Source of the DNA: Agelas oroides
Taxonomy: Eukaryota > Porifera > Demospongiae > Agelasida > Agelasidae
Length of the DNA stretch: 64,000 nucleotides
Assembly (NCBI GenBank): GCA_949130485.1
Contig: OX422189.1
Coordinates: forward strand, 5,843,920-5,907,919
Reading direction: 5' to 3'
In this document: one piece after another, positions 1 through 64,000 of the stretch
Numbering within the stretch: position 1 is the stretch's first letter
How the letters are laid out: each line of letters opens with the position of its first letter
Notes under the pieces: generated by a model
What the model was told of the DNA's origin: nothing
The model's input: the letters and a program-made list of their open reading frames with translations, nothing else
Database searches by the model: none
Translations under genes and position numbers: made by a program

Positions 1-3000
1 TCAATTCTATGCTGCCATATCGACTGCAAGGAGAGAACACTCCTCCACTGAGAATCGTGAACTTGTAAGGAAGGTCTTCCTGAGTACATTTAGCGACAAT
101 GAATGTGAAACTGGATGGGTTTTGTAGATGTTTTGGGTTTGTGACACTATGCTGAATTTCAACAGTGACAGGTTTTTCAAATTTGTAGGGGCTGGCTATC
201 CAGTAGATACCACTAGTACATTCTGTATCCTCTGGGAATTGAAATTGCCCAGAGAGAGAGGCTTTCACATGAATTTGACATGTATTTACATCAGGAGGAA
301 GTGCATGCTCTGGAAAGTGCATTTTGAAGCCAAATCCTTTCCACATGAAGCTTTGAGCTTTTCCAGTGTATGTAAACAAGGTGTGGTCAATCACTTCAAC
401 ACCACGCAGGTAGCCTGAATGATGATAAACCACACATAAACATAAACCACACAAAATATTTAGGACCAATCATTACTAAAAGTGCACATAGCTATCATTC
501 CACCAGCAACAATGAAATACCCATGTGAACACTACATGACAGTAACTATGACAAGAAAATTTGGTAGCAGGTAGTACTAAATGCAGTAGCAACTACATTT
601 GAATTACAGCAAGGTTGTATGTACAGTATCACTATACATACATGACTTCATCCTCTTGTAATTAGAATAGCAAATGCCATGAAAGTATCAATGAAATGTG
701 AATACTTGCCTTGTTGTTCCACAGAATCTTCTCTCTGAACGTTCTGCTTCTTCATCGCCACTTTTTGTAACCCACCTGCAATGTTCAAGAAATTGCACTT
801 CTGCTTTGATAACTTCGAGTCCACACCCGTTCATAGTTTGGTGTTCATATAAAAAAGGACTATCCGTATTCCGATTCCCTACTAATTGTACAAATCATTT
901 TATTACAGTTGCCATTATTTTTCAAATTGCTGACTAACAGTAACAAATAGTGGCTCAGAAAGTATCTTAGTCATCGATGTGAGCAAGGTTGTTTTGCTGT
1001 GTTCATGTTTCAAAGTAACTTCATAACTAAAAATGCTAAACCAAAATCAAAGACTTTAGAAATAGTAGTGCCTGTCACATAAATAAAATATAAAATTACT
1101 GAGAGAGGACTCTCACATTATAATCCTAATCTCCAACTATTGAAGTGATATCCATACTTACCATAGTCAGACTCAAATAGCACCCAGAGTTTCTGCTTGC
1201 TTGTCAGGGGCTCTATTTTCTCAGGATCTTGGGTACACTGGACAGTGAAGTTTTTTACAGAAATTGATGCTGTATGAGGAGGAGACGCTCCACAGTTGCA
1301 TTCAAATGTAAAGTGGTGAGAAGCATTATATGAATATTTCCAACATGCTTCTTTTAGACTTTGGTCTATGGTCTGCCAGATCACAGGGAGAAAGTCAGAT
1401 GGGAGTTCGGAACTCGGATGCAGTTCAAACTGCTTCATGGTGTTCACCAGTGTGACTGAGCCTGCGGTGTAACTTATTGAAAACTTGAACTGGTTTTTGT
1501 ACAACTTTGGCGTGTTGCCAAATGCAAGTTTGGATATCTCCCATGGAAGATTTGATTTGTGTGAAAGTAGTGAGACCACCACTGCACAAAAAAGCCCTGG
1601 GGGAGCCCATCCCTCTTGAAAGGAGATAAGAAGGGGACTGGCAGATGTTGTCTTTGGTCGAATAATGTCTCCTTGTTCGAGTGCAGGTAAGAGACTTGGC
1701 ATTATGTAACACGTTTCAGCATTGATTGAAGAGGGCACCTCAGAGATTATTAACCTGTGATGAAGCAATGTAATGAAGTCTTCATCTGGAAAGGCTAGCT
1801 TGCTGTAGTCAGCATGCAGGGAAGAGAGTGTGTTAGCAGTGAAGAGTGCCTGATCACGATATCGCAAATCATCTTCTCCTACAACCTCAGACTCTGGGGC
1901 ATCCTTCAGCTTGATGTGACGCTCGTACAGCTGGGTGATGTTACTGAGCACAGTCTGAGGGTCGACAAAGATCGTGTCGCTTAGAACATCAGGGTAGTAG
2001 AGGAAGAGGTTGGCCTCATGGAGGTAGAGAAGAGCTGCTTCTAGGGCTTCTTTCGAGTCAAATCCAAGCTTCTTGGCAATGTCCCAACATTCTGACTTGG
2101 TGACAACCTTTAGTCCTAGCCTCCTCAGCTCCATTTCTAGGAAGTACCACTGGAGGGGAAATCGCATCCTCAGTCGGGGTGCCAATTTCTGAACCACCCT
2201 TCGTAGCTCAGTTGCAACTGGGTCCTCATTTGGACCCTGACCAGCAGACTTTGCATTGACAGGAAAGATGATCTCAGATTTTGATCGAGAGATCAGCTGT
2301 TTTTGGAAGGGCTGAAGAAGTTGTCTTAGTCGATTGTTTTTCTCACTCCTGGTCTCTTTGCACTTGCTTTCCTGATCAGCAAATGTGCCTACTATGACCA
2401 TATTAGATTGTGATGGTTTTTCCTCAACATGTGGGAGTGAAATCCTAGTCTGGTGAAACAGTGACAGTTGAGCTGTCTGGAGCAGCAGTTGCTCATTTGA
2501 GAGTGGAAAGACCCCAAGCTGGCACGACTTGCCATCTGGGCTGAAGTACTCAACTGTGGGAGTGTCACAGAGCTTCTCTGAGAGTTTGACAAGGAGCATT
2601 AGCAGAGAAACACTGCGAATAAAGGCAGGCAGTATTTCCAAAAATTGAGGCTGCCCTCCTGAGTCGATGAAGTGGATCCAATGCGCTCGTAATGGCTGCT
2701 TAGAGGAAGGAGATAAGTTTTTCATCAGCTTGAGGATGTCACCAGTTTCTGGTAATTCAAAGGCTTTCATGGGAGGTAGTTCTGTGCCAACCATTTTGTA
2801 GGCAACAAGTGCAGAGCGTTGATTCATTGTACTTATGGCTGTGTCAGCAGTAGGTTGACTTTGAGGCTTATCAGTAGCTAATCCTTCATTCAGTTGTGTG
2901 ATAGATTGATAGACAAGGGTAGTCGGGTCATGCACTTCGCTAGCAGTGTTTTGTTTTGACTGTGTTGCATCAGCATAGTGTGGTGATAAAAACGGGATTT

Positions 3001-3292
3001 GATCTTCAATTTCTTCCACACCGGCAGAGATTCCTTCCGCTACTATCTCCTTGAGTCCACCACTGGGCACTGATTTCCACTGGCTCTCTTTTACGTCCTC
3101 AGAATCAAGACTGCTGATGATTGCCCTCTGGGCCTCCTCAATGCAGGCAGTACTGATTCTCACAGGTGGAGGAATAAGTCTATACAGAAGAAATCGAAGG
3201 TGGGTCTTTCCAGACCCTGGACTGCCTGTTGCAAGGCATGTTGTAAAATCAGTAATGATATACCCCTTTCTCAGAGCCTTCTCCACCTGTAC
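1..3292 (-). CDS. Roc/COR-like P-loop NTPase with ZU5 domain (partial, 3' end outside window)
   Basis: Three exons are visible: 3292-1162, 775-710 and 414 to the window edge. The large exon (about 708 codons) opens with a Walker A motif GSPGSGKT about 20 residues in. It then has a G3-like DSGGQPQF in the middle and a COR-like stretch (WYFLEMELRRLG onward), as in Roco-family GTPases. The donor TATG|GTAAGT joins in phase to a 66-bp exon that ends at a GC donor (CAAG|GCAAGT). That exon joins in phase to a ZU5-like exon (FGFKMHFPEHALP, later PVTVEIQHS). ZU5 is shared with UNC5 and ankyrins and often precedes a Death domain, which would lie beyond position 1. The first exon begins at an acceptor (two AGs six bases apart), not a Met, so there must be an upstream exon I could not find. 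It may have been the kelch gene at 6146-10825, but phases do not prove a fusion. Confidence 0.75.
710..775 (-). other. Small exon of the Roc/ZU5 gene with a GC 5' splice site
   Basis: A 66-bp exon lies between TGCAG at 780-776 and a GC donor at 709-708. It takes one leftover base from the preceding exon and leaves one for the next. Only this phase is open throughout, and it stays open into the ZU5 exon. GC-AG introns are a minor normal class. Confidence 0.65.
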
Positions 3293-3415
3293 CTGTAGGG
3301 CTGGGGGGAAATGGAGGAGAGTGAGGACAACAGTTAGAGTAGAACTGGTTGTTCAGTTCTTTAAAAAAATCCACAGGCCAAGAGTGTGTAAATTAGTACC
3401 ACCACACCAGAGTAA

Positions 3416-3556
3416 TATGAACCGGTTAAGAGACATAATTATTGTTGTAATATGAACTGGTTAAGAGACATAATTATTGTTGTAATATGAACTGGTTAAG
3501 AGACATAATTATTGTTGTAATATGAACTGGTTAAGAGACATAATTATTGTTGTGGT
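3416..3556. repeat. 35-bp tandem repeat, about four copies
   Basis: The unit contains GAACTGGTTAAGAGACATAA followed by TTATTGTTGTAATAT. It is repeated nearly exactly just upstream of the first visible Roc exon. It is non-coding. Confidence 0.85.
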
Positions 3557-6145
3557 ATATATGATGATTGCTGTTATTGTTGTGACAAGACCGAAAACTT
3601 GATTACAACATTTTGGTGAGACAGTGCTAATAAATGTCAGGCAACTATCAGCTTAAAACATTGCAACCTTGTTCTTGCTATGTAAAAGTTCCAATAACCA
3701 CAGGGGTAGCATAAGCCTTCTACAGAGCTCCTCACATGCACATACATAAACTAAAAAATACTTTGTATTTCACTGAACATTATACAAATAAGGTGGGTTC
3801 TATAAAGAATAGAAAAGTATACTTTTGATGGATTGCTTCATAATTACAGTTTCACACAGCCACTAAAAAACTTTCTAAATTTAGATGACGTGTCAATTTT
3901 ATTAGACAAAATTGGTGTAAATCTCCAGCTGAATTATACCAATAAACTGCACTAATTATACAACAGGATGTGTGAGATCTTTTATAAATACAGCTAGATC
4001 TACTGTGTAGCCTGGTCTTCTCAGCTAACTTGTGGCTAGCAACAGGTCATATTGGAGCTGTTCATACTCATAACAAAAGCTGGAGTCACATGCGTCATTA
4101 GCTATAGATAGATATTAATTCTGGGTATCATGTTTATTTCATCGATTTACTACAAATTAAACTAAACCTCACTACACCATGCTGTGCTAACCATACCTGG
4201 ACTCAAACCTCAAAAATTCTGCAATATCTCACCTTCAATTATACTAGGTGTACACATGCACAGAGTAAGCCTTGTTTATGCAAGTTGCATAATTATACAG
4301 GTGTGGTGAAAGACTAAGAGTGTAGCTTGAGGCATGAACGAAGGGTAGCAAAGTGTCCTTTTGGGGAGTTTGCAAACGTCAGTGAAGTGTTGCAGCCTTC
4401 GCCTAGTGCCAAAATGGCATGGCATGGTAAGTTCACTATTGCTGTCCTTTTGCTTCACTCTGCTTGCCTCTCTGCCTCCATTTCCTTAGTGTTGCAAGCT
4501 TAAGGTGTTGACTGCGCTCTGCTTACCCCCTCGGACTCCATTTTCTCACGCTTCTGTCTTTCACTACACTCTATCTAGCTCACTGCTTTAGCTTTGTTGG
4601 CACTGGCATGTGCTGACCGCAGTATGAGACGATGAGACTGCTAGCGCTGCTGCAGTGCTGGGGATGAATTGTATTTTTAAGTATGACGAATGTTTATATT
4701 TGTGTGTGTACTTCATTTCTAAGCATGACGGATGTTAACTGCACGCATAATTGTGTAAGCCACACTCCGCCAACCAAGAATAGACACTGCACGATTAGTA
4801 GCCTCATGCTAATTAAGGTACTTGGCAACAAAGCTACACTCCTAAAGGTAGTCACTTATATGTCGCCTGTTAAAGTACTTGTGACTGGAATCAAGATTTT
4901 TGATAGACAAAAATTGTGTGCTTGATCGCTACCTTCTGAAGCTCTTGGTTGCTTGATTTTTGTAGCAGTTCAGAGGTCATCTCGATCCCCTTTGATTGGC
5001 TCTCAAAAAGGGGTTTGATTGCTTGATGCAATTTGATCCCAGTTTCAAATGCTTTAACACGGAACATGCAAGTGACTACCCCATGCACTCATGCCAAACT
5101 GTACAACAGGTGGCAGTGCACACACACATTGCAACTTGCAATACAACGCACACAGTAAAACATGTAGGAGTTGTATGAGGTGAATTAGCCATACACTGGC
5201 CCATATAATAGAGATCAATGCCAGCAAGTACATGTTCTTTCTTCATCTGAAACTCATGGATTCTGATAAGTAATTAGAAGATGAGTAGCGCATGACTTAT
5301 ATATTCATAAGGCAATGCTTGGAGCTGTTGCACTCACATTTTAAGCACATATGCACTTATATCTCCACATGAAGAAAATTAGCTACTAGCACCTAACACC
5401 ACAGTGTACTTAAAGGTGAGGTGGATATCATTTTTAATTTTGTGCGTGCTTTATTGGTACTGCAGTAGCTGGCTGCAACAAGCCTAACTGTGAAAAGTGG
5501 ATTGTGCTTAACTGTGTGTAAGTACGTTCTCCCAGTACTAGAGCAGACATAGTTTGTACATGCCATTAGTGATTGCTGTAAGGGGGGCTTCCACATGGCA
5601 TGGAAACTCTGGCAGAAAGTAAACTTGTTGATTAGTTTCTATCGCAGCTACGGGATTGATAAATGCAGGACACTGCACTCTCGACTGTCTTCTTTGCAGC
5701 TATAACCACAATACGACGACTGATAGATACTGACAGTAGTACGTACATATAATCTCACAGTCCTGCAGTCAGCGTGGAAATGAGTCGAAAAACATGAGCA
5801 GCCCAAGCACCAGCTAGGTGACCATCATTGGCAAATATTTGTACTTGTGTTCGTGTGTTTTGTATACTAGCTGTTCTGGGCTACAATTGGCATTTAAGTT
5901 GCTTTCAATTGTTCAGCTCAGTGATGTTTGAGGCTGGCAAGTATTTTAAAAGTAGCATTCGAAGTTCAATGAGGACTTTTCTTCACCCGGCTCTAAATAA
6001 AATGCCACTGGTGGTTGTTTCAACCTTTGTTTCTACTTCAGCAACTTTCAAATACATGTAGCCTTTTGCTGGGTTAAATGCAAAGACAGACTGTACTGCC
6101 AAAGTCTCAGAGGAAGGAGTGAGACATTGACTGGCGATTACTTTA
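3557..6145. other. Non-coding stretch between the Roc/ZU5 and kelch genes
   Basis: No exon with a family signature was found on either strand. Short ORFs here have no recognisable motifs. The stretch is either intergenic or a long intron if the two minus-strand genes are one transcription unit. A TAATAAAG at the kelch stop (6148-6141) could act as a poly(A) signal and favours two genes. Confidence 0.5.
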
Positions 6146-9100
6146 TTAGCTGGTAGTATCAGTCGTACCATGTTCAACTTTCCTCTGGTTCAGTTTAGCC
6201 TTTCTCGCTTCTGATCCCAGTTCATTGGTGCTGACCACTTCTCGCAGGACCCACTCCCTGGTAGGAAAATCATCACTAGATGTCTGGGACTGCACTGACT
6301 CTGCATAGGGGAGGAGGAGAGAGGATTGGGAAAATTAGTTAATCACATACTGTAATAATTACATTTGGGTTAGACGGGTGGTTTAGTTATATTTGTTTAC
6401 CAGGTTTCCCCATTACCGGCTAAGATCTAATGTATTTGATAGTGTTTGTACATTTCTCAGCAGTGAGGTAAAGAAATGTGTTGCTATAGCAATGGCTGTT
6501 GTTAGCTTGCTACTTCATTTCATACATGGTGGGAGGGTCAGTACACATCACTCATGGACTTATTAATATCACATTCAGACCGTCAATTTTGCTATGAAGT
6601 GTGCATATACAGTGTATCAGTGAGCACACAGTACAGCATGATGTGCAGTGTAAGCTCTACTCACCAAACTCCATGACAATAGTTTCTGCTTTCTTTTTGT
6701 GTTTATCAGCTGACTTTCCCCGTTCAAACTTTGGTGAACCCCCAAATGTAGTAGTGTGGATTAGACCTGAACAGGCATGGCAGGAAGTAATACTGTGTCC
6801 AAACCTTGCTCCTGTACCTTCAGGAAGAGTGAGCTGGTGAGAGAAAAGAAAACTGACCGGTGGATGTAGGTCCATAAATTACAGTAATGTAGTCAGCATA
6901 GCATCCTATGTATGAATAGTGTATAATTATTTTAGCTAAAACCTGAGGCAATTTTGACACCAGGACAATAAATGTCACCAGAGATTCGCAGTCTAGATTC
7001 ACCAACTCACTGTCGCTTAAAATATACTGGAAGCTCTGCTCATTTATTTACCTGAGTCTAAACTACATATTTAGTGTTTTGGGGCCGGTGCATGCAAGCA
7101 GTAGCCTCGTTCCCAGGCCTACCCCATTTTTATCTTCCGTTTGCGTTCACAATAATACATGGTCTTCCGCTCCCGTGTATTATATATTGTGAACGCAAAC
7201 AGAAGGAATGAGGCTATGCAAGCAGTAAGGCTTGTAGAGCTTTGACTCTACCAATATTTCAACAAATATTCCTAAGTGAGTGCGCTTTCCCCAACTTTTT
7301 AAGTACCAGACCTTCCTTCTTTCCTTACCAACCATCCATAGCCTCCATTGTTGGATTCAGTTTGCCTCAGAATCAATGTGAAACTGTTTAATGTTTGAAA
7401 CCCCCAAAAAATTTCTGCGAGGAACATGCCCCAACACCCCCAAGCTTTTCCTAAAAATGGGCTTGTAGCAGGTTTCCTAGACACTGGTTACCAAACCTAC
7501 ACGATACTAAGTGGCTTGCACATCTGTTGTGTTTGTGTGTAGCTTTCTTTCTGATATTTGGTCTACATACCCTCCACTTCCCTCACCTCCTTCCATTTCC
7601 CTGAAAGTACATCCAAGATCCAGGCATCCTTGAGGGTATTTCTATCATTATCCAGTCCTCCAGTGACCAGCAACTGGGGGTTGTCATCATTGTAGTTCAG
7701 GCAACATGCTGCATGTAACTCTCTCTCCACTGGCCAAGGGGCACCCTCGGGTTTCTCCAGCTTGGTCCACTCCTGCGACAAGTGACCATCAGTAGCAGCA
7801 AGTTAGAATACATCTCATTTATGACAAACAGATTAAAATACACCTATAAACACAAATAAATAGCAGAGAGTCAGCCTGAGAAATTTCATAAGCGATTGTT
7901 TGACAAACTTCAAAAACTATAATAGGCCAATTGGGTTAGTTAATGCTGAGAATTTTATAAATTAAGGAACAAATTGCCATATTATGTCAATTATGCTGTT
8001 GTATGCGTACAAAGGGCCAGTATATGTGTAGTTCTTGATTCTGTAAGTGGCACAATGCAGGATGTATAACAATCAGCCTGATTGCCTTACCATTCAAGTA
8101 TACTTCAAACCCACAATCTACAGTTAGTACAGTATAGCAAAACCCACTAACAGTGTGTGTCATAAGTTGGTAGAAAGTCAGTTGTGTACACACACACAAT
8201 AGGAAGCTTGTGCAATGTCGAAAACAGTTGCTGCATGCACCAGAAAAGCATTAACAAACTATAAAATTGGATTGGAGCTTTAGCATCAGATTCACAGCAG
8301 AGCTGAGAATGCCCCTAATAATTTTTGACCTCATGAAGGTACAAGTTGATGTACCATGGTAACACATTGCAAACATGTTAAGACAGTCTGCAAAATGACT
8401 ACCGTAGATCTGGAAATTTTCGTGTCATAAAATTTGCGTGTTTTATTATTTCGTGTAAAAATATTTTCGCGGTCTAGGACACCCACAAAAATTTTTTACG
8501 GTACTAAATAGATTCTATGTTCCAGGTTTAATGATCTGGAACGAGACTACGCACGTCAAGAGTACGACTAGTACCACACAGCCGTTGGCGAGATACTCAC
8601 GTGCGAAAGGGTACCCAGGAATACTGTATACATGTGCTGTGGCTGTATCGGATACAGAGAAAGTTGTCAGGCGTTTGCCATGAGTCATCTGCGGGTATCG
8701 AACTCGTACAAAATAACTAGCTAGCTGTGCTAAAACGAAGAGCCCTTTTGCACAAAACAACTATAGCTAGCTGCATTGTGAAACCGTGTGTCCAAGATGT
8801 GGTGACCATAATGATTTATATCGATATCGTTGTAAAATATATTTCGTGTTTTTTATTTTTGTGGTTTACGCAAACCATGAAAATATTTTTACGACGAAAA
8901 TTTCCAGATCTACGGTAGGTCACTTGTGTACCTATTTCAAAGATTGCTGTACAGAGTTGTTTACTTTACATATACAAACACAAACACAAGTGCACTCTCA
9001 TCTTACCATTGACCAGAAGTCAATGATGTAGACATCATTGACTCTTCTACGTCCTGGTTGATACCCACCAAACATCACTGCCATGTGGTCGTTAATGGCA

Positions 9101-10825
9101 GTAAATGAGAAGAAGGAGCAGGGAGGTGGCCGAGGTCCAGTAGTGGGAGGGGAGGACCATTCACCTGCAGAAGGTGAAGCAGTACAGTCAGTGTTTACTA
9201 ACATTCCCGGATAGCAGCCTACAGTATTCTTCCTGTGACCCACTCAGGTTACACATAGTTTAGGATTACTAATGACACAGTGGCTGCACCTTCAGTGTAC
9301 AGCCAGCATTTAATATGTATGGAATTCTAATTACTATTGTTTAGTCTAACAATGGATGTCAGTGGTATTCATTGTAAAGTACAGTAAACTGTAGTACTTC
9401 TTAACCCAATGACACCCATTGGCGGTTTCAGAGCTGCCAGGTTACCTGGGCAGGCGACATGTGTGGCGGAGCCGCTATGTCACAGCCGAGTTTCCGTATA
9501 AGCAATAACCACAATTGACCAGAATTTTACCCTGGCAATGCCCGGGCTTGCCCGAGTCTGGAACCACCACTGATGACACCTTAGAAACATACATTCAAAG
9601 TTTCTGGACATTATAAAATGACTATTATACTCATATGTATCGTCTCAGTGTCCACACCAATTCTGTTACTGTGGCTTCCCACCCACCTGTGGGGAGGGGT
9701 GTGATGGTACTCCTTGTGTAGAAATGTCAGAACACATGTAGTCTACTCTCCACACACTACGACAATACTGACAACTGATACCATCACCATAACACACAAT
9801 GTCACAGTGTTCTGGTGAAGCATTGTGGCTACAAGGTAGCCATGTGTGTACTAGCCGCTTTCCAGGGTCCGCTCATCTCCCCTCCAGTGCTACATAGCTC
9901 ACATTGTAGCTACTAGGTAAATAAAACTTGATACTCACTGTTACACACCACTTCAATAAGATGGGTTATGTTACATCACACTCCCACTCTCAGCTGACGG
10001 AAGATGATAAATATGTACTGCCACCGCCAGAGTATAATTTTGATTGTGCCAGCAACATAGTACATGTGTATAGTACTGGTCCCATTCCAGGGTTTGCATG
10101 GCACCTCATAATGTGTTTGAAGTTGTGATGGAGTACTCTGTATATTTACTTCCCATGACTCCGTGTGTTGACATGTATCTACTTATACACACATTGACCA
10201 CATTTCTCAGGAGCCTTCTAGCTATAGCATATATAAAAGTGGAGGAATACACAGGAGCATATGAGAGTGACAAACTTCACCCACCATTTTTGAGGTTGAA
10301 TAGATGAAACTTGTTAGTCCATCCTCGTCCATCAGAGAACTTGTCATGCCGCAAAAATCTTTCTTTAGCCTTGGTAGAATTATTCAGCCTACCATATCCC
10401 GCAAACACTGCAAGATTTGTTGTACCAAGAGCTTTGTCATGATAGGCTGCAATTCCACATGCAGACTTCGGCATTGGTTGATCTGCAGGATTCTTGTGAC
10501 GGAGTTCCTCCCACTGCAGTGTCACTCTAGATCTATTGAGACTATGTAGTGCATTATAGTAAGAGCTACCATACCTACCACCAAAGTGGTACAGTGTCTC
10601 AGACACTACTGTACAGGCACAAAAATAAAGTCCGGGGGGTGGGTCTTCTGTTGCAGTTTTCTTAGCCCAAGTCTCATCAAAAACATCAAACATTCCTATT
10701 TCATATTCAAGTGTTTTTCTTCCACTTTCAGAAAAGTCTTGAGTCAAACCTCCCCAGAGGATGGAATTTTCTCCTGCTTGGGCAGCGCAATGCCAAGCTC
10801 GTGGTAACGGTTGATACAGAGCCAT
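6146..10825 (-). CDS. Kelch-repeat protein (kelch-only paralogue)
   Basis: Five exons: 10825-10285, 9164-9007, 7772-7587, 6833-6665 and 6300-6146 (TAA at 6148-6146). Lengths 541+158+186+169+155 give 1209 nt, so 402 residues with every phase closing. Kelch signatures recur (WHCAAQAGENSILWGG, LYHFGGRYGSSYY, AVMFGGYQP, LLVTGG, TTFGGSPK), predicting a beta-propeller that binds protein partners. Exons 1-4 match the kelch-kinase gene at 40392-46023 in length, phase and residues. The last exon starts like that gene's linker (SDDFPTREWVL) but stops after about 50 codons, so the coiled coil and kinase are missing. The ATG at 10825 is the first in frame. An acceptor-like TTAG at 10856-10853 allows a 5' non-coding exon. 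A downstream fusion to the Roc gene by alternative splicing is not excluded. Confidence 0.85.
7102..7216. mobile_element. MITE of the TAGCCTCG family with exact 9-bp TSD
   Basis: The 115-bp element starts TAGCCTCGTTCCCAGGCC and ends in the inverted AGGCTA. Its long arms (CCGTTTGCGTTCACAAT and complement) form a near-complete hairpin. Both flanks are tgcaagcag (7093-7101 and 7217-7225). It sits in a kelch-gene intron. Confidence 0.9.
8402..8915. mobile_element. Mariner-like non-autonomous element (TA target site)
   Basis: The terminal inverted repeats begin CCGTAGATCTGGAAATTTTC. The element is flanked by TA on both sides and is about 514 bp. There is no transposase ORF. It lies in a kelch-gene intron. 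The superfamily call rests only on the TA duplication. Confidence 0.75.
9417..9572. mobile_element. hAT-like MITE with 8-bp TSD
   Basis: The 156-bp element has imperfect terminal repeats (CATTGGCGGTTTCAGA versus CAGTGGTGGTTCCAGA). Exact flanking duplicates are atgacacc (9409-9416 and 9573-9580). An 8-bp TSD with CAGTGG-type ends is usual for hAT. It has no coding capacity. Confidence 0.85.
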
Positions 10826-10860
10826 ATCTTGAGGTTTCAGATGAGTTGGATCCTAATACA

Positions 10861-13830
10861 AGAATACAAGTGACACAACATAAACACAGGCTGCAGTCTC
10901 TCAACAGTTGCTCTTGTTCACTACATTAGTGCATGAGGAAAGTACACACAAATATTTTATTAAACTCCATGGTAACTGACTAGCCTCATACTCAGGTCAT
11001 TTGGTTCAATGGCCTTGGAATTGACAAAAAATAGGTACCATGCAGCCAGGTAGCTATATAGTCTTGCGAGACTAACAGCCAGACTGGTAATTGCGCTTAG
11101 GAAATCTATAGCTATAATAGACAGGCATAGCATGTTCAATTTTATGTAATATTATCAGAATGTAGCTACTTGTGGCTCTCACACACTGTGTTAGGTAGCT
11201 AGGTTCTAGGGTTCAGTAGAAATTGACTGGACCAGTTACAGTGAGCATGCTAGGTATGTTGCCCATTGCTTTCTGTGAGGGCAGCTACGCAGGGACGGAA
11301 GATATGCCGCCCTTCACACTATTTTAGAATCAAGTGTAGAAATTCTCCAGCCCCACCCTCCAGTTAGAATGATGAAGTTAACTCGTTTTCTACATCTCAC
11401 CTGCTACTTTCGGTTGGCTTCATCCCCGTTTGGCAAGGGTGTGGCACAGCTTGATCGACGAGGGAATGTATGATATGCAGATGAATACCGACTGCGCACG
11501 CGCAGTTTAAGTAAAAATTTACGGGATTATTAAGTTAACCCTCTCGATCTCATCATTCACTGACAGCAAGTGAACATAACTATGCAGCTGAGATGACAGC
11601 CTACAAAGCTGTAGAGGCAATGAAGCAAAAGGATTGGAGATGGTCACTGACTGCACAATTGCCTACTCTCAGCTCCCTCAAGTCTTCCTTCTATCGGATA
11701 AGGAGAAGCAACTTCCACCTTTTCCCAAGTCTGGGGATGAAGTTCACTTTCAAAAAGAGTGCTGCCCTGTACTTACACCCCATAGACTGCGGACGGTCTT
11801 ATTTGCCACTCCAAATGGCGACGTAGTATCATGCAGGCTTTCCGTCCACTATCCATTACATGTTTTGTTCTATTGGTAATTTCACTTCAAAACAACTGCT
11901 GTAGTTTGTAATGCTGAAACGAAAGGCATGAAGACAATACTGGCAGACTCTGCACATTCAGCTAACTGACCATGTAATGTTCAAGCAAGTTCTGACATGT
12001 GGCAACTGGCAAGAGCATGCTGTGTCAGCACATTCACCAACTTATGACAAGGTAATTTTTCTGTAATTGTAAAAAATCATTACTTGCAGTAAAATTGTAC
12101 GTAATTGTATTCAATAACTGAATTCAATTACTACAACCCCGCTGACTAGTTACATACTAAGTTCGGTTACACTCAATAATTATGCTACATTTCAACTTTT
12201 CATATTTCTGTACTATCTCACTTGCATGCAAAATCCGTCTCATACTGGAGTATCAGGGTGTGAGGAGAGCCTGGGTTAAATACACTTGCCCAATTCACTC
12301 CCAGTGCACAGACTACGTAGAAATACAGATGAGCTGTTTATTATCCCTCTCAGAGACTACTGTCCCCACTCAGACCACCAGTGGACAGACTGCAAACAGC
12401 TGTGTGCTCCCCACTTTTAGTTCCAGTGTTAGGCATCTCATGCATATGGCCCACCATAGTCCTGTGATCACTTTCCAAGCTATTATACCTGGATAGAGCT
12501 TGCATGCATTTGACATTCACTTCTGAATTTAATTGTAGATCTACTACTTAATTCATACAATTCAAATTGATGAAGTGTTTGCAGTATACAATTCACAGCT
12601 CCTCCTAGTCTCATTCCCATGCAGACCATGCCACATTTTTCACAAGTCTGGGTATGAGACTCCTCCTTAACTATGTAACTGCCCAGTTTTAGTGTGTGGC
12701 AATGTCAGATTATTCCTAGCACTCCCTTTAGTTTCAGAACCAAACCCTTCCATGCGGAGGAGGGTCTGGTTCTGAGACTATCCCTTTTATGCATGTATAA
12801 CAACAGTAATTTGTCTCATGAAGCTTACTGTAGGCTAGTTGGGTAGACAACACAGAATTCGAAGACCTTACTTGACACATTGAATGAGAATATAGCAAAA
12901 AAAAGTGTAATACTGATAGGGCTTCCTGGAGTTAGCTGAGAATTTATAGCATGGTACTTGAACCAATTAGTGTTGTTTTAGTTCAGTACTTTGCTTTTTA
13001 GTTTAGTAATGGTTAGTTTTCAAGTGTTAGTAGTAGTTAGGGTTAGTTATAGTACAGCTAGGCAAGGTAATTCAGGAAACACAACTCAAAGGGATAAACA
13101 CCATAGTTTGCACACTATATTTGTAGTAACACTTCCTGCAGGAAATTACAACTTGTGCAACACTGGTACAGCAAGCAATCCATGGTCATACACACTAGGT
13201 TATAGAGTCTTCTGCATGTGAAGCCTTGTTCCCAGTCCACTCGAGCCAGATGCTAGCATGATAATACTATTACGTACATAGTATTATTATCCTAGTTTGT
13301 AGTTAGTTATAAGAAGTTTCAGATCTTTATGGTTAGTAAATAGTTAGTTCATTTTACAAATTTAGTTTAGTTTTAGTTTAATTACTAAAACATTTTTGCC
13401 CTTAGTAAAAGGCGTTTTAGTTTTAGTAAACTAAAACAACACTAGAACCAATGCCAGGCTGGAACATTTGATTGTACCGACTGACAATTGGTGCATAAAG
13501 CACCCTCTGAAACACAAGATTAGTGGTGTCCTTTAATTTATTTTTAATGACATTGTAATATTATTTTTTCTGACAACCTGAAAGTTTCCTTACATGCATA
13601 AGAGTTGGTATGTATACAGTTTTGTGTGGTGAACATTCTCCTGACAAGCAGAATGACATGCATACCAAAACTGAGTGCGCCTAGGAAGAAAGTTTGATTT
13701 CCTGCTTGCAAGTCAACATGCATACATGGACCATGCATGCAAGAGTAATCTTAGCTCTCTATTCTTCATTCAGAGGCAGTTTTCATGAGTCCAATATTCT
13801 AGTCCATGGAATAGTGATGGCCAACACTTT

Positions 13831-13870
<40 letters not shown>

Positions 13871-14255
13871 AAAAATTTTTGTTTATCCATTATTTCTAGT
13901 TACTAGCCTCAAACACATGGTCACAATGGGAGGAAAAAACTTGTCAAGGCATGCATGAAGACCTTATCACAACATTGATCTGTACCACATAAAACGTCAT
14001 CAGTGACAAGGAAGAGATTGCTCAAATGAAGACATAAAAATCACTTCTACTCTGTTAGTAAACAAGGCTAAATACATAACTAAGTATAGAGTAGTTGCTG
14101 CATTGTCAGCCAGCTGATGGATATACAGAAACTCTGAGTTAACAAATTCCAGAATTAATGACGAAACAAAGTATAGATTTAAAGTACAGATATGAAGGCA
14201 AAATGAACACAGTAGTATATGTACTACTGCAAAAGGCATAGGCTGAACATGATGT
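10861..14255. other. Intergenic region between the kelch gene and the 3' end of ECT2
   Basis: No supported gene. It holds a promoter-like GC motif at 11493-11504, short inverted repeats ending in TAGTCTCA-like sequence (about 12612-12665 and 12725-12780), AGTTTTAGTTT-rich low-complexity sequence (about 12960-13440) and a run of about 35 C at 13833-13868. Short plus-strand ORFs (11593-11879) have no recognisable domain. Confidence 0.5.
11493..11504. promoter_or_regulatory. NRF1-type palindromic promoter motif
   Basis: TGCGCACGCGCA fits the NRF1 consensus YGCGCAYGCGCR exactly. It lies about 670 bp upstream of the kelch start codon in a locally CpG-containing patch. NRF1 sites are common in metazoan housekeeping promoters. 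Use here is inferred. Confidence 0.4.
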
Positions 14256-15535
14256 TCAAACCTCAGTACCAAGGTTTGTGAGGTCAGCAACACTAAAAGA
14301 GGGCAACCGACCAAGGGCAGGTCTTTTGGCTTTCGGTGTGCGGAGGGAACAGACTGGAGTAAAGGTCAAGGTTGAGGAGGCCATAGAGGTGTTGGGAGAA
14401 GTCTGGAGAGGGGATGGTTTGTGTGAGTGTTCATATGAGCCCTTTGAATGGCTGTGTTACTTGTATTGGTACATACATGTATTTTGTAGTACTATCAGGT
14501 ATTAGCATTAAGCATTTTATGACAGATGAGCGTGCTGTACCTGCCATGTGCTGCAAGTGGTTTGTACATTGTTTTATTGTGCACCTAATGAACACAGTCT
14601 TGGGAGTAAGAGATACACCTGGTATACAAACAGCTTAGCATAAAGACCACTTTGATCTGCCTAAGCAACATGCCTCAGATCAAAGCTGTATGTTCTACAG
14701 GTATTGCTGGTGCAAATGGACTGACAGTGCTGCATATGTGACTTTGTGTAGCTCCTTACCAGTGAAATACAGTCAGCAGAAGGTGACTCTGGTGGGATTT
14801 CATTTTCTTCTCCAATTCCATGCAGATTCAGATGCACACTGGGAGGAAAAACAAACTGTTTAATGTCTGTAACCCATGCAGGTTTTCAACTTTGGATTTT
14901 GCCCCCAAGCTGTGAGAGATAACAGAAAGCCTGGGTTCAGGGCTATATAATTTACTACCTCATCAAATTGCTAACACCTCAACAAATGGTTCACGTAGAA
15001 CTAAATTATGTTTTACATCAGTGATGTTATGTACTGCAGTTGTCACATAACCAGACCCTGTGTATGTGACAGTTATAGTGCAGAAAGTGTCATCTGCTCT
15101 CACTAGCATGTAAATCTTACCTTACAGAGGAAAGTTTTCTGCTCTGACGTCCAGAAAATGCTCTACGTACCTTTTTTCTTGCCCCACTACAGGTGAAGGT
15201 AAAAGACTGTAAATTACCACCTGGAAATTAGCATCACTTAGTTATATGAACTGTACTGCTTACTGTAATGCTCGTTTAAGTGTTGTTGAAGAGACAGTTG
15301 TTGACTTGCATATGGAGCTCAGCATGTCAGCAGAGCAGGAAGCAACAAACCGCTCCTGAAGACAGAAACAAAATCTACAATGCAGCACAGTGTACACAGA
15401 ATGCTCCCTCTACAACTGTAGCATGCTATTAAGATTTGGAAGGTTATCAACATTATCTGCAGTAGCTATCAATTTCATTCCTCCTCCTCTATCTATCTAT
15501 CTATCTGTCTGTCTGTCTGTCTGTCTGCCTGTCTG

Positions 15536-15583
<48 letters not shown>

Positions 15584-15584
15584 C

Positions 15585-15667
<83 letters not shown>

Positions 15668-18600
15668 CCTACATGTAGCTAGGAAAGCAGAATCATCAGT
15701 ACATGCATAAGCACACAAGCTAAGGTTCTGGGCTAATGCTCCTCCAGGTCAAGGGAACAAATCTGGTACAAGCCAGGCAGATACTTGTATCACTGCTGTG
15801 TAGCTACCTGTTACACGTAATTACAATGCAGTGCAGCACTGCTGTTTCATTGGTATAGCTAGCTACACAATATCATGCCAGACATGTGTAACTTCTAAAA
15901 AGTTTGTGAGGGATTCACCACTCATGTGCATCACAGACAATGTAGCGTACAGGATCTGTGGAGAAGTTGGTGTCAGCGAGCAGCCTGGAGAGTTGGTGGA
16001 CTACATCAGTCTTGCTGGACTCCTCTCCAACCAGCTTGAACACCAGGAGCTTCTCCTGTGGGTCCTCAGGCCACCGTACCAGCAGGCCAAACAGGTTGGT
16101 GAAGTCTGGGGGGAGGAACAGAATGATTGGATATACAGTGTACCAGCTATGTCATTTGTGCCATAAAAACTACCACATTGCCAATACGGTGAATATTCTA
16201 TGTACTATGGTAATCCTTGGGACATTTCCGACCACAATAGCTATTATTGAGAGTAGAATATGTCTTACAAAGTAGAGGCACTCCGATCATGCATCAACAA
16301 AAATATTAGCAATGCAACAGAGGTTCAATCTCAAGAGGTGAACATTGTAACACAATAATTTTGATGCAAGATCAGAAAATGTAGTAAAATATAAACAACC
16401 CTAGTTTATACATCAATGGTGAAAGGTATTGATGTTGCCCATAGTTCATCTGTACGGTTTTGCAATATTGGGAATTTAAGATATTGCACTTTAATACAGG
16501 GGTGTAGCTGACCTCCATTATCACCAAAGTTGATAACTGATCTGATGTGGGTGAGGGGAAGGAACTCGAGATGCTTGTAGACCCTATTGGCAGAACCCTT
16601 GAGATTGAAGGTGGAGGCTGGCTTCCGTCTGGCAATCTGAAGGGATAAAGACCATGATACGTATACAGCCTCCTTCTCCAGCCCCTGCTCACCTTTGCAG
16701 AAAGCTGGTGGGGGCCTGGGAATGAGGCTGTGTGATACATACAATGCACACTACTAATGCTAGTTTTGGTAATAACAATTGGTGGCTTTAATAGCGAACT
16801 CAGTGTTTTAATTTGACATTTATTTGAGTGGGCCAAGTGACCATGACTATGGACTGCAGTAGTTGCTGAAGTTACTCTGTCATTAGCCTAATTATGACTA
16901 ATGGAAGGTACCTCCAGTAAACACCAATATGTATACATGTATGTTGTGATAAATATCAAATGTATTGTTAAACTGGTAAATCACACCTCTCCCCACCTCA
17001 ATGCTGTCTGAAAAAAGAAACATAGAGAGAGGGTCTCCTTTGGTGGCCTTGTTGGGGTTACCCACATCCAGTAAATCCAGGCGGGAGAGAAAGGAGCGAT
17101 GGGAGGAGAGCACTGTTGCCTGGGGAAAGAGAGAGGGAAAGAGGGAAGGGTATACTGAGGTACGTCTATTCCAGGTCTATTCCAGCACAAATCAAAAATG
17201 ACAGCTAGTAAACCTTCAGTGTGCATTCATCCCCACATGTACTTATGTTTTATCTTGATGCCCGATTCCCTTTCCCCATGAGTGAACGAAAAATAAGTCC
17301 AGACAAAGCTGGATGGGGCCATATATAGATAATATAACCTTACGGAACCTTGCCGTAAGGTTATATTATCTATGATGGGGCCTGGGATATTGGGCTATGT
17401 GTCTCCCACCAGGATCTTATGAGCGGCTTAAGTTTCTGCTCCTACCAAGCACTCTTGACCATAACAATACATGTAGAAGTTATCATTGAAAATACAAGGT
17501 TGCATGGTTAGCCTGGGAACAAGGCTAAGGGACACACCATGTTTTACTTACTGGACATCCTTCAACATCTCTGAGCACTTCAAACATGTGCATCTGTCCC
17601 TCTGTCTTCCTCTTGTCCTCATTAATGTGGCTGCATGTCAGAGGTATACATTCATTCATCAGAATTGTAAATCTTGATCCTTGATTGTGATCTGGCTAGA
17701 GATTATAAACATGTATTATTTGGTTACAAAAAGCATGCCAGAAGCTGTAAGCCAAAACTAGCCAAGCATAGCAGAATAGCCATTGAGGCTTGGTACTGCC
17801 CAAAACACATTATGCACTGCATTTTAGGTGACCCAGTGTATTATCAACCAATATTGATTGCTAATGCATACTAATGCATACATGCATTTATGACACCCTT
17901 CACTTACTTCATCACAGTCTTCAGGCTCTCTACTGCACTTAGTAAGGGGGAGTGATCAGCATGTGCATTGTCCGTGTGTTTTGCAAGGTCTACAGCAACA
18001 AAAATAAGTATACTACTAACACAAAATCTCTCCAGTCACAAAAAAAGAGAACCTGGTATATTTACAAGTAAATGTTCTGCCACAGTTCAATCTGTGCATG
18101 CACATGTACACATGTTTGACCATCTCAACCTACTGCCCAGAAGAGCTAGGTAAATGCTTTCGAATTTTGATAATATGCAAATCATATTCAAAGCGATAAT
18201 GAGAAGTTCTGGTCACGCCTCATGGTGGGAAAGCACTGTACTGCACTCTATGGAGACGGTTGTTTGACGTTGGTCTGGTAGCCTTGGGAAGTATCAGTCC
18301 TGGAAAAGGTACTTACTGGGGTGCGCTAAGGTGCCATATGTTACAGAGGGAGATAACTACCCAAGGCAGTGATCAGCTCCATGCATGGTGTCTGCAACAG
18401 ATTTTGAATCTTATCAAAATTCTCGCATGTATAATTATATGAACTGTGAAAGCATCTTACCCAGCCCCTCCTCCAATTTTGTCACACTACAACTGATGAG
18501 GATGCATGAGCACAGTTGAAACTAGAAACAACTAGCCTTGTTTCAGGCCCCACCCAGCTTTCCTGTAGTATTGCTGGAAAGCTGGGTGGGACCTAGGAAC

Positions 18601-21147
18601 GCTAAGAAAGAACCAGTCCCTGAAACCACAAGTACACACAACTTCCAGCAGAGTTACAACCTTGTAGCAGCAGTATTATTCTAGGTATCCTCTGCACTGG
18701 TGTAATGAGGAGCTCTGCCAAGGTCTGACGACTGCATTCAGGTCGTGACTCGTTGGCCTACAGGACAAGATACACAATACGTGCAGTAAGTAAGGAATGT
18801 GCACATCTACATGTACATTAGGTCCATTACCAGGCACCCCACTCTGCTTTCCACAACCCTAACCCCATTCTTCTGTACTGCAAGCTAAGTCACCACAATC
18901 CATGGGACACCTATGGGGACGTTTTAAGTCAGCACTCTTGCTTCCATACATTGATATTACAAAGTTTGGGATGCTGCTACATTTAGGTGAATGCGTGCAT
19001 TGGTGGTGAGCCTGAATGATTGCGTTGGACGGAGGCCGGATTTGAATGAGGCATATGTCAGACAGAAAAATGTTAAAAGCCATGTATGCCAGCTGCCTAA
19101 CTGCATTTTGTGCACGAGATTATAGCAATCCCCATCTCCCAGTCACCATAGCACAGCTGAAGAGGCCTGGTATTGGCAGAAACGTATCCTGCGCAGTGGG
19201 TGACTTTACATAACATCTAGGCCTATTATTCTCAGGGATATGTGGTTCGTTGATTGCTCATGCATAGCAAATGCAAGGCAAACAGTGTGCACTTAAAGGC
19301 CGTGTGTATGCATTAACTATACACTGACAGTTTTTAAGTCCAGCCTTATATCAAAGTATGTACGCTGACCTCCAATACATGTAGACAAGTACAAAACATG
19401 CATGCAGTACATGTACATTGTGTAAGTGGTTGTGTGCAGACCTTAGCTGGGACAATACAAGGTTGCACTTTGATGTTGGATTCATCATTATCATATAAGC
19501 CGGATTATGTACATATATATATATACCCACATCAAGTGGTGATTTACACACAGTGAGGATGACTGAAGCTGAGTTGAGCCGACCTTAAGGAAAGCATGGA
19601 AGCGTGGGTACGTCCTGTCACATTTGGCCAGCGTCTCCTTGCTCAACTCAAAGAAGTTCACAAAGGGAGGGTACACTCTCAGGAAGTCGTCAGCCTGGGT
19701 AAGGGGAGGACAGAAACTTGAACCACAGTAATGTACACTATAATATTATTGTTTGAAGGAAAATGTTATTAGCTTCATATCCAGGTTCATAGGGCCTGTT
19801 ACGAGGCTATTTTGTCGTATGATCACCTGCTCTAACAATACTTTGCCAATACAAGTAGACTCTGACCACTGAGCTATCTGCTCCTCAAGACTGGTCTGGA
19901 GAGATGAAAAATAAATCCAAAATCAACATAGTGACTATTGTACAAAGATCTAATCATACTCGTAGATCCTCCACACACCTTTGTCTCACCACTAGTCTCT
20001 GGTGAACACACACATATCGTCCCAAAACACACCCTCTCCCTTCCTCACCACTAGTCTCTGGTGAACACACACATCGTCCCAATATACTCCCTCTCCCTTC
20101 CTCACCACTAGTCTGTAGTCAACACACACATTGTCCCAAAACACCCTCTCTCTCTCACCACTAGTTTCTGGTGAACACACATCATCCCAAACCACACCCT
20201 CTCTCCCTTCCTCACCACTAGTCTCTGGTGAACAGCCAGGATGTCTGGGATGTTGGCAAAGATGCCCTTGATGTCTCCATGACTGATGATGGGACCACCG
20301 CGCTGCTGTGGCTGCTCCAGAGGGTCCTTGAACATCTGTGTACAAATGGAGAAACGTCAAATTATCTGTTGTCAAACACACTGGATCCTGTCTTCCTTCG
20401 CATGTTGTAACCAGGTACATGTATCCGCATGGCTTAGTTCTCTGTGTACATGTATAAGCATCTACTGGGTATATTGTGAGTATCATAACATTGATTGGTT
20501 ATTCTACATACCTTGACAATGATGTTGAGAATGTTCACAAAGTTCCTCTCTGTCTGAAGCAGCTCAGAGGCAATGTGGCGTCGTGCAGTGTCCTCCACAC
20601 CACCTGAAGGAGGAGCCTTCCTCACCTCACGCTTTCCATGGCCCTCTGTACAGGGGAAAACAGAAAAACAGCAGTATAGTCATGCACACAGAAACAGTAA
20701 ATATAGCCAGCATTAATGCATGAAGTGAGAATCAAGGCATATGGTTGTACATGTACATGTAAGTTCTTGAAATAATGGATACTGGAGGTGCGTGTGTTGG
20801 TAGATAGCGGTAGTGTTGTGTATGAACACTGACAATGAATCACAGTTGTACTGCAGGAATGGTATATGGTTAATACATAGTTGTGGCCTACAAGGCTCTT
20901 CTGCCCACTCACTGGAGGTTGCAGGAGAGGAGAGGGAGAAGAGGGAGGCCTCGAGGAGGCTGATATCAATGCTGTTAGCACTGAGCATGGAGGAGTTGAG
21001 AGACGGCCGCCCACGTGCACGACGTAGGTGGTGAGAATGCTCCTGGTGTGTGAGGAAGGAGATCAATACACACACGTTGTATGTTTGTATGCAGAGCTAG
21101 TATACACTCATGCCTCATGTGCACACACACACGCACACACACACCCA

Positions 21148-21204
<57 letters not shown>

Positions 21205-24200
21205 TTCCCCTACCTTGGCCTGGTAGAGTGTTTCATCAGCGCAGGCATCAATCTGGATGCTCTCCCAGAACCACTGCTGCTTTACCACGAGTACTCGTGA
21301 GGGGGTAGGAGGGATGTGCTGTGGCTCCACTCTGTCTGCCACCACCAGGTGGGTCACACTGGAGTCATCCAGAGTGACACTCACCGCACCTGTGAATGTG
21401 TGTGTGTGTGTGTGTGGTGTGTGTGTGGTGTGTGTGTGCGTGTGAGTGTGTGTGTGTGTGTGTGGTGTGTGTGTGGTGTGTGTGTGCGTGTGAGTGTGTG
21501 TGTGTGTGTCATTTCAGTGAGCGCCACATTGGACACAGAAGGTACCATAATATGATTACCCAAGCAAACCCTAGCACACGTACCCAACATTGCATGACTA
21601 CAGGTTTTGGTCCCTTTAAACTCTCCACCCGGAGTCCACTACAGAAAGGGCGGGACCACTCTCTGCCTAAGGTTTGCTCAGAAGACTCTAGCTCTTGGTT
21701 TGGCCATAATCTCTACATTGTAGCTACACAAATGGGAGGATGGACTTATGGGGTTACCCTGATTTATAAATAATTTGGGGGATGGGCAAAATAGGAAGTA
21801 ATAAATGCGCGAAGGACAGGAAACGAGGCTAAGCCAACCCCACACAGTCACTCACCGCTGTCAGTTCCAATCTCCCTCATGTGTTGCGCCTCCTCCTCTG
21901 AGAACCCATGGAAGGCAATGTGGCACCCTGTGAATGGCAGCTGCTTATACTCCATCTGTGGAAGCATGAGGAGTGAGGGAAGACATAAAGGACAAATTGT
22001 TCTATGAGTTCATTCTATGGATGCATACGTAGAAAGTTTGGGGGAGTTAGTAGGGGGTACAGATCTACATATGAGTCCGGTGAGTGCCGTTTCTGATGTC
22101 CTTCTCTGTGCATTTTTGGGTTTCTCTCTCCTGGCTGCCCGGGGCACTAAAAGTGAGTTTGTTCCCTATGAACTTGGTATAGACTGAGTTTGGTGTAGTC
22201 GAACTGTACCAAACTCTCCATCCGAGTGTGTTCGGCCTAAATTTAAGATTATGCCTTGTGAAGCAAAGGGTTGGGGGGATAGTACTTGTACAATTATTGC
22301 TCTGTGGGTGCTTGGGAATATGGAAAGGGGGTAGAGACCTACATGTACATATCAATGTATAATCTACAGTGGAACCTCTCTTAAAGGACACCTTTGAAAT
22401 AAGGACACCTGGTTAATCAGGACACCTGACCGAGTCCCAACTTTATATAAATACGTATTATTCTCCCCCTGAAATAAGGACACCTCACAAAACAGGACAA
22501 TTATTTTGGTCCCAAGGGTGTCCGTATTAGAGAGGTTCCACTGTATGTAGGTACAAGCATCTCACCATATCTGGTCCTGTAGCAGAAATGTCACTGTAAG
22601 AATGGAGAGATTGATACACAATGTGAAGAGTAGTGCATACAGCTACAGTACTTACGGTACAACATCAGGCCACTATATATGTACATATACATCTCCCAGT
22701 TTCCCACTTGTGCTGATCACATATAGTCTCACAATGAGTCTCTGTGTTCCCAGCAGTTACGGATCCAAGCTTCACCCATGATTGGAGTTCCAAGGCCTAC
22801 TGCAACCTACAGTGAAGAGAGCCAGTCACCACCCAATACATGCACGGCCTTGTGTATGGGTGTAAGTAGCCTTCAATCCAGAATTTTTGTCACAGAGATT
22901 TCTCATAGCCTAGGATAAAGCTATTGCTGGGACAGCAACTCTGGGTTTGAGCTAGCCTCGTTCCAAGGCCTGAGAATGAGGCTCGGTTTGAATCTTTGAG
23001 AGTAGGAACATGTTACATGCATCCCTGTACTACCTCTGGGTTTGAGGTGCGTGCTACTGTACATGCATGCATGATTTCAGTTACTACTAGGCACTAACCA
23101 TGTATATGTACGTGTGTACAGTCAGTACCTTGTACTTGGATCCACTGACAGAGTAAGCTACAATGTGGGTGACACTGCTGGTGATGTCCTTGCGAATGCT
23201 GGCCCCCATCAGGTGGGCCAAGCTGCATAGACCATGCTGCAGGCAAGGGGAACATGGGTATATACACATGTACAACCGTCAGGAGCTTATGAACCACGTT
23301 TGCAGGGCTCATAGGCTCCTGCATTGAGGAATGCACACAGGCAGGATTGGAGTGTACATGTCTGTACTTGCAGTGCATAAGCCCTGAAAACAAATATGCT
23401 GTATGTATGTAGCTGGAGATTGAGTGAAATATGTCATACAAACAGTTTGTTTATAAACTCTTGGTAATACTTATGGTGTAAAACCTAATGAAGAGATGAG
23501 TGTATAGCTCATATACCAGTTCCTCTTTATCTTTGAATCCAGTGAAGCAGATGACAGTTCCTTCCATTGTGCAAGAATAAACTGGGCGAATACTGTTTGG
23601 GAGGGGCTGCAGGGAGGGAGGGAGGGAGAGAGCCAAAGGAAGAGAGGAAGGAAATGTATGAAGTTGAGGTTTATACATGTATGTATGCATTCAAATACAT
23701 ACCTTATTCTTCTCGGCACATGTGAACACACAGGGTGGACCAACAATTCTGAAATGAAAATACATATACACGCATGAGTACTGCATACACAAGCATGTAA
23801 ACTGTGCATTCTTCTCTAGCTACATGTAGCGGTCATACTGTCTGAAATGCGTCCTGCATAACAAGTGATTCTGTGTAAAATCTAGGACTTTTTTTCCCAG
23901 GGAGATGTGGTTCATGCATAATACCACCTCATTAGCTGCACCGGGGTGACCACTCCCATCTCATGCAAGAAAGGCAGTCAGTTGGCTGGCTTTATCCGTA
24001 AAGTGGGATGCGTAGCAACATGCCAAAGGTAGCATCTCTTCATGCAGCCTTCCCATTAGCCTCGTTCCCAGGCCATTCCCGCCTCCAGTTTTTGATCGCT
24101 TGCAGTATGCAAAAACAGAGGGGGAAGGCCTGGGAGAAAGAGTCACGTGCATGACGTCAGGGTAGACATGAGGGGGGCGGTGCCCGACGAAGAATCTCGA

Positions 24201-27200
24201 GGTCCTTCTTGTAATATCTTGTCCAAGAACCTGAGACTGTAACGTTAGAAAGACGGCATCAATACACCTCGTTGTTTGGTAGACTCGAGGCTGATCAATG
24301 CAAAGTTTGTGAGTTACAACGATCGGGCACCGCCCCCCTCACGTCTACCTGACGTCACGCACGTGACTCTTTCTCCTTGGCCTTCCGTTTTTGCATACTG
24401 TAAGTGATCAAAAACTGGAGGCGGGAACGGCCTGGGAACGAAGCTACCTTCCCATATTACTTTTCACTTGTTGTCTCATACCCATGATGGAGGTTTTTCA
24501 GTTTGGGTATGAGACTAACATCCCAATAGCATAAAATTGCTGGAGAAGCATATAAAACTGTTTCAGCCATTTTTGAGTATACGTGACTGTGCTAAGGAGG
24601 AATAATGGCTGGAATCATTAAACTGTCTGAGTGATATTAATTTAATTGACTGACATGACAGATCATTTTACCCTTCATGCACTGGAGTAACGAAGGATTC
24701 AGTATCTTGAGACAACACACCTGAATTTTCTAGAATGAAGGTAGTCGTACACCTCCCCTTCAAACTGATCACACACAAACACCATATCACACTCGTCTGG
24801 GATGTGGTCAGGAATGCTCCGCCCATCCTGTGAGTAGCACACCACCAGCCCCAGGCCCTGTGGGTGGGTGGATTACATGGTATATGCAGCATGCACAAGC
24901 ATACTGTAATCTCCTGAAAATAAGCTCACCCTCTTTTATTGCAAAGCGTCATTTTGTCCCCTCAAAAGTACGGCACATGTGGCTAAGGGTTCTATCTAGG
25001 ATTTTGAGTTTGGGGGGGGAAGCTGTATAAGCATTGTCTAGGGGGGTCTAGGGGCATGCCCCTCAAAATAAATTTGGGATGCAATCTGAGAGGTAAAATT
25101 ATGCCTAGAACTGAGGAAAAAATTGGGGGGGAGGCGGGGGCTTCCCACTCCCCCCAACTACATGTAGATTGAACCTTATGTAAGTTAAATACAGTATAGC
25201 CAATCACATACAGTGTTTACATGCATACAGCTATAGCCTTCCTCCCTTGTCACATAACATATTGCTGGGGAGGAGGCCAGAAACAAGGCCATACATGTAC
25301 GCAGTAATTATTCACTAATTGTATGCAAATGCCTGGTAGCATACAAATAGGCCATCAAACTGAGCCATATCTTGCATTCAAGTGGCCTAGCAATGAAGTG
25401 CTGAGGCTGTTGGTGCAATTCTCACAGTTTGTGATTGGTAGCATTATTTCCTACATGTAATTACTGTAATAGTGCGTGTACACGTTCTAAGTACTGTAAT
25501 ATAGTGCCAGTGTACATGTACATGTACACTGATGTGTGCATTACGATCTCTAACTGTGCTCCATTCACTGTTGAAACTGTCTGTCTCTATGGATGAGACA
25601 TCTTGTCTATACACAGCAACATTAAACCCGATTCACTGCCAAGTGTACAGGACACATGTTGCCTGGTTACACTAGGTGTGAGGAGATACAATCACCTATA
25701 CAACAAAAGGAGGCAACCTTCCATTTGTAACCGGAGCCAACAGTATGTCAATGCACTTACCTCAAGAGCAGCTGCTAATTTGGGTCTTTCATTGTCAGCG
25801 ATAATGCAGGCATAAGTCTTTTCATCTGTCAGTGAGGAGAACAGAGCCGCAGCATGTAAAAACACACAATAAGAGTAATGAAGATGCTTGACAGTGCTAC
25901 ATAATACATGTATGTGTGAACCCCAATCATTTTAAACTGTGGTGCAGGGAGGGGTTAGCCAACACATTATTTGGCTACTTAGTTCTCTACCAACAACCTC
26001 AAGGAAATTGCAGGACTGTTCAATCTGTTTTGTATAGATCTGTTACAACAAGGTATAGCTTCTAGGGCATGATCTAGGTGTTACAAACTGTAGGACCTGT
26101 AGTAAACGGTGAGTTATAAAACTACGGATGTTCGACTTGACTCAGGGTTTCATACAGGATTTTGAGTTGGGGGGGAAAACAGGATGGTAGCAGGATGATA
26201 GTAGTGTGCGAAACACATGCGTGCCTACTAGGGGGGTCTGGGGGCATGCCCCCCCCCCCCCCCCCCAGGAAAATGTTGAATTTATATCCTCTCAGATTGC
26301 TTCTGACGCAATCTGGGGCAAAATTTCCAAACATTTTGATGACACATGCTTATGTTCAATAACATGTAAATAGCTAATATAATAACCATACTCAATTTCA
26401 AGATTTCTGGGGGGGGGAATTCCAGCCCCCCCCCCCCTCTGTATGAAACCCTGTTATTGCTAGGCAGAACTCCAGACATACTATCTTACTCAGCTTGACC
26501 AACAAGAAACTAGCTAGCTTTTAAGAGTGACTCAATAGGGAGTACAAATTTGAACAAGCTTCCCACTCACTCTACATGTACGTCCACCTGATCTCATTCC
26601 CGTGATGAATGCTCTGAGTTGTTTTCATCACATTCTACTTCTTGTGAGCACAAGCCAATAAACAAAGACTAGCTTCATTCCCAGACAACATTTTTCGTGC
26701 CCGCCGGAAAAATGGGTCTGGTCAACTGCCTATTCCATTTTTATTGAAGTGTGTCGGAATGCTGGAGCATTGCTCTTTCTGCCGTGTATAGACTAGGCTA
26801 TTCCATCTTTTGAAAGGAGCATGAATAGGCTGTCTAGGAGTAGCCTCATCCCCAGGCCCCACCTGAAAATCGGGGGAAAAGGGCCTGGTTACACTTGCAA
26901 AAATTCCCGTACATGTGCTGTGTCAGCTGTCTTTGTTTGGAGTAGACGAATCACGTTCGTCCAATACCAATTACTAAATTCTTGACACATGAAAGTGGTA
27001 GACTCGTTCCAAGACCATTTGAAAATGGGAACGAGGCTAGCATACTTTTCATAAACCTCAAATTGCAGAAACTTAGAGTGTAGTTAGGCTTGCTAGGCTA
27101 CTACTCTTGCCTCACAGGATTTGCCTGTAGTCGCTCCGCAGCAAGATCTGTTCTCTACCGCCATTGTCAACAGTAGCTGGCTACCACGTGATCACGTAAG

Positions 27201-28022
27201 GCATGTAATTGTTACATAATATGTTGACTCAGCACATACGAGAAAGTTTGCAAGTGTGACCAGGCCCCTTTCCCAATTTTTTGGGTGGGGCCTGGGGACG
27301 AGGCTAGTCTAGGAGTTTGCTGTTTACTAGAGTGTTTCTTGAATTCACAATCCAGTTGATCTGATGTCATGGTGATTCAAAATATTGGAACCAAAACGGT
27401 ATAGGCAGTTTACCAGATTATTTTCCTGCTTGGCAAAGAGTAGACTAGGCCTGAGACTAAGGGGAGGCCTGGGAATGCGTCTATGTACAGTATGTTAACC
27501 TGATACGAGGTTGAGAGGGACTATAAAACAAACTGGTAGTCTTACCCTCCATACCACATCCAGCTGACGTGGTGTGGAGGGTCTGGGGATAAGACTAGAC
27601 AGCAGGCACCTTCTGTTGGGAGCAGTAGAATATATTTTCAGGTCTTTGAGTGTGTCTTTGTTGGAAAGACACCTTAATTAGATTGGATATGGTAAGTATT
27701 CTCCCTCTGTATGCTAGCTGTTCTGGGAAGGTCATACTCATTATTTTGGAGTTAGGAATGTCCACCAGTGCTTTTACAAACAGGTCTCCCAAAGCTTCCT
27801 GGCTAGATCTAACACTGTCACTGGTCTCAAGTTCAACACAGATGTAAACTAACAGTCAAAGACTGTGTTAAGCTTTTTATCCTTCAGCTTGCCTTCAGAA
27901 ATACCTTTCGTGTGATCACTGTCTTCAGGTTCTTTCTCGAAAACGACAGGAACCAGATACGACTGGGGGCGAAATGGCTCATACTCACTCTCTTCTGTGG
28001 CCAGAGTGAGGGTAGAATCCAT
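14256..28022 (-). CDS. ECT2: ECT2, RhoA guanine-nucleotide exchange factor of cytokinesis (25 exons, 849 aa)
   Basis: Exons: 28022-27905, 25825-25761, 24857-24721, 23748-23703, 23606-23517, 23236-23129, 22806-22733, 22593-22566, 21955-21856, 21389-21214, 21042-20913, 20645-20512, 20335-20216, 19895-19827, 19694-19584, 18757-18661, 17989-17908, 17630-17552, 17119-16997, 16636-16513, 16105-15951, 15355-15264, 15186-15121, 14838-14760, 14402-14256. They total 2550 nt with every phase closing; human ECT2 is about 880 aa. Order: N-terminal BRCT-like module (about 40-122), BRCT1 (IRKDITSSVTHIVA, 131-216), BRCT2 (VVKQQWFWESIQIDA, 223-314), linker, DH (SELLQTERNFVNIL to FEVLRDVEGCP, 378-588), PH (588-722) and basic tail (KKVRRAF). 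It loads GTP on RhoA at the central spindle. BRCT1/2 normally bind phospho-MgcRacGAP/Cyk4. The exon 1 donor is uncertain: GAGA|GTGAGT, G|GTATTT or an extra exon near 27847-27730 all fit the phase. Confidence 0.93.
15495..15671. repeat. (CTAT)n microsatellite in ECT2 intron 21
   Basis: About 175 bp of TCTA/TCTG tetranucleotides lie between exons 21 and 22. They create a long meaningless plus-strand ORF (LSIYLSIY). Confidence 0.95.
17325..17373. repeat. Perfect 21-bp hairpin in an ECT2 intron
   Basis: Arms 17325-17345 and 17353-17373 are perfectly complementary around a 7-nt loop. No transposon-type ends or TSD were seen. Confidence 0.9.
18546..18593. repeat. 18-bp hairpin (one mismatch) in an ECT2 intron
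   Basis: Arms 18546-18563 and 18576-18593 (CACCCAGCTTTCC core) pair around a 12-nt loop. Confidence 0.85.
19985..20237 (-). repeat. Five-copy tandem duplication of the ECT2 exon 13 donor region
   Basis: A unit of 53-59 bp contains the last coding bases of exon 13 (GTTCACCAGAGACTAGTG) plus its 5' splice site GTGAGG. It recurs with donors near 20215 (authentic), 20158, 20105, 20048 and 19989. The copies carry small substitutions (one reads GACTACAGACTAGTG). Four decoy donors therefore lie inside intron 13. Confidence 0.88.
21121..21202. repeat. (AC)n microsatellite just inside ECT2 intron 10
   Basis: The tract starts about 11 nt beyond the exon 10 donor (GT at 21213-21212). It reads as (UG)n in the pre-mRNA. 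Confidence 0.95.
21395..21510. repeat. (GT)n microsatellite at the 3' end of ECT2 intron 9
   Basis: The tract directly abuts the exon 10 acceptor (AG at 21391-21390). In the pre-mRNA a (CA)n tract stands where a polypyrimidine tract is expected. An internal duplication of GTGTGTGCGTGTGAGTG is visible. Confidence 0.95.
22377..22543. mobile_element. Pogo-like MITE with TA target site
   Basis: The 167-bp element has inverted ends CAGTGGAACCTCTCTTA / TTAGAGAGGTTCCACTG flanked by TA. Internal copies of AAGGACACCT occur. Ends of this form are typical of pogo/Tigger elements. It lies in ECT2 intron 8. Confidence 0.8.
24057..24446. mobile_element. TAGCCTCG-family MITE, 390 bp, exact 9-bp TSD
   Basis: TAGCCTCGTTCCCAGGCC lies at the left and its complement at the right. 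Long arms match over more than 100 bp (GACGTCA, GGGCACCGCCCCCC and others). Flanks are ccttcccat at 24048-24056 and 24447-24455. It is in ECT2 intron 3. Confidence 0.92.
25015..25160. repeat. Interspersed repeat fragment related to 26143-26452
   Basis: It shares with the 26.1-26.45 kb element the phrases GGATTTTGAGTT, CTAGGGGGGTCT and GGGGCATGCCCC. No clean termini were found. It is in ECT2 intron 2. Confidence 0.6.
26143..26452. mobile_element. Non-autonomous element with CAGGGTTTCATACAG ends
   Basis: The 15-bp termini CAGGGTTTCATACAG and their exact complement bound about 310 bp with poly-C and poly-G tracts. The ends resemble hAT termini, but the flanking 8 bp are only partly alike, so the superfamily is unproven. 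It lies in ECT2 intron 1. Confidence 0.65.
26841..27306. mobile_element. TAGCCTCA-family MITE, 466 bp, exact 9-bp TSD
   Basis: The termini TAGCCTCATCCCCAGGCCCC and complement are flanked by gtctaggag (26832-26840, 27307-27315). Subterminal arms (CACTTGCAAA/TTTGCAAGTG) also match. It lies in ECT2 intron 1. Confidence 0.9.
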
Positions 28023-28196
28023 GACTCCAGCGACCAAAAGCTTGAAAAATGCTCAGTGAATAGTTTGAAATAAGCGCGCGCCAGATTTTGCATGCGTAAA
28101 CATTACATCATGAGCTTAGCCTCGTTCCCAGGCTAGGTAGCTCGGTGTGTACGTGTACCTGGGAACGAGACCCCACATCCCGGTCACTCCGGAACT

Positions 28197-28291
28197 TAGC
28201 CTCGTTCCCAGGCTTCTCCGCTCCGGAACGCGAAATTGAAGTTGTAAACGCGTGTACAATTCGCGTTCTGGAGAGCCTGGGAACGAGGCTA
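28197..28291. mobile_element. TAGCCTCG-family MITE, 95 bp, imperfect TSD
   Basis: TAGCCTCGTTCCCAGGCT to AGCCTGGGAACGAGGCTA forms a hairpin. The flanks tccggaact and ccaggaact match at 7 of 9 positions. Confidence 0.8.
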
Positions 28292-28317
28292 CCAGGAACT
28301 GGGGTTCACCGATTCTG

Positions 28318-28699
28318 TAGTCTCGTCCCCAGACCAAATTTTTCGCGCGCGCCCTGCGGACTCGTCGAAAAATAGGGTCTGGACACTTTCACTACGAAAA
28401 CTGGGGCATGTTTACATACGGCGGTCAGTAAATTGGGTAACTGTAGGTGTTAATCACATTATCAGCTACCAGCAGCGTTTGTTTTGGCGCCAAAAAATTG
28501 GCAAGCTGGCTATTTGTGATGACGCATAACGCAATTTACTTTACCTGAGCAATCTGATTGGTGCGACAACATGCCAATACGCTTGTATGATTACGCCCCA
28601 GTTTTACCAGTGAACGTGTCCAGACCCTATTTTTCGACAAGGCCGCAGGGCGCGCGCGCGAAAAATTTGGTGTCTGGGACCGGACGATGTACGAGACTA
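28318..28699. mobile_element. TAGTCTCG-subfamily MITE, 382 bp
   Basis: TAGTCTCGTCCCCAGACC lies at the left and GAGACTA at the right. Long arms include AAATTTTTCGCGCGCG and CCAGTTTT. cgattctg is duplicated on both sides (28310-28317, 28700-28707). A related copy is at 42293-42649. Confidence 0.85.
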
Positions 28700-29152
28700 C
28701 GATTCTGAGGTCAGGCACGTCGCACGTGGGCTGTGATTACGTAATGCATTACTCGAGGGCATGTCCGAAACACAGAGAAAAGCAAGGTGAGGACGAAATT
28801 TATGTAAAGCTAGTCTAAAATGCCCCTGCAAAGTGATAGTCTGATAGTTGAGGTGGAAATGTGGGATCTGTGCCTGCCAGTGGCACACATGTATGTACAA
28901 TGATTTATATAAGTAACTTACGTATGTGCCACTGGCAGGCTACATACTCTTGATGACACACCCCAGCTTTAAGTGCTCGAACATTTTGGCCATACAAACT
29001 TTGATGACAACAGATCAGCAGAATTGAAGCGATTTTACCATTTATTGCTGTTTGGGATGATGTTCGAATGAAGTATGGCCTTAGATTAAGCCTAGGCTAC
29101 ATGGAAGCCTAGGCTACATGGAAGCTACCAAATTGTTTATCAACAGAAAATG

Positions 29153-29225
29153 GCAATCCCAACAAACTCTGCATTATGCAGAGTCTGTTGGGATTCATAA
29201 ATTATGCAGAGTTTGTTGGGATTGC
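29153..29225. repeat. 22-bp hairpin with a third internal copy
   Basis: GCAATCCCAACAAACTCTGC (29153 onward) pairs with 29204-29225. A further partial copy (GCAGAGTCTGTTGGGATT) lies in the loop. Confidence 0.85.
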
Positions 29226-29571
29226 TATTTTCTCCCCAAGGACCTAGAATAACTCCATGGTGGGTGTCATTAACTTTATGCCTTGGCTGATGATCACGTA
29301 AGCCAGACCAAACCAACCACAGCACAGATTGTGTTCAGTGTTGTGCACAAGGAAGGGTCAGGTGGCTTCTCAGAGGGTTTGTGTGTTTGTGGAATGCATT
29401 CTGAGGAAAAGCTGGTTGCTAGCTTTTGAAAGAGAACTCAAGTTTATAATTGGTACCTGCTCACTCTTTAGTTAAACCCACCCTTTCACCCAACAGTGTC
29501 TGCTGACACAAGCCAAATACCTAATTGGGCTTACTCCAGATTTTTAATCAGTAATATAATGTAGTCTCGCA

Positions 29572-30591
29572 GGGCCGACCCATTTCCGCAAAAGAAGAGA
29601 AGGGTCTGGTGAACTGCGTATACAAGCCATGTCCCACTGGAATGCAATTAGCTGGATGACGTAACCAGATATCAAATAATGCACACTTGAATTTACCTGT
29701 TGTGGAGTAAGCACGCTCCCCGAGATGTATAGTCGAAGTGTTTTTACAGCTACTGCAGTAGTGGAAAAGATGCCCCAGCTCTCTTTTGTTCACCATTTTC
29801 AAGATGCTATTGCTACTCAGTCAGTCGTGTAATGCATCATGTGACAAAATACTGCACTGTGATTGTACCGCACTGTACAGTGCGGTGGGACACAGCTTGT
29901 ATACACATTTCACCAGACCCTTCCTAGCCTCGTACCCAGGCCGTTAATTAGGAAAAAAGGCCTGGCAACTTATCTGAGTTCAAACTGTTGACTTCCGCTG
30001 CACTGAAGTTGTCAGTACCAATCAGATTTCAGAACGCTTCACATGACAGTTGTACAGAATTTTAATTGCGTCATAAATGCATCACAGTACAGTATTATAC
30101 CCCGTGCCGTGGTACCGCTAGTGCTTGGAATGACGCTTTTGTTCGAACTCCTTCCGCTGACTTGTGTGCAACAACTACAGTGCCTGCGGACAAAACGTAA
30201 AAAAGGACCTGTTCGAGAGTAGCAGTGTCAGGTACCAGTTTAGTACTTACTGTCAGTCGGGCACATCGACATCGGTGAGCGAGAGTGAGTCTACTGCAAG
30301 CAGTTCGTCTACAGATGACAAGTAAGACAGTAACCATCCAATAAAAGCCTGTAACGAGTCTGGCAATAACAACGCGCTTGCACAATTACGAACAGTCACG
30401 TGGCTACGATTAAATATCACATGCATTATCCAATATTCATGGCTTGTATGGGTGCAGCTGTAATCTTTTTCACGTCACATCCGTATACAGTTTGAACCCG
30501 GGTAAGTTGCCAGGCCGTTTTTCCTAATTAACGGCCTGGGTACGAGGCTAGACCCTTCCCTTTTTGCAGAAGTGGGTCTGGCTTGTGAGAA
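29572..30591. mobile_element. TAGTCTCG-subfamily element split by a nested element
   Basis: The left arm (TAGTCTCGCAGGGCCGACCC to about 29640) and its complement (29880-29934 plus 30551-30591) are recognisable through GAAGGGTCTGG, GTATACAAGC and TGTCCCAC. The right end is interrupted by the element at 29935-30550. The outer TSD is not evident. Confidence 0.65.
29935..30550. mobile_element. TAGCCTCG-family element, 616 bp, exact 9-bp TSD, nested
   Basis: The ends TAGCCTCGTACCCAGGCC and GGCCTGGGTACGAGGCTA are extended by long arms (GTTAATTAGGAAAAA, GCCTGGCAACTTA). Exact gacccttcc lies on both sides (29926-29934, 30551-30559). It sits inside an older related element. Confidence 0.92.
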
Positions 30592-31244
30592 TGCAGGAGC
30601 AAGTAAAAGTACTTCAATTGTGCTGCTAAAAACTTGCGATTCTTCAACACAAAGCATTTATTTATCCTTCATCTAAAGTTACAAATCTTCAGCACAAGGA
30701 TTCTGGCTTTTGTCACAAGACCCTTTCTCTGATGGTTGGGTTTTAGCACGAGACTGGTAGGCAACAAAATTAAGTAGCTGAGTGATTTACAGCCATCTGT
30801 CTGACTGGCCGCACTCAACACACGAAAGCTCATCAAGTCACCAGACCCTTATCTGTGAACAGGAGGGAGACATGACATCACATCATAGTGGCAATTAATG
30901 TGCTGTGATGACATTCCAAGAGCAAGAATTGTGAATTAGTGCTACAAACAAGAGTGGTTCTATGAATGATGAGTGCATTCACTGTGCTGAAGGTTTAATG
31001 GTCGGTTGTTCATGAGAAGCAATCTTGACTGGCCAGGAGGCTTCAGTTTTGTTGTAAAATCTATGTGCCCACAGCATTGACTTCGTCCATAGAGCACTAG
31101 TTGTAGCTTATATTCATGGTAGTTGCTCTTCGAATATCGTACAGCACATTGTCAATGTCACATGATCACCACGGGCCGGTGTGGCAGTGCGTATTATGTC
31201 ATTGCTGAATGCTAGGAATTTCATTCTCACTACTGATCCATTAA

Positions 31245-32210
31245 GGTGGCACAGCTACCCTGGATTTTTAAGGTCAACAAACCTGGAATCCAAGCTGATA
31301 GACTTCTTTGTCTTGTTAAAATTTTAGCGCACAGTCCGTTTTGAGAGTCTCAAACCGTTCACGGTCCGTAAAATTGGGGATTTTCCCTGTTTCCTGTCGG
31401 CATTGCCATCCAATAATCAGTTTATAATTAAGTTAGTTAAGATGTGGCCTGGCGGCACCCTTCATGTGGTGGTCGGAACTTTGAAAATAAGCTTAGATCG
31501 ACTTAGTGTCAGTAGCTGTGAGTAGTGCGTAATGTCTGCTTGTGAAAGCAAGCTTGCGTCTAGAAGAAGCAGAAAGGCCACAGTGGCCAAGACTGTGTTT
31601 GTTGAGTAGGCCCAGGTCTCGCGGCCGTATGCCTAGCTTAGTTGGTGACCGTGGCCAGGTGCTTCAAGTGCTGGGATGGGCTTTAACTAGAATACGCAAT
31701 TTATCGTTGGTGCTACAGTCTGACAGCCAAGGGAGCTGAACGGTGGCTGTGTGTGGAACAGAGCCGTGAGTTGTTTAGCGACATAAGGAAGAGAGGTGGG
31801 GCTAGTAATGCTTGCTTCCACTCGTGAATGAGCCCCTCCTGTAGACAAGCTGTGAATTTTTTAAAATGTGCATTCATTTTGGTGCAGTCAAAGTTGTCCA
31901 TTCCAAGAGTAGTGACAAACATGAGTCTAGCCTGACTTTGAGAGTAGCTTTGAACAAAAGCTGGCATAGATTGTTTTGAGATACATTGGTGGTTGGGACG
32001 CTACCTACAGTGAGCGTGTAGATGCGTCCATCGAGTTGCAATTTGAGGTTCATGAATATATTAATGAGCTACTAAAACCCTTTTTAAAATTAGGCAAAGC
32101 AAGATTGCCCTAAAGCAAACCCTAATCCTGGAACTAGGAGTAACCCTGGTCCTGACTGTAACCCAGGTTTATGTTTTCGTTAACCTCCGCCGAGTGACGA
32201 CCGTGCCACC
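31245..32210. mobile_element. TTAA-flanked non-autonomous element (piggyBac-like?)
   Basis: TTAA|GGTGGCAC at 31241 and GTGCCACC|TTAA at 32214 bracket 966 bp without a transposase-like ORF. A TTAA duplication is the piggyBac hallmark. The terminal repeat is only about 8-10 bp, so this is tentative. Confidence 0.55.
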
Positions 32211-32755
32211 TTAATGTGATGTTTACTATTCCCATTGTTCTCTTTAGATGCAAAACACAAAGATCCAAGTTTCCGAGACTGTCACAGATCTCTACCAAAT
32301 TTGCAGACACGGTAGCACTTTGCTTGTGTCACTGTTCCATTCTTCAGCTAGATAATGTGCATCTAAAATTTTGCATGATTTCATACCAGTGAATCTTGTG
32401 TATATTTTACTTTATCAGAGAGTTTAGTACATTGGCTGTAATTTCCATTTGTTTTAGCTTGCATGAAGACTTCATTCTGCAAAGCCAAACCCTACATATT
32501 GGCATGCGAAGACCGGCAGAAGGAGAGAGTGACGGCGCTTATCAGAGAGTTCTCTATGTAGGGATGGCGCCGACGCGCAATATATGCAATACTTAAGCAA
32601 AAGCCGTATAACTTCACCACAAACACGCAAAAAGTTTAAGCATCCAGGCTTCCTCTTTGAGTGCCTTTGTGATCAGCAAGACTCATAAGTGGCCAAAAGC
32701 AACGCGGAAGATAGCTAAACGCAAAAGTGTGCGATAGCAAAAGTGCCATCTTTCG

Positions 32756-32758
32756 TAT

Positions 32759-32838
<80 letters not shown>
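32756..32838. repeat. (CTTT)n microsatellite
   Basis: About 80 bp of TTTC repeats. The minus frame reads as a lysine/glutamate run without meaning. Confidence 0.95.
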
Positions 32839-32839
<1 letters not shown>

Positions 32840-33536
32840 GTTACGACTTTTGTTCAAACAACAATAACTCAAAAACGGTTCAAGCACTCACCGTAATTTT
32901 AGCACGAAACTGATGCTTATCACAGCGCGGAGCTCTACGACCACTCAGCGTCTTCATAGCTTCAAGTTCACCCTGGTCAACAAAAGCCATTCACAACACT
33001 GAGGCTGCTGTCCGTTGCTTAGGACGCCATTTTCTAATTTTGTACGCATGCGCACACGAAGTCTCGTTCCCAAACCAAAGACCACGGTCATTGGTCTGGA
33101 AGCGAGACTAGTACACACGCGCGAAATCGCCAGCGGGCAGTACGCTTGGCTGTCACGGTCTTTTCCTCCCGCCGGCATTGGGCAAGGCTTATGAACACTA
33201 CGTAGGTAAGGCGCTGCATTCAGCTGCCTACTTGTAGCTACACTAAAAATAGCCTTTGAACTGTAAAGCTAGGATGGTCAGTTGTCAGTAGGATAGTAGT
33301 TTCTGTGCTGCAGCTGGTCAGTCGTCATGTGATTGACAGCTGAAATTGGTTTCACAAAGTTTGGTAGGAAGAGTGGTTGGCCCTTCATCAGGTTCTAGCT
33401 GGCTATATTACACATAGGCCTAATTATTTAATACATGCCTGGAACCACTACTAAACTGTCAACGCCGTTTCAAGTTCTGGTGTTGTGATTACACTTACGT
33501 GTAACTGTAACTGAGATTAACATCAAAAAAGTACAG

Positions 33537-34132
33537 AAACAAGACTTAAAAAACATTAAAAATGTAAAAAGATGTAGGGATGGCATGCCAAAAAGTATGC
33601 AAACAAGGTAGGGATAATGCATGAAAGCAAAGGTCAACATATTGGCAAAGCCCCATCCCTACATCTTTTTCACACTACAGTTGATGCAATGCTGCTAGAT
33701 CATATTAGCCTCGTCCCTGAGCCAACATGTGGGAGAAGGAATGTGGCCTGGGGACGAGGTTAAAACCATGCCATGTACATATCATAAGTCTGCAGTCTAC
33801 TCCAACTCACTGCTTAAGTTGCTGAGGAGGTTCTGTATAACATAATGCTACGAAGAGGGTCATACTAGCCTCATTACCAGGCCATGTGGGAGGAGGAGGT
33901 GGCCTGAGAACGAGGCTACAGCCATGAGCTGCCAGTAATAAAGGTTGTGAACTTGTGGTACGTTTTAGGAAGCCCCCCATGCACTAACTGTAGTGTGAAA
34001 AAGATGTAGGGATGGGGCTTTGCCAATATGTTGACCTTTGCTTTCATGCATTATCCCTACCTTGTTTGCATACTTTTTGGCATGCCATCCCTACATCTTT
34101 TTACATTTTTAATGTTTTTTTAAGTCTTGTTT
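33537..34132. mobile_element. Foldback element with 146-bp arms
   Basis: Arm 33537-33682 is complementary to 33986-34132 (GATGTAGGGATGG, ATATTGGCAAAGCCCC, AAACAAGACTT). The roughly 303-bp spacer holds two TAGCCTCR...GAGGCTA/GAGGTTA mini-elements. The right arm ends directly before the retrotransposon 5' end. Confidence 0.85.
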
Positions 34133-34254
34133 ATATATAGATTTGCGAACATGGCGAAGCAGGTGAACTCGTGTGGAAAGTGTGGAAAGTGCAATAAGAC
34201 GGTGAGGAATGGTATCTTTTGCGAATGAAGATGTCAGAAATGGTACCATTGTGG

Positions 34255-34927
34255 CAGTGGCGTATCTAAGGTAGGGCCTGGTAGGGCCTAGGCCCTACCA
34301 ACTGCTGCAAATGCCCTACCAACTGGAGGCCTACCGTCCGGCTTTCTCACTTACTGGAGCTACACAACCGCCAGTGTAACAGTGCTGTGCGTACGTAGCT
34401 TCATTCGAGCAACCGCCAGGCACGCTGGGCTTCTCTTCGTCTACTGAGGCCATACCAAATTGATTTTATGTTTCACGGATTTCTTAGGTCAGAAACATGA
34501 CCCGGTAGGCAGGCAAAAAAATAAAAATAAAAATGACCAAACTTCTCATGAATTTAATTAGATACCACTCAGCCACACAAAACTGCTCGCCATCCTCCAT
34601 TCTTGCCACGTGGTGAGTACTTAGCCTCGTTTCCAGGCCTTCGCGCGTTCGTCACTTGCAGTACGATAATTCGTACTGCTAGCGACGAACGCGCGCAAAG
34701 GCCTGGGAACGAGGCTAGTGAGTACTGGATTACGTGTACATATTAATTGCATTTTTACATTTTTTTTTCAATTTTCAAAAAAAAGACCCGGCCGGATCCG
34801 TGAAACGAATTTGGTATGGCCTGAGTACGACAGACATGTGTCTACAAACCACGCCTACCCAAGTACATGTCTCGTTCCCAGTCTGTACTTGTGCCCTACC
34901 AACTGTCAGCTTCTAGCTACGCCACTG
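34255..34927. mobile_element. hAT-like non-autonomous element inside LINE ORF1, 8-bp TSD
   Basis: The ends CAGTGGCGTATCTA and TAGCTACGCCACTG bound the element. Flanks are exact cattgtgg duplicates (34247-34254, 34928-34935). It is 673 bp with no transposase. The CAGTGGCGTA terminus is a common hAT end. Confidence 0.93.
34622..34717. mobile_element. TAGCCTCG-family MITE nested in the hAT-like element, 9-bp TSD
   Basis: The 96-bp hairpin runs TAGCCTCGTTTCCAGGCC to GGCCTGGGAACGAGGCTA, with GCGCGTTCGTC arms. Exact gtgagtact lies on both sides (34613-34621, 34718-34726). Confidence 0.95.
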
Positions 34928-36045
34928 CATTGTGGGTGTGGTGGCCTGAGCGAAGGGGAGCTATGGCAGCTTGGGAGTTCGGGTGAAGAATGGAGGTGCG
35001 AAAAGTGTGCGGAGGAGTTTGAGGAAAAAGAGAATAGAGGAAGCTTATAGTGACCGGAGAGTAGATGAGATGGTGAGCGAAGACCGGCAGAAGACCAGCG
35101 AGGGAGAGAGTGACGGCCCTGAGCGAACAGTAGAGAGCAAGAAGGGTGGGGCTGAAAGGAAAGCGGCGCGTGAACAGGCTGTGAGAGACGTCGTCGAGAA
35201 TTTTCGCTCACAGAGAGGCGTGTTTACTGGGGAGGAGGTTGAGGCGGCGATAAAAGAACGGTACAGAGAAGCGAGAAGTGAGAGAGAAGTGACAGATACC
35301 AACGTGTCAAATTTGGTGCGGAATATGAAGGAGGAAGTTATGACGCAGCTGGGGGCAAGGAAGTGCAAAGACGTTTTCATCGTTGAACAGTCGCTGATAG
35401 AACAGCCCCCTCAGATGGTGGAGCTGCTACTTCATCTGATGAAGCGGATAGAAGTTCTGGAAAGAGACGTTGAGCACAGAGATAGAAGGTTGGAGGTGCT
35501 CAGTAGAAAAATCCTTCAGTTGGAGGACCAGACAGAAAACTAAGCTCAACCACAGTCACCAGTGAAAATACATGGGACGCCAGGAGGGCAGGTCTCTACT
35601 GATGTCAGTAACTTGATTGGCAAACCCATCATTTTAAAAAGGGAATGGAAAGGGTGGAGGCCGTACAGGGCCACGAGTGGATGGCCTGAGAAGACTGGTA
35701 GGAAGTCAATAAACGGGGTTGCTAAAGGACCAAATAAAAACATGCAGGGGCAAGGTGGAAGGAAGGCACAGAAGTGTCCAAAAAACGGGAGAGCGCAAGA
35801 GAAGACATCAGTGGTAAAGTCACACATTCAAGTTGCACAGGGGGAGACTCCAAAAAACGGACAAGCAAAAACAAGTGTGCAAAAGCCAGTGGAGATGCAG
35901 CCAGGAGTACAAGCAACAGAAGTGAGAGGTCAAGCAGTGGAGTCACCTGGAATCGAAGGAGGAGCAAGTCCTCTGGAACTGCATATCGATGATGGTTCAG
36001 AGGGAACCACTCCCCCTACTGAGCCAGCAAGAATCCCTGTAAGTC

Positions 36046-36597
36046 ATGGGAGGGAGGGGGGGGGGGGAGGGGGGGGAAGAGCTAGAGGTAGGTGTAATCC
36101 GGTTGGGATTCCTGAATTGTAGAGGGTGGTGGTCAAGAGAAGTTGATGTTAACTTGGTGTTGCAGCAGCTAGATCTTGACATATTTGGCTTGGCAGAAAC
36201 ATTTCTACGGAAGGGAGAGGAGCCTCAGGTGGGTGGATATAAGTGGTATGGAAACAACAGGAAGGCATGTAAGAGGGCAAGTGGAGGTGTGGGGCTATTA
36301 GTTCGTGATGGTTTGCAAGCTAGAACCTTAAAGGATGAGACCGAAGGGGTTCTTTGGGTAGAAGTAAAACTGGAAGATGAGGGGAAGGTAGCTGTTGGAG
36401 TGGTCTATGCAAATCCTGAGGGTGTTAGGAGTGAAGAAACTGAAGTACAATTTGAAAAGGTAGGAGCTGATTTGCTGGAATGGCGTAGATTGGGGTACAA
36501 AGTGGTGGTGATGGGGGACTTCAATGCACATATTGGCAGAGGAGAGGAGGAAGTCGCAAACCGGAATGGACGGAGAAAGGTTCAAGTGGAGGGTTGA
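36046..36597 (+). pseudogene. LINE APE-type endonuclease, C-terminally truncated
   Basis: The reading frame shows IRLGFLNCRGW, a DIFGLAETFL region, a GYKWYGNNR segment and GDFNAHIG, which are APE endonuclease landmarks. The normal last third (the SD/H region before the RT) is missing: the text jumps within a few codons to the RT N-terminal linker in another frame. That indicates an internal deletion. A long G tract at 36049-36077 lies at the frame change from ORF 35562-36122. Confidence 0.8.
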
Positions 36598-39163
36598 TGG
36601 GAAAAGCAGCTGGGATGAGTTTCAGGAAGCAATTGAGGAGGAATTTCAAGGATGGGAGGCCTGGGTGAGAGACGTGGAAATCAGGGAAGTAGGAGAAGAA
36701 CTAGTTGAGAGAGTATGGGGAGAATGGAAAACAAAGGTGATGTCAGCAGCGGAAAGAGGGATTGGTAAGAAGAGGATTTCAGAGTTGTCTAAGGATTGGT
36801 GGTCAAAGGAAATGGAGGAAGCAATCCAAACAAGAAAGGAAGCTTGCAAACGGCTAAGACAGGCTAGGAGGAGAGGAGAGGCAGTTAATGAATGCTGGAA
36901 AACATACAGAGAGAAGAGGAGACAGGTGAAGAAGGTGATTAGAAAGGAGAAAAAGAAAAATAGGAAGAACAAGTTGCAGAAAATCAAAGAACAAGGAGGG
37001 CCAAGTTGCAAGTTATTCTGGTCAGAATTGCGAGGGAAAAAGAAAAACCGGAGGATCACAAGGATGAGAGGGAAGGACGGAGCAGTAGTTGAAGAAACAG
37101 AACAGATTCTGGAGGTGTTGGCTAAACATTGGGAGGAGCTAGGGAAGAGTCGTAATAGTTTGGATCCAGAGCAGGAACCAGAGCTAGAAAGTTCAGACCT
37201 GTGCCAAGAGATAGGATGGGAGGAAGTGGTGAGGGTTTTGAAGACGCTGAAGAGGGGGAAGGCGCCAGGCCCAGATGGAATTCTAAATGAGATGTTAATT
37301 TATGGAGGGAGCAGGATGGTGGAAAGTATGAGGTGCATGTTCAATGTAATGAGGAGAAGACAAGTATACCCACAGGATTGGAAGAGTAGTTTTGTCATAC
37401 CCTTGTTTAAGGATGGCGATCCAGAGAGTGCAAGCAACTACAGAGGCATTGCACTGGGAAGCTGTGTTGCCAAAGTTTGGGCAAAGATTTTGACAGTTCG
37501 GCTGCAGAGTATGCAGAGGAGAATATATTGACAGATGCCCAGGGAGGTTTCAGGGCAAAAAGGAGGTGTGCAGACCAGATTATGATCTTGAGGGGTGCAT
37601 GTCAGTTGAGGAAGAGAAAGAAGAAAAGTACCTGGCTGGGTTTTATGGATGTTAGTAAAGCATATGATACAGTGTGGAGGGAAGGGCTGTGGAGGAAAAT
37701 GCGGGAATACGGTGCGGAAGAATCATTTGTTAGTTTGTGTGAGGGGCTGTATGAAGGGGTGCAAGCTAGTGTTCAAGTAGATGGGCAACAGTCAAGATGG
37801 TTTAGAGTAGATGAGGGACTCCGGCAAGGCTGCCCCCTGTCACCACTCTTGTATAGTGTCTATATTATGGGAATGGTGGAAGAGTTGGAGAGAGAAAACT
37901 TAGGGGTGAAAGTGTCTGGGGTATGGTGTGGAGCATTACTATATGCTGATGACATTGTGCTGATAGCAGAGTCAGGTGAGGAGTTGCAAAAGATGCTGGA
38001 TATGGTAGGAAGATATGCAGAATTGTGGAAGTTCAGGTTCAATGCAAGAAAGAGTAAGGTGATGGTGGTAGGGAAAAAGAACAGTGGTGAGAAGTGGAAA
38101 ATTGGTGATGAAGAGATGGAAGAAGTAGAGTCCTTCAAATACCTGGGTGTATGGTTTGACCAGAGGATGAGGGGAAATGTGCAGCTGGAGAAGATGGTGG
38201 AACAGGCTGAGGAATGGGCAGGCAAAGTTGAATGGATGGCAAGGGTGGATGGGGAACTAGAGGCAGAGCGAGGTCGATTGATATGGGACCTAGTAGCAAG
38301 GCCTGGCCTGGAACATGCAGCAGAGGTATGGTGGCCAGGGGGGAAGACAGTAGGAAAGAGGTTGGAGGCTGTACAGGATAGGTTGGGAAGAAAACTGTTG
38401 GGAGCTTGTAGAACAGTGGCAGGGGAGGCAATCCGTGGGGAGATGGGATGGAGAAAGTTAGAAGAAAGAAGAGAGGAGAAGAAGATGTTGTATGGGCGGA
38501 GATTCTGGGAGCTAGGCGAAGAGAGGTTGGTGAAGCGGATAGTAGAAAAATTGAAAGAGTCAGGTGGAGTAGGCTTGAGGGAAGAATATGAGATGTTGCT
38601 AAGAAAATATGGCTTGGAGGAAGCCGAAGAGGAAGAGTCAGGGTCAGCAGCAGCCTGGAAGAGAAAAACAGAACTGGGAAGACTGGCAAGAAGAGGTGGA
38701 CAGGAAAAGTAGCTTGAAATGGTATAAGAAGGTTAAAGAAGAGTATGGGCTGGAGAAATGCGTAGGTTCATGGGAGGGACATGTGGCAGTACGGTTGAGG
38801 TTCCGGTTGAGGTCAGGGTCTGCAGGGTTGTTTGAAGATAAAAAGAGATGTGGGATGGTGGAAGAGGACAGGTGTGTGCTGTGTAATGGAGGGAAGGTGG
38901 AAGATGTTAAGCATTTTGTATTGGAGTGTGAGGAGTTTGACCAGGATAGATGTCGGCTTCTGGAAAGGATCAAGGGAATTGTGGGAGCAGAGGAGTGGGT
39001 GAAGGGATATGAAGAAGGTGATGATGACAGTCGAGTGAGTTTACTGCTAGGGAGAAGGGTAGATGTGAATAGGGAGGTGATGGATGACATAGACAGGTGC
39101 ATAATGAAAGAGATGGTGACATGGTGGCAGAGGCGTAAGGTGTTGTTAGGTTGGGTTAACTAG
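36524..39163 (+). pseudogene. LINE reverse transcriptase with C-terminal zinc knuckle (frameshifted)
   Basis: It reads in three pieces: frame 2 to about 37500 (KAPGPDGI, SNYRGIALGS), frame 1 to about 38700 (DAQGGFR, FMDVSKAYDTVW, RQGCPLSPLL, the catalytic YADD, FNARKSKVMVVG, KYLGVWF), then frame 2 to the stop at 39163 (CVLCNGGKVEDVKHFVLEC, a CCHC-like knuckle). The catalytic core is recognisable but the frame breaks prevent a single protein. Confidence 0.88.
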
Positions 39164-39470
39164 CTCTTACTCCCCCTGATTACCTGGGTACCGGTGCCCC
39201 CTCCTCTCTTTCTCTCTCAGTGAACTGACCCTAATAAACTACATGTCATGGTAGCTGTATTTATTTATTTATCATATCACCCAGTTGTAGTCGTATGTCA
39301 CTTAAAAATCTGCCATGTCCATGTACTGTGATGGCCCTTACGGGTTCAACTATTCCAATTAAATCATTACGAGTTCTGCAATCTGATTCGAGCTCTCAGA
39401 TCGGGGAGCTGTGACAAGAAAAATCGCTCAGAACACCAGACCCTCTTTCTCGCACGTGCGGGGAGGGTCT

Positions 39471-39865
39471 TAGTCTCGCAAACCAGACCCAACCAACCCC
39501 AGTGCGGATCGCTTTCAGTATCACGCACGGGGAAGGAAGGGTCTGGTGACTCTCGGTAGGTTTCCGTGTGCAAGTGGAATGCATTAACGCGGAAAGTCAC
39601 GAGGTTAATATTCGATAAAGCCGTTAATTAAGTGGGTGCTATGAGCGCTAGCGTGGGTAACGAACTTCGCCACTACGGTCTTCCGATTCAGCGGTTTCAC
39701 ACGTCGAGATTAGCTCAAAGTTATGTGACCGTAGCCAATCAGATTGTCTACGCGCCAATCGCGACGTAACACATGGAAACCTACCGAAAGTCACCAGACC
39801 CTTCCCCGTGAGTGATACTAAAAGCGATCCGCGCTGGGGTTGGTTGGGTCTGGCTTGCGAGACTA
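39471..39865. mobile_element. TAGTCTCG-subfamily MITE, 395 bp, exact 9-bp TSD
   Basis: TAGTCTCGCAAACCAGACCC lies at the left and its complement at the right. Arms exceed 100 bp (AACCAACCCCAG, GAAGGGTCTGGTGACT). Exact ggagggtct lies at 39462-39470 and 39866-39874. Confidence 0.93.
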
Positions 39866-39898
39866 GGAGGGTCTGGGCACGAGACTATCCCAGAACGC

Positions 39899-40268
39899 GA
39901 ATAGGGGCTTTCCAAAACCACGCCCCCTCCATTAAAGTTTCTCCCAGCATCTTGATCTACCTACCATAGTTAGTACTCTATGACTGCAGACTGACTTGCA
40001 AATTTCAGCTTTATACCATGCATGTTTCATTTGTTGGATTATGCAGGCTTCAAGTTTGAATATATTTAGATGGAGATTGGGGCCAGATTGGGTCCTACCT
40101 ATGTATGGGAAAACTGAAATTTTGAGTGTGCAGATCTCAGAAACTAAACATGCTATCCAGCTCAAATTTTCAACTTAGTCTCTTCCTAATGAGTACTAAG
40201 TCATATTTAAAATTCAGGACAATCAGACGTACTCCCCAAAAGTGGGTGGGTTTTGGAAAGCCCCTATT
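39899..40268. mobile_element. Inverted-repeat element, AATAGGGGCTTTCCAAAACC ends
   Basis: The left AATAGGGGCTTTCCAAAACC is matched by the complement ending at 40268. It is about 370 bp with no ORF. It lies just downstream of the kelch-kinase gene's 3' end. Confidence 0.7.
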
Positions 40269-40391
40269 GTACACGTGTGGAGAAAAAGCGCAATTTTATA
40301 TTTTGGCATGTGAAATGTGGTAGCTAAAGCAAGTTGCAAGAAGGGAGCATTGTCATTTGTCCCACAGCCAAGCTGAAAACTAGGGGAAGTA

Positions 40392-43300
40392 TCAGCACAT
40401 GCTAAGTTCAGTAATGATATCACTAGCAGAGGGTCTTATATCCTTGTCCTCAACTAAGCACTGTCGAATAAGTGCCACCATATCAGGCTGCTGGATGGAT
40501 CGAATCAAACGCTCTCGATCATCAACATCGGGGAAATAAGCTGTACACATCTCCACCAGGAGAACTCCGAAACTGAAGATGTCCATTTTAGGAGACTGTA
40601 GAGGGGGAATGTTGGCCTCTGGTGCAGCATATACAGGGCTTCCCGGTCCAACTGTTCGTAGATTCTCAAGAAGGTTGACTGAACCATAGTCAGAGACTTT
40701 GGCTTTCCAGCTGTCATTTGGTTGAGGTTCAAGTAGAACATTTCCACTGCTTACATCTCGGTGTATCAATGGGGTTGGTCGCATCAGGTGGAGGTAGTTG
40801 AGGGCTCTAGCAATGTCTAGGCTAATGGTGGATATCTGCTGGCGAGGAAGTGGTTCTCTTGCTCTCTCAAGGACAGCTCGTAGGCTGGTTGGCATCAGCT
40901 CAGTGAGGATGATCAGTTCTCCCTCCAGGGTGGCTCCGATGAATTGGAGAAGGTTCGGGTGGCGGATTCGAGCTGCCATGTTCATTTCTCGACTGAAAAT
41001 ATTTTTCCAGTAGCCATAATTCAGTGCTCCATACAGGCATTTGGCAGCAATACGTGCACCACGAAATGTAGCCACTTTCACCACTCCCCATCCTCCCCTT
41101 CCAAGTTCCTCCTCTGTGAGGTTGATCTCATCGCTGTGCACCAGCCATGAAGGCTCACCTTTCTCAGGTTCCTCTCTTGCTCTCTGTTGGGGTTCATGAG
41201 CCCTCCTTTCTGCCTCCACTGCTCTTTGCTCAGCCTCTTGCACTCTTTGTTGGAGGACCTGCACTTGTTCTGTTGCCTCTTGTGTGCTTTGTTCAGCAGT
41301 AGTGACCCTTTCCTGTAGGGCTCTTTCTCGGAGTTGTGATTCTTGTAAGGCTTGCTCTAGACCTTGTTTATCAGCTTGCGTCCTTTGGAGGGATTGCTTT
41401 GCAGTCAGGAGAGATTGGTGGAGTGCTTGGCAGGCATATTGTAAAGCCCCAAGCTGTGTCTGAAGATCTCTGACTCTTTCTTCAGCATCTTGAACCCTCT
41501 GGTCTAGTGGTTGAGCTTGTCGACCAGCTTCTACCTCTCGAATTGAACTCTGCTGCATGTTGACCATCTTCTCTCTTATTCTCTGGACAGAGCCCAGCTG
41601 GCTGCTGTCAGCCACACCCACCAGTACCCATTCCTTAGTGCGGGGTCTGTCACCAGATGGTGGTGACCAAACTGATTCTGGGAAGGAGGGGGTGGAGCAG
41701 TAGTGTTGTATTAGTTAACTAGCACTAAAATGCACTAGTAATCCTCATCTTGCTAACTATATAGTTATTATTTACTAAGAGATCTTACAATTAATTAATG
41801 ATTACAAAATTTTTGTAATAACTAAGTTCTTCTCCTGTTCTTCATTATTGAGCATGTGTGATGAGGCGCTTGTATATGATGTACATGCACAGAACCATAT
41901 TAATATTTCTTATGTAAACATTATGCTCTATGGTTTTTAATTACAAAAACTGGTGGATCAGTGCTTTGGGCTTAATCCAAACTAAAAGTGCTGTTTGATT
42001 AAACTAACTAAAATTACAGAAGGGATCTCTGATTAAACTAAAGACTAATATGTTCCATAATTTTGTTAAACTAGAACAACTTTGTAGAGCAGTAATGAAA
42101 TATTGAGAAGAGGGTGGAAATATGCACAACACTAGGATCGAGGTGCAATATGTATCAACACAGTTATGGGTAGTTGGTCATTTTGGTCACCTAAACATTG
42201 CTACTACACAGCCTCACAACAAGAGTTTTCTCTATAATAATTATCACTATGGCACTTCAAGTGACATGACATACTATTGTCACACTACACAATAGTCTCG
42301 TCCCCAGACCAAATTTATCAGTCGCCAACTCGCCAAAAAATACCTTAGGGTTAGGGTTAGGGTTAAGGTTAGGATTGGAAACCTTCACTAGGAAAACCAG
42401 TTGACATACAGCAGTCAGTAATTATAGGTGTTAATTACATTTTCAGCTACCAGTAGTGTAAGGTTTGGTGCCAAAAGATTTGCAAGCTGGCTATCTGTGG
42501 TAGTGTATAACCACCCAATTTACTTTACCTGAGCAATCTGATTGGCTTGACAACATGGCAATGTGCTTTAAAATTCGGGACCAGTGAATACCTTATTTTC
42601 AACAAGGCTGCAAGGCATGTAAGAAATTTGGTATCTGGGGACAAGGCTAAGTACACAACTACAAAGAAGTTGACTGGTACTACAGAACACTCTGATGCAG
42701 CAGTGCTGGCATCAACACAAAAAATTCCTGAGTAAATGCATTTATGGAGGAAGACATCAAAGGTTTAGTTTATAGTAAACTTTATACCAAGGGTTTTTGC
42801 ACAGTAAGAAGAAACAAACCTAAGAATGAGGCTAGGATGTATAATGGTGCCTCTTGTCCAAATTGATTCTGAGCTTATTGTCCTCATTAGTCAAATTAGT
42901 GATAATACAATATAGGAATAAGCCACTAATAGCAAACAAATGAACGTTGAAATGTCATTCGGGTGTTCTGCTCACCAAAGTCCAGCACAGTAGTTTTGGC
43001 TAGTTTTGGTACAGCACCAAGTGACTTTCCCCACTCCCACTTTGGACATCCCCCAAACATGGTGACTTGTGTCTGCCCTGGACCCAAACTTAAGGCAGTA
43101 GCAGTGTGATACATTCGAGGCTGTGCACCTTCAGGAAGAGTGACCTGGGGAGAGATAAGGAGTTGAGTGTTGCTTTGAGCCCATGGTAAAAAGTTCTGCG
43201 ATTGAGCTTGGATCTGAACCCAAGACCTTCTGATTACTAGTCAGTCATTCTTTCTACTCTAAGCCACTTGGACACCTGGCAGAGGAGGGGACGACAAGCT

Positions 43301-46023
43301 ACAAGAGCAGGACTGCCTAGAGGTCTCCCAAGTGATTTCCAATAGGCTAGTGTACATTATGCCTTTTTTTTCTAGCCCATTATGCTATCATGAAGTACCC
43401 CCATTATGCTCAAAACATCACCTTTTATGCTCTTTAATTGTCAATTTTTTTTGTAAAAGTTTGATGTTTCTATATATATATATACTGGTAGCAATAAAAG
43501 GAGGAGTTGAATTTATTATAAAAGGCCTTATTAAGAAATGAAAATGCTTTCTTGGCTGCGACAGAGGATGGCTGACGAGAGTTTGCAGTCTTAGCTCTGG
43601 ACTCCTACTACTCACAAGTAGTATTTTAGGTGACACAGGAAGTTATGTAAGATGGCAGTTCCACTGTTAAATTGTCAGTTATAGTGGAGTTATTATGCCC
43701 ATTGTCTGAAAATTATGCCAGCATAATATAAAGTGTTAATTCACACATCATGTAACATCCTATGATCATGCAGCTGCTATTGTTGGTTCCAAAGAGGACT
43801 GTCAACATAACATATACAATAGAGCTCAACTATGACCTAGTCTGTACTGCAGACTCAGTCAGTTGAACCAGTCACACATTTATATGAACATCATCATTCA
43901 CCCTCTTCCACCGTCCAGAGTTGACATCCAGGATCCATGTATCCTGCAGAGTGGTGGTGTTCTTATCCCATCCCCCAGTGACCAGCAGCTTGGGATGCTC
44001 CTCTCCGTAGTTAAGGCAGCAGGCAGCATGTGAGGATCTCTCTGCTGGCCAAGGAGCTCCCTCAGGTCTCTCCAGTTTGGTCCACTCCTGGGACAAGTGA
44101 TACAGCACACATACATACACATGATGATTTCAATAATGGCTCGTGTAACACCATATTCAGATTTCACAAGGTATAATGGTGTTCACTGTCACTCGGACAT
44201 CAGGGTTGTAGTAATTAAATTCTGGCATGGTTTTATATTATAATTACTTGAGCCTGAATCATCATCAGTCGCAAGTAATGATGAAAAACGACAAATTAAC
44301 ATTGGCAAATTACACGTCGAAGCAGTCATGAATTGGTTTTAATGTCAATGTGCTGACACAGCTAGCATGCTCTTGCCACATTTCAAAACTTCCTCGCACA
44401 GCACACAGTCAGCTGAGTTTGCTGAGTCTGTTTTAGATACTTGCAATTCAGGTAATTACTATCCACTGCAAAAATGGGTTTGGTGTGGTTCAAACATTCC
44501 AAACCTGTTTGAACTATTTTTCAATACAGGGAACATGGCGTTGGGTAGAATTTTAAATGAGTTCAACACCCTCCATACTTGTTAACCAATAACATGCCTT
44601 TATTTTTTTTTAACAAAACTAATTATAGCAGTTAATCATATGTGTGTTGTAGACTACAATTTCTGGATGTACCATTGACTCAAACTCAATGAGGTAGCAG
44701 TCACTGACTCTGCCATGTGGTTGTCTTCCTCCAAAGAGCACTGCCTGGTGGTTGTTAATGGCAGTGAAGGAGAAATGACTACAGGAAGGAGGTCTAGGGC
44801 CCGGAGTAGTGAGAGGGGAGGACCACTTGCCTATGGAAGATGAAATAACACCTTTTATCAGCAAATTGAGCACACAGAAATCTACCACATATCGCTCATC
44901 ATGTAGATACTAGAAAATGGTGGGGGCGAGCCTGAGTAAGCTGATACAGGAATACAACTGTTTGTTATTCCATGAGCGTGGTAAGCAAAACTTCATGTAC
45001 CCAAACAGTACAGTTCTCACCAGATATAGATGGTCATAGATGCTGACAAATTGCAGCCATTTCTCCGGTCTATTACGGCTACACAAATGCTTGGACTAAA
45101 CTTCACACTGAAGTCATGAGCTGAATCTCTGGCACTTATGAGTGTTGATTATGCTTGGCCCTTACCTGAAGCGACCTCAACTACTGTCACGGTCCGCAGA
45201 TGCCATGCGTGCGTTAACTTGAGTAGTCTTCGCTCCGAGTTTCTTTCACGCCGACGCTGCGTTATGGCAGTAGTCCTTCAACTGTTGATCTCATCGGCTC
45301 ATCACCTACTGAGCCATGGAGCCATGAGTACACAAGCTCGATCTTTGTAATATTAAAATTTAAATGCACTCATTTAAAATTTCCGGTAAGTGGTCGGTCC
45401 AAGCGTACACACATGCGTGGGCATTGCAGTCATGCTAGTGTGGGGCTCGCTCAGGCTCGCCCCAAATACAGTGCCCACATACCTTCTGTGATGTTAAACA
45501 CATGGAGCTCATTGCTCCATCCACCACCACTGGTGTCGTCAGTATTCCTGGTAAACATTGCTCCAGGCTGAGTGGGACCTGTGGGAAAGCCATAGCCACC
45601 AAACACAGCCAACTTGTCTCGAAGGAAGGAGACCATTCCACACCCATGCTTTCTCTGGTTCAGAGGTTGTAGTTCCCTCCACTCCAGTGTGATGGTGTCT
45701 AGTCTGTGAAGGGAATTGTGGTAATAAGAGCTGCCATCGTCTCCACCAAACCAGTACAATGAATCCAGCAGTGAGGTGCAAGCTCCATGGACCAGTCCAG
45801 GAGGTGGCACTCCTGTTGTGTGGTGCTTCTCCCATGTCACCAGGTGGGGGTCAAAGATCTCAATAGTTGATGCTAGCTTCCTTCTTCCACTCTCAGAGAA
45901 GTCTTGAACACAGCCACCCCAGAGGTAGCACCTTCCTCCAACTGGAGCAGCACCATGGCTAAATCTTGGAGATGGCTCATAAAGTTTGGTTTGACCAAAC
46001 AAGGAAGAGAGAATGGAGGCCAT
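40392..46023 (-). CDS. Kelch-repeat / coiled-coil / TKL-like protein kinase
   Basis: Five exons: 46023-45483, 44830-44673, 44087-43902, 43144-42976 and 41677-40392. They total 2340 nt, 779 residues, all phases closing. Residues 1-351 are kelch repeats (YWFGGDDGSSYY, LAVFGGYGF, AVLFGGRQP, LLVTGGWD, VTMFGGCPK). About 400-520 is a Gln/Glu/Arg coiled coil. About 535-775 is a kinase: Gly loop GRGGWGVV (544), Lys564, HRDVSSGN (657), APE (703). The DFG motif reads DYG (681) with the metal-binding Asp kept, so activity is likely. The catalytic loop has Ser where Ser/Thr kinases usually have Lys, as in many TKL/sponge kinases. No signal peptide or TM was seen, so it is probably cytosolic, with the propeller choosing partners. 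The last exon begins at an acceptor; ATG 46023 follows TCTAGA. Confidence 0.92.
42293..42649. mobile_element. TAGTCTCG-subfamily MITE with internal telomere-like repeat
   Basis: It is a divergent copy of the 28318-28699 element (TAGTCTCGTCCCCAGACC, AGCTACCAG, TTTACCTGAGCAATCTGATT). The flanks actacacaa and agtacacaa match at 7 of 9. It is in intron 4 of the kelch-kinase gene. Confidence 0.8.
42348..42376. repeat. Interstitial TTAGGG repeat
   Basis: Four to five tandem TTAGGG units (one reads TTAAGG) replace part of the left arm of the MITE at 42293-42649. Confidence 0.85.
43200..43276 (-). repeat. tRNA-like (SINE or tRNA pseudogene) fragment
   Basis: The minus strand reads AAGTGGCTTAGAGTAGAAAG, then an anticodon-stem-like CTGA-CTAGTAA-TCAG, then CTTGGGTTCAGATCCAAG. 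That is the A-box, anticodon arm and T arm (B-box) order. The acceptor ends do not pair, and position 58 is G in the T loop, so it is not a working tRNA. Confidence 0.4.
44921..45473. mobile_element. Inverted-repeat element filling most of kelch-kinase intron 1
   Basis: GGGGCGAGCCTGAG near 44924 is matched by its complement ending near 45473. The element takes up about 550 of the 652 bp between exons 2 and 1. No clear TSD was found. Confidence 0.55.
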
Positions 46024-46380
46024 TCTAGAGGGAGGAGGATAATGACTGTTTAGTCATTTGTAGGTGACTGACACTGTACCCAGTAAACTAGCAGGTGAAT
46101 GCTAAGGACTGGGAATTACTTGAGATTGCACAATCACCAACTATACATGATTATAAATACAAGAGGTAATTAGACCAATCAAATGCACAAAATCCCTCCC
46201 ACTGATGACAAAGAAGCTTTTGAATTACACAATGTTTCACTGTTGTATAGTGTAGCATGCTCCACATGACTGTAATAACTGTCAAGTGGAAGTTACTTCA
46301 AGATCTGGTTTTGCTGAAGTCGTAGAGACCAAAGGTATGTCTTGCTAATATTGCAACTATCTACTTCACTCCACTGCTAC

Positions 46381-47454
46381 TAGCCTCCCCTCCGCCACGC
46401 CTGGGTATGAGGCCACACTAGCTACTAGCCTCCCCTCCGCCACGCCTGGGTATGAGGCCACACTAGCTACTAGCCTCCCCTCTGCCACGCCTGGGTATGA
46501 GGCCACACTAGCTACTAGCCTCCCCTCCAACACGCCTGGATACGAGGCCACACTAGCTACTAGCCTCCCCTCCGCCACACCTGGGTACGAGGCCACACTA
46601 GCTACTAGCCTCCCCTCCGCCACACCTGAGTACGAGGCCACACTAGCTACTAGCCTCCCCTCCGCCACGCCTGGATACGAGGCCACACTAGCTACTAGCC
46701 TCCCCTCCGCCACACCTGGGTACGAGGCCACACTAGCTACTAGCCTCCCCTCCAACACGCCTGGATACGAGGCCACACTAGCTACTAGCCTCCCCTCCGC
46801 CACACCTGGGTACGAGGCCACACTAGCTACTAGCCTCCCCTCCGCCACACCTGAGTACGAGGCCACACTAGCTACTAGCTTCCCCTCCGCCACACCTGGA
46901 TACGAGGCCACACTAGCTACTAGCTTCCCCTCCGCCACACCTGAGTACGAGGCCACACTAGCTACTAGCTTCCCCTCCGCCACACCTGGATACGAGGCCA
47001 CACTAGCTACTAGCCTCCCCTCCGCCACACCTGAGTACGAGGCCACACTAGCTACTAGCTTCCCCTCCGCCACACCTGAGTACGAGGCCACACTAGCTAC
47101 TAGCCTCCCCTCCGCCACACCTGAGTACGAGGCCACACTAGCTACTAGCTTCCCCTCCGCCACACCTGGATACGAGGCCACACTAGCTACTAGCTTCCCC
47201 TCCGCCACACCTGAGTACGAGGCCACACTAGCTACTAGCTTCCCCTCCGCCACACCTGAGTACGAGGCCACACTAGCTACTAGCCTCCCCTCCGCCACGC
47301 CTGGATACGAGGCCACACTAGCTACTAGCCTCCCCTCCGCCACACCTGGGTACGAGGCCACACTAGCTACTAGCCTCCCCTCCAACACGCCTGGATACGA
47401 GGCCACACTAGCTACTAGCCTCCCCTCCAACACGCCTGGGTACGAGGCCACACT
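46381..47454. repeat. 45-bp minisatellite, 24 copies without indels
   Basis: The monomer TAGCCTCCCCTCCGCCACRC plus CTGGGTACGAGGCCACACTAGCTAC repeats exactly every 45 bp from 46381 to the unit at 47416. Variants differ at a few positions (CGCCAC/CAACAC, GGG/GAG/GGA). The minus strand stays open as a 15-residue repeat because 45 is divisible by 3. The only start is a non-ATG, so coding is unlikely. Confidence 0.95.
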
Positions 47455-47459
47455 GTTAT

Positions 47460-49139
47460 GTACAAATATAGAACAGCACTCCCTAATCAATAACCATGGT
47501 CTGCCACACCCCTCCTCCAGGAGATACCATGCAGCACTGCCAGCACATGTAATCTGGGCGTGGCTAGATTATTATACGTGCATGTAGTGAGAGCGTGACA
47601 CAACTGGAAAGATCTATGGGCTAGCTACAACAGAAATGGCACTGATATACAGGTATCTAAGTAGGCAGAGTCCCCAGTGTTGAGCAATAAACACATTAGA
47701 GCGTTTGAGTTCTTTTAAGTCCTTAAATGGGGATCAACTAGATTGCCTGGTGAACTGAGGGGCCGACTTAGGATCATTCGAAAGGCTGAAGGCACCTGCT
47801 TAGACCGTACAACAGTTTTGCACTTTATCTTGGTATACACGACTCCAGCCATTAGGCGATACCAATTTGATCTTTTGATTCACGAGTATGGTGACTCTAT
47901 TATTAGAAAGAAGGATTTATAAACGTAAATTATTTTATGACGTCCCAATTAATCACGTGAGGTGCTAGGCACTGTATACAAGATGTCTGACGCGTGTATC
48001 CCTTCAGAGTTGTGGGTTGGTGGGGAAGTTAAATGAGGACAAAACAAGCCTGGTTCCTTCTACGGTAGTTTCTGCGAAGGCTACGAACACTTTGGGGTCT
48101 CAGATCAGCTCTGCGGTGAAACTGTGGAGAAAGTGACCACATCGAGCTCGAGCAGGGCATTACTTATAATGAGATTCATAGTTACATTTATGAATATAAT
48201 TCAACCTACCCACCCACTTTTTCTGTGAACCCTACTCGTGAATCAAAACAAATTTGTATTGCCTTAGCCTGAATAGTGTGTATCACGAGTTGACAGAACA
48301 TCATAGGTATTCCAGCACAACCTTGTTCTAGTCTCGTCCCCAGACCCCACCCTCTGCACGAGACTAACCTTGTTCTCAGGACTTCCAACCGTCCAGCTTT
48401 TGTAGGAGGGGTGGGAGCTGTACGGTCGGGAAGGCCTCCTGGGAACACTGAGGCAATACGCTGTGTTCCAGACCATAGTAGACTACTGATACGTACCTGG
48501 ATGAGAATAATCCGATAGCCCAAAACTAAGGGTTGGATTGGGTCTCATTACTTTCACGCCATTTCATCTCCCCGGTCACATGACCCACCGAAGCCGCCTA
48601 CCATATAGATGGTTTCAAAATGTCAATTAAGCGTCCCACTTCCGGACGGCAAACGCGCGATCAAGAGGCAGCTGTACAGCGGACCTTTCACCTTGAGGGA
48701 AGCAGCTTCTTTTATCTTTCGGTACTAATGGTAAGGACTCGATGTAGCACTTATTAGCCTGTATTTTGCACGCAGCTGCACTAAAACCGAGAGGAGGTTG
48801 GAAGCTGGTAATTAGTGGTACGCGCGAGGTAGCTACGTGAATGACGTAATCATACGGGCTGCCATAGAGATATAATTCCATATTTGCGAATGCAGGATAA
48901 ATTATATATCTGTGTGATCCATCACGTGAACATTTTTTTATGAATGCAAAAAAGAAGCTAAATCTTTAGCTAGATGGAGATGCGTGCATGCATGAGCACA
49001 AATTCCTGTCTGATTGAAGGTTGCAAATGAGCTTTTGCTCCTGAATGATGATAGCTAACTCTAAAATCAGTTACTGTGCCACAATTGCCTGTTGTCTAAG
49101 AACAAAAATGGTCTGCCTTGGGTTTACAACTTCAAAAAT
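47460..49139. other. Gene-free region between the minisatellite and the satellite
   Basis: No supported exon. It contains the 38-bp mini-element at 48329 and a CpG-rich patch (about 48560-48860) without recognised coding. Confidence 0.5.
48329..48366. mobile_element. 38-bp minimal TAGTCTCG element with exact 9-bp TSD
   Basis: TAGTCTCGTCCCCAGACC at the left and CACGAGACTA at the right are separated by about 10 bp. Both flanks are accttgttc (48320-48328, 48367-48375). Confidence 0.9.
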
Positions 49140-51170
49140 ACTAGGTTGTTCGCGTGTTTATTGCTAAAGCATGCTAAAATCGTTTACAAAACACTGTACA
49201 ACTGTCTACCACCTGTGCTATGGTGGTTCACTAGCACACTAGAATCATTCACAAAACGTACTACTGCCCACCACCTGTGTATGTTACAGAACATTCACAA
49301 ACACACTCGACTGTTCACAAAGACGGTATCGTACCACTGTCCACCACCTGTGTATGTTACAGAACATTCACAAACACACTCGATTGTTCACAAATACGGT
49401 ATCGTACCACTGTCCACCACCTGTGTATGTTACAAAACGTTCACAAACACACTAGATTGTTCACAAAACATTGTACTACTGTCCACCACCTGTGTATGTT
49501 ACAAAACCTTCACAAACACACTAGATTTTTCACAAAACATTGTACTACTGTCCACCACCTGTGTATGTTACAAAACGTTCACAAACACACTAGATTTTTC
49601 ACAAAACATTGTAATACTGTCCACCACATGTGTATGTTACAAAACATTCACAAACACACTAGATTGTTCACTAAACATTGTACCACTGTCCACCACCTGT
49701 GTATGTTACAAAACGTTCACTGTCTACCACCTGTGCTATGGTGGTTCACTAGCACACTAGAATCATTCACAAAACGTACTACTGCCCACCACCTGTGTAT
49801 GTTACAGAACATTCACAAACACACTCGACTGTTCACAAAGACGGTATCGTACCACTGTCCACCACCTGTGTATGTTACAGAACATTCACAAACACACTCG
49901 ATTGTTCACAAATACGGTATCGTACCACTGTCCACCACCTGTGTATGTTACAAAACGTTCACAAACACACTAGATTGTTCACAAAACATTGTACTACTGT
50001 CCACCACCTGTGTATGTTACAAAACCTTCACAAACACACTAGATTTTTCACAAAACATTGTACTACTGTCCACCACCTGTGTATGTTACAAAACGTTCAC
50101 AAACACACTAGATTTTTCACAAAACATTGTAATACTGTCCACCACATGTGTATGTTACAAAACATTCACAAACACACTAGATTGTTCACTAAACATTGTA
50201 CCACTGTCCACCACCTGTGTATGTTACAAAACGTTCACTGTCTACCACCTGTGCTATGGTGGTTCACTAGCACACTAGAATCATTCACAAAACGTACTAC
50301 TGCCCACCACCTGTGTATGTTACAGAACATTCACAAACACACTCGACTGTTCACAAAGACGGTATCGTACCACTGTCCACCACCTGTGTATGTTACAGAA
50401 CATTCACAAACACACTCGATTGTTCACAAATACGGTATCGTACCACTGTCCACCACCTGTGTATGTTACAAAACGTTCACAAACACACTAGATTGTTCAC
50501 AAAACATTGTACTACTGTCCACCACCTGTGTATGTTACAAAACCTTCACAAACACACTAGATTTTTCACAAAACATTGTACTACTGTCCACCACCTGTGT
50601 ATGTTACAAAACGTTCACAAACACACTAGATTTTTCACAAAACATTGTAATACTGTCCACCACATGTGTATGTTACAAAACATTCACAAACACACTAGAT
50701 TGTTCACTAAACATTGTACTACTGTCCACCACCTGTGTATGTTACAAAACCTTCACAAACACACTAGACTGTTCACAAAACATTGTAATACTGTCCACCA
50801 CATGTGTATGTTACAAAACATTCACAAACACACTAGATTGTTCACAAAACATTGTACCACTGTCCACCACCTGTGTATGTTACAAAACGTTCACAAACAC
50901 ACTAGCTTGTTCATTAAACATTGTACCACCACCTGTGTATGTTACAAAATGTTCACAAACACACTAGATTGTTCACAAAACGTTGTACTACTGCCCACCA
51001 CCTGTGTATGTTACAAAACGTTCACAAACACACTAGATTGTTTCACAAAACGTACCACTGTCCACCACCTGTGTATGTTACAAAACGTTCACAAACACAC
51101 TAGATTGTTCACAAAACATTGTAATACTGTCCACCACATGTGTATGTTACAAACGCTCACAAACACACTA
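49140..51170. repeat. 69-bp satellite with 518-bp higher-order repeat
   Basis: Monomers (CCACCTGTGTATGTTACAAA, then CACAAACACACTAGATTGTTC) recur about every 69 bp. A variant segment with TGTCTACCACCTGTGCTATG starts at 49203, 49721 and 50239, exactly 518 bp apart, each followed by the same monomer order. The copies look identical until near 50720, after which plain monomers continue. Long plus-strand ORFs across it come from the repeat being a multiple of three without stops. Confidence 0.95.
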
Positions 51171-51576
51171 AACATCTTTTCGGTCATAGACAACCCCTCG
51201 AGATGTCTATTGAGGAGATTGGAGGGAAAAGCTGAGGTGGGCAGCTGGTGGAAGGATCTACTGGTGTCTGTTTGACATCAGATGCCTAGATTAATCCCAA
51301 TACAAACCTGTCACTCCACCTGCTTGGAGGGTAAATCCAGGTGGGGTTTGATAACCCCAGTGATTCCATCCACCTCAGCATTTTATACTGGGTTCATGGC
51401 AGAGTTACATGTCCAGTGGAGGGAAGGATTGCTTGTGGATTGTATTTAGCAGGAGTTGAAGACAGGGGAGGGAAGATGGGTGGGAGACAAGACTAGACAC
51501 TGCTCTGAACGCTACGATGAGCCGCATCTAAAATCGCTGCAGTATGACATACATCGCTATTAGCCTTATAACATAC

Positions 51577-51790
51577 GTGAACCACCTGTGTGTGCAACAA
51601 AATGTTCACGAACACACTAGATTGTTCACAAACCATTGTAATACTGTCCTCCACCTGTGTGTGTAACAAAATGTTCACAAACATACTAGATCGTTCACAA
51701 ACCATTGTAATACTGTCCTCCACCTGTGTGTGTTACAAAACTTTCACAAACACTTGATGTAGGTGGTTCACCAAATATTGTACGACTGTG
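51577..51790. repeat. Diverged outlying monomers of the 69-bp satellite
   Basis: About three degenerate monomers (CCACCTGTGTGTGTAACAAA, CATTGTAATACTGTCCTCC) are separated from the main array by about 400 bp of single-copy sequence. Confidence 0.85.
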
Positions 51791-52935
51791 CTGGCCTAGT
51801 TTTGAAATTAGCAGCCACAATTAGTGCTTATATTCATGGGTGCTAATAAAAGCTTTTGATCTTCTGGTAGTGTGCAGTTGTGTGAAACAGACTAGCTGTG
51901 ATGTTGTTTTCTGCTAATTCCTGTCCAATGCAGGTCCGTAGCAGCCGGTCCGGTTAGTCCGGTTTCAGCCGGACCTCACTCGTGGCTTGCTTAGCGGACG
52001 CCCACGCAAGCCCCCTGGTGTCAGAAGCAATATCATCGCATAGCCTCCAAAATCCCCAAAGTTTCTGGGGGAACATGTCCCCAGGTCCCCGAGAAAGCAA
52101 CATGCTGTATGTTGTTGGTCCTCACAGGACAACTGACATTTGGTAGTCTAGATGATGCTTGTACAAAGGAACAAGTATTGCACCGAGCATGCCATCAGAT
52201 TGCTCATTGTATATATTCCCTTAAGTGTTACAATGTACAGTACAGTACGGTGTAATGACAACTAAAACATTTACCAACCATGTTTGTAGCTAGAAATAAA
52301 GCTGCAGGGCTTCCACACAACTCTACAGGTGAGTGAGTGTCATTGGAAAGCATAAAAATGATTTTTAGTGTCAGTCCACCAGTCCAGTCCACCAGTCCAG
52401 TCTACTAGTCCAGTCCAGTGACTGTAGATGGCCTGATAAAGCTATAATTATGTTGATGTCAGATCGTAGGCTATCACATGCACAGTGTACTGACCCATAC
52501 ATCATCAGCTATTCTTCATAGCATATACTAACAACTTCAAGCATTATCCATATTCAGTCATTTGTGCATGCACTCACCTACTTCAGCATACCATGCCCTT
52601 TATTCCCTCTGGTCTGCCTAACAAGAACACCAGACTGTGTGCTGTAATTGGACTACATGCTGACATTGCTAGACAATTAAAGTTTCGTTGCCAATGCATG
52701 GTACCCTGGCAATCGTATACACAAACAATTATTTTTAATGCCCAAGCAGGGTAACAATTTGCTTCAAAATAAAAAATTAGCTACAGAAGTGTACACTCAA
52801 TGATGAGACTAGCATTGCTTGAGTCACTTTTCCTAAAAGTTTGTTATGGCTAGATAGTTTTCAAATAGCTAATACAGTCATCATGGACACACAAACATAT
52901 CCATACATTCTACAAATTGATAAAGATGATTGTTC
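51791..52935. other. Gene-free region
   Basis: No supported exon. It has a short CCAGTCCA/CTAGTCCAG run at about 52375-52420 and GC-rich AGCCGGTCCGGTTAGTCCGG text at about 51953-51990. Confidence 0.5.
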
Positions 52936-55677
52936 CTACTTAGTGGATCTCTTTGTCTTCTTTTTGCTGCACTGAGGACAAAACCATTTTCCCTCTGAAA
53001 TTGATGTCAGACCCACACACTGGAAGTGGAACCACTCTATTGGACACTGTATGGAGGTGATGTGCCACTCGATGAAATGAGAGGAGAAATGTAACTGGAA
53101 TCCGTCACTTTAATTTTGTGGTTAAGTCACTTTGGCTTCACCAAGTATGCTAGAAAAGTGTTAGCTACCAATTGATGATGTAATCAAGGGTGTATCAAGC
53201 CGTTGAAGGTGGTTTGATACACCCTTGATGTAATACTGTCAATTTTGTCATTTTCAAATACTTCTCTCTTAACTAGTGCAGTTGTTGTACCTTCTTATTG
53301 TCACAACCAATCATTTCCCCAAATGACACTTGGTTACAGAGACAGTATGTGGGTTCATCTGGATCCAGGGGCTGGCTTTCGAGGTCTGGTTTTGAGGCAT
53401 GGGTTGGGGCAGGAAGGGTGGCATCAGGTTCCTTGGCTGACCTGCGAAAGAATATTCTATAATGTCATGTGCTACTACACGATACTTAAAGTAAGGGGCA
53501 ATTTTACCTCTTTTTGATTTTGATTTTCTTCTTTGGAGGTTCTTGTGGAGTGACTGACCCTCTTGTACTGTTCTCTCCAGAACACCCTTCACTGTTCTTT
53601 GTAACTCTATCATCCTTCTGCTTCTCGGATGTGTCTGAAAAATGCTTAGTGGCTAGGGAAGGTAAGTTTATCAGCTGGATAAAAATGAAGTAATGCAAAC
53701 ACTGAAGCGGTAACACTTATTAGTTGACAGAGTTGGATCAGATCTGAACACATTTAGAGTATAGATGAACATGAGATATAAGTGTTTTGTGTCACAGTTG
53801 CTAAGCAAATGATGGCAAACATGCCTTTAGCAAAGTGAGGTAGTCATATAATCACAGTGTATGCAGTGCAACCTCTCCACTACAGACACTCCTGGCACCA
53901 AAATATTTGTACTGATTAGTGAGGGTTTCTTACTTTGAGGGTGTATCAGTAGTAAGTATCTGTAGTAGAGACGTTGCACTGTATATACTATACACAAGTG
54001 TAGTTCGTGTTCATAGTTTAATTCCACGTAAGGGGGGGGGGGGGGGGGGGGGGAATTGAATCAACTACAAGATTGATCAACCACATGAACATGTCTGTAT
54101 CCACTTATGGAAGTCAATGAAATGCAAACTGTGTACCGCATCAATGAGAGCTGAAATCAACATTACTTTCAACATCACATTCTTCCATTTGTATCTATCT
54201 GAAAGAATTCAGATGCCTGCAGTTACCTTTCCTGCTTGGCTGTTTGCGACACTTCAGTTTCCTTCGCACAAGTGATTTTTCTGTCAGACGACCAAAAAAG
54301 CTATCACTTCAGCATAATGTAAGTGGTTGTGTCATTCTCAGACCACATGTTGCAGGTTGCCTTGTTTTGTGGAAAACAAGGGTCTGGACACTTCCACCAA
54401 GAACACTGAAGCCATGTTGTACAATTTGAAAACATACATTGACAGGTCACCACAGATAAACTGTCCATATCCTATTTTTATGCAAGGCATAGCAACATGA
54501 CAAAAATCAGCAAAATTTTTTTAGATAGTGAACAAAGTATTTATAGGAACATAGTATAGGTGCATAGGTGTAGGCATAAATATATAATGGCCAGAGTGTG
54601 CAAGTGAATTGAAAACACTTCCTGGTTGAGACTCCGTGTAGTTAACACCATGGGTCGGGTGATTTGAGTACTATCATTGTTCATACGCATAAAGTTGTTG
54701 ACATTATTTACTGAATTGTTACCTTTAGCCCGCATATTAAATTACATCAAACAAACACAGAGGCTCATGAACAAAAATTGTAATGAACTGTCATTCCCTT
54801 TCTCAAGGGTATTCACATTACTCATTCCGAAGTCCCTTGTAGCTTGGATGCTAGAAACACGGAGGGAGTGTCTGGTATCCACTGTTTGTGTATGTGCAGG
54901 GGTTACCCCCGAAAACCTCTGTCGATCTACTGATCTACGTTTCCTGTCTAAAAGAAGCCTGTCACTGACTATGCTCAACAGATACAAAGACAAGGAAGCA
55001 ATGAATACTCTTTGTATGCAAAATTTATTTTCCAGTTTAAGGGTGGTCAGAAATAATTGGGGGCAGACAATGCACATTAGCCTAGAATTTACAAGAAAAT
55101 TGTGTACTATTATGTAGCATATTGTCTTACTTGGTGACTTGGGGCGGATTGTAAATGTTGGAAGTCCTTTAAATGATTTTAGTTGGCAGCGGCGTGCAGT
55201 CACTTTGTATGGAGAAGCTGGTAGTGATGTTGATTTTCTGGCTTTCTGCAAGATAGTTCTTTTCTTCACAAACTGAGGCGAGTAAAATTTGCAGTTGTAC
55301 TTCCTTTTTGGTGTGTGGTGTGTCAATGAGCACTTCTCCACTGCAGCTGAAATATGAGAAGTGATAAAAGGTAATGTCAAAGGATCATACTGTAGGGAAA
55401 AATAATTGTTCACATTTTACATGGCTGTATATCTGTCTTTGTCTACTTACAAGATTCATTGAAAAACTTGTTCTCCATTCTCTTCTTTTTCTGCTCACTG
55501 CTTTCCAAACATTTTTCTAAAGTCTTGTCAAGTTGTAGTGTGTCTGAATCAAAGTATTACTTTCATTAGCGTTTTTAATACTCGTACAAAGGCACATCAA
55601 CTGACCAAAAGTATCAATGGTGTCTTCAATTGGTAGTTTTTTGCTTTTCCTGAGTGTATCTTCCTTTAGGTCTGCAT
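52936..55677 (-). CDS. ING-type PHD-finger protein (5' end unresolved)
   Basis: Seven in-phase exons: 55677-55606, 55543-55451, 55346-55131, 54280-54227, 53634-53508, 53441-53291 and 53046-52936 (TAG at 52938-52936), together 273 residues plus a split codon. The C-terminus is a complete Cys4-His-Cys3 PHD finger of the ING class ([40 protein letters not shown]), which reads H3K4me3 in ING1-5. Before it is a Lys-rich nuclear-localisation-like stretch ([11 protein letters not shown]), then basic unstructured sequence and a charged helix ([17 protein letters not shown]). I did not find the ING N-terminal leucine-zipper-like domain. An upstream exon must exist because the first exon starts at an acceptor in phase 1. 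It may be an ING or only share its PHD finger. Confidence 0.82.
53183..53229. repeat. Perfect 16-bp hairpin in the PHD gene's last intron
   Basis: ATCAAGGGTGTATCAA (53183-53198) pairs with 53214-53229 across a 15-nt loop. Confidence 0.9.
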
Positions 55678-55899
55678 CTAAAGTTATGGAAAGTTAAAGA
55701 GAATCAACTAGTGTTTATAAACATAACAGAGCGTTCTGCCAGCTACCAGTATTCTAATTCTAATGATTGGAGATATGCTGGGATGCTTGCCGTAGGCTTA
55801 CCGAAGCAGATATCTACTGAAGGCCAGATTACAATGACCGTATACCACAGCTTTTCAACCAATTTGGTTAATGGGTGAAGTGCTAGCTGTGACAATGTT

Positions 55900-56265
55900 C
55901 GGTGAGGCCTTCACTCCTCCCAGTGGGGAGATGGACTGGAAAAAGAAGAGAGGAGATGTACGGATGGATATTCTGGAAGCTTGGTTAAGAGAGAATGGTG
56001 AAACAAACCAGATATTGAAAGATACTACTGAGAGTCAGGTTCGGCAGCATTCAGAAAAGGAAGATAGGGAACAAAAAGGACAAAACTGAGAAAACTGACT
56101 AGAAGAGGTAGACATGAAGAGCATGGGCCAGAGAGGTACATGGGCTCATGGGAAAGACGTTAGGTTGATGTTCTGATTGAGGTCAGGTCCTGCACGGTTG
56201 TTTGAAGATGAGATCTGGATTGGCAGAGGTGAACAGATGTGTGCTTTGTAGCTAGTGGAGGGAAA
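55900..56265 (+). pseudogene. Relic of the same LINE family (RT 3' part)
   Basis: AAACTGAGAAAACTGACTAG, GGTTCATGGGA-like text, TTGAGGTCAGG and TGCACGGTTGTTTGAAGAT align in order with 38670-38890 of the LINE. Stops and deletions are many. Confidence 0.75.
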
Positions 56266-56587
56266 TTTCACAAATTCTGCACCAGCCATTCTTCACGATC
56301 AGCAGTTGCACAGGCAAGTAACTTCGAAACCGGTCGCATTGCACAGGCTGGGAACGAGAAAAGTAGGTCAATAGCGGTGCTCGCGCGTTCAGATACACAA
56401 TGCACTCGAGGTCAAAGTTCACTAATGGTTTTGTTCCTGCCGCTAGTTCACTGCAGTGTTAGCTGATGAAGCCTGGCAACCTGGTATTGGCCGAAACATG
56501 TCCTGCGCAGTGGGTGAATTTGCATAGCATCATAGATAATATAGTCTCGCATAGTCAGACTCTCCCTTCCTGCGAGAGTTTGGCTAA

Positions 56588-56902
56588 AGACCTTATGCAG
56601 GGGGTGTGGCTTCAAGGTTAGCAACCGCTATTTATGTTGCCATGGTAACACCAATTTTATATGACAATTCTTGTAGTCCAAATGACTCAAATCTCAAATA
56701 TGAAAGTTTAATATCGGCCTTATGGTTGATTTTAAACAAATTGTCAAACTTCGGCATTTAAGTATGGAGTTCTATGGTGAGTGGCAACTTTTTGCCACTC
56801 ACCATAGAACTCAATACTTAACAGTCAAAGTTTGACGATTGGTGTTACCATGGCAACATAAACAGTGGTTGCTAACCTTGAAGCCACACCCCCTTCATAA
56901 GT
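56588..56902. mobile_element. Foldback element with long arms
   Basis: GGGGGTGTGGCTTCAAGGTT to GGTGTTACC arms pair with the complement ending at 56902 (TGGTGTTACCATGGCAAC, AACCTTGAAGCCACACCCCC). A central GAGTGGCAACTTTTTGCCAC hairpin is present. Confidence 0.8.
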
Positions 56903-57027
56903 TCTATAGATGATACCTCCTCCCACAACGCCTGTAGACCTTGAGGAGATGTGGTTCGTTGATTGAATAATTATTGATATCATGAAAGTACAATGAAAAG
57001 GCATTGAGTTACACTTGCAATAAGATT

Positions 57028-57795
57028 TTACAACACGTATATTTCGATTATTCCAACGGGTGCATCTTCATCATGTGTGCTTTCATCTCCACATAAACGT
57101 ACCTCGATACTGTCAGTTGTTGGGCTCGAAAGCTGTCTATTAAACCATGGTGGAGAGTTAAATGTGCAGCACTGGCTAGTTGTACAGCCCGTGCCATCCC
57201 AAAGTGGATCACCAGGTTCAGCCTCACAGAAATAGTCGTCACCCACAAATGAAGGTGGAGGAGTTGCGCCACCAGTATTTGGACCAACACACGGGCATGA
57301 GTACCTGCCAGGTGTCTCACGGTAGCCTATTGCAAATGTCCAAATGTGAACACGAGGGCTTCCATGTGTCACAGAAAGTCCATCAACATAATTGTCATCA
57401 GCTGTCAGAAGAGTACTTCCCCTGAGAAATGCATCAGGTCCTCCTGTACCCCAGTAGTAGCCAATGATTCTTCCACACACCCTGTGGTACTGGTACGAGT
57501 TGGTGCTGTAAAACACTGAGACACAAGATCTGCTAGATGTCACTGGCCGTCCACAAGACCTTTCTGGACTTGAATACTCCCTAAAGGTGGATGGACATTG
57601 CTGTGAAGGATTGCTCATGTTGAGGTAAGCAATTTGTTGCCAGTTTCCATCTCCACATGGGTGTACACTGGAAGTAGAAATTGAAGACTCTCGTAGTGAG
57701 ACAATCACAGGGCAAGTGTCTTGAAGGATTGGCTGGGTAACGGCTGAAGTTACCATCAAAGTATTAACAAGAGAGATGAACAGTGCTACATTCAT
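57028..57795 (-). CDS. Secreted cysteine-rich protein, intronless, function unknown
   Basis: A 255-residue ORF starts at ATG 57795. The first 20 residues are a signal peptide (MNVALFISLVNTLMVTSAVT). The mature part has about 17 Cys and ends with a PPWFNRQL...TDSIEVRLCGDE...DEDAPVGIIEIYV motif, which I recognise as a recurrent C-terminal module of secreted cnidarian and sponge proteins. That recognition is from memory and untested. The RYSCPCVGP and QCCTF pairs suggest disulphides. No TM is present. No enzymatic motif was seen, so a structural or lectin-like extracellular role is only a guess. A 205-bp-arm palindrome lies 125 bp upstream of the start. Confidence 0.82.
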   Translation of the reverse strand: MNVALFISLVNTLMVTSAVTQPILQDTCPVIVSLRESSISTSSVHPCGDGNWQQIAYLNMSNPSQQCPSTFREYSSPERSCGRPVTSSRSCVSVFYSTNSYQYHRVCGRIIGYYWGTGGPDAFLRGSTLLTADDNYVDGLSVTHGSPRVHIWTFAIGYRETPGRYSCPCVGPNTGGATPPPSFVGDDYFCEAEPGDPLWDGTGCTTSQCCTFNSPPWFNRQLSSPTTDSIEVRLCGDESTHDEDAPVGIIEIYVL

Positions 57796-57920
57796 CTTGC
57801 TTCTCAGCTTTAGATGCTTAATCGTCTTTCTCTGATTCAGATGTAGAGCTAGCTATAATATCTGTCAACTCGGCTTCCCACAATAACAAGTAGCCAATCA
57901 AAATCTAATTTAGTGACTGT

Positions 57921-58382
57921 GAAATTTAGAGGCATACAGTTTAGTGAACATGAGTTCTTGATCGATGACACTTTTATAGCATTCCTTGCAATTCCCAGTG
58001 GTATGTTGGGTGTATAATGTGTAATGATTTGTGCATGCCCTTTAGCACTGTAGTTTGTTTGGTGGTTGTTCTGTGACATACTTGAGCAAGTAGGAGTGAA
58101 TAATAATAAACTGCCTGAAACCACACACCAAAATTTGAAGTCCAGATGCTGCTATGTATAAAGGCAGACTACAAGAGTGTGGTTTCAGGCAGTTTATTAT
58201 TATTCACTCCTACTTGCTCAAGTATGTCACAGAACAACCACCAAACAAACTACAGTGCTAAAGGGCATGCACAAATCATTACACATTATACGCCCAACAT
58301 ACCACTGGGAATTGCAAGGAATGCTATAAAAGTGTCATCGATCAATAACTCATGTTCACTAAACTGCATGCCTCTAAATTTC
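57921..58382. repeat. Large palindrome, 205-bp arms, 52-bp spacer
   Basis: Arms 57921-58125 and 58178-58382 are equal in length and nearly identical in inverted orientation. The ORFs on opposite strands translate to almost the same peptide. Only a handful of mismatches are visible. It lies in the 5' flank of the secreted-protein gene. Confidence 0.95.
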
Positions 58383-59014
58383 ATCCCACACAATACTAAA
58401 GTGCATGTATAAGCAGTTTTCTTTAGTCTACATAATTATGTTTAGCAACATACTAAAGTCTTGTGAAATTGAGTTGTAACTGCTTATGAGGGCTCCATTA
58501 GCACATTATCTCAGGGTTGCAACCATGCATTGGCAGAGTGCTTAGTAAGTCTGAGGGTATGCATGAAGCCCATTTTCACGTATGCTACATTGTTGCTATG
58601 CAGCTGAGATTGCTATCCTACAATATATATTGTGTAAATGGTATACACAAAAAATATTTTATGGTGACCATAACAGGTCATGTGATCTATTGGGGCCGAT
58701 CTATCAGTAAGTATATAGACCTGTAAATGAAAGTTAGGTCAACTCATTATGGCTTGATATGAACATATTTATTGTACAACTAGCTACGCAGCACAGCAGG
58801 TAGCTAACTGGACCTTGTGTACACAAGTTAGTTATAGACTTGTATGTGACAATAATATTTATGAAAACAACAATGCTACGTACATTTGCACACCAGTTAA
58901 AAATTACCACAGCTAGCTGAACATTGTTCACCTACTGCATAGCAGTAAATATGCACTTAATATGAGCTAGTTACTTCATACTGTGATAAAATACAAATTT
59001 ACTGGAACTTATTC
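58383..59014. other. Gene-free spacer between the palindrome and the beta-helix gene
   Basis: A/T-rich sequence. No exon or clear repeat was recognised. Confidence 0.5.
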
Positions 59015-62000
59015 TCAGCTCTCATTCTCTTCAGCAAGTAGTGGTTCTCGGTCCTGGTCAAACCGAACAAAGGGAGGCCAATCTTCCATTGAAATATGTG
59101 GTTCCTGTTCATCTGCCTCTTCATCATTGTTGGCAAGCAAGGGTTCAAGTACTTCGGGTTCAGGACCATCATGCAACTTTCTTCTCTGAAAGCACCTCCA
59201 TGCTGCTAGTTGCGTGTAGGTGTGGTACGTAATGATTCCAATGAATGTTATGAGTGCTGTAGCGACTGAACAATATGTAAAGACTGCTTGGTATCCATTA
59301 GCACTCTGGTGGGAGTAAGTAGTGGCTATACAAAGAGCACCTAAGTTAAGTAGGAATGAAGACTCAAGAATATCAAGTGGCATCTTATTGTAGATTCCAG
59401 AGCGAAAGAACCAAGCTAGTATCAGAAGAGCAAGACATACGATGGCAGTCACCACGGTGTTAATAATTTGCTCTCCAAATACATTTATGCCGTAAAGTGT
59501 AAAAAGGAAAATGCGCACAAGAAGAAGCAGTCCGGTCCAAAAGTGGGTTTTGTCTGTATAAGGACCACTGTAAGCGTCAAACAGAGGCTTGAGTTTTCTG
59601 ACCCAAAACAGCAACCGGAAGTTTGATCTCCTCTGAAGACAGCGAATAAAGAACAGTACACATGCATATGGTAGCGAAAGTGCTCCAAAGGCAAGAGCAG
59701 TAACAGCCAATGGAATATGCCTCCCATGGAAGTACTTTATATTACCATCATATAGCCACACCAGCTCAGTTTCTTCTGTACTGTATGATAAAACAGCAAA
59801 TGACAATGCGGTGATAATTGATCGGAGAAGCTTGGCGTAAGAAAGGAGGAATAACGTTGCCAGTACTTTGACAGCATTCCTACCAACTAGCCTTGTTACA
59901 GTGCTGTATCTGCGACTTAGAATGATAATTATTGCAGCAATCAACCAGATGTAAACTGGAAAGACAAACTGCATCCAGGCCTTTACATAGGCATTCATCC
60001 CATCATAGAAGCAGGTTGTGATTCCGAAATCTAGGTTTAACCAGGCCACAAAAACCTGGAGCATTTTGCTGAAAGAATTTGTTTGTGTTGGTGGAAAGAA
60101 TGTGGCAGCATTGATCTGCACAATGTTGACGTAGAAAACAAGGCCGTTGACTGTTCCTTCTGAGACGGTGAGATTACAAAGAGTCAGTAGAATTACAAGG
60201 ACTAGACCAGCAGCTGCAAAGACAAGCAGAAGAAAAGGGTAGTAGTTGGAACAGGGAAGACACTGAGATGTGCCAAGTACAACACTGAGTCCTTCCTGAC
60301 ATGCTCCACATAGTACTCCAGTCCGGTTGTAAGCACACTGTTTATCTTGCAAGAATGATCTTTTTGTGGTTGGAATACTAACCTCGTGTGGCAAACAGAA
60401 GTCAAATGGACAATAGTGAAACGCTATCACAGTAGTTTGTATGATATTGGATGGTGGCTCATGTCCAATCCACACTGGAGGATGGCGCAGAATAGTTTCT
60501 CTAGTGATGTCACACTCTACTCCATTATCTGCTAATAGAGGGACACAATCACAGTAACCAGCTTGGCTCAATACAAATCCTAGTGGACACTTCTTAAATT
60601 TTATGATAATATATGTTGGATGAAGGAGACTTGCTGTTGGAATGTTACTCTCAGCAACAGGTTGTTGAACTGTTAAGAAAAGACGTACACTCTTAGAGTG
60701 ATGTGTTGAGTGATTTGTGAATATTGTATAATTCAGCTGATTGCACTGAGGTTTCTTTATTGTTTGTGAATCTTGAAAAGGACCAAGGTGCAAGGTTTCA
60801 TTTGTCAGAGTAGCAATGACATCTCCAGGAACTGCACCATTCCTCTGTCCAACAACCACCGCCATTGTAGTGAATGTTTCCCCAGGGCAGACTCTCCTAC
60901 TGATTGTTGTGTGCATACAGATTGGCTTGCTACCACTGCAATGGCAGACTCGATATGGATTAGAAGATATGATTGAGTGGTGTGTGCTTGACTTGGGTGT
61001 GACATGGAAGACTTTGTTGAAGACATCTTTACTTGTTACAGAGTGGTTTCTTGAGTAAACTTTAATATCTAGCCATGTCAGAAGTAATCGGCAGGAGTCT
61101 ACAGAACCACCATAAAGATCACTTCCTGCATATGAAGCTGTGTTGTTTACAATCTCAACATGAATTGTCTCCAGATATTTTATTGAAAGAAACTGGAAGA
61201 AGCAAGTAGCTATTGGTTGCATGCAGTCATCTTCCACGTAGATGCCACCACCAGAGTGCAGAGCCTTGTTATTGGTCAAACTCAAACTGCTGTTTGCCTG
61301 TAAGTACATGAGTGAACCACCACACAGCAGCAACCCACCTCCAATGACACCAGTATTCCTATGGATTCTTATATTCCCTTGGAAGATAATATTACCATGA
61401 GATGCTATCAGTGCCGTTGAGTTGTTGTCTTCAAAGCTGCACTCTAGGAATTCCACACTATCCACCTCATAGATGAAGACTGCTCCAGTGGATGCATAAT
61501 GGACACTATGCAGGTTGGAATGTGAAAAATTACACCGTTTGAATGCAGTTTGCAGCTGTGGAACACCATGTTGTATGTATCCGGGGACCTTGTATGTTGT
61601 AATATGTGCGGCTGCTCCGCCCTCACGAGAGAACACACTGTTGTTGTAAAATGTGCAGTTTTCAAATAAAATGTTTCCTCCAGAACAGAATGCACTAGAC
61701 GTTGTAATGCTATTAAAATAGAGCCCTCCGCCATACTTTAAAGCTGAATTTCCAATAAAGTGACTGTCTGAGAAGCGAAAAATATTTGCAAAGCTGCATG
61801 TATGGTTCCCAGTAGAGATCGATGCTTGCAGGAGGTTGACATATGCTCCTCCACCACGATGAGATATGCCATCTTCAATGTAGCTGTTGCTGAGTGTGAG
61901 GGCATTTGAGGGGAAATGGTGCGTGGCATTATGGAAGTCAAGGGCTAAGTTTCCTCCATCACTGTATGCTGTGTTACCACAAAAAAAGCTGTCCGTTATG

Positions 62001-62740
62001 GTAATTTTGACATTTGTGCACATGACCAAAAGTGACAGTCCACTTGCACCTCCATGTGGATTTATTCCATATAGAAAATTTGAAGAGCTGATATGAAGAT
62101 AGCTAATTTCACTACCAGGGCATTTCTTGTAAAAAACCTGTATGTTTCCACCGTAGTAGCCAATTGTGCCAGAGTTGTAAGCAAACGTGGACTTAGATAT
62201 TGAAGAGTTGCCAAGAACCAAATTAGCAGTAAGTCCATAGCCAGTGCTATTGCGTACAGTAACTTCCACAACTGTTAAATCAATTACTGCATAAAATAGC
62301 AAAGCAGCATATCTGTGGTGACTCCATACACCCCCACAGCCAACAAAAGTAAGCAATTCCACAGAGAGGTTTGTTATATTTTTGAAACTGAACCCAGTTT
62401 TTCCCTTGCATTCAATTCTGCTGGAAGGCTCCAGCAGTCCTTGTAGGCCAGTGATCTTTTGGCCTTTCCCTCCCAGTGTTAACCTGGAAATGTCCTCTAT
62501 TAGTAGCAGCTTGTCACTCCATAACTGGTGTGTTCCTTCCAGGAAGATAAAGGTCGCATTTGTAGTGAAGAACTCTGCCACATTGTTGGTATAATAGTTC
62601 AGAATCTTACACGGCTTATATGGACATGGGGTAGTATCTGTTTCTGGTTTCACGTAGTAAGTAAGTGCAGTGACTTTGAATGAATGAGCACTCAGCAGAC
62701 CAACAAGCACAAGTGACGCTAAAACACTGCAGCTTGTCAT
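59015..62740 (-). CDS. Beta-helix ectodomain, multi-pass membrane protein (sponge-type), intronless
   Basis: The minus ORF is 1241 residues from ATG 62740; the open frame extends 17 codons upstream to a GTG, preceded by an acceptor-like CTCCAG. A signal peptide (SVLASLVLVGLLSAHS) leads into about 600 residues of short repeats rich in N-x-S/T sites and GG turns (NTAYSDGGNL, NSALKYGGGLYF, NKALHSGGGIYV), the pattern of a right-handed parallel beta-helix. A Cys-rich juxtamembrane part follows (CPLGFVLSQAGYCDC, GVLCGACQEGLSVVLGTSQC). About eight TM segments lie between roughly residues 835 and 1170 (NGLVFYVNIVQIN and others), then an acidic cytosolic tail with two EPLLA motifs like dileucine sorting signals. 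Likely a surface receptor or adhesion protein; its ligand is unknown. Confidence 0.85.
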   Translation of the reverse strand: MTSCSVLASLVLVGLLSAHSFKVTALTYYVKPETDTTPCPYKPCKILNYYTNNVAEFFTTNATFIFLEGTHQLWSDKLLLIEDISRLTLGGKGQKITGLQGLLEPSSRIECKGKTGFSFKNITNLSVELLTFVGCGGVWSHHRYAALLFYAVIDLTVVEVTVRNSTGYGLTANLVLGNSSISKSTFAYNSGTIGYYGGNIQVFYKKCPGSEISYLHISSSNFLYGINPHGGASGLSLLVMCTNVKITITDSFFCGNTAYSDGGNLALDFHNATHHFPSNALTLSNSYIEDGISHRGGGAYVNLLQASISTGNHTCSFANIFRFSDSHFIGNSALKYGGGLYFNSITTSSAFCSGGNILFENCTFYNNSVFSREGGAAAHITTYKVPGYIQHGVPQLQTAFKRCNFSHSNLHSVHYASTGAVFIYEVDSVEFLECSFEDNNSTALIASHGNIIFQGNIRIHRNTGVIGGGLLLCGGSLMYLQANSSLSLTNNKALHSGGGIYVEDDCMQPIATCFFQFLSIKYLETIHVEIVNNTASYAGSDLYGGSVDSCRLLLTWLDIKVYSRNHSVTSKDVFNKVFHVTPKSSTHHSIISSNPYRVCHCSGSKPICMHTTISRRVCPGETFTTMAVVVGQRNGAVPGDVIATLTNETLHLGPFQDSQTIKKPQCNQLNYTIFTNHSTHHSKSVRLFLTVQQPVAESNIPTASLLHPTYIIIKFKKCPLGFVLSQAGYCDCVPLLADNGVECDITRETILRHPPVWIGHEPPSNIIQTTVIAFHYCPFDFCLPHEVSIPTTKRSFLQDKQCAYNRTGVLCGACQEGLSVVLGTSQCLPCSNYYPFLLLVFAAAGLVLVILLTLCNLTVSEGTVNGLVFYVNIVQINAATFFPPTQTNSFSKMLQVFVAWLNLDFGITTCFYDGMNAYVKAWMQFVFPVYIWLIAAIIIILSRRYSTVTRLVGRNAVKVLATLFLLSYAKLLRSIITALSFAVLSYSTEETELVWLYDGNIKYFHGRHIPLAVTALAFGALSLPYACVLFFIRCLQRRSNFRLLFWVRKLKPLFDAYSGPYTDKTHFWTGLLLLVRIFLFTLYGINVFGEQIINTVVTAIVCLALLILAWFFRSGIYNKMPLDILESSFLLNLGALCIATTYSHQSANGYQAVFTYCSVATALITFIGIITYHTYTQLAAWRCFQRRKLHDGPEPEVLEPLLANNDEEADEQEPHISMEDWPPFVRFDQDREPLLAEENES

Positions 62741-63239
62741 TCTGGAGAGGTGAGAAATGAAATGAAATGTGAACTTCCACTGTATGAACACTGGTCTATA
62801 ACATTTGCAGAGTGTCTGTAGTTATGTATTTACCTTAAAAACTAGTTTTTCACCTCGAAACCTAATTCCTAAAATTTCTTTCCAAGATAAACAAAAGCCT
62901 GAGGTATAGCTACAGTTCATGTGATTTATGATTTGCATTCTCTAGCTGGCAATATTCTATACTCTCATTCTCTGCCCCCTTCACTTCCTGGTCTCTCTTT
63001 GGTACATCACAGTCATGCATAGTACACACTGCAACTAATCAGAACAATATTCCAAGTGATTGAAGTTATTACTCCAGTTTCATGGTTCAGTATGTAACAT
63101 AATTTACAATCAAAATTAGCTACCATCATCAAACTCCATTAAGAATCATAGATGCTTATATAATAGCTAATGAATCCTTGTCTCAAAATACACACCACTC
63201 CAGTTCAAATAATCTGTAAAATGAGCTCACTGAAACTGA

Positions 63240-63308
63240 AACCATTTATAGGTTGTTTAACTGATATGGGACTGCATCCCATGTCAGTTAAACAACCTAT
63301 AAATGGTT
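63240..63308. repeat. 31-bp hairpin (one mismatch), 7-nt loop, with adjacent third copy
   Basis: AACCATTTATAGGTTGTTTA (63240 onward) pairs with 63278-63308 around ACTGCAT. GGTTGTTTAACTG recurs again at 63305-63317, directly after the right arm. Confidence 0.95.
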
Positions 63309-63317
63309 GTTTAACTG

Positions 63318-64000
63318 TGGCTACCATCTCCAAGATCTATACCATGTGAGTCTAGCTCCATGTGTCACTGTTTTTTCCTTCCCGCCAGTTATCTGTACTC
63401 CATTTAGTGCTCACTTCCGGATGTTTTTACATTTTATACCAGCTGTACTTCTCATGTTCCTTATTGCCACTGAAGAGGACTACCGTAGGGTAGTCGAAAT
63501 GTTTGGCTATTACAATTTTTGTTTTGAACGGCTAGTGTTGACACAAAAAAGGACCAAGTACAAGCTAACGATATGCACAAGTGTAAAGCAAGTAAAGGCA
63601 TGCCTTGCTATTCAGTCTTAAGTGCACTCATGTTTAGTTCGTCCTTGAGGGTGAGGTTTGTTTTGATAAAGCTATTTGAAAAAAGCTTTTTACCAAACTA
63701 TATAGCTAGAGTACAGGTAAATCTGCATCACTATACTCTAGGTTCTGTGGGCACTTTGGGGTACGGTTTAGACTTAGTACATAGTATATCATACCAGAAT
63801 GAATTATACATCCTTGGTATTAATCTACTATGTACTCATATATATTACTCATGAGAGCTTTTTGATGTTGATGTTGTGTTTGATAACTAGATATTGAGCA
63901 CTGAGCAGCTACTGCATGCAATCAAGAGTGTACAATGGTCATACAAGTCAATAGCCCATTGCCTGACTATATATATCACTTTTACACATGACTGTGTATG
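63318..64000. other. Right-edge region without a supported gene
   Basis: Short plus-strand ORFs (63307-63854) have no recognisable motif. The text is A/T-rich. It is either upstream flank of the beta-helix gene or part of something beyond the window. Confidence 0.4.

Follow-up and report, generated by a model that had tools for sequence, protein, structure and literature searches.

A very numerous MITE family with mostly 9-bp target site duplications and two end types in the sponge Agelas oroides

Related transposon families

The FB/NOF elements of Drosophila have a foldback structure, 9-bp duplications, and long terminal inverted repeats (TIRs) made of tandem repeats. The sponge elements described here are like them in foldback structure and in a 9-bp target site duplication (TSD). 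Members of the Mutator/Foldback family Tm1 of root-knot nematodes have TSDs of 8 to 10 bp, mostly 9, and share with the sponge family composite TIRs of variable length, TSDs without a clear consensus, and many MITE-like copies (PMC3169594). Tm1 differs from what is seen here in that it has a single putatively autonomous copy, a Phantom-type Mutator-like element (MULE), whereas none was found here, and in that its TIRs have asymmetric 7-bp outer motifs and repeats of ∼14 bp, in contrast to the symmetric TAG...CTA ends of two types in the sponge; copy number here is also far higher than the 53 complete Tm1 elements analyzed (PMC3169594). The MULE Muta1 of Aedes aegypti, whose transposase was assayed in yeast, similarly produces duplications of 8 or 9 bp, which show no evident preference for particular sequences (PMC5225508). 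The CMITE elements of Acropora corals are likewise short and non-autonomous and also occur in tandem arrays, but they have a conserved interior, less conserved TIRs, and a seeming link to piggyBac-like transposons, whereas the sponge family has conserved ends and variable interiors (PMC2872659).

The sponge elements are real, well defined, and very numerous, and belong to a kind of element that is already known; what is new here is that the C or T type of the ends is concordant at both ends of an element, and mostly with the inner site too. Among the literature matches listed, there was no related paper for the end strings, no report of such elements in sponges, and nothing useful on the smallest MITEs, and the words "transposable," "repetitive," "MULE," and "Mutator" are absent from the main text of a sponge genome paper (PMC12465263).

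Window elements, target site duplications, and copy number

The window, the whole 64,000-bp stretch of DNA that was analyzed (G000:C7:5843920-5907919), carries elements bounded by an end with the form TAG-YCTCG-nn-CCCAGRCC, called C type or T type by the base at position 4. The C-type elements include two short ones, at 7102..7216 (115 bp; 9-bp TSD TGCAAGCAG on both sides) and 34622..34717 (96 bp; TSD GTGAGTACT), and three long ones, at 24057..24446 (390 bp; TSD CCTTCCCAT), with a TIR of ∼60 bp and an inner GGCCTGG, at 26841..27306 (466 bp; TSD GTCTAGGAG), and at 29925..30550 (626 bp; TSD GACCCTTCC); the TSD of a further C-type element, at 28197..28291, matches at 7 of 9 bases. Long T-type elements are located at 39471..39865 (395 bp; TSD GGAGGGTCT), adjoining a second T-type right end at 39870-39887, at 28318..28699 (382 bp; exact 8-bp TSD CGATTCTG), whose subfamily is common with the MITE at locus L034, and at 42293..42649 (TSD 8 of 9), the interior of which has 76% identity to part of 28318-28699. 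A 38-bp T-type element or remnant lies at 48329..48366 (TSD ACCTTGTTC). The element at 26841-27306 is nested within an older one (∼26670-27459) resembling L005:1501-1910, and 29925-30550 within an older one beginning at 29562; such nested insertions among family elements support their mobility. All seven of the exact 9-bp TSDs listed in the sequence-only reading stand, with one left end moved from 29935 to 29925, and its three weaker loci hold at the matches given above. The window also contains kinase, kelch, and reverse-transcriptase ORFs, a COR-A-like ORF that falls under the family cut-off, and a short TTAGGG array at 42345-42373, within the 42293-42649 element.

A 45-bp minisatellite with 24 copies is present at 46372..47454, and each unit looks like a 35-bp mini-element, its ends resembling those of the family, followed by a 10-bp spacer, as if an element and one TSD had been amplified; the array is open as a 412-aa frame. 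Elsewhere in the genome, exact C..A ends (named by the bases at positions 4 and 16) recur at 23-bp steps or approximate multiples in C3:19170015-19170671, a small satellite of the end motif, and a T..G end recurs every 15 to 21 kb in C1:1253839-1432866, which is perhaps a large segmental tandem array.

TSDs were scanned in the window and in a further 200 kb (20 loci, each of 10 kb and placed at round coordinates) of the 259-Mb, 141-contig genome by comparing each loose TAGYCTC left end with all right ends up to 1.5 kb away, with the minisatellite excluded from the window. Among the resulting 1,992 pairs, perfect 9-mer flank matches number 19, as against 0 of 39,840 shifted-flank controls (20 shifts per pair), and matches with one and two mismatches number 6 (0.55 expected) and 12 (3.5 expected). 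Together with one exact 8-bp and one exact 10-bp TSD, these give 21 TSD-supported elements of 38 to 626 bp, occupying at least 2,508 bp in the window and 2,001 bp in the 200-kb sample.

Two further sets bear on the TSDs. In an independent set of 20 pairs taken from coordinate lists and chosen blind to their flanks, 13 have an exact 9-bp TSD, three have one mismatch, and four have none, and one of the 13 (L149) is flanked by the same sequence as L008 and probably represents a duplicated locus. The 29925-30550 subfamily has numerous copies with 96 to 99% identity across 71 bases, and ten of these (614 to 632 bp, on eight contigs) were selected from 40 listed copies; five have an exact 9-bp TSD, two of which have common flanks and are one duplicated locus, two have an exact 10-bp TSD, one has a 9-bp TSD with one mismatch, and the remaining two have either a disturbed right end or no right end in the stretch taken. 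From these tallies, in the part of the genome examined, the duplication length is consistent and larger duplications do not explain the matching flanks, so the proposal of a dispersed MITE family with 9-bp duplications is upheld, with TSDs of 8 to 10 bp and a mode of 9. Insertion with a 9-bp (8 to 10) stagger is shown.

The 18-bp end is present in 10,957 exact copies in the genome (5,342 forward and 5,615 reverse) versus 0 for the reversed pattern. When up to 4 mismatches are allowed, 57 ends are found in the window with the minisatellite included, compared with 0 to 1 in each of five shuffled versions and a single one for the reversed pattern, and the 200-kb sample has 95, compared with 12 for the reversed control. 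Extrapolation from the 200 kb gives about 100,000 recognizable ends per genome, making this a very numerous family.

Outside this genome, the exact end occurs in 19 stretches of a prokaryote genome collection, where ∼30 are expected by chance by our own arithmetic, and a partner end with TSD is absent in 18 of the 19. The other, L058, has both ends, forming a 147-bp hairpin with the exact 9-bp TSD GTATGCACC on each side; it lies on a 6.2-kb contig whose title names a Cycloclasticus symbiont of a sponge of the Poecilosclerida, with a longest listed ORF of 248 aa, and we infer that this contig is sponge DNA that was placed in the bin of the symbiont. A search of G000 that leaves out very common words, and in which no candidate was scored, did not recover the L058 element, so that the end and the TSD are what the hosts are shown to share. 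The 18-bp end has no occurrence in IMG/VR.

Anatomy and the smallest hairpins

The 21 TSD-supported elements fall into two size groups, 13 of 38 to 147 bp and 8 of 327 to 626 bp. By ungapped comparison, the arms are 41 to 101 bp in 11 of the 21 and shorter in the other 10, and 6 of the 13 short elements are inverted repeats along almost their entire length, as are, judged by eye, those at L058 and L090; the long or full-length inverted repeats of foldback elements are therefore a feature of part of the copies only. TIRs built of tandem short repeats, as in FB/NOF, were not found: no tandem arrays were reported inside the seven exact-TSD window elements, and none in ten aligned TIRs.

The sequence-only reading had held that interiors differ completely between copies and that only about 18 terminal bp are shared, and neither statement survives, the second because of the 41- to 101-bp arms and the first because there are subfamilies with similar interiors. 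Element 39471-39865 and L026:3496-3876 have 92% identity over 399 aligned positions, L010:2817-3202 and window 29562-29921 have 85% identity, and 7102-7216 resembles an element in L011 (84% over 58 positions) and one in L013 (74% over 118). By eye, a CCAATCAGATT-like stretch is common to the interiors of different subfamilies (28318, 29925, 39471, L010, and L027), and is perhaps a promoter relic of an autonomous ancestor.

We lean toward the view that the hairpins of 38 to 56 bp are longer insertions that have collapsed in place, with the TSD kept, and that they are immobile as such. A 56-bp perfect palindrome with an exact TSD (L090) has no second copy at up to 3 mismatches over its inner 44 bases, and three 52-bp copies lack a TSD and lie in similar flanks, which makes them part of a larger repeat; these cases give no sign that the 52-bp and 56-bp hairpins move as such. 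Short hairpins such as L015:9171-9261 and L036:554-603 consist of the TIRs of long subfamilies with the interior missing, which also points to collapse of long copies. Arguing the other way, L010:1015-1105 and L013:4074-4169 have different TSDs and 84% identity over their full length, and the group formed by the L011, L013, and 7102 elements recurs at sites with differing TSDs, but these recurring short subfamilies are of 91 to 147 bp and leave the case of the tiniest hairpins unsettled. At L036:554-682 there are two tiny elements, of 50 and 71 bp, seemingly inserted in succession, and the exact TSD of the second includes the last base of the first.

End types and the mobilizing transposase

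The elements are likely non-autonomous cut-and-paste MITE/foldback elements moved in trans by a MULE transposase. Movement in trans follows from none of the 21 elements being long enough to code for a transposase, and the duplication length makes the Mutator-like superfamily the most likely assignment. A transposase encoded elsewhere would bind the TAGYCTCG, CCAGRCC, and GGYCTGG sites, cleave at TAG...CTA, and insert the element at a staggered break, giving 8 to 10, mostly 9, duplicated bases; some long copies may then drop their interior to leave TIR-only hairpins. MULE transposases are present in the genome, with at least 119 PF10551 matches (150 of 194 candidates scored). The hAT elements have 8-bp TSDs, and the mode here is 9. 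The same MITEs might instead be mobilized by another superfamily leaving ∼8 to 9 bp, either Merlin, KDZ, or an undescribed one; we regard this as improbable, even with 23 Merlin and 34 KDZ transposase matches in the same genome and no MULE found with the family ends. At the one of 23 Merlin loci that was examined, L077, the gene is not flanked by TAGYCTCG ends, and the inverted repeat there is TCGGAGATG.... TSDs of 10 bp are not known to fit Merlin or KDZ. They do occur here and fit MULEs, which have TSDs of 8 to 11 bp (PMC6446971), a range that takes in all 21 elements (19 of nine, one of eight, and one of ten). Against the MITE and MULE reading are the four of 20 blind-chosen pairs without a TSD and the 53 of 84 ends that lack an exact inner GGYCTGG.

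In the part of the genome searched, there is no autonomous copy with TAGYCTCG ends, and the long MULE-coding copy with the same ends that had been suggested as a check was not found there. The one promising candidate, at L034, spans 5,330 bp, with T-type ends enclosing MULE ORFs and a TSD matching at 8 of 9 bases. However, in ten other loci with a like MULE match, compared on both sides, the similarity starts at 268-276 of this interval in 8 and also stops at 5,226-5,240 in 6, in each case inside the family ends (the remaining loci are incomplete or, as in L056/L057, without similarity), and the MULE is bounded by ends of its own, YGGGATTCGCTTTTTTCACA, and by a separate 8-bp TSD, TATGTAAA; L034 is therefore a different MULE inserted in a MITE of ∼378 bp. 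This MULE, L034:2432-7384, is multi-copy with the same ends and an 8-bp TSD. MULE ends were made out for two groups only, and neither matches the family: group B has YGGGATTCGC with an 8-bp TSD, and L036 has another long TIR. Among other candidates, L012:453-1901 (TSD 7 of 9) was rejected with a longest internal ORF of 123 aa, and four long-distance pairs of 1.0 to 2.2 kb were checked for their flanks. Two of these have no matching TSD, a third, C5:7902375-7903514, has one that matches at 8 of 9 bases, and the fourth, C2:20409759-20410762, is flanked by an exact 9-bp TSD, but its insert is of the group-B type, with ends like those of the L034 MULE. Telomere-like repeats are also present in the insert of the C2 element. 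Separately, the 2.6-kb element at L037:47-2652 has long inverted repeats that begin with GAATCTCGTTATGTACAGAC and is flanked by an exact 9-bp TSD, CAGTACGGT; it sits in a family MITE, and its end is vaguely like the T-type end.

The two end types proposed from the sequence alone do exist. In all 21 elements the two ends carry the same type of base at position 4 (12 C and 9 T), and positions 4 and 16 are associated over the 10,957 exact ends with an odds ratio of 73: 977 are T..A, 384 T..G, 323 C..A, and the remaining 9,273 C..G. Within the end, GYCT and AGRC form a small dyad, and CCAGRCC is the inverted form of the GGYCTGG site found in many long copies, which is ∼35 to 71 bases inside the end where it is present. 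Of 84 ends with up to 2 mismatches, 29 carry inner sites of their own type alone, 2 carry those of the opposite type alone, and 53 carry neither, meaning that exact GGYCTGG is absent within 92 bases of the end. Ten TIRs were hand-picked for alignment, including T-type (both ends of 39471, and L026) and C-type ones (24057, L003, 34622, L015, and L023), and they have in common a subterminal stretch resembling ATCRCTTNCAGTA, the base being switched at every site that is present. Without its first base, and at up to 1 mismatch, this stretch is found at 18 of 167 ends versus 1 of 156 control windows. Three of 21 elements are inserted in a GGYCTGG site of the family itself (∼0.2 expected), yet none of 4 extra cases and none of 16 TSD pairs in the new set is, and targeting of the site was rejected; there is one additional case in C2 and none, by eye, in the ten 29925-type copies.

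In long TIRs the three sites GYCT, CCAGRCC, and GGYCTGG may have switched jointly between C and T at both ends, which might reflect two sister transposases, each moving only its own end type, although we find this somewhat doubtful. That a single transposase moves C and T ends and tolerates either base, as the sequence-only reading had it, is an alternative that we consider somewhat less likely than not: it accommodates the discordant exact C..A and T..G ends, the TSD-supported element L027:3421-3466, whose two ends differ at position 16 (GGCC versus GACC), and the TSD length common to both types. It sits less easily with the concordance of position 4 in all 21 elements, the strong association of positions 4 and 16, the location of some discordant ends in tandem arrays, and the 29-to-2 excess of inner sites of the end's own type, and two matched specificities fit the type concordance at least as well as one transposase. 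The aligned subterminal stretch, however, is in only 1 of 36 T-type ends recovered by the scan pattern, so the case for a joint switch comes mainly from a single T-type lineage set against the C-type lineages related to it. Descent of two lineages accounts for part of the end-type pattern with no need for two transposases there, and we prefer the reading in which one protein would read all of the related sites.

The family is a source of hairpins and, seemingly, of some minisatellites. Should C and T ends prove to have separate transposases, their matched switch would be a direct test case for the coevolution of transposase and TIR, and the joint switch would record a change in transposase specificity within one genome.
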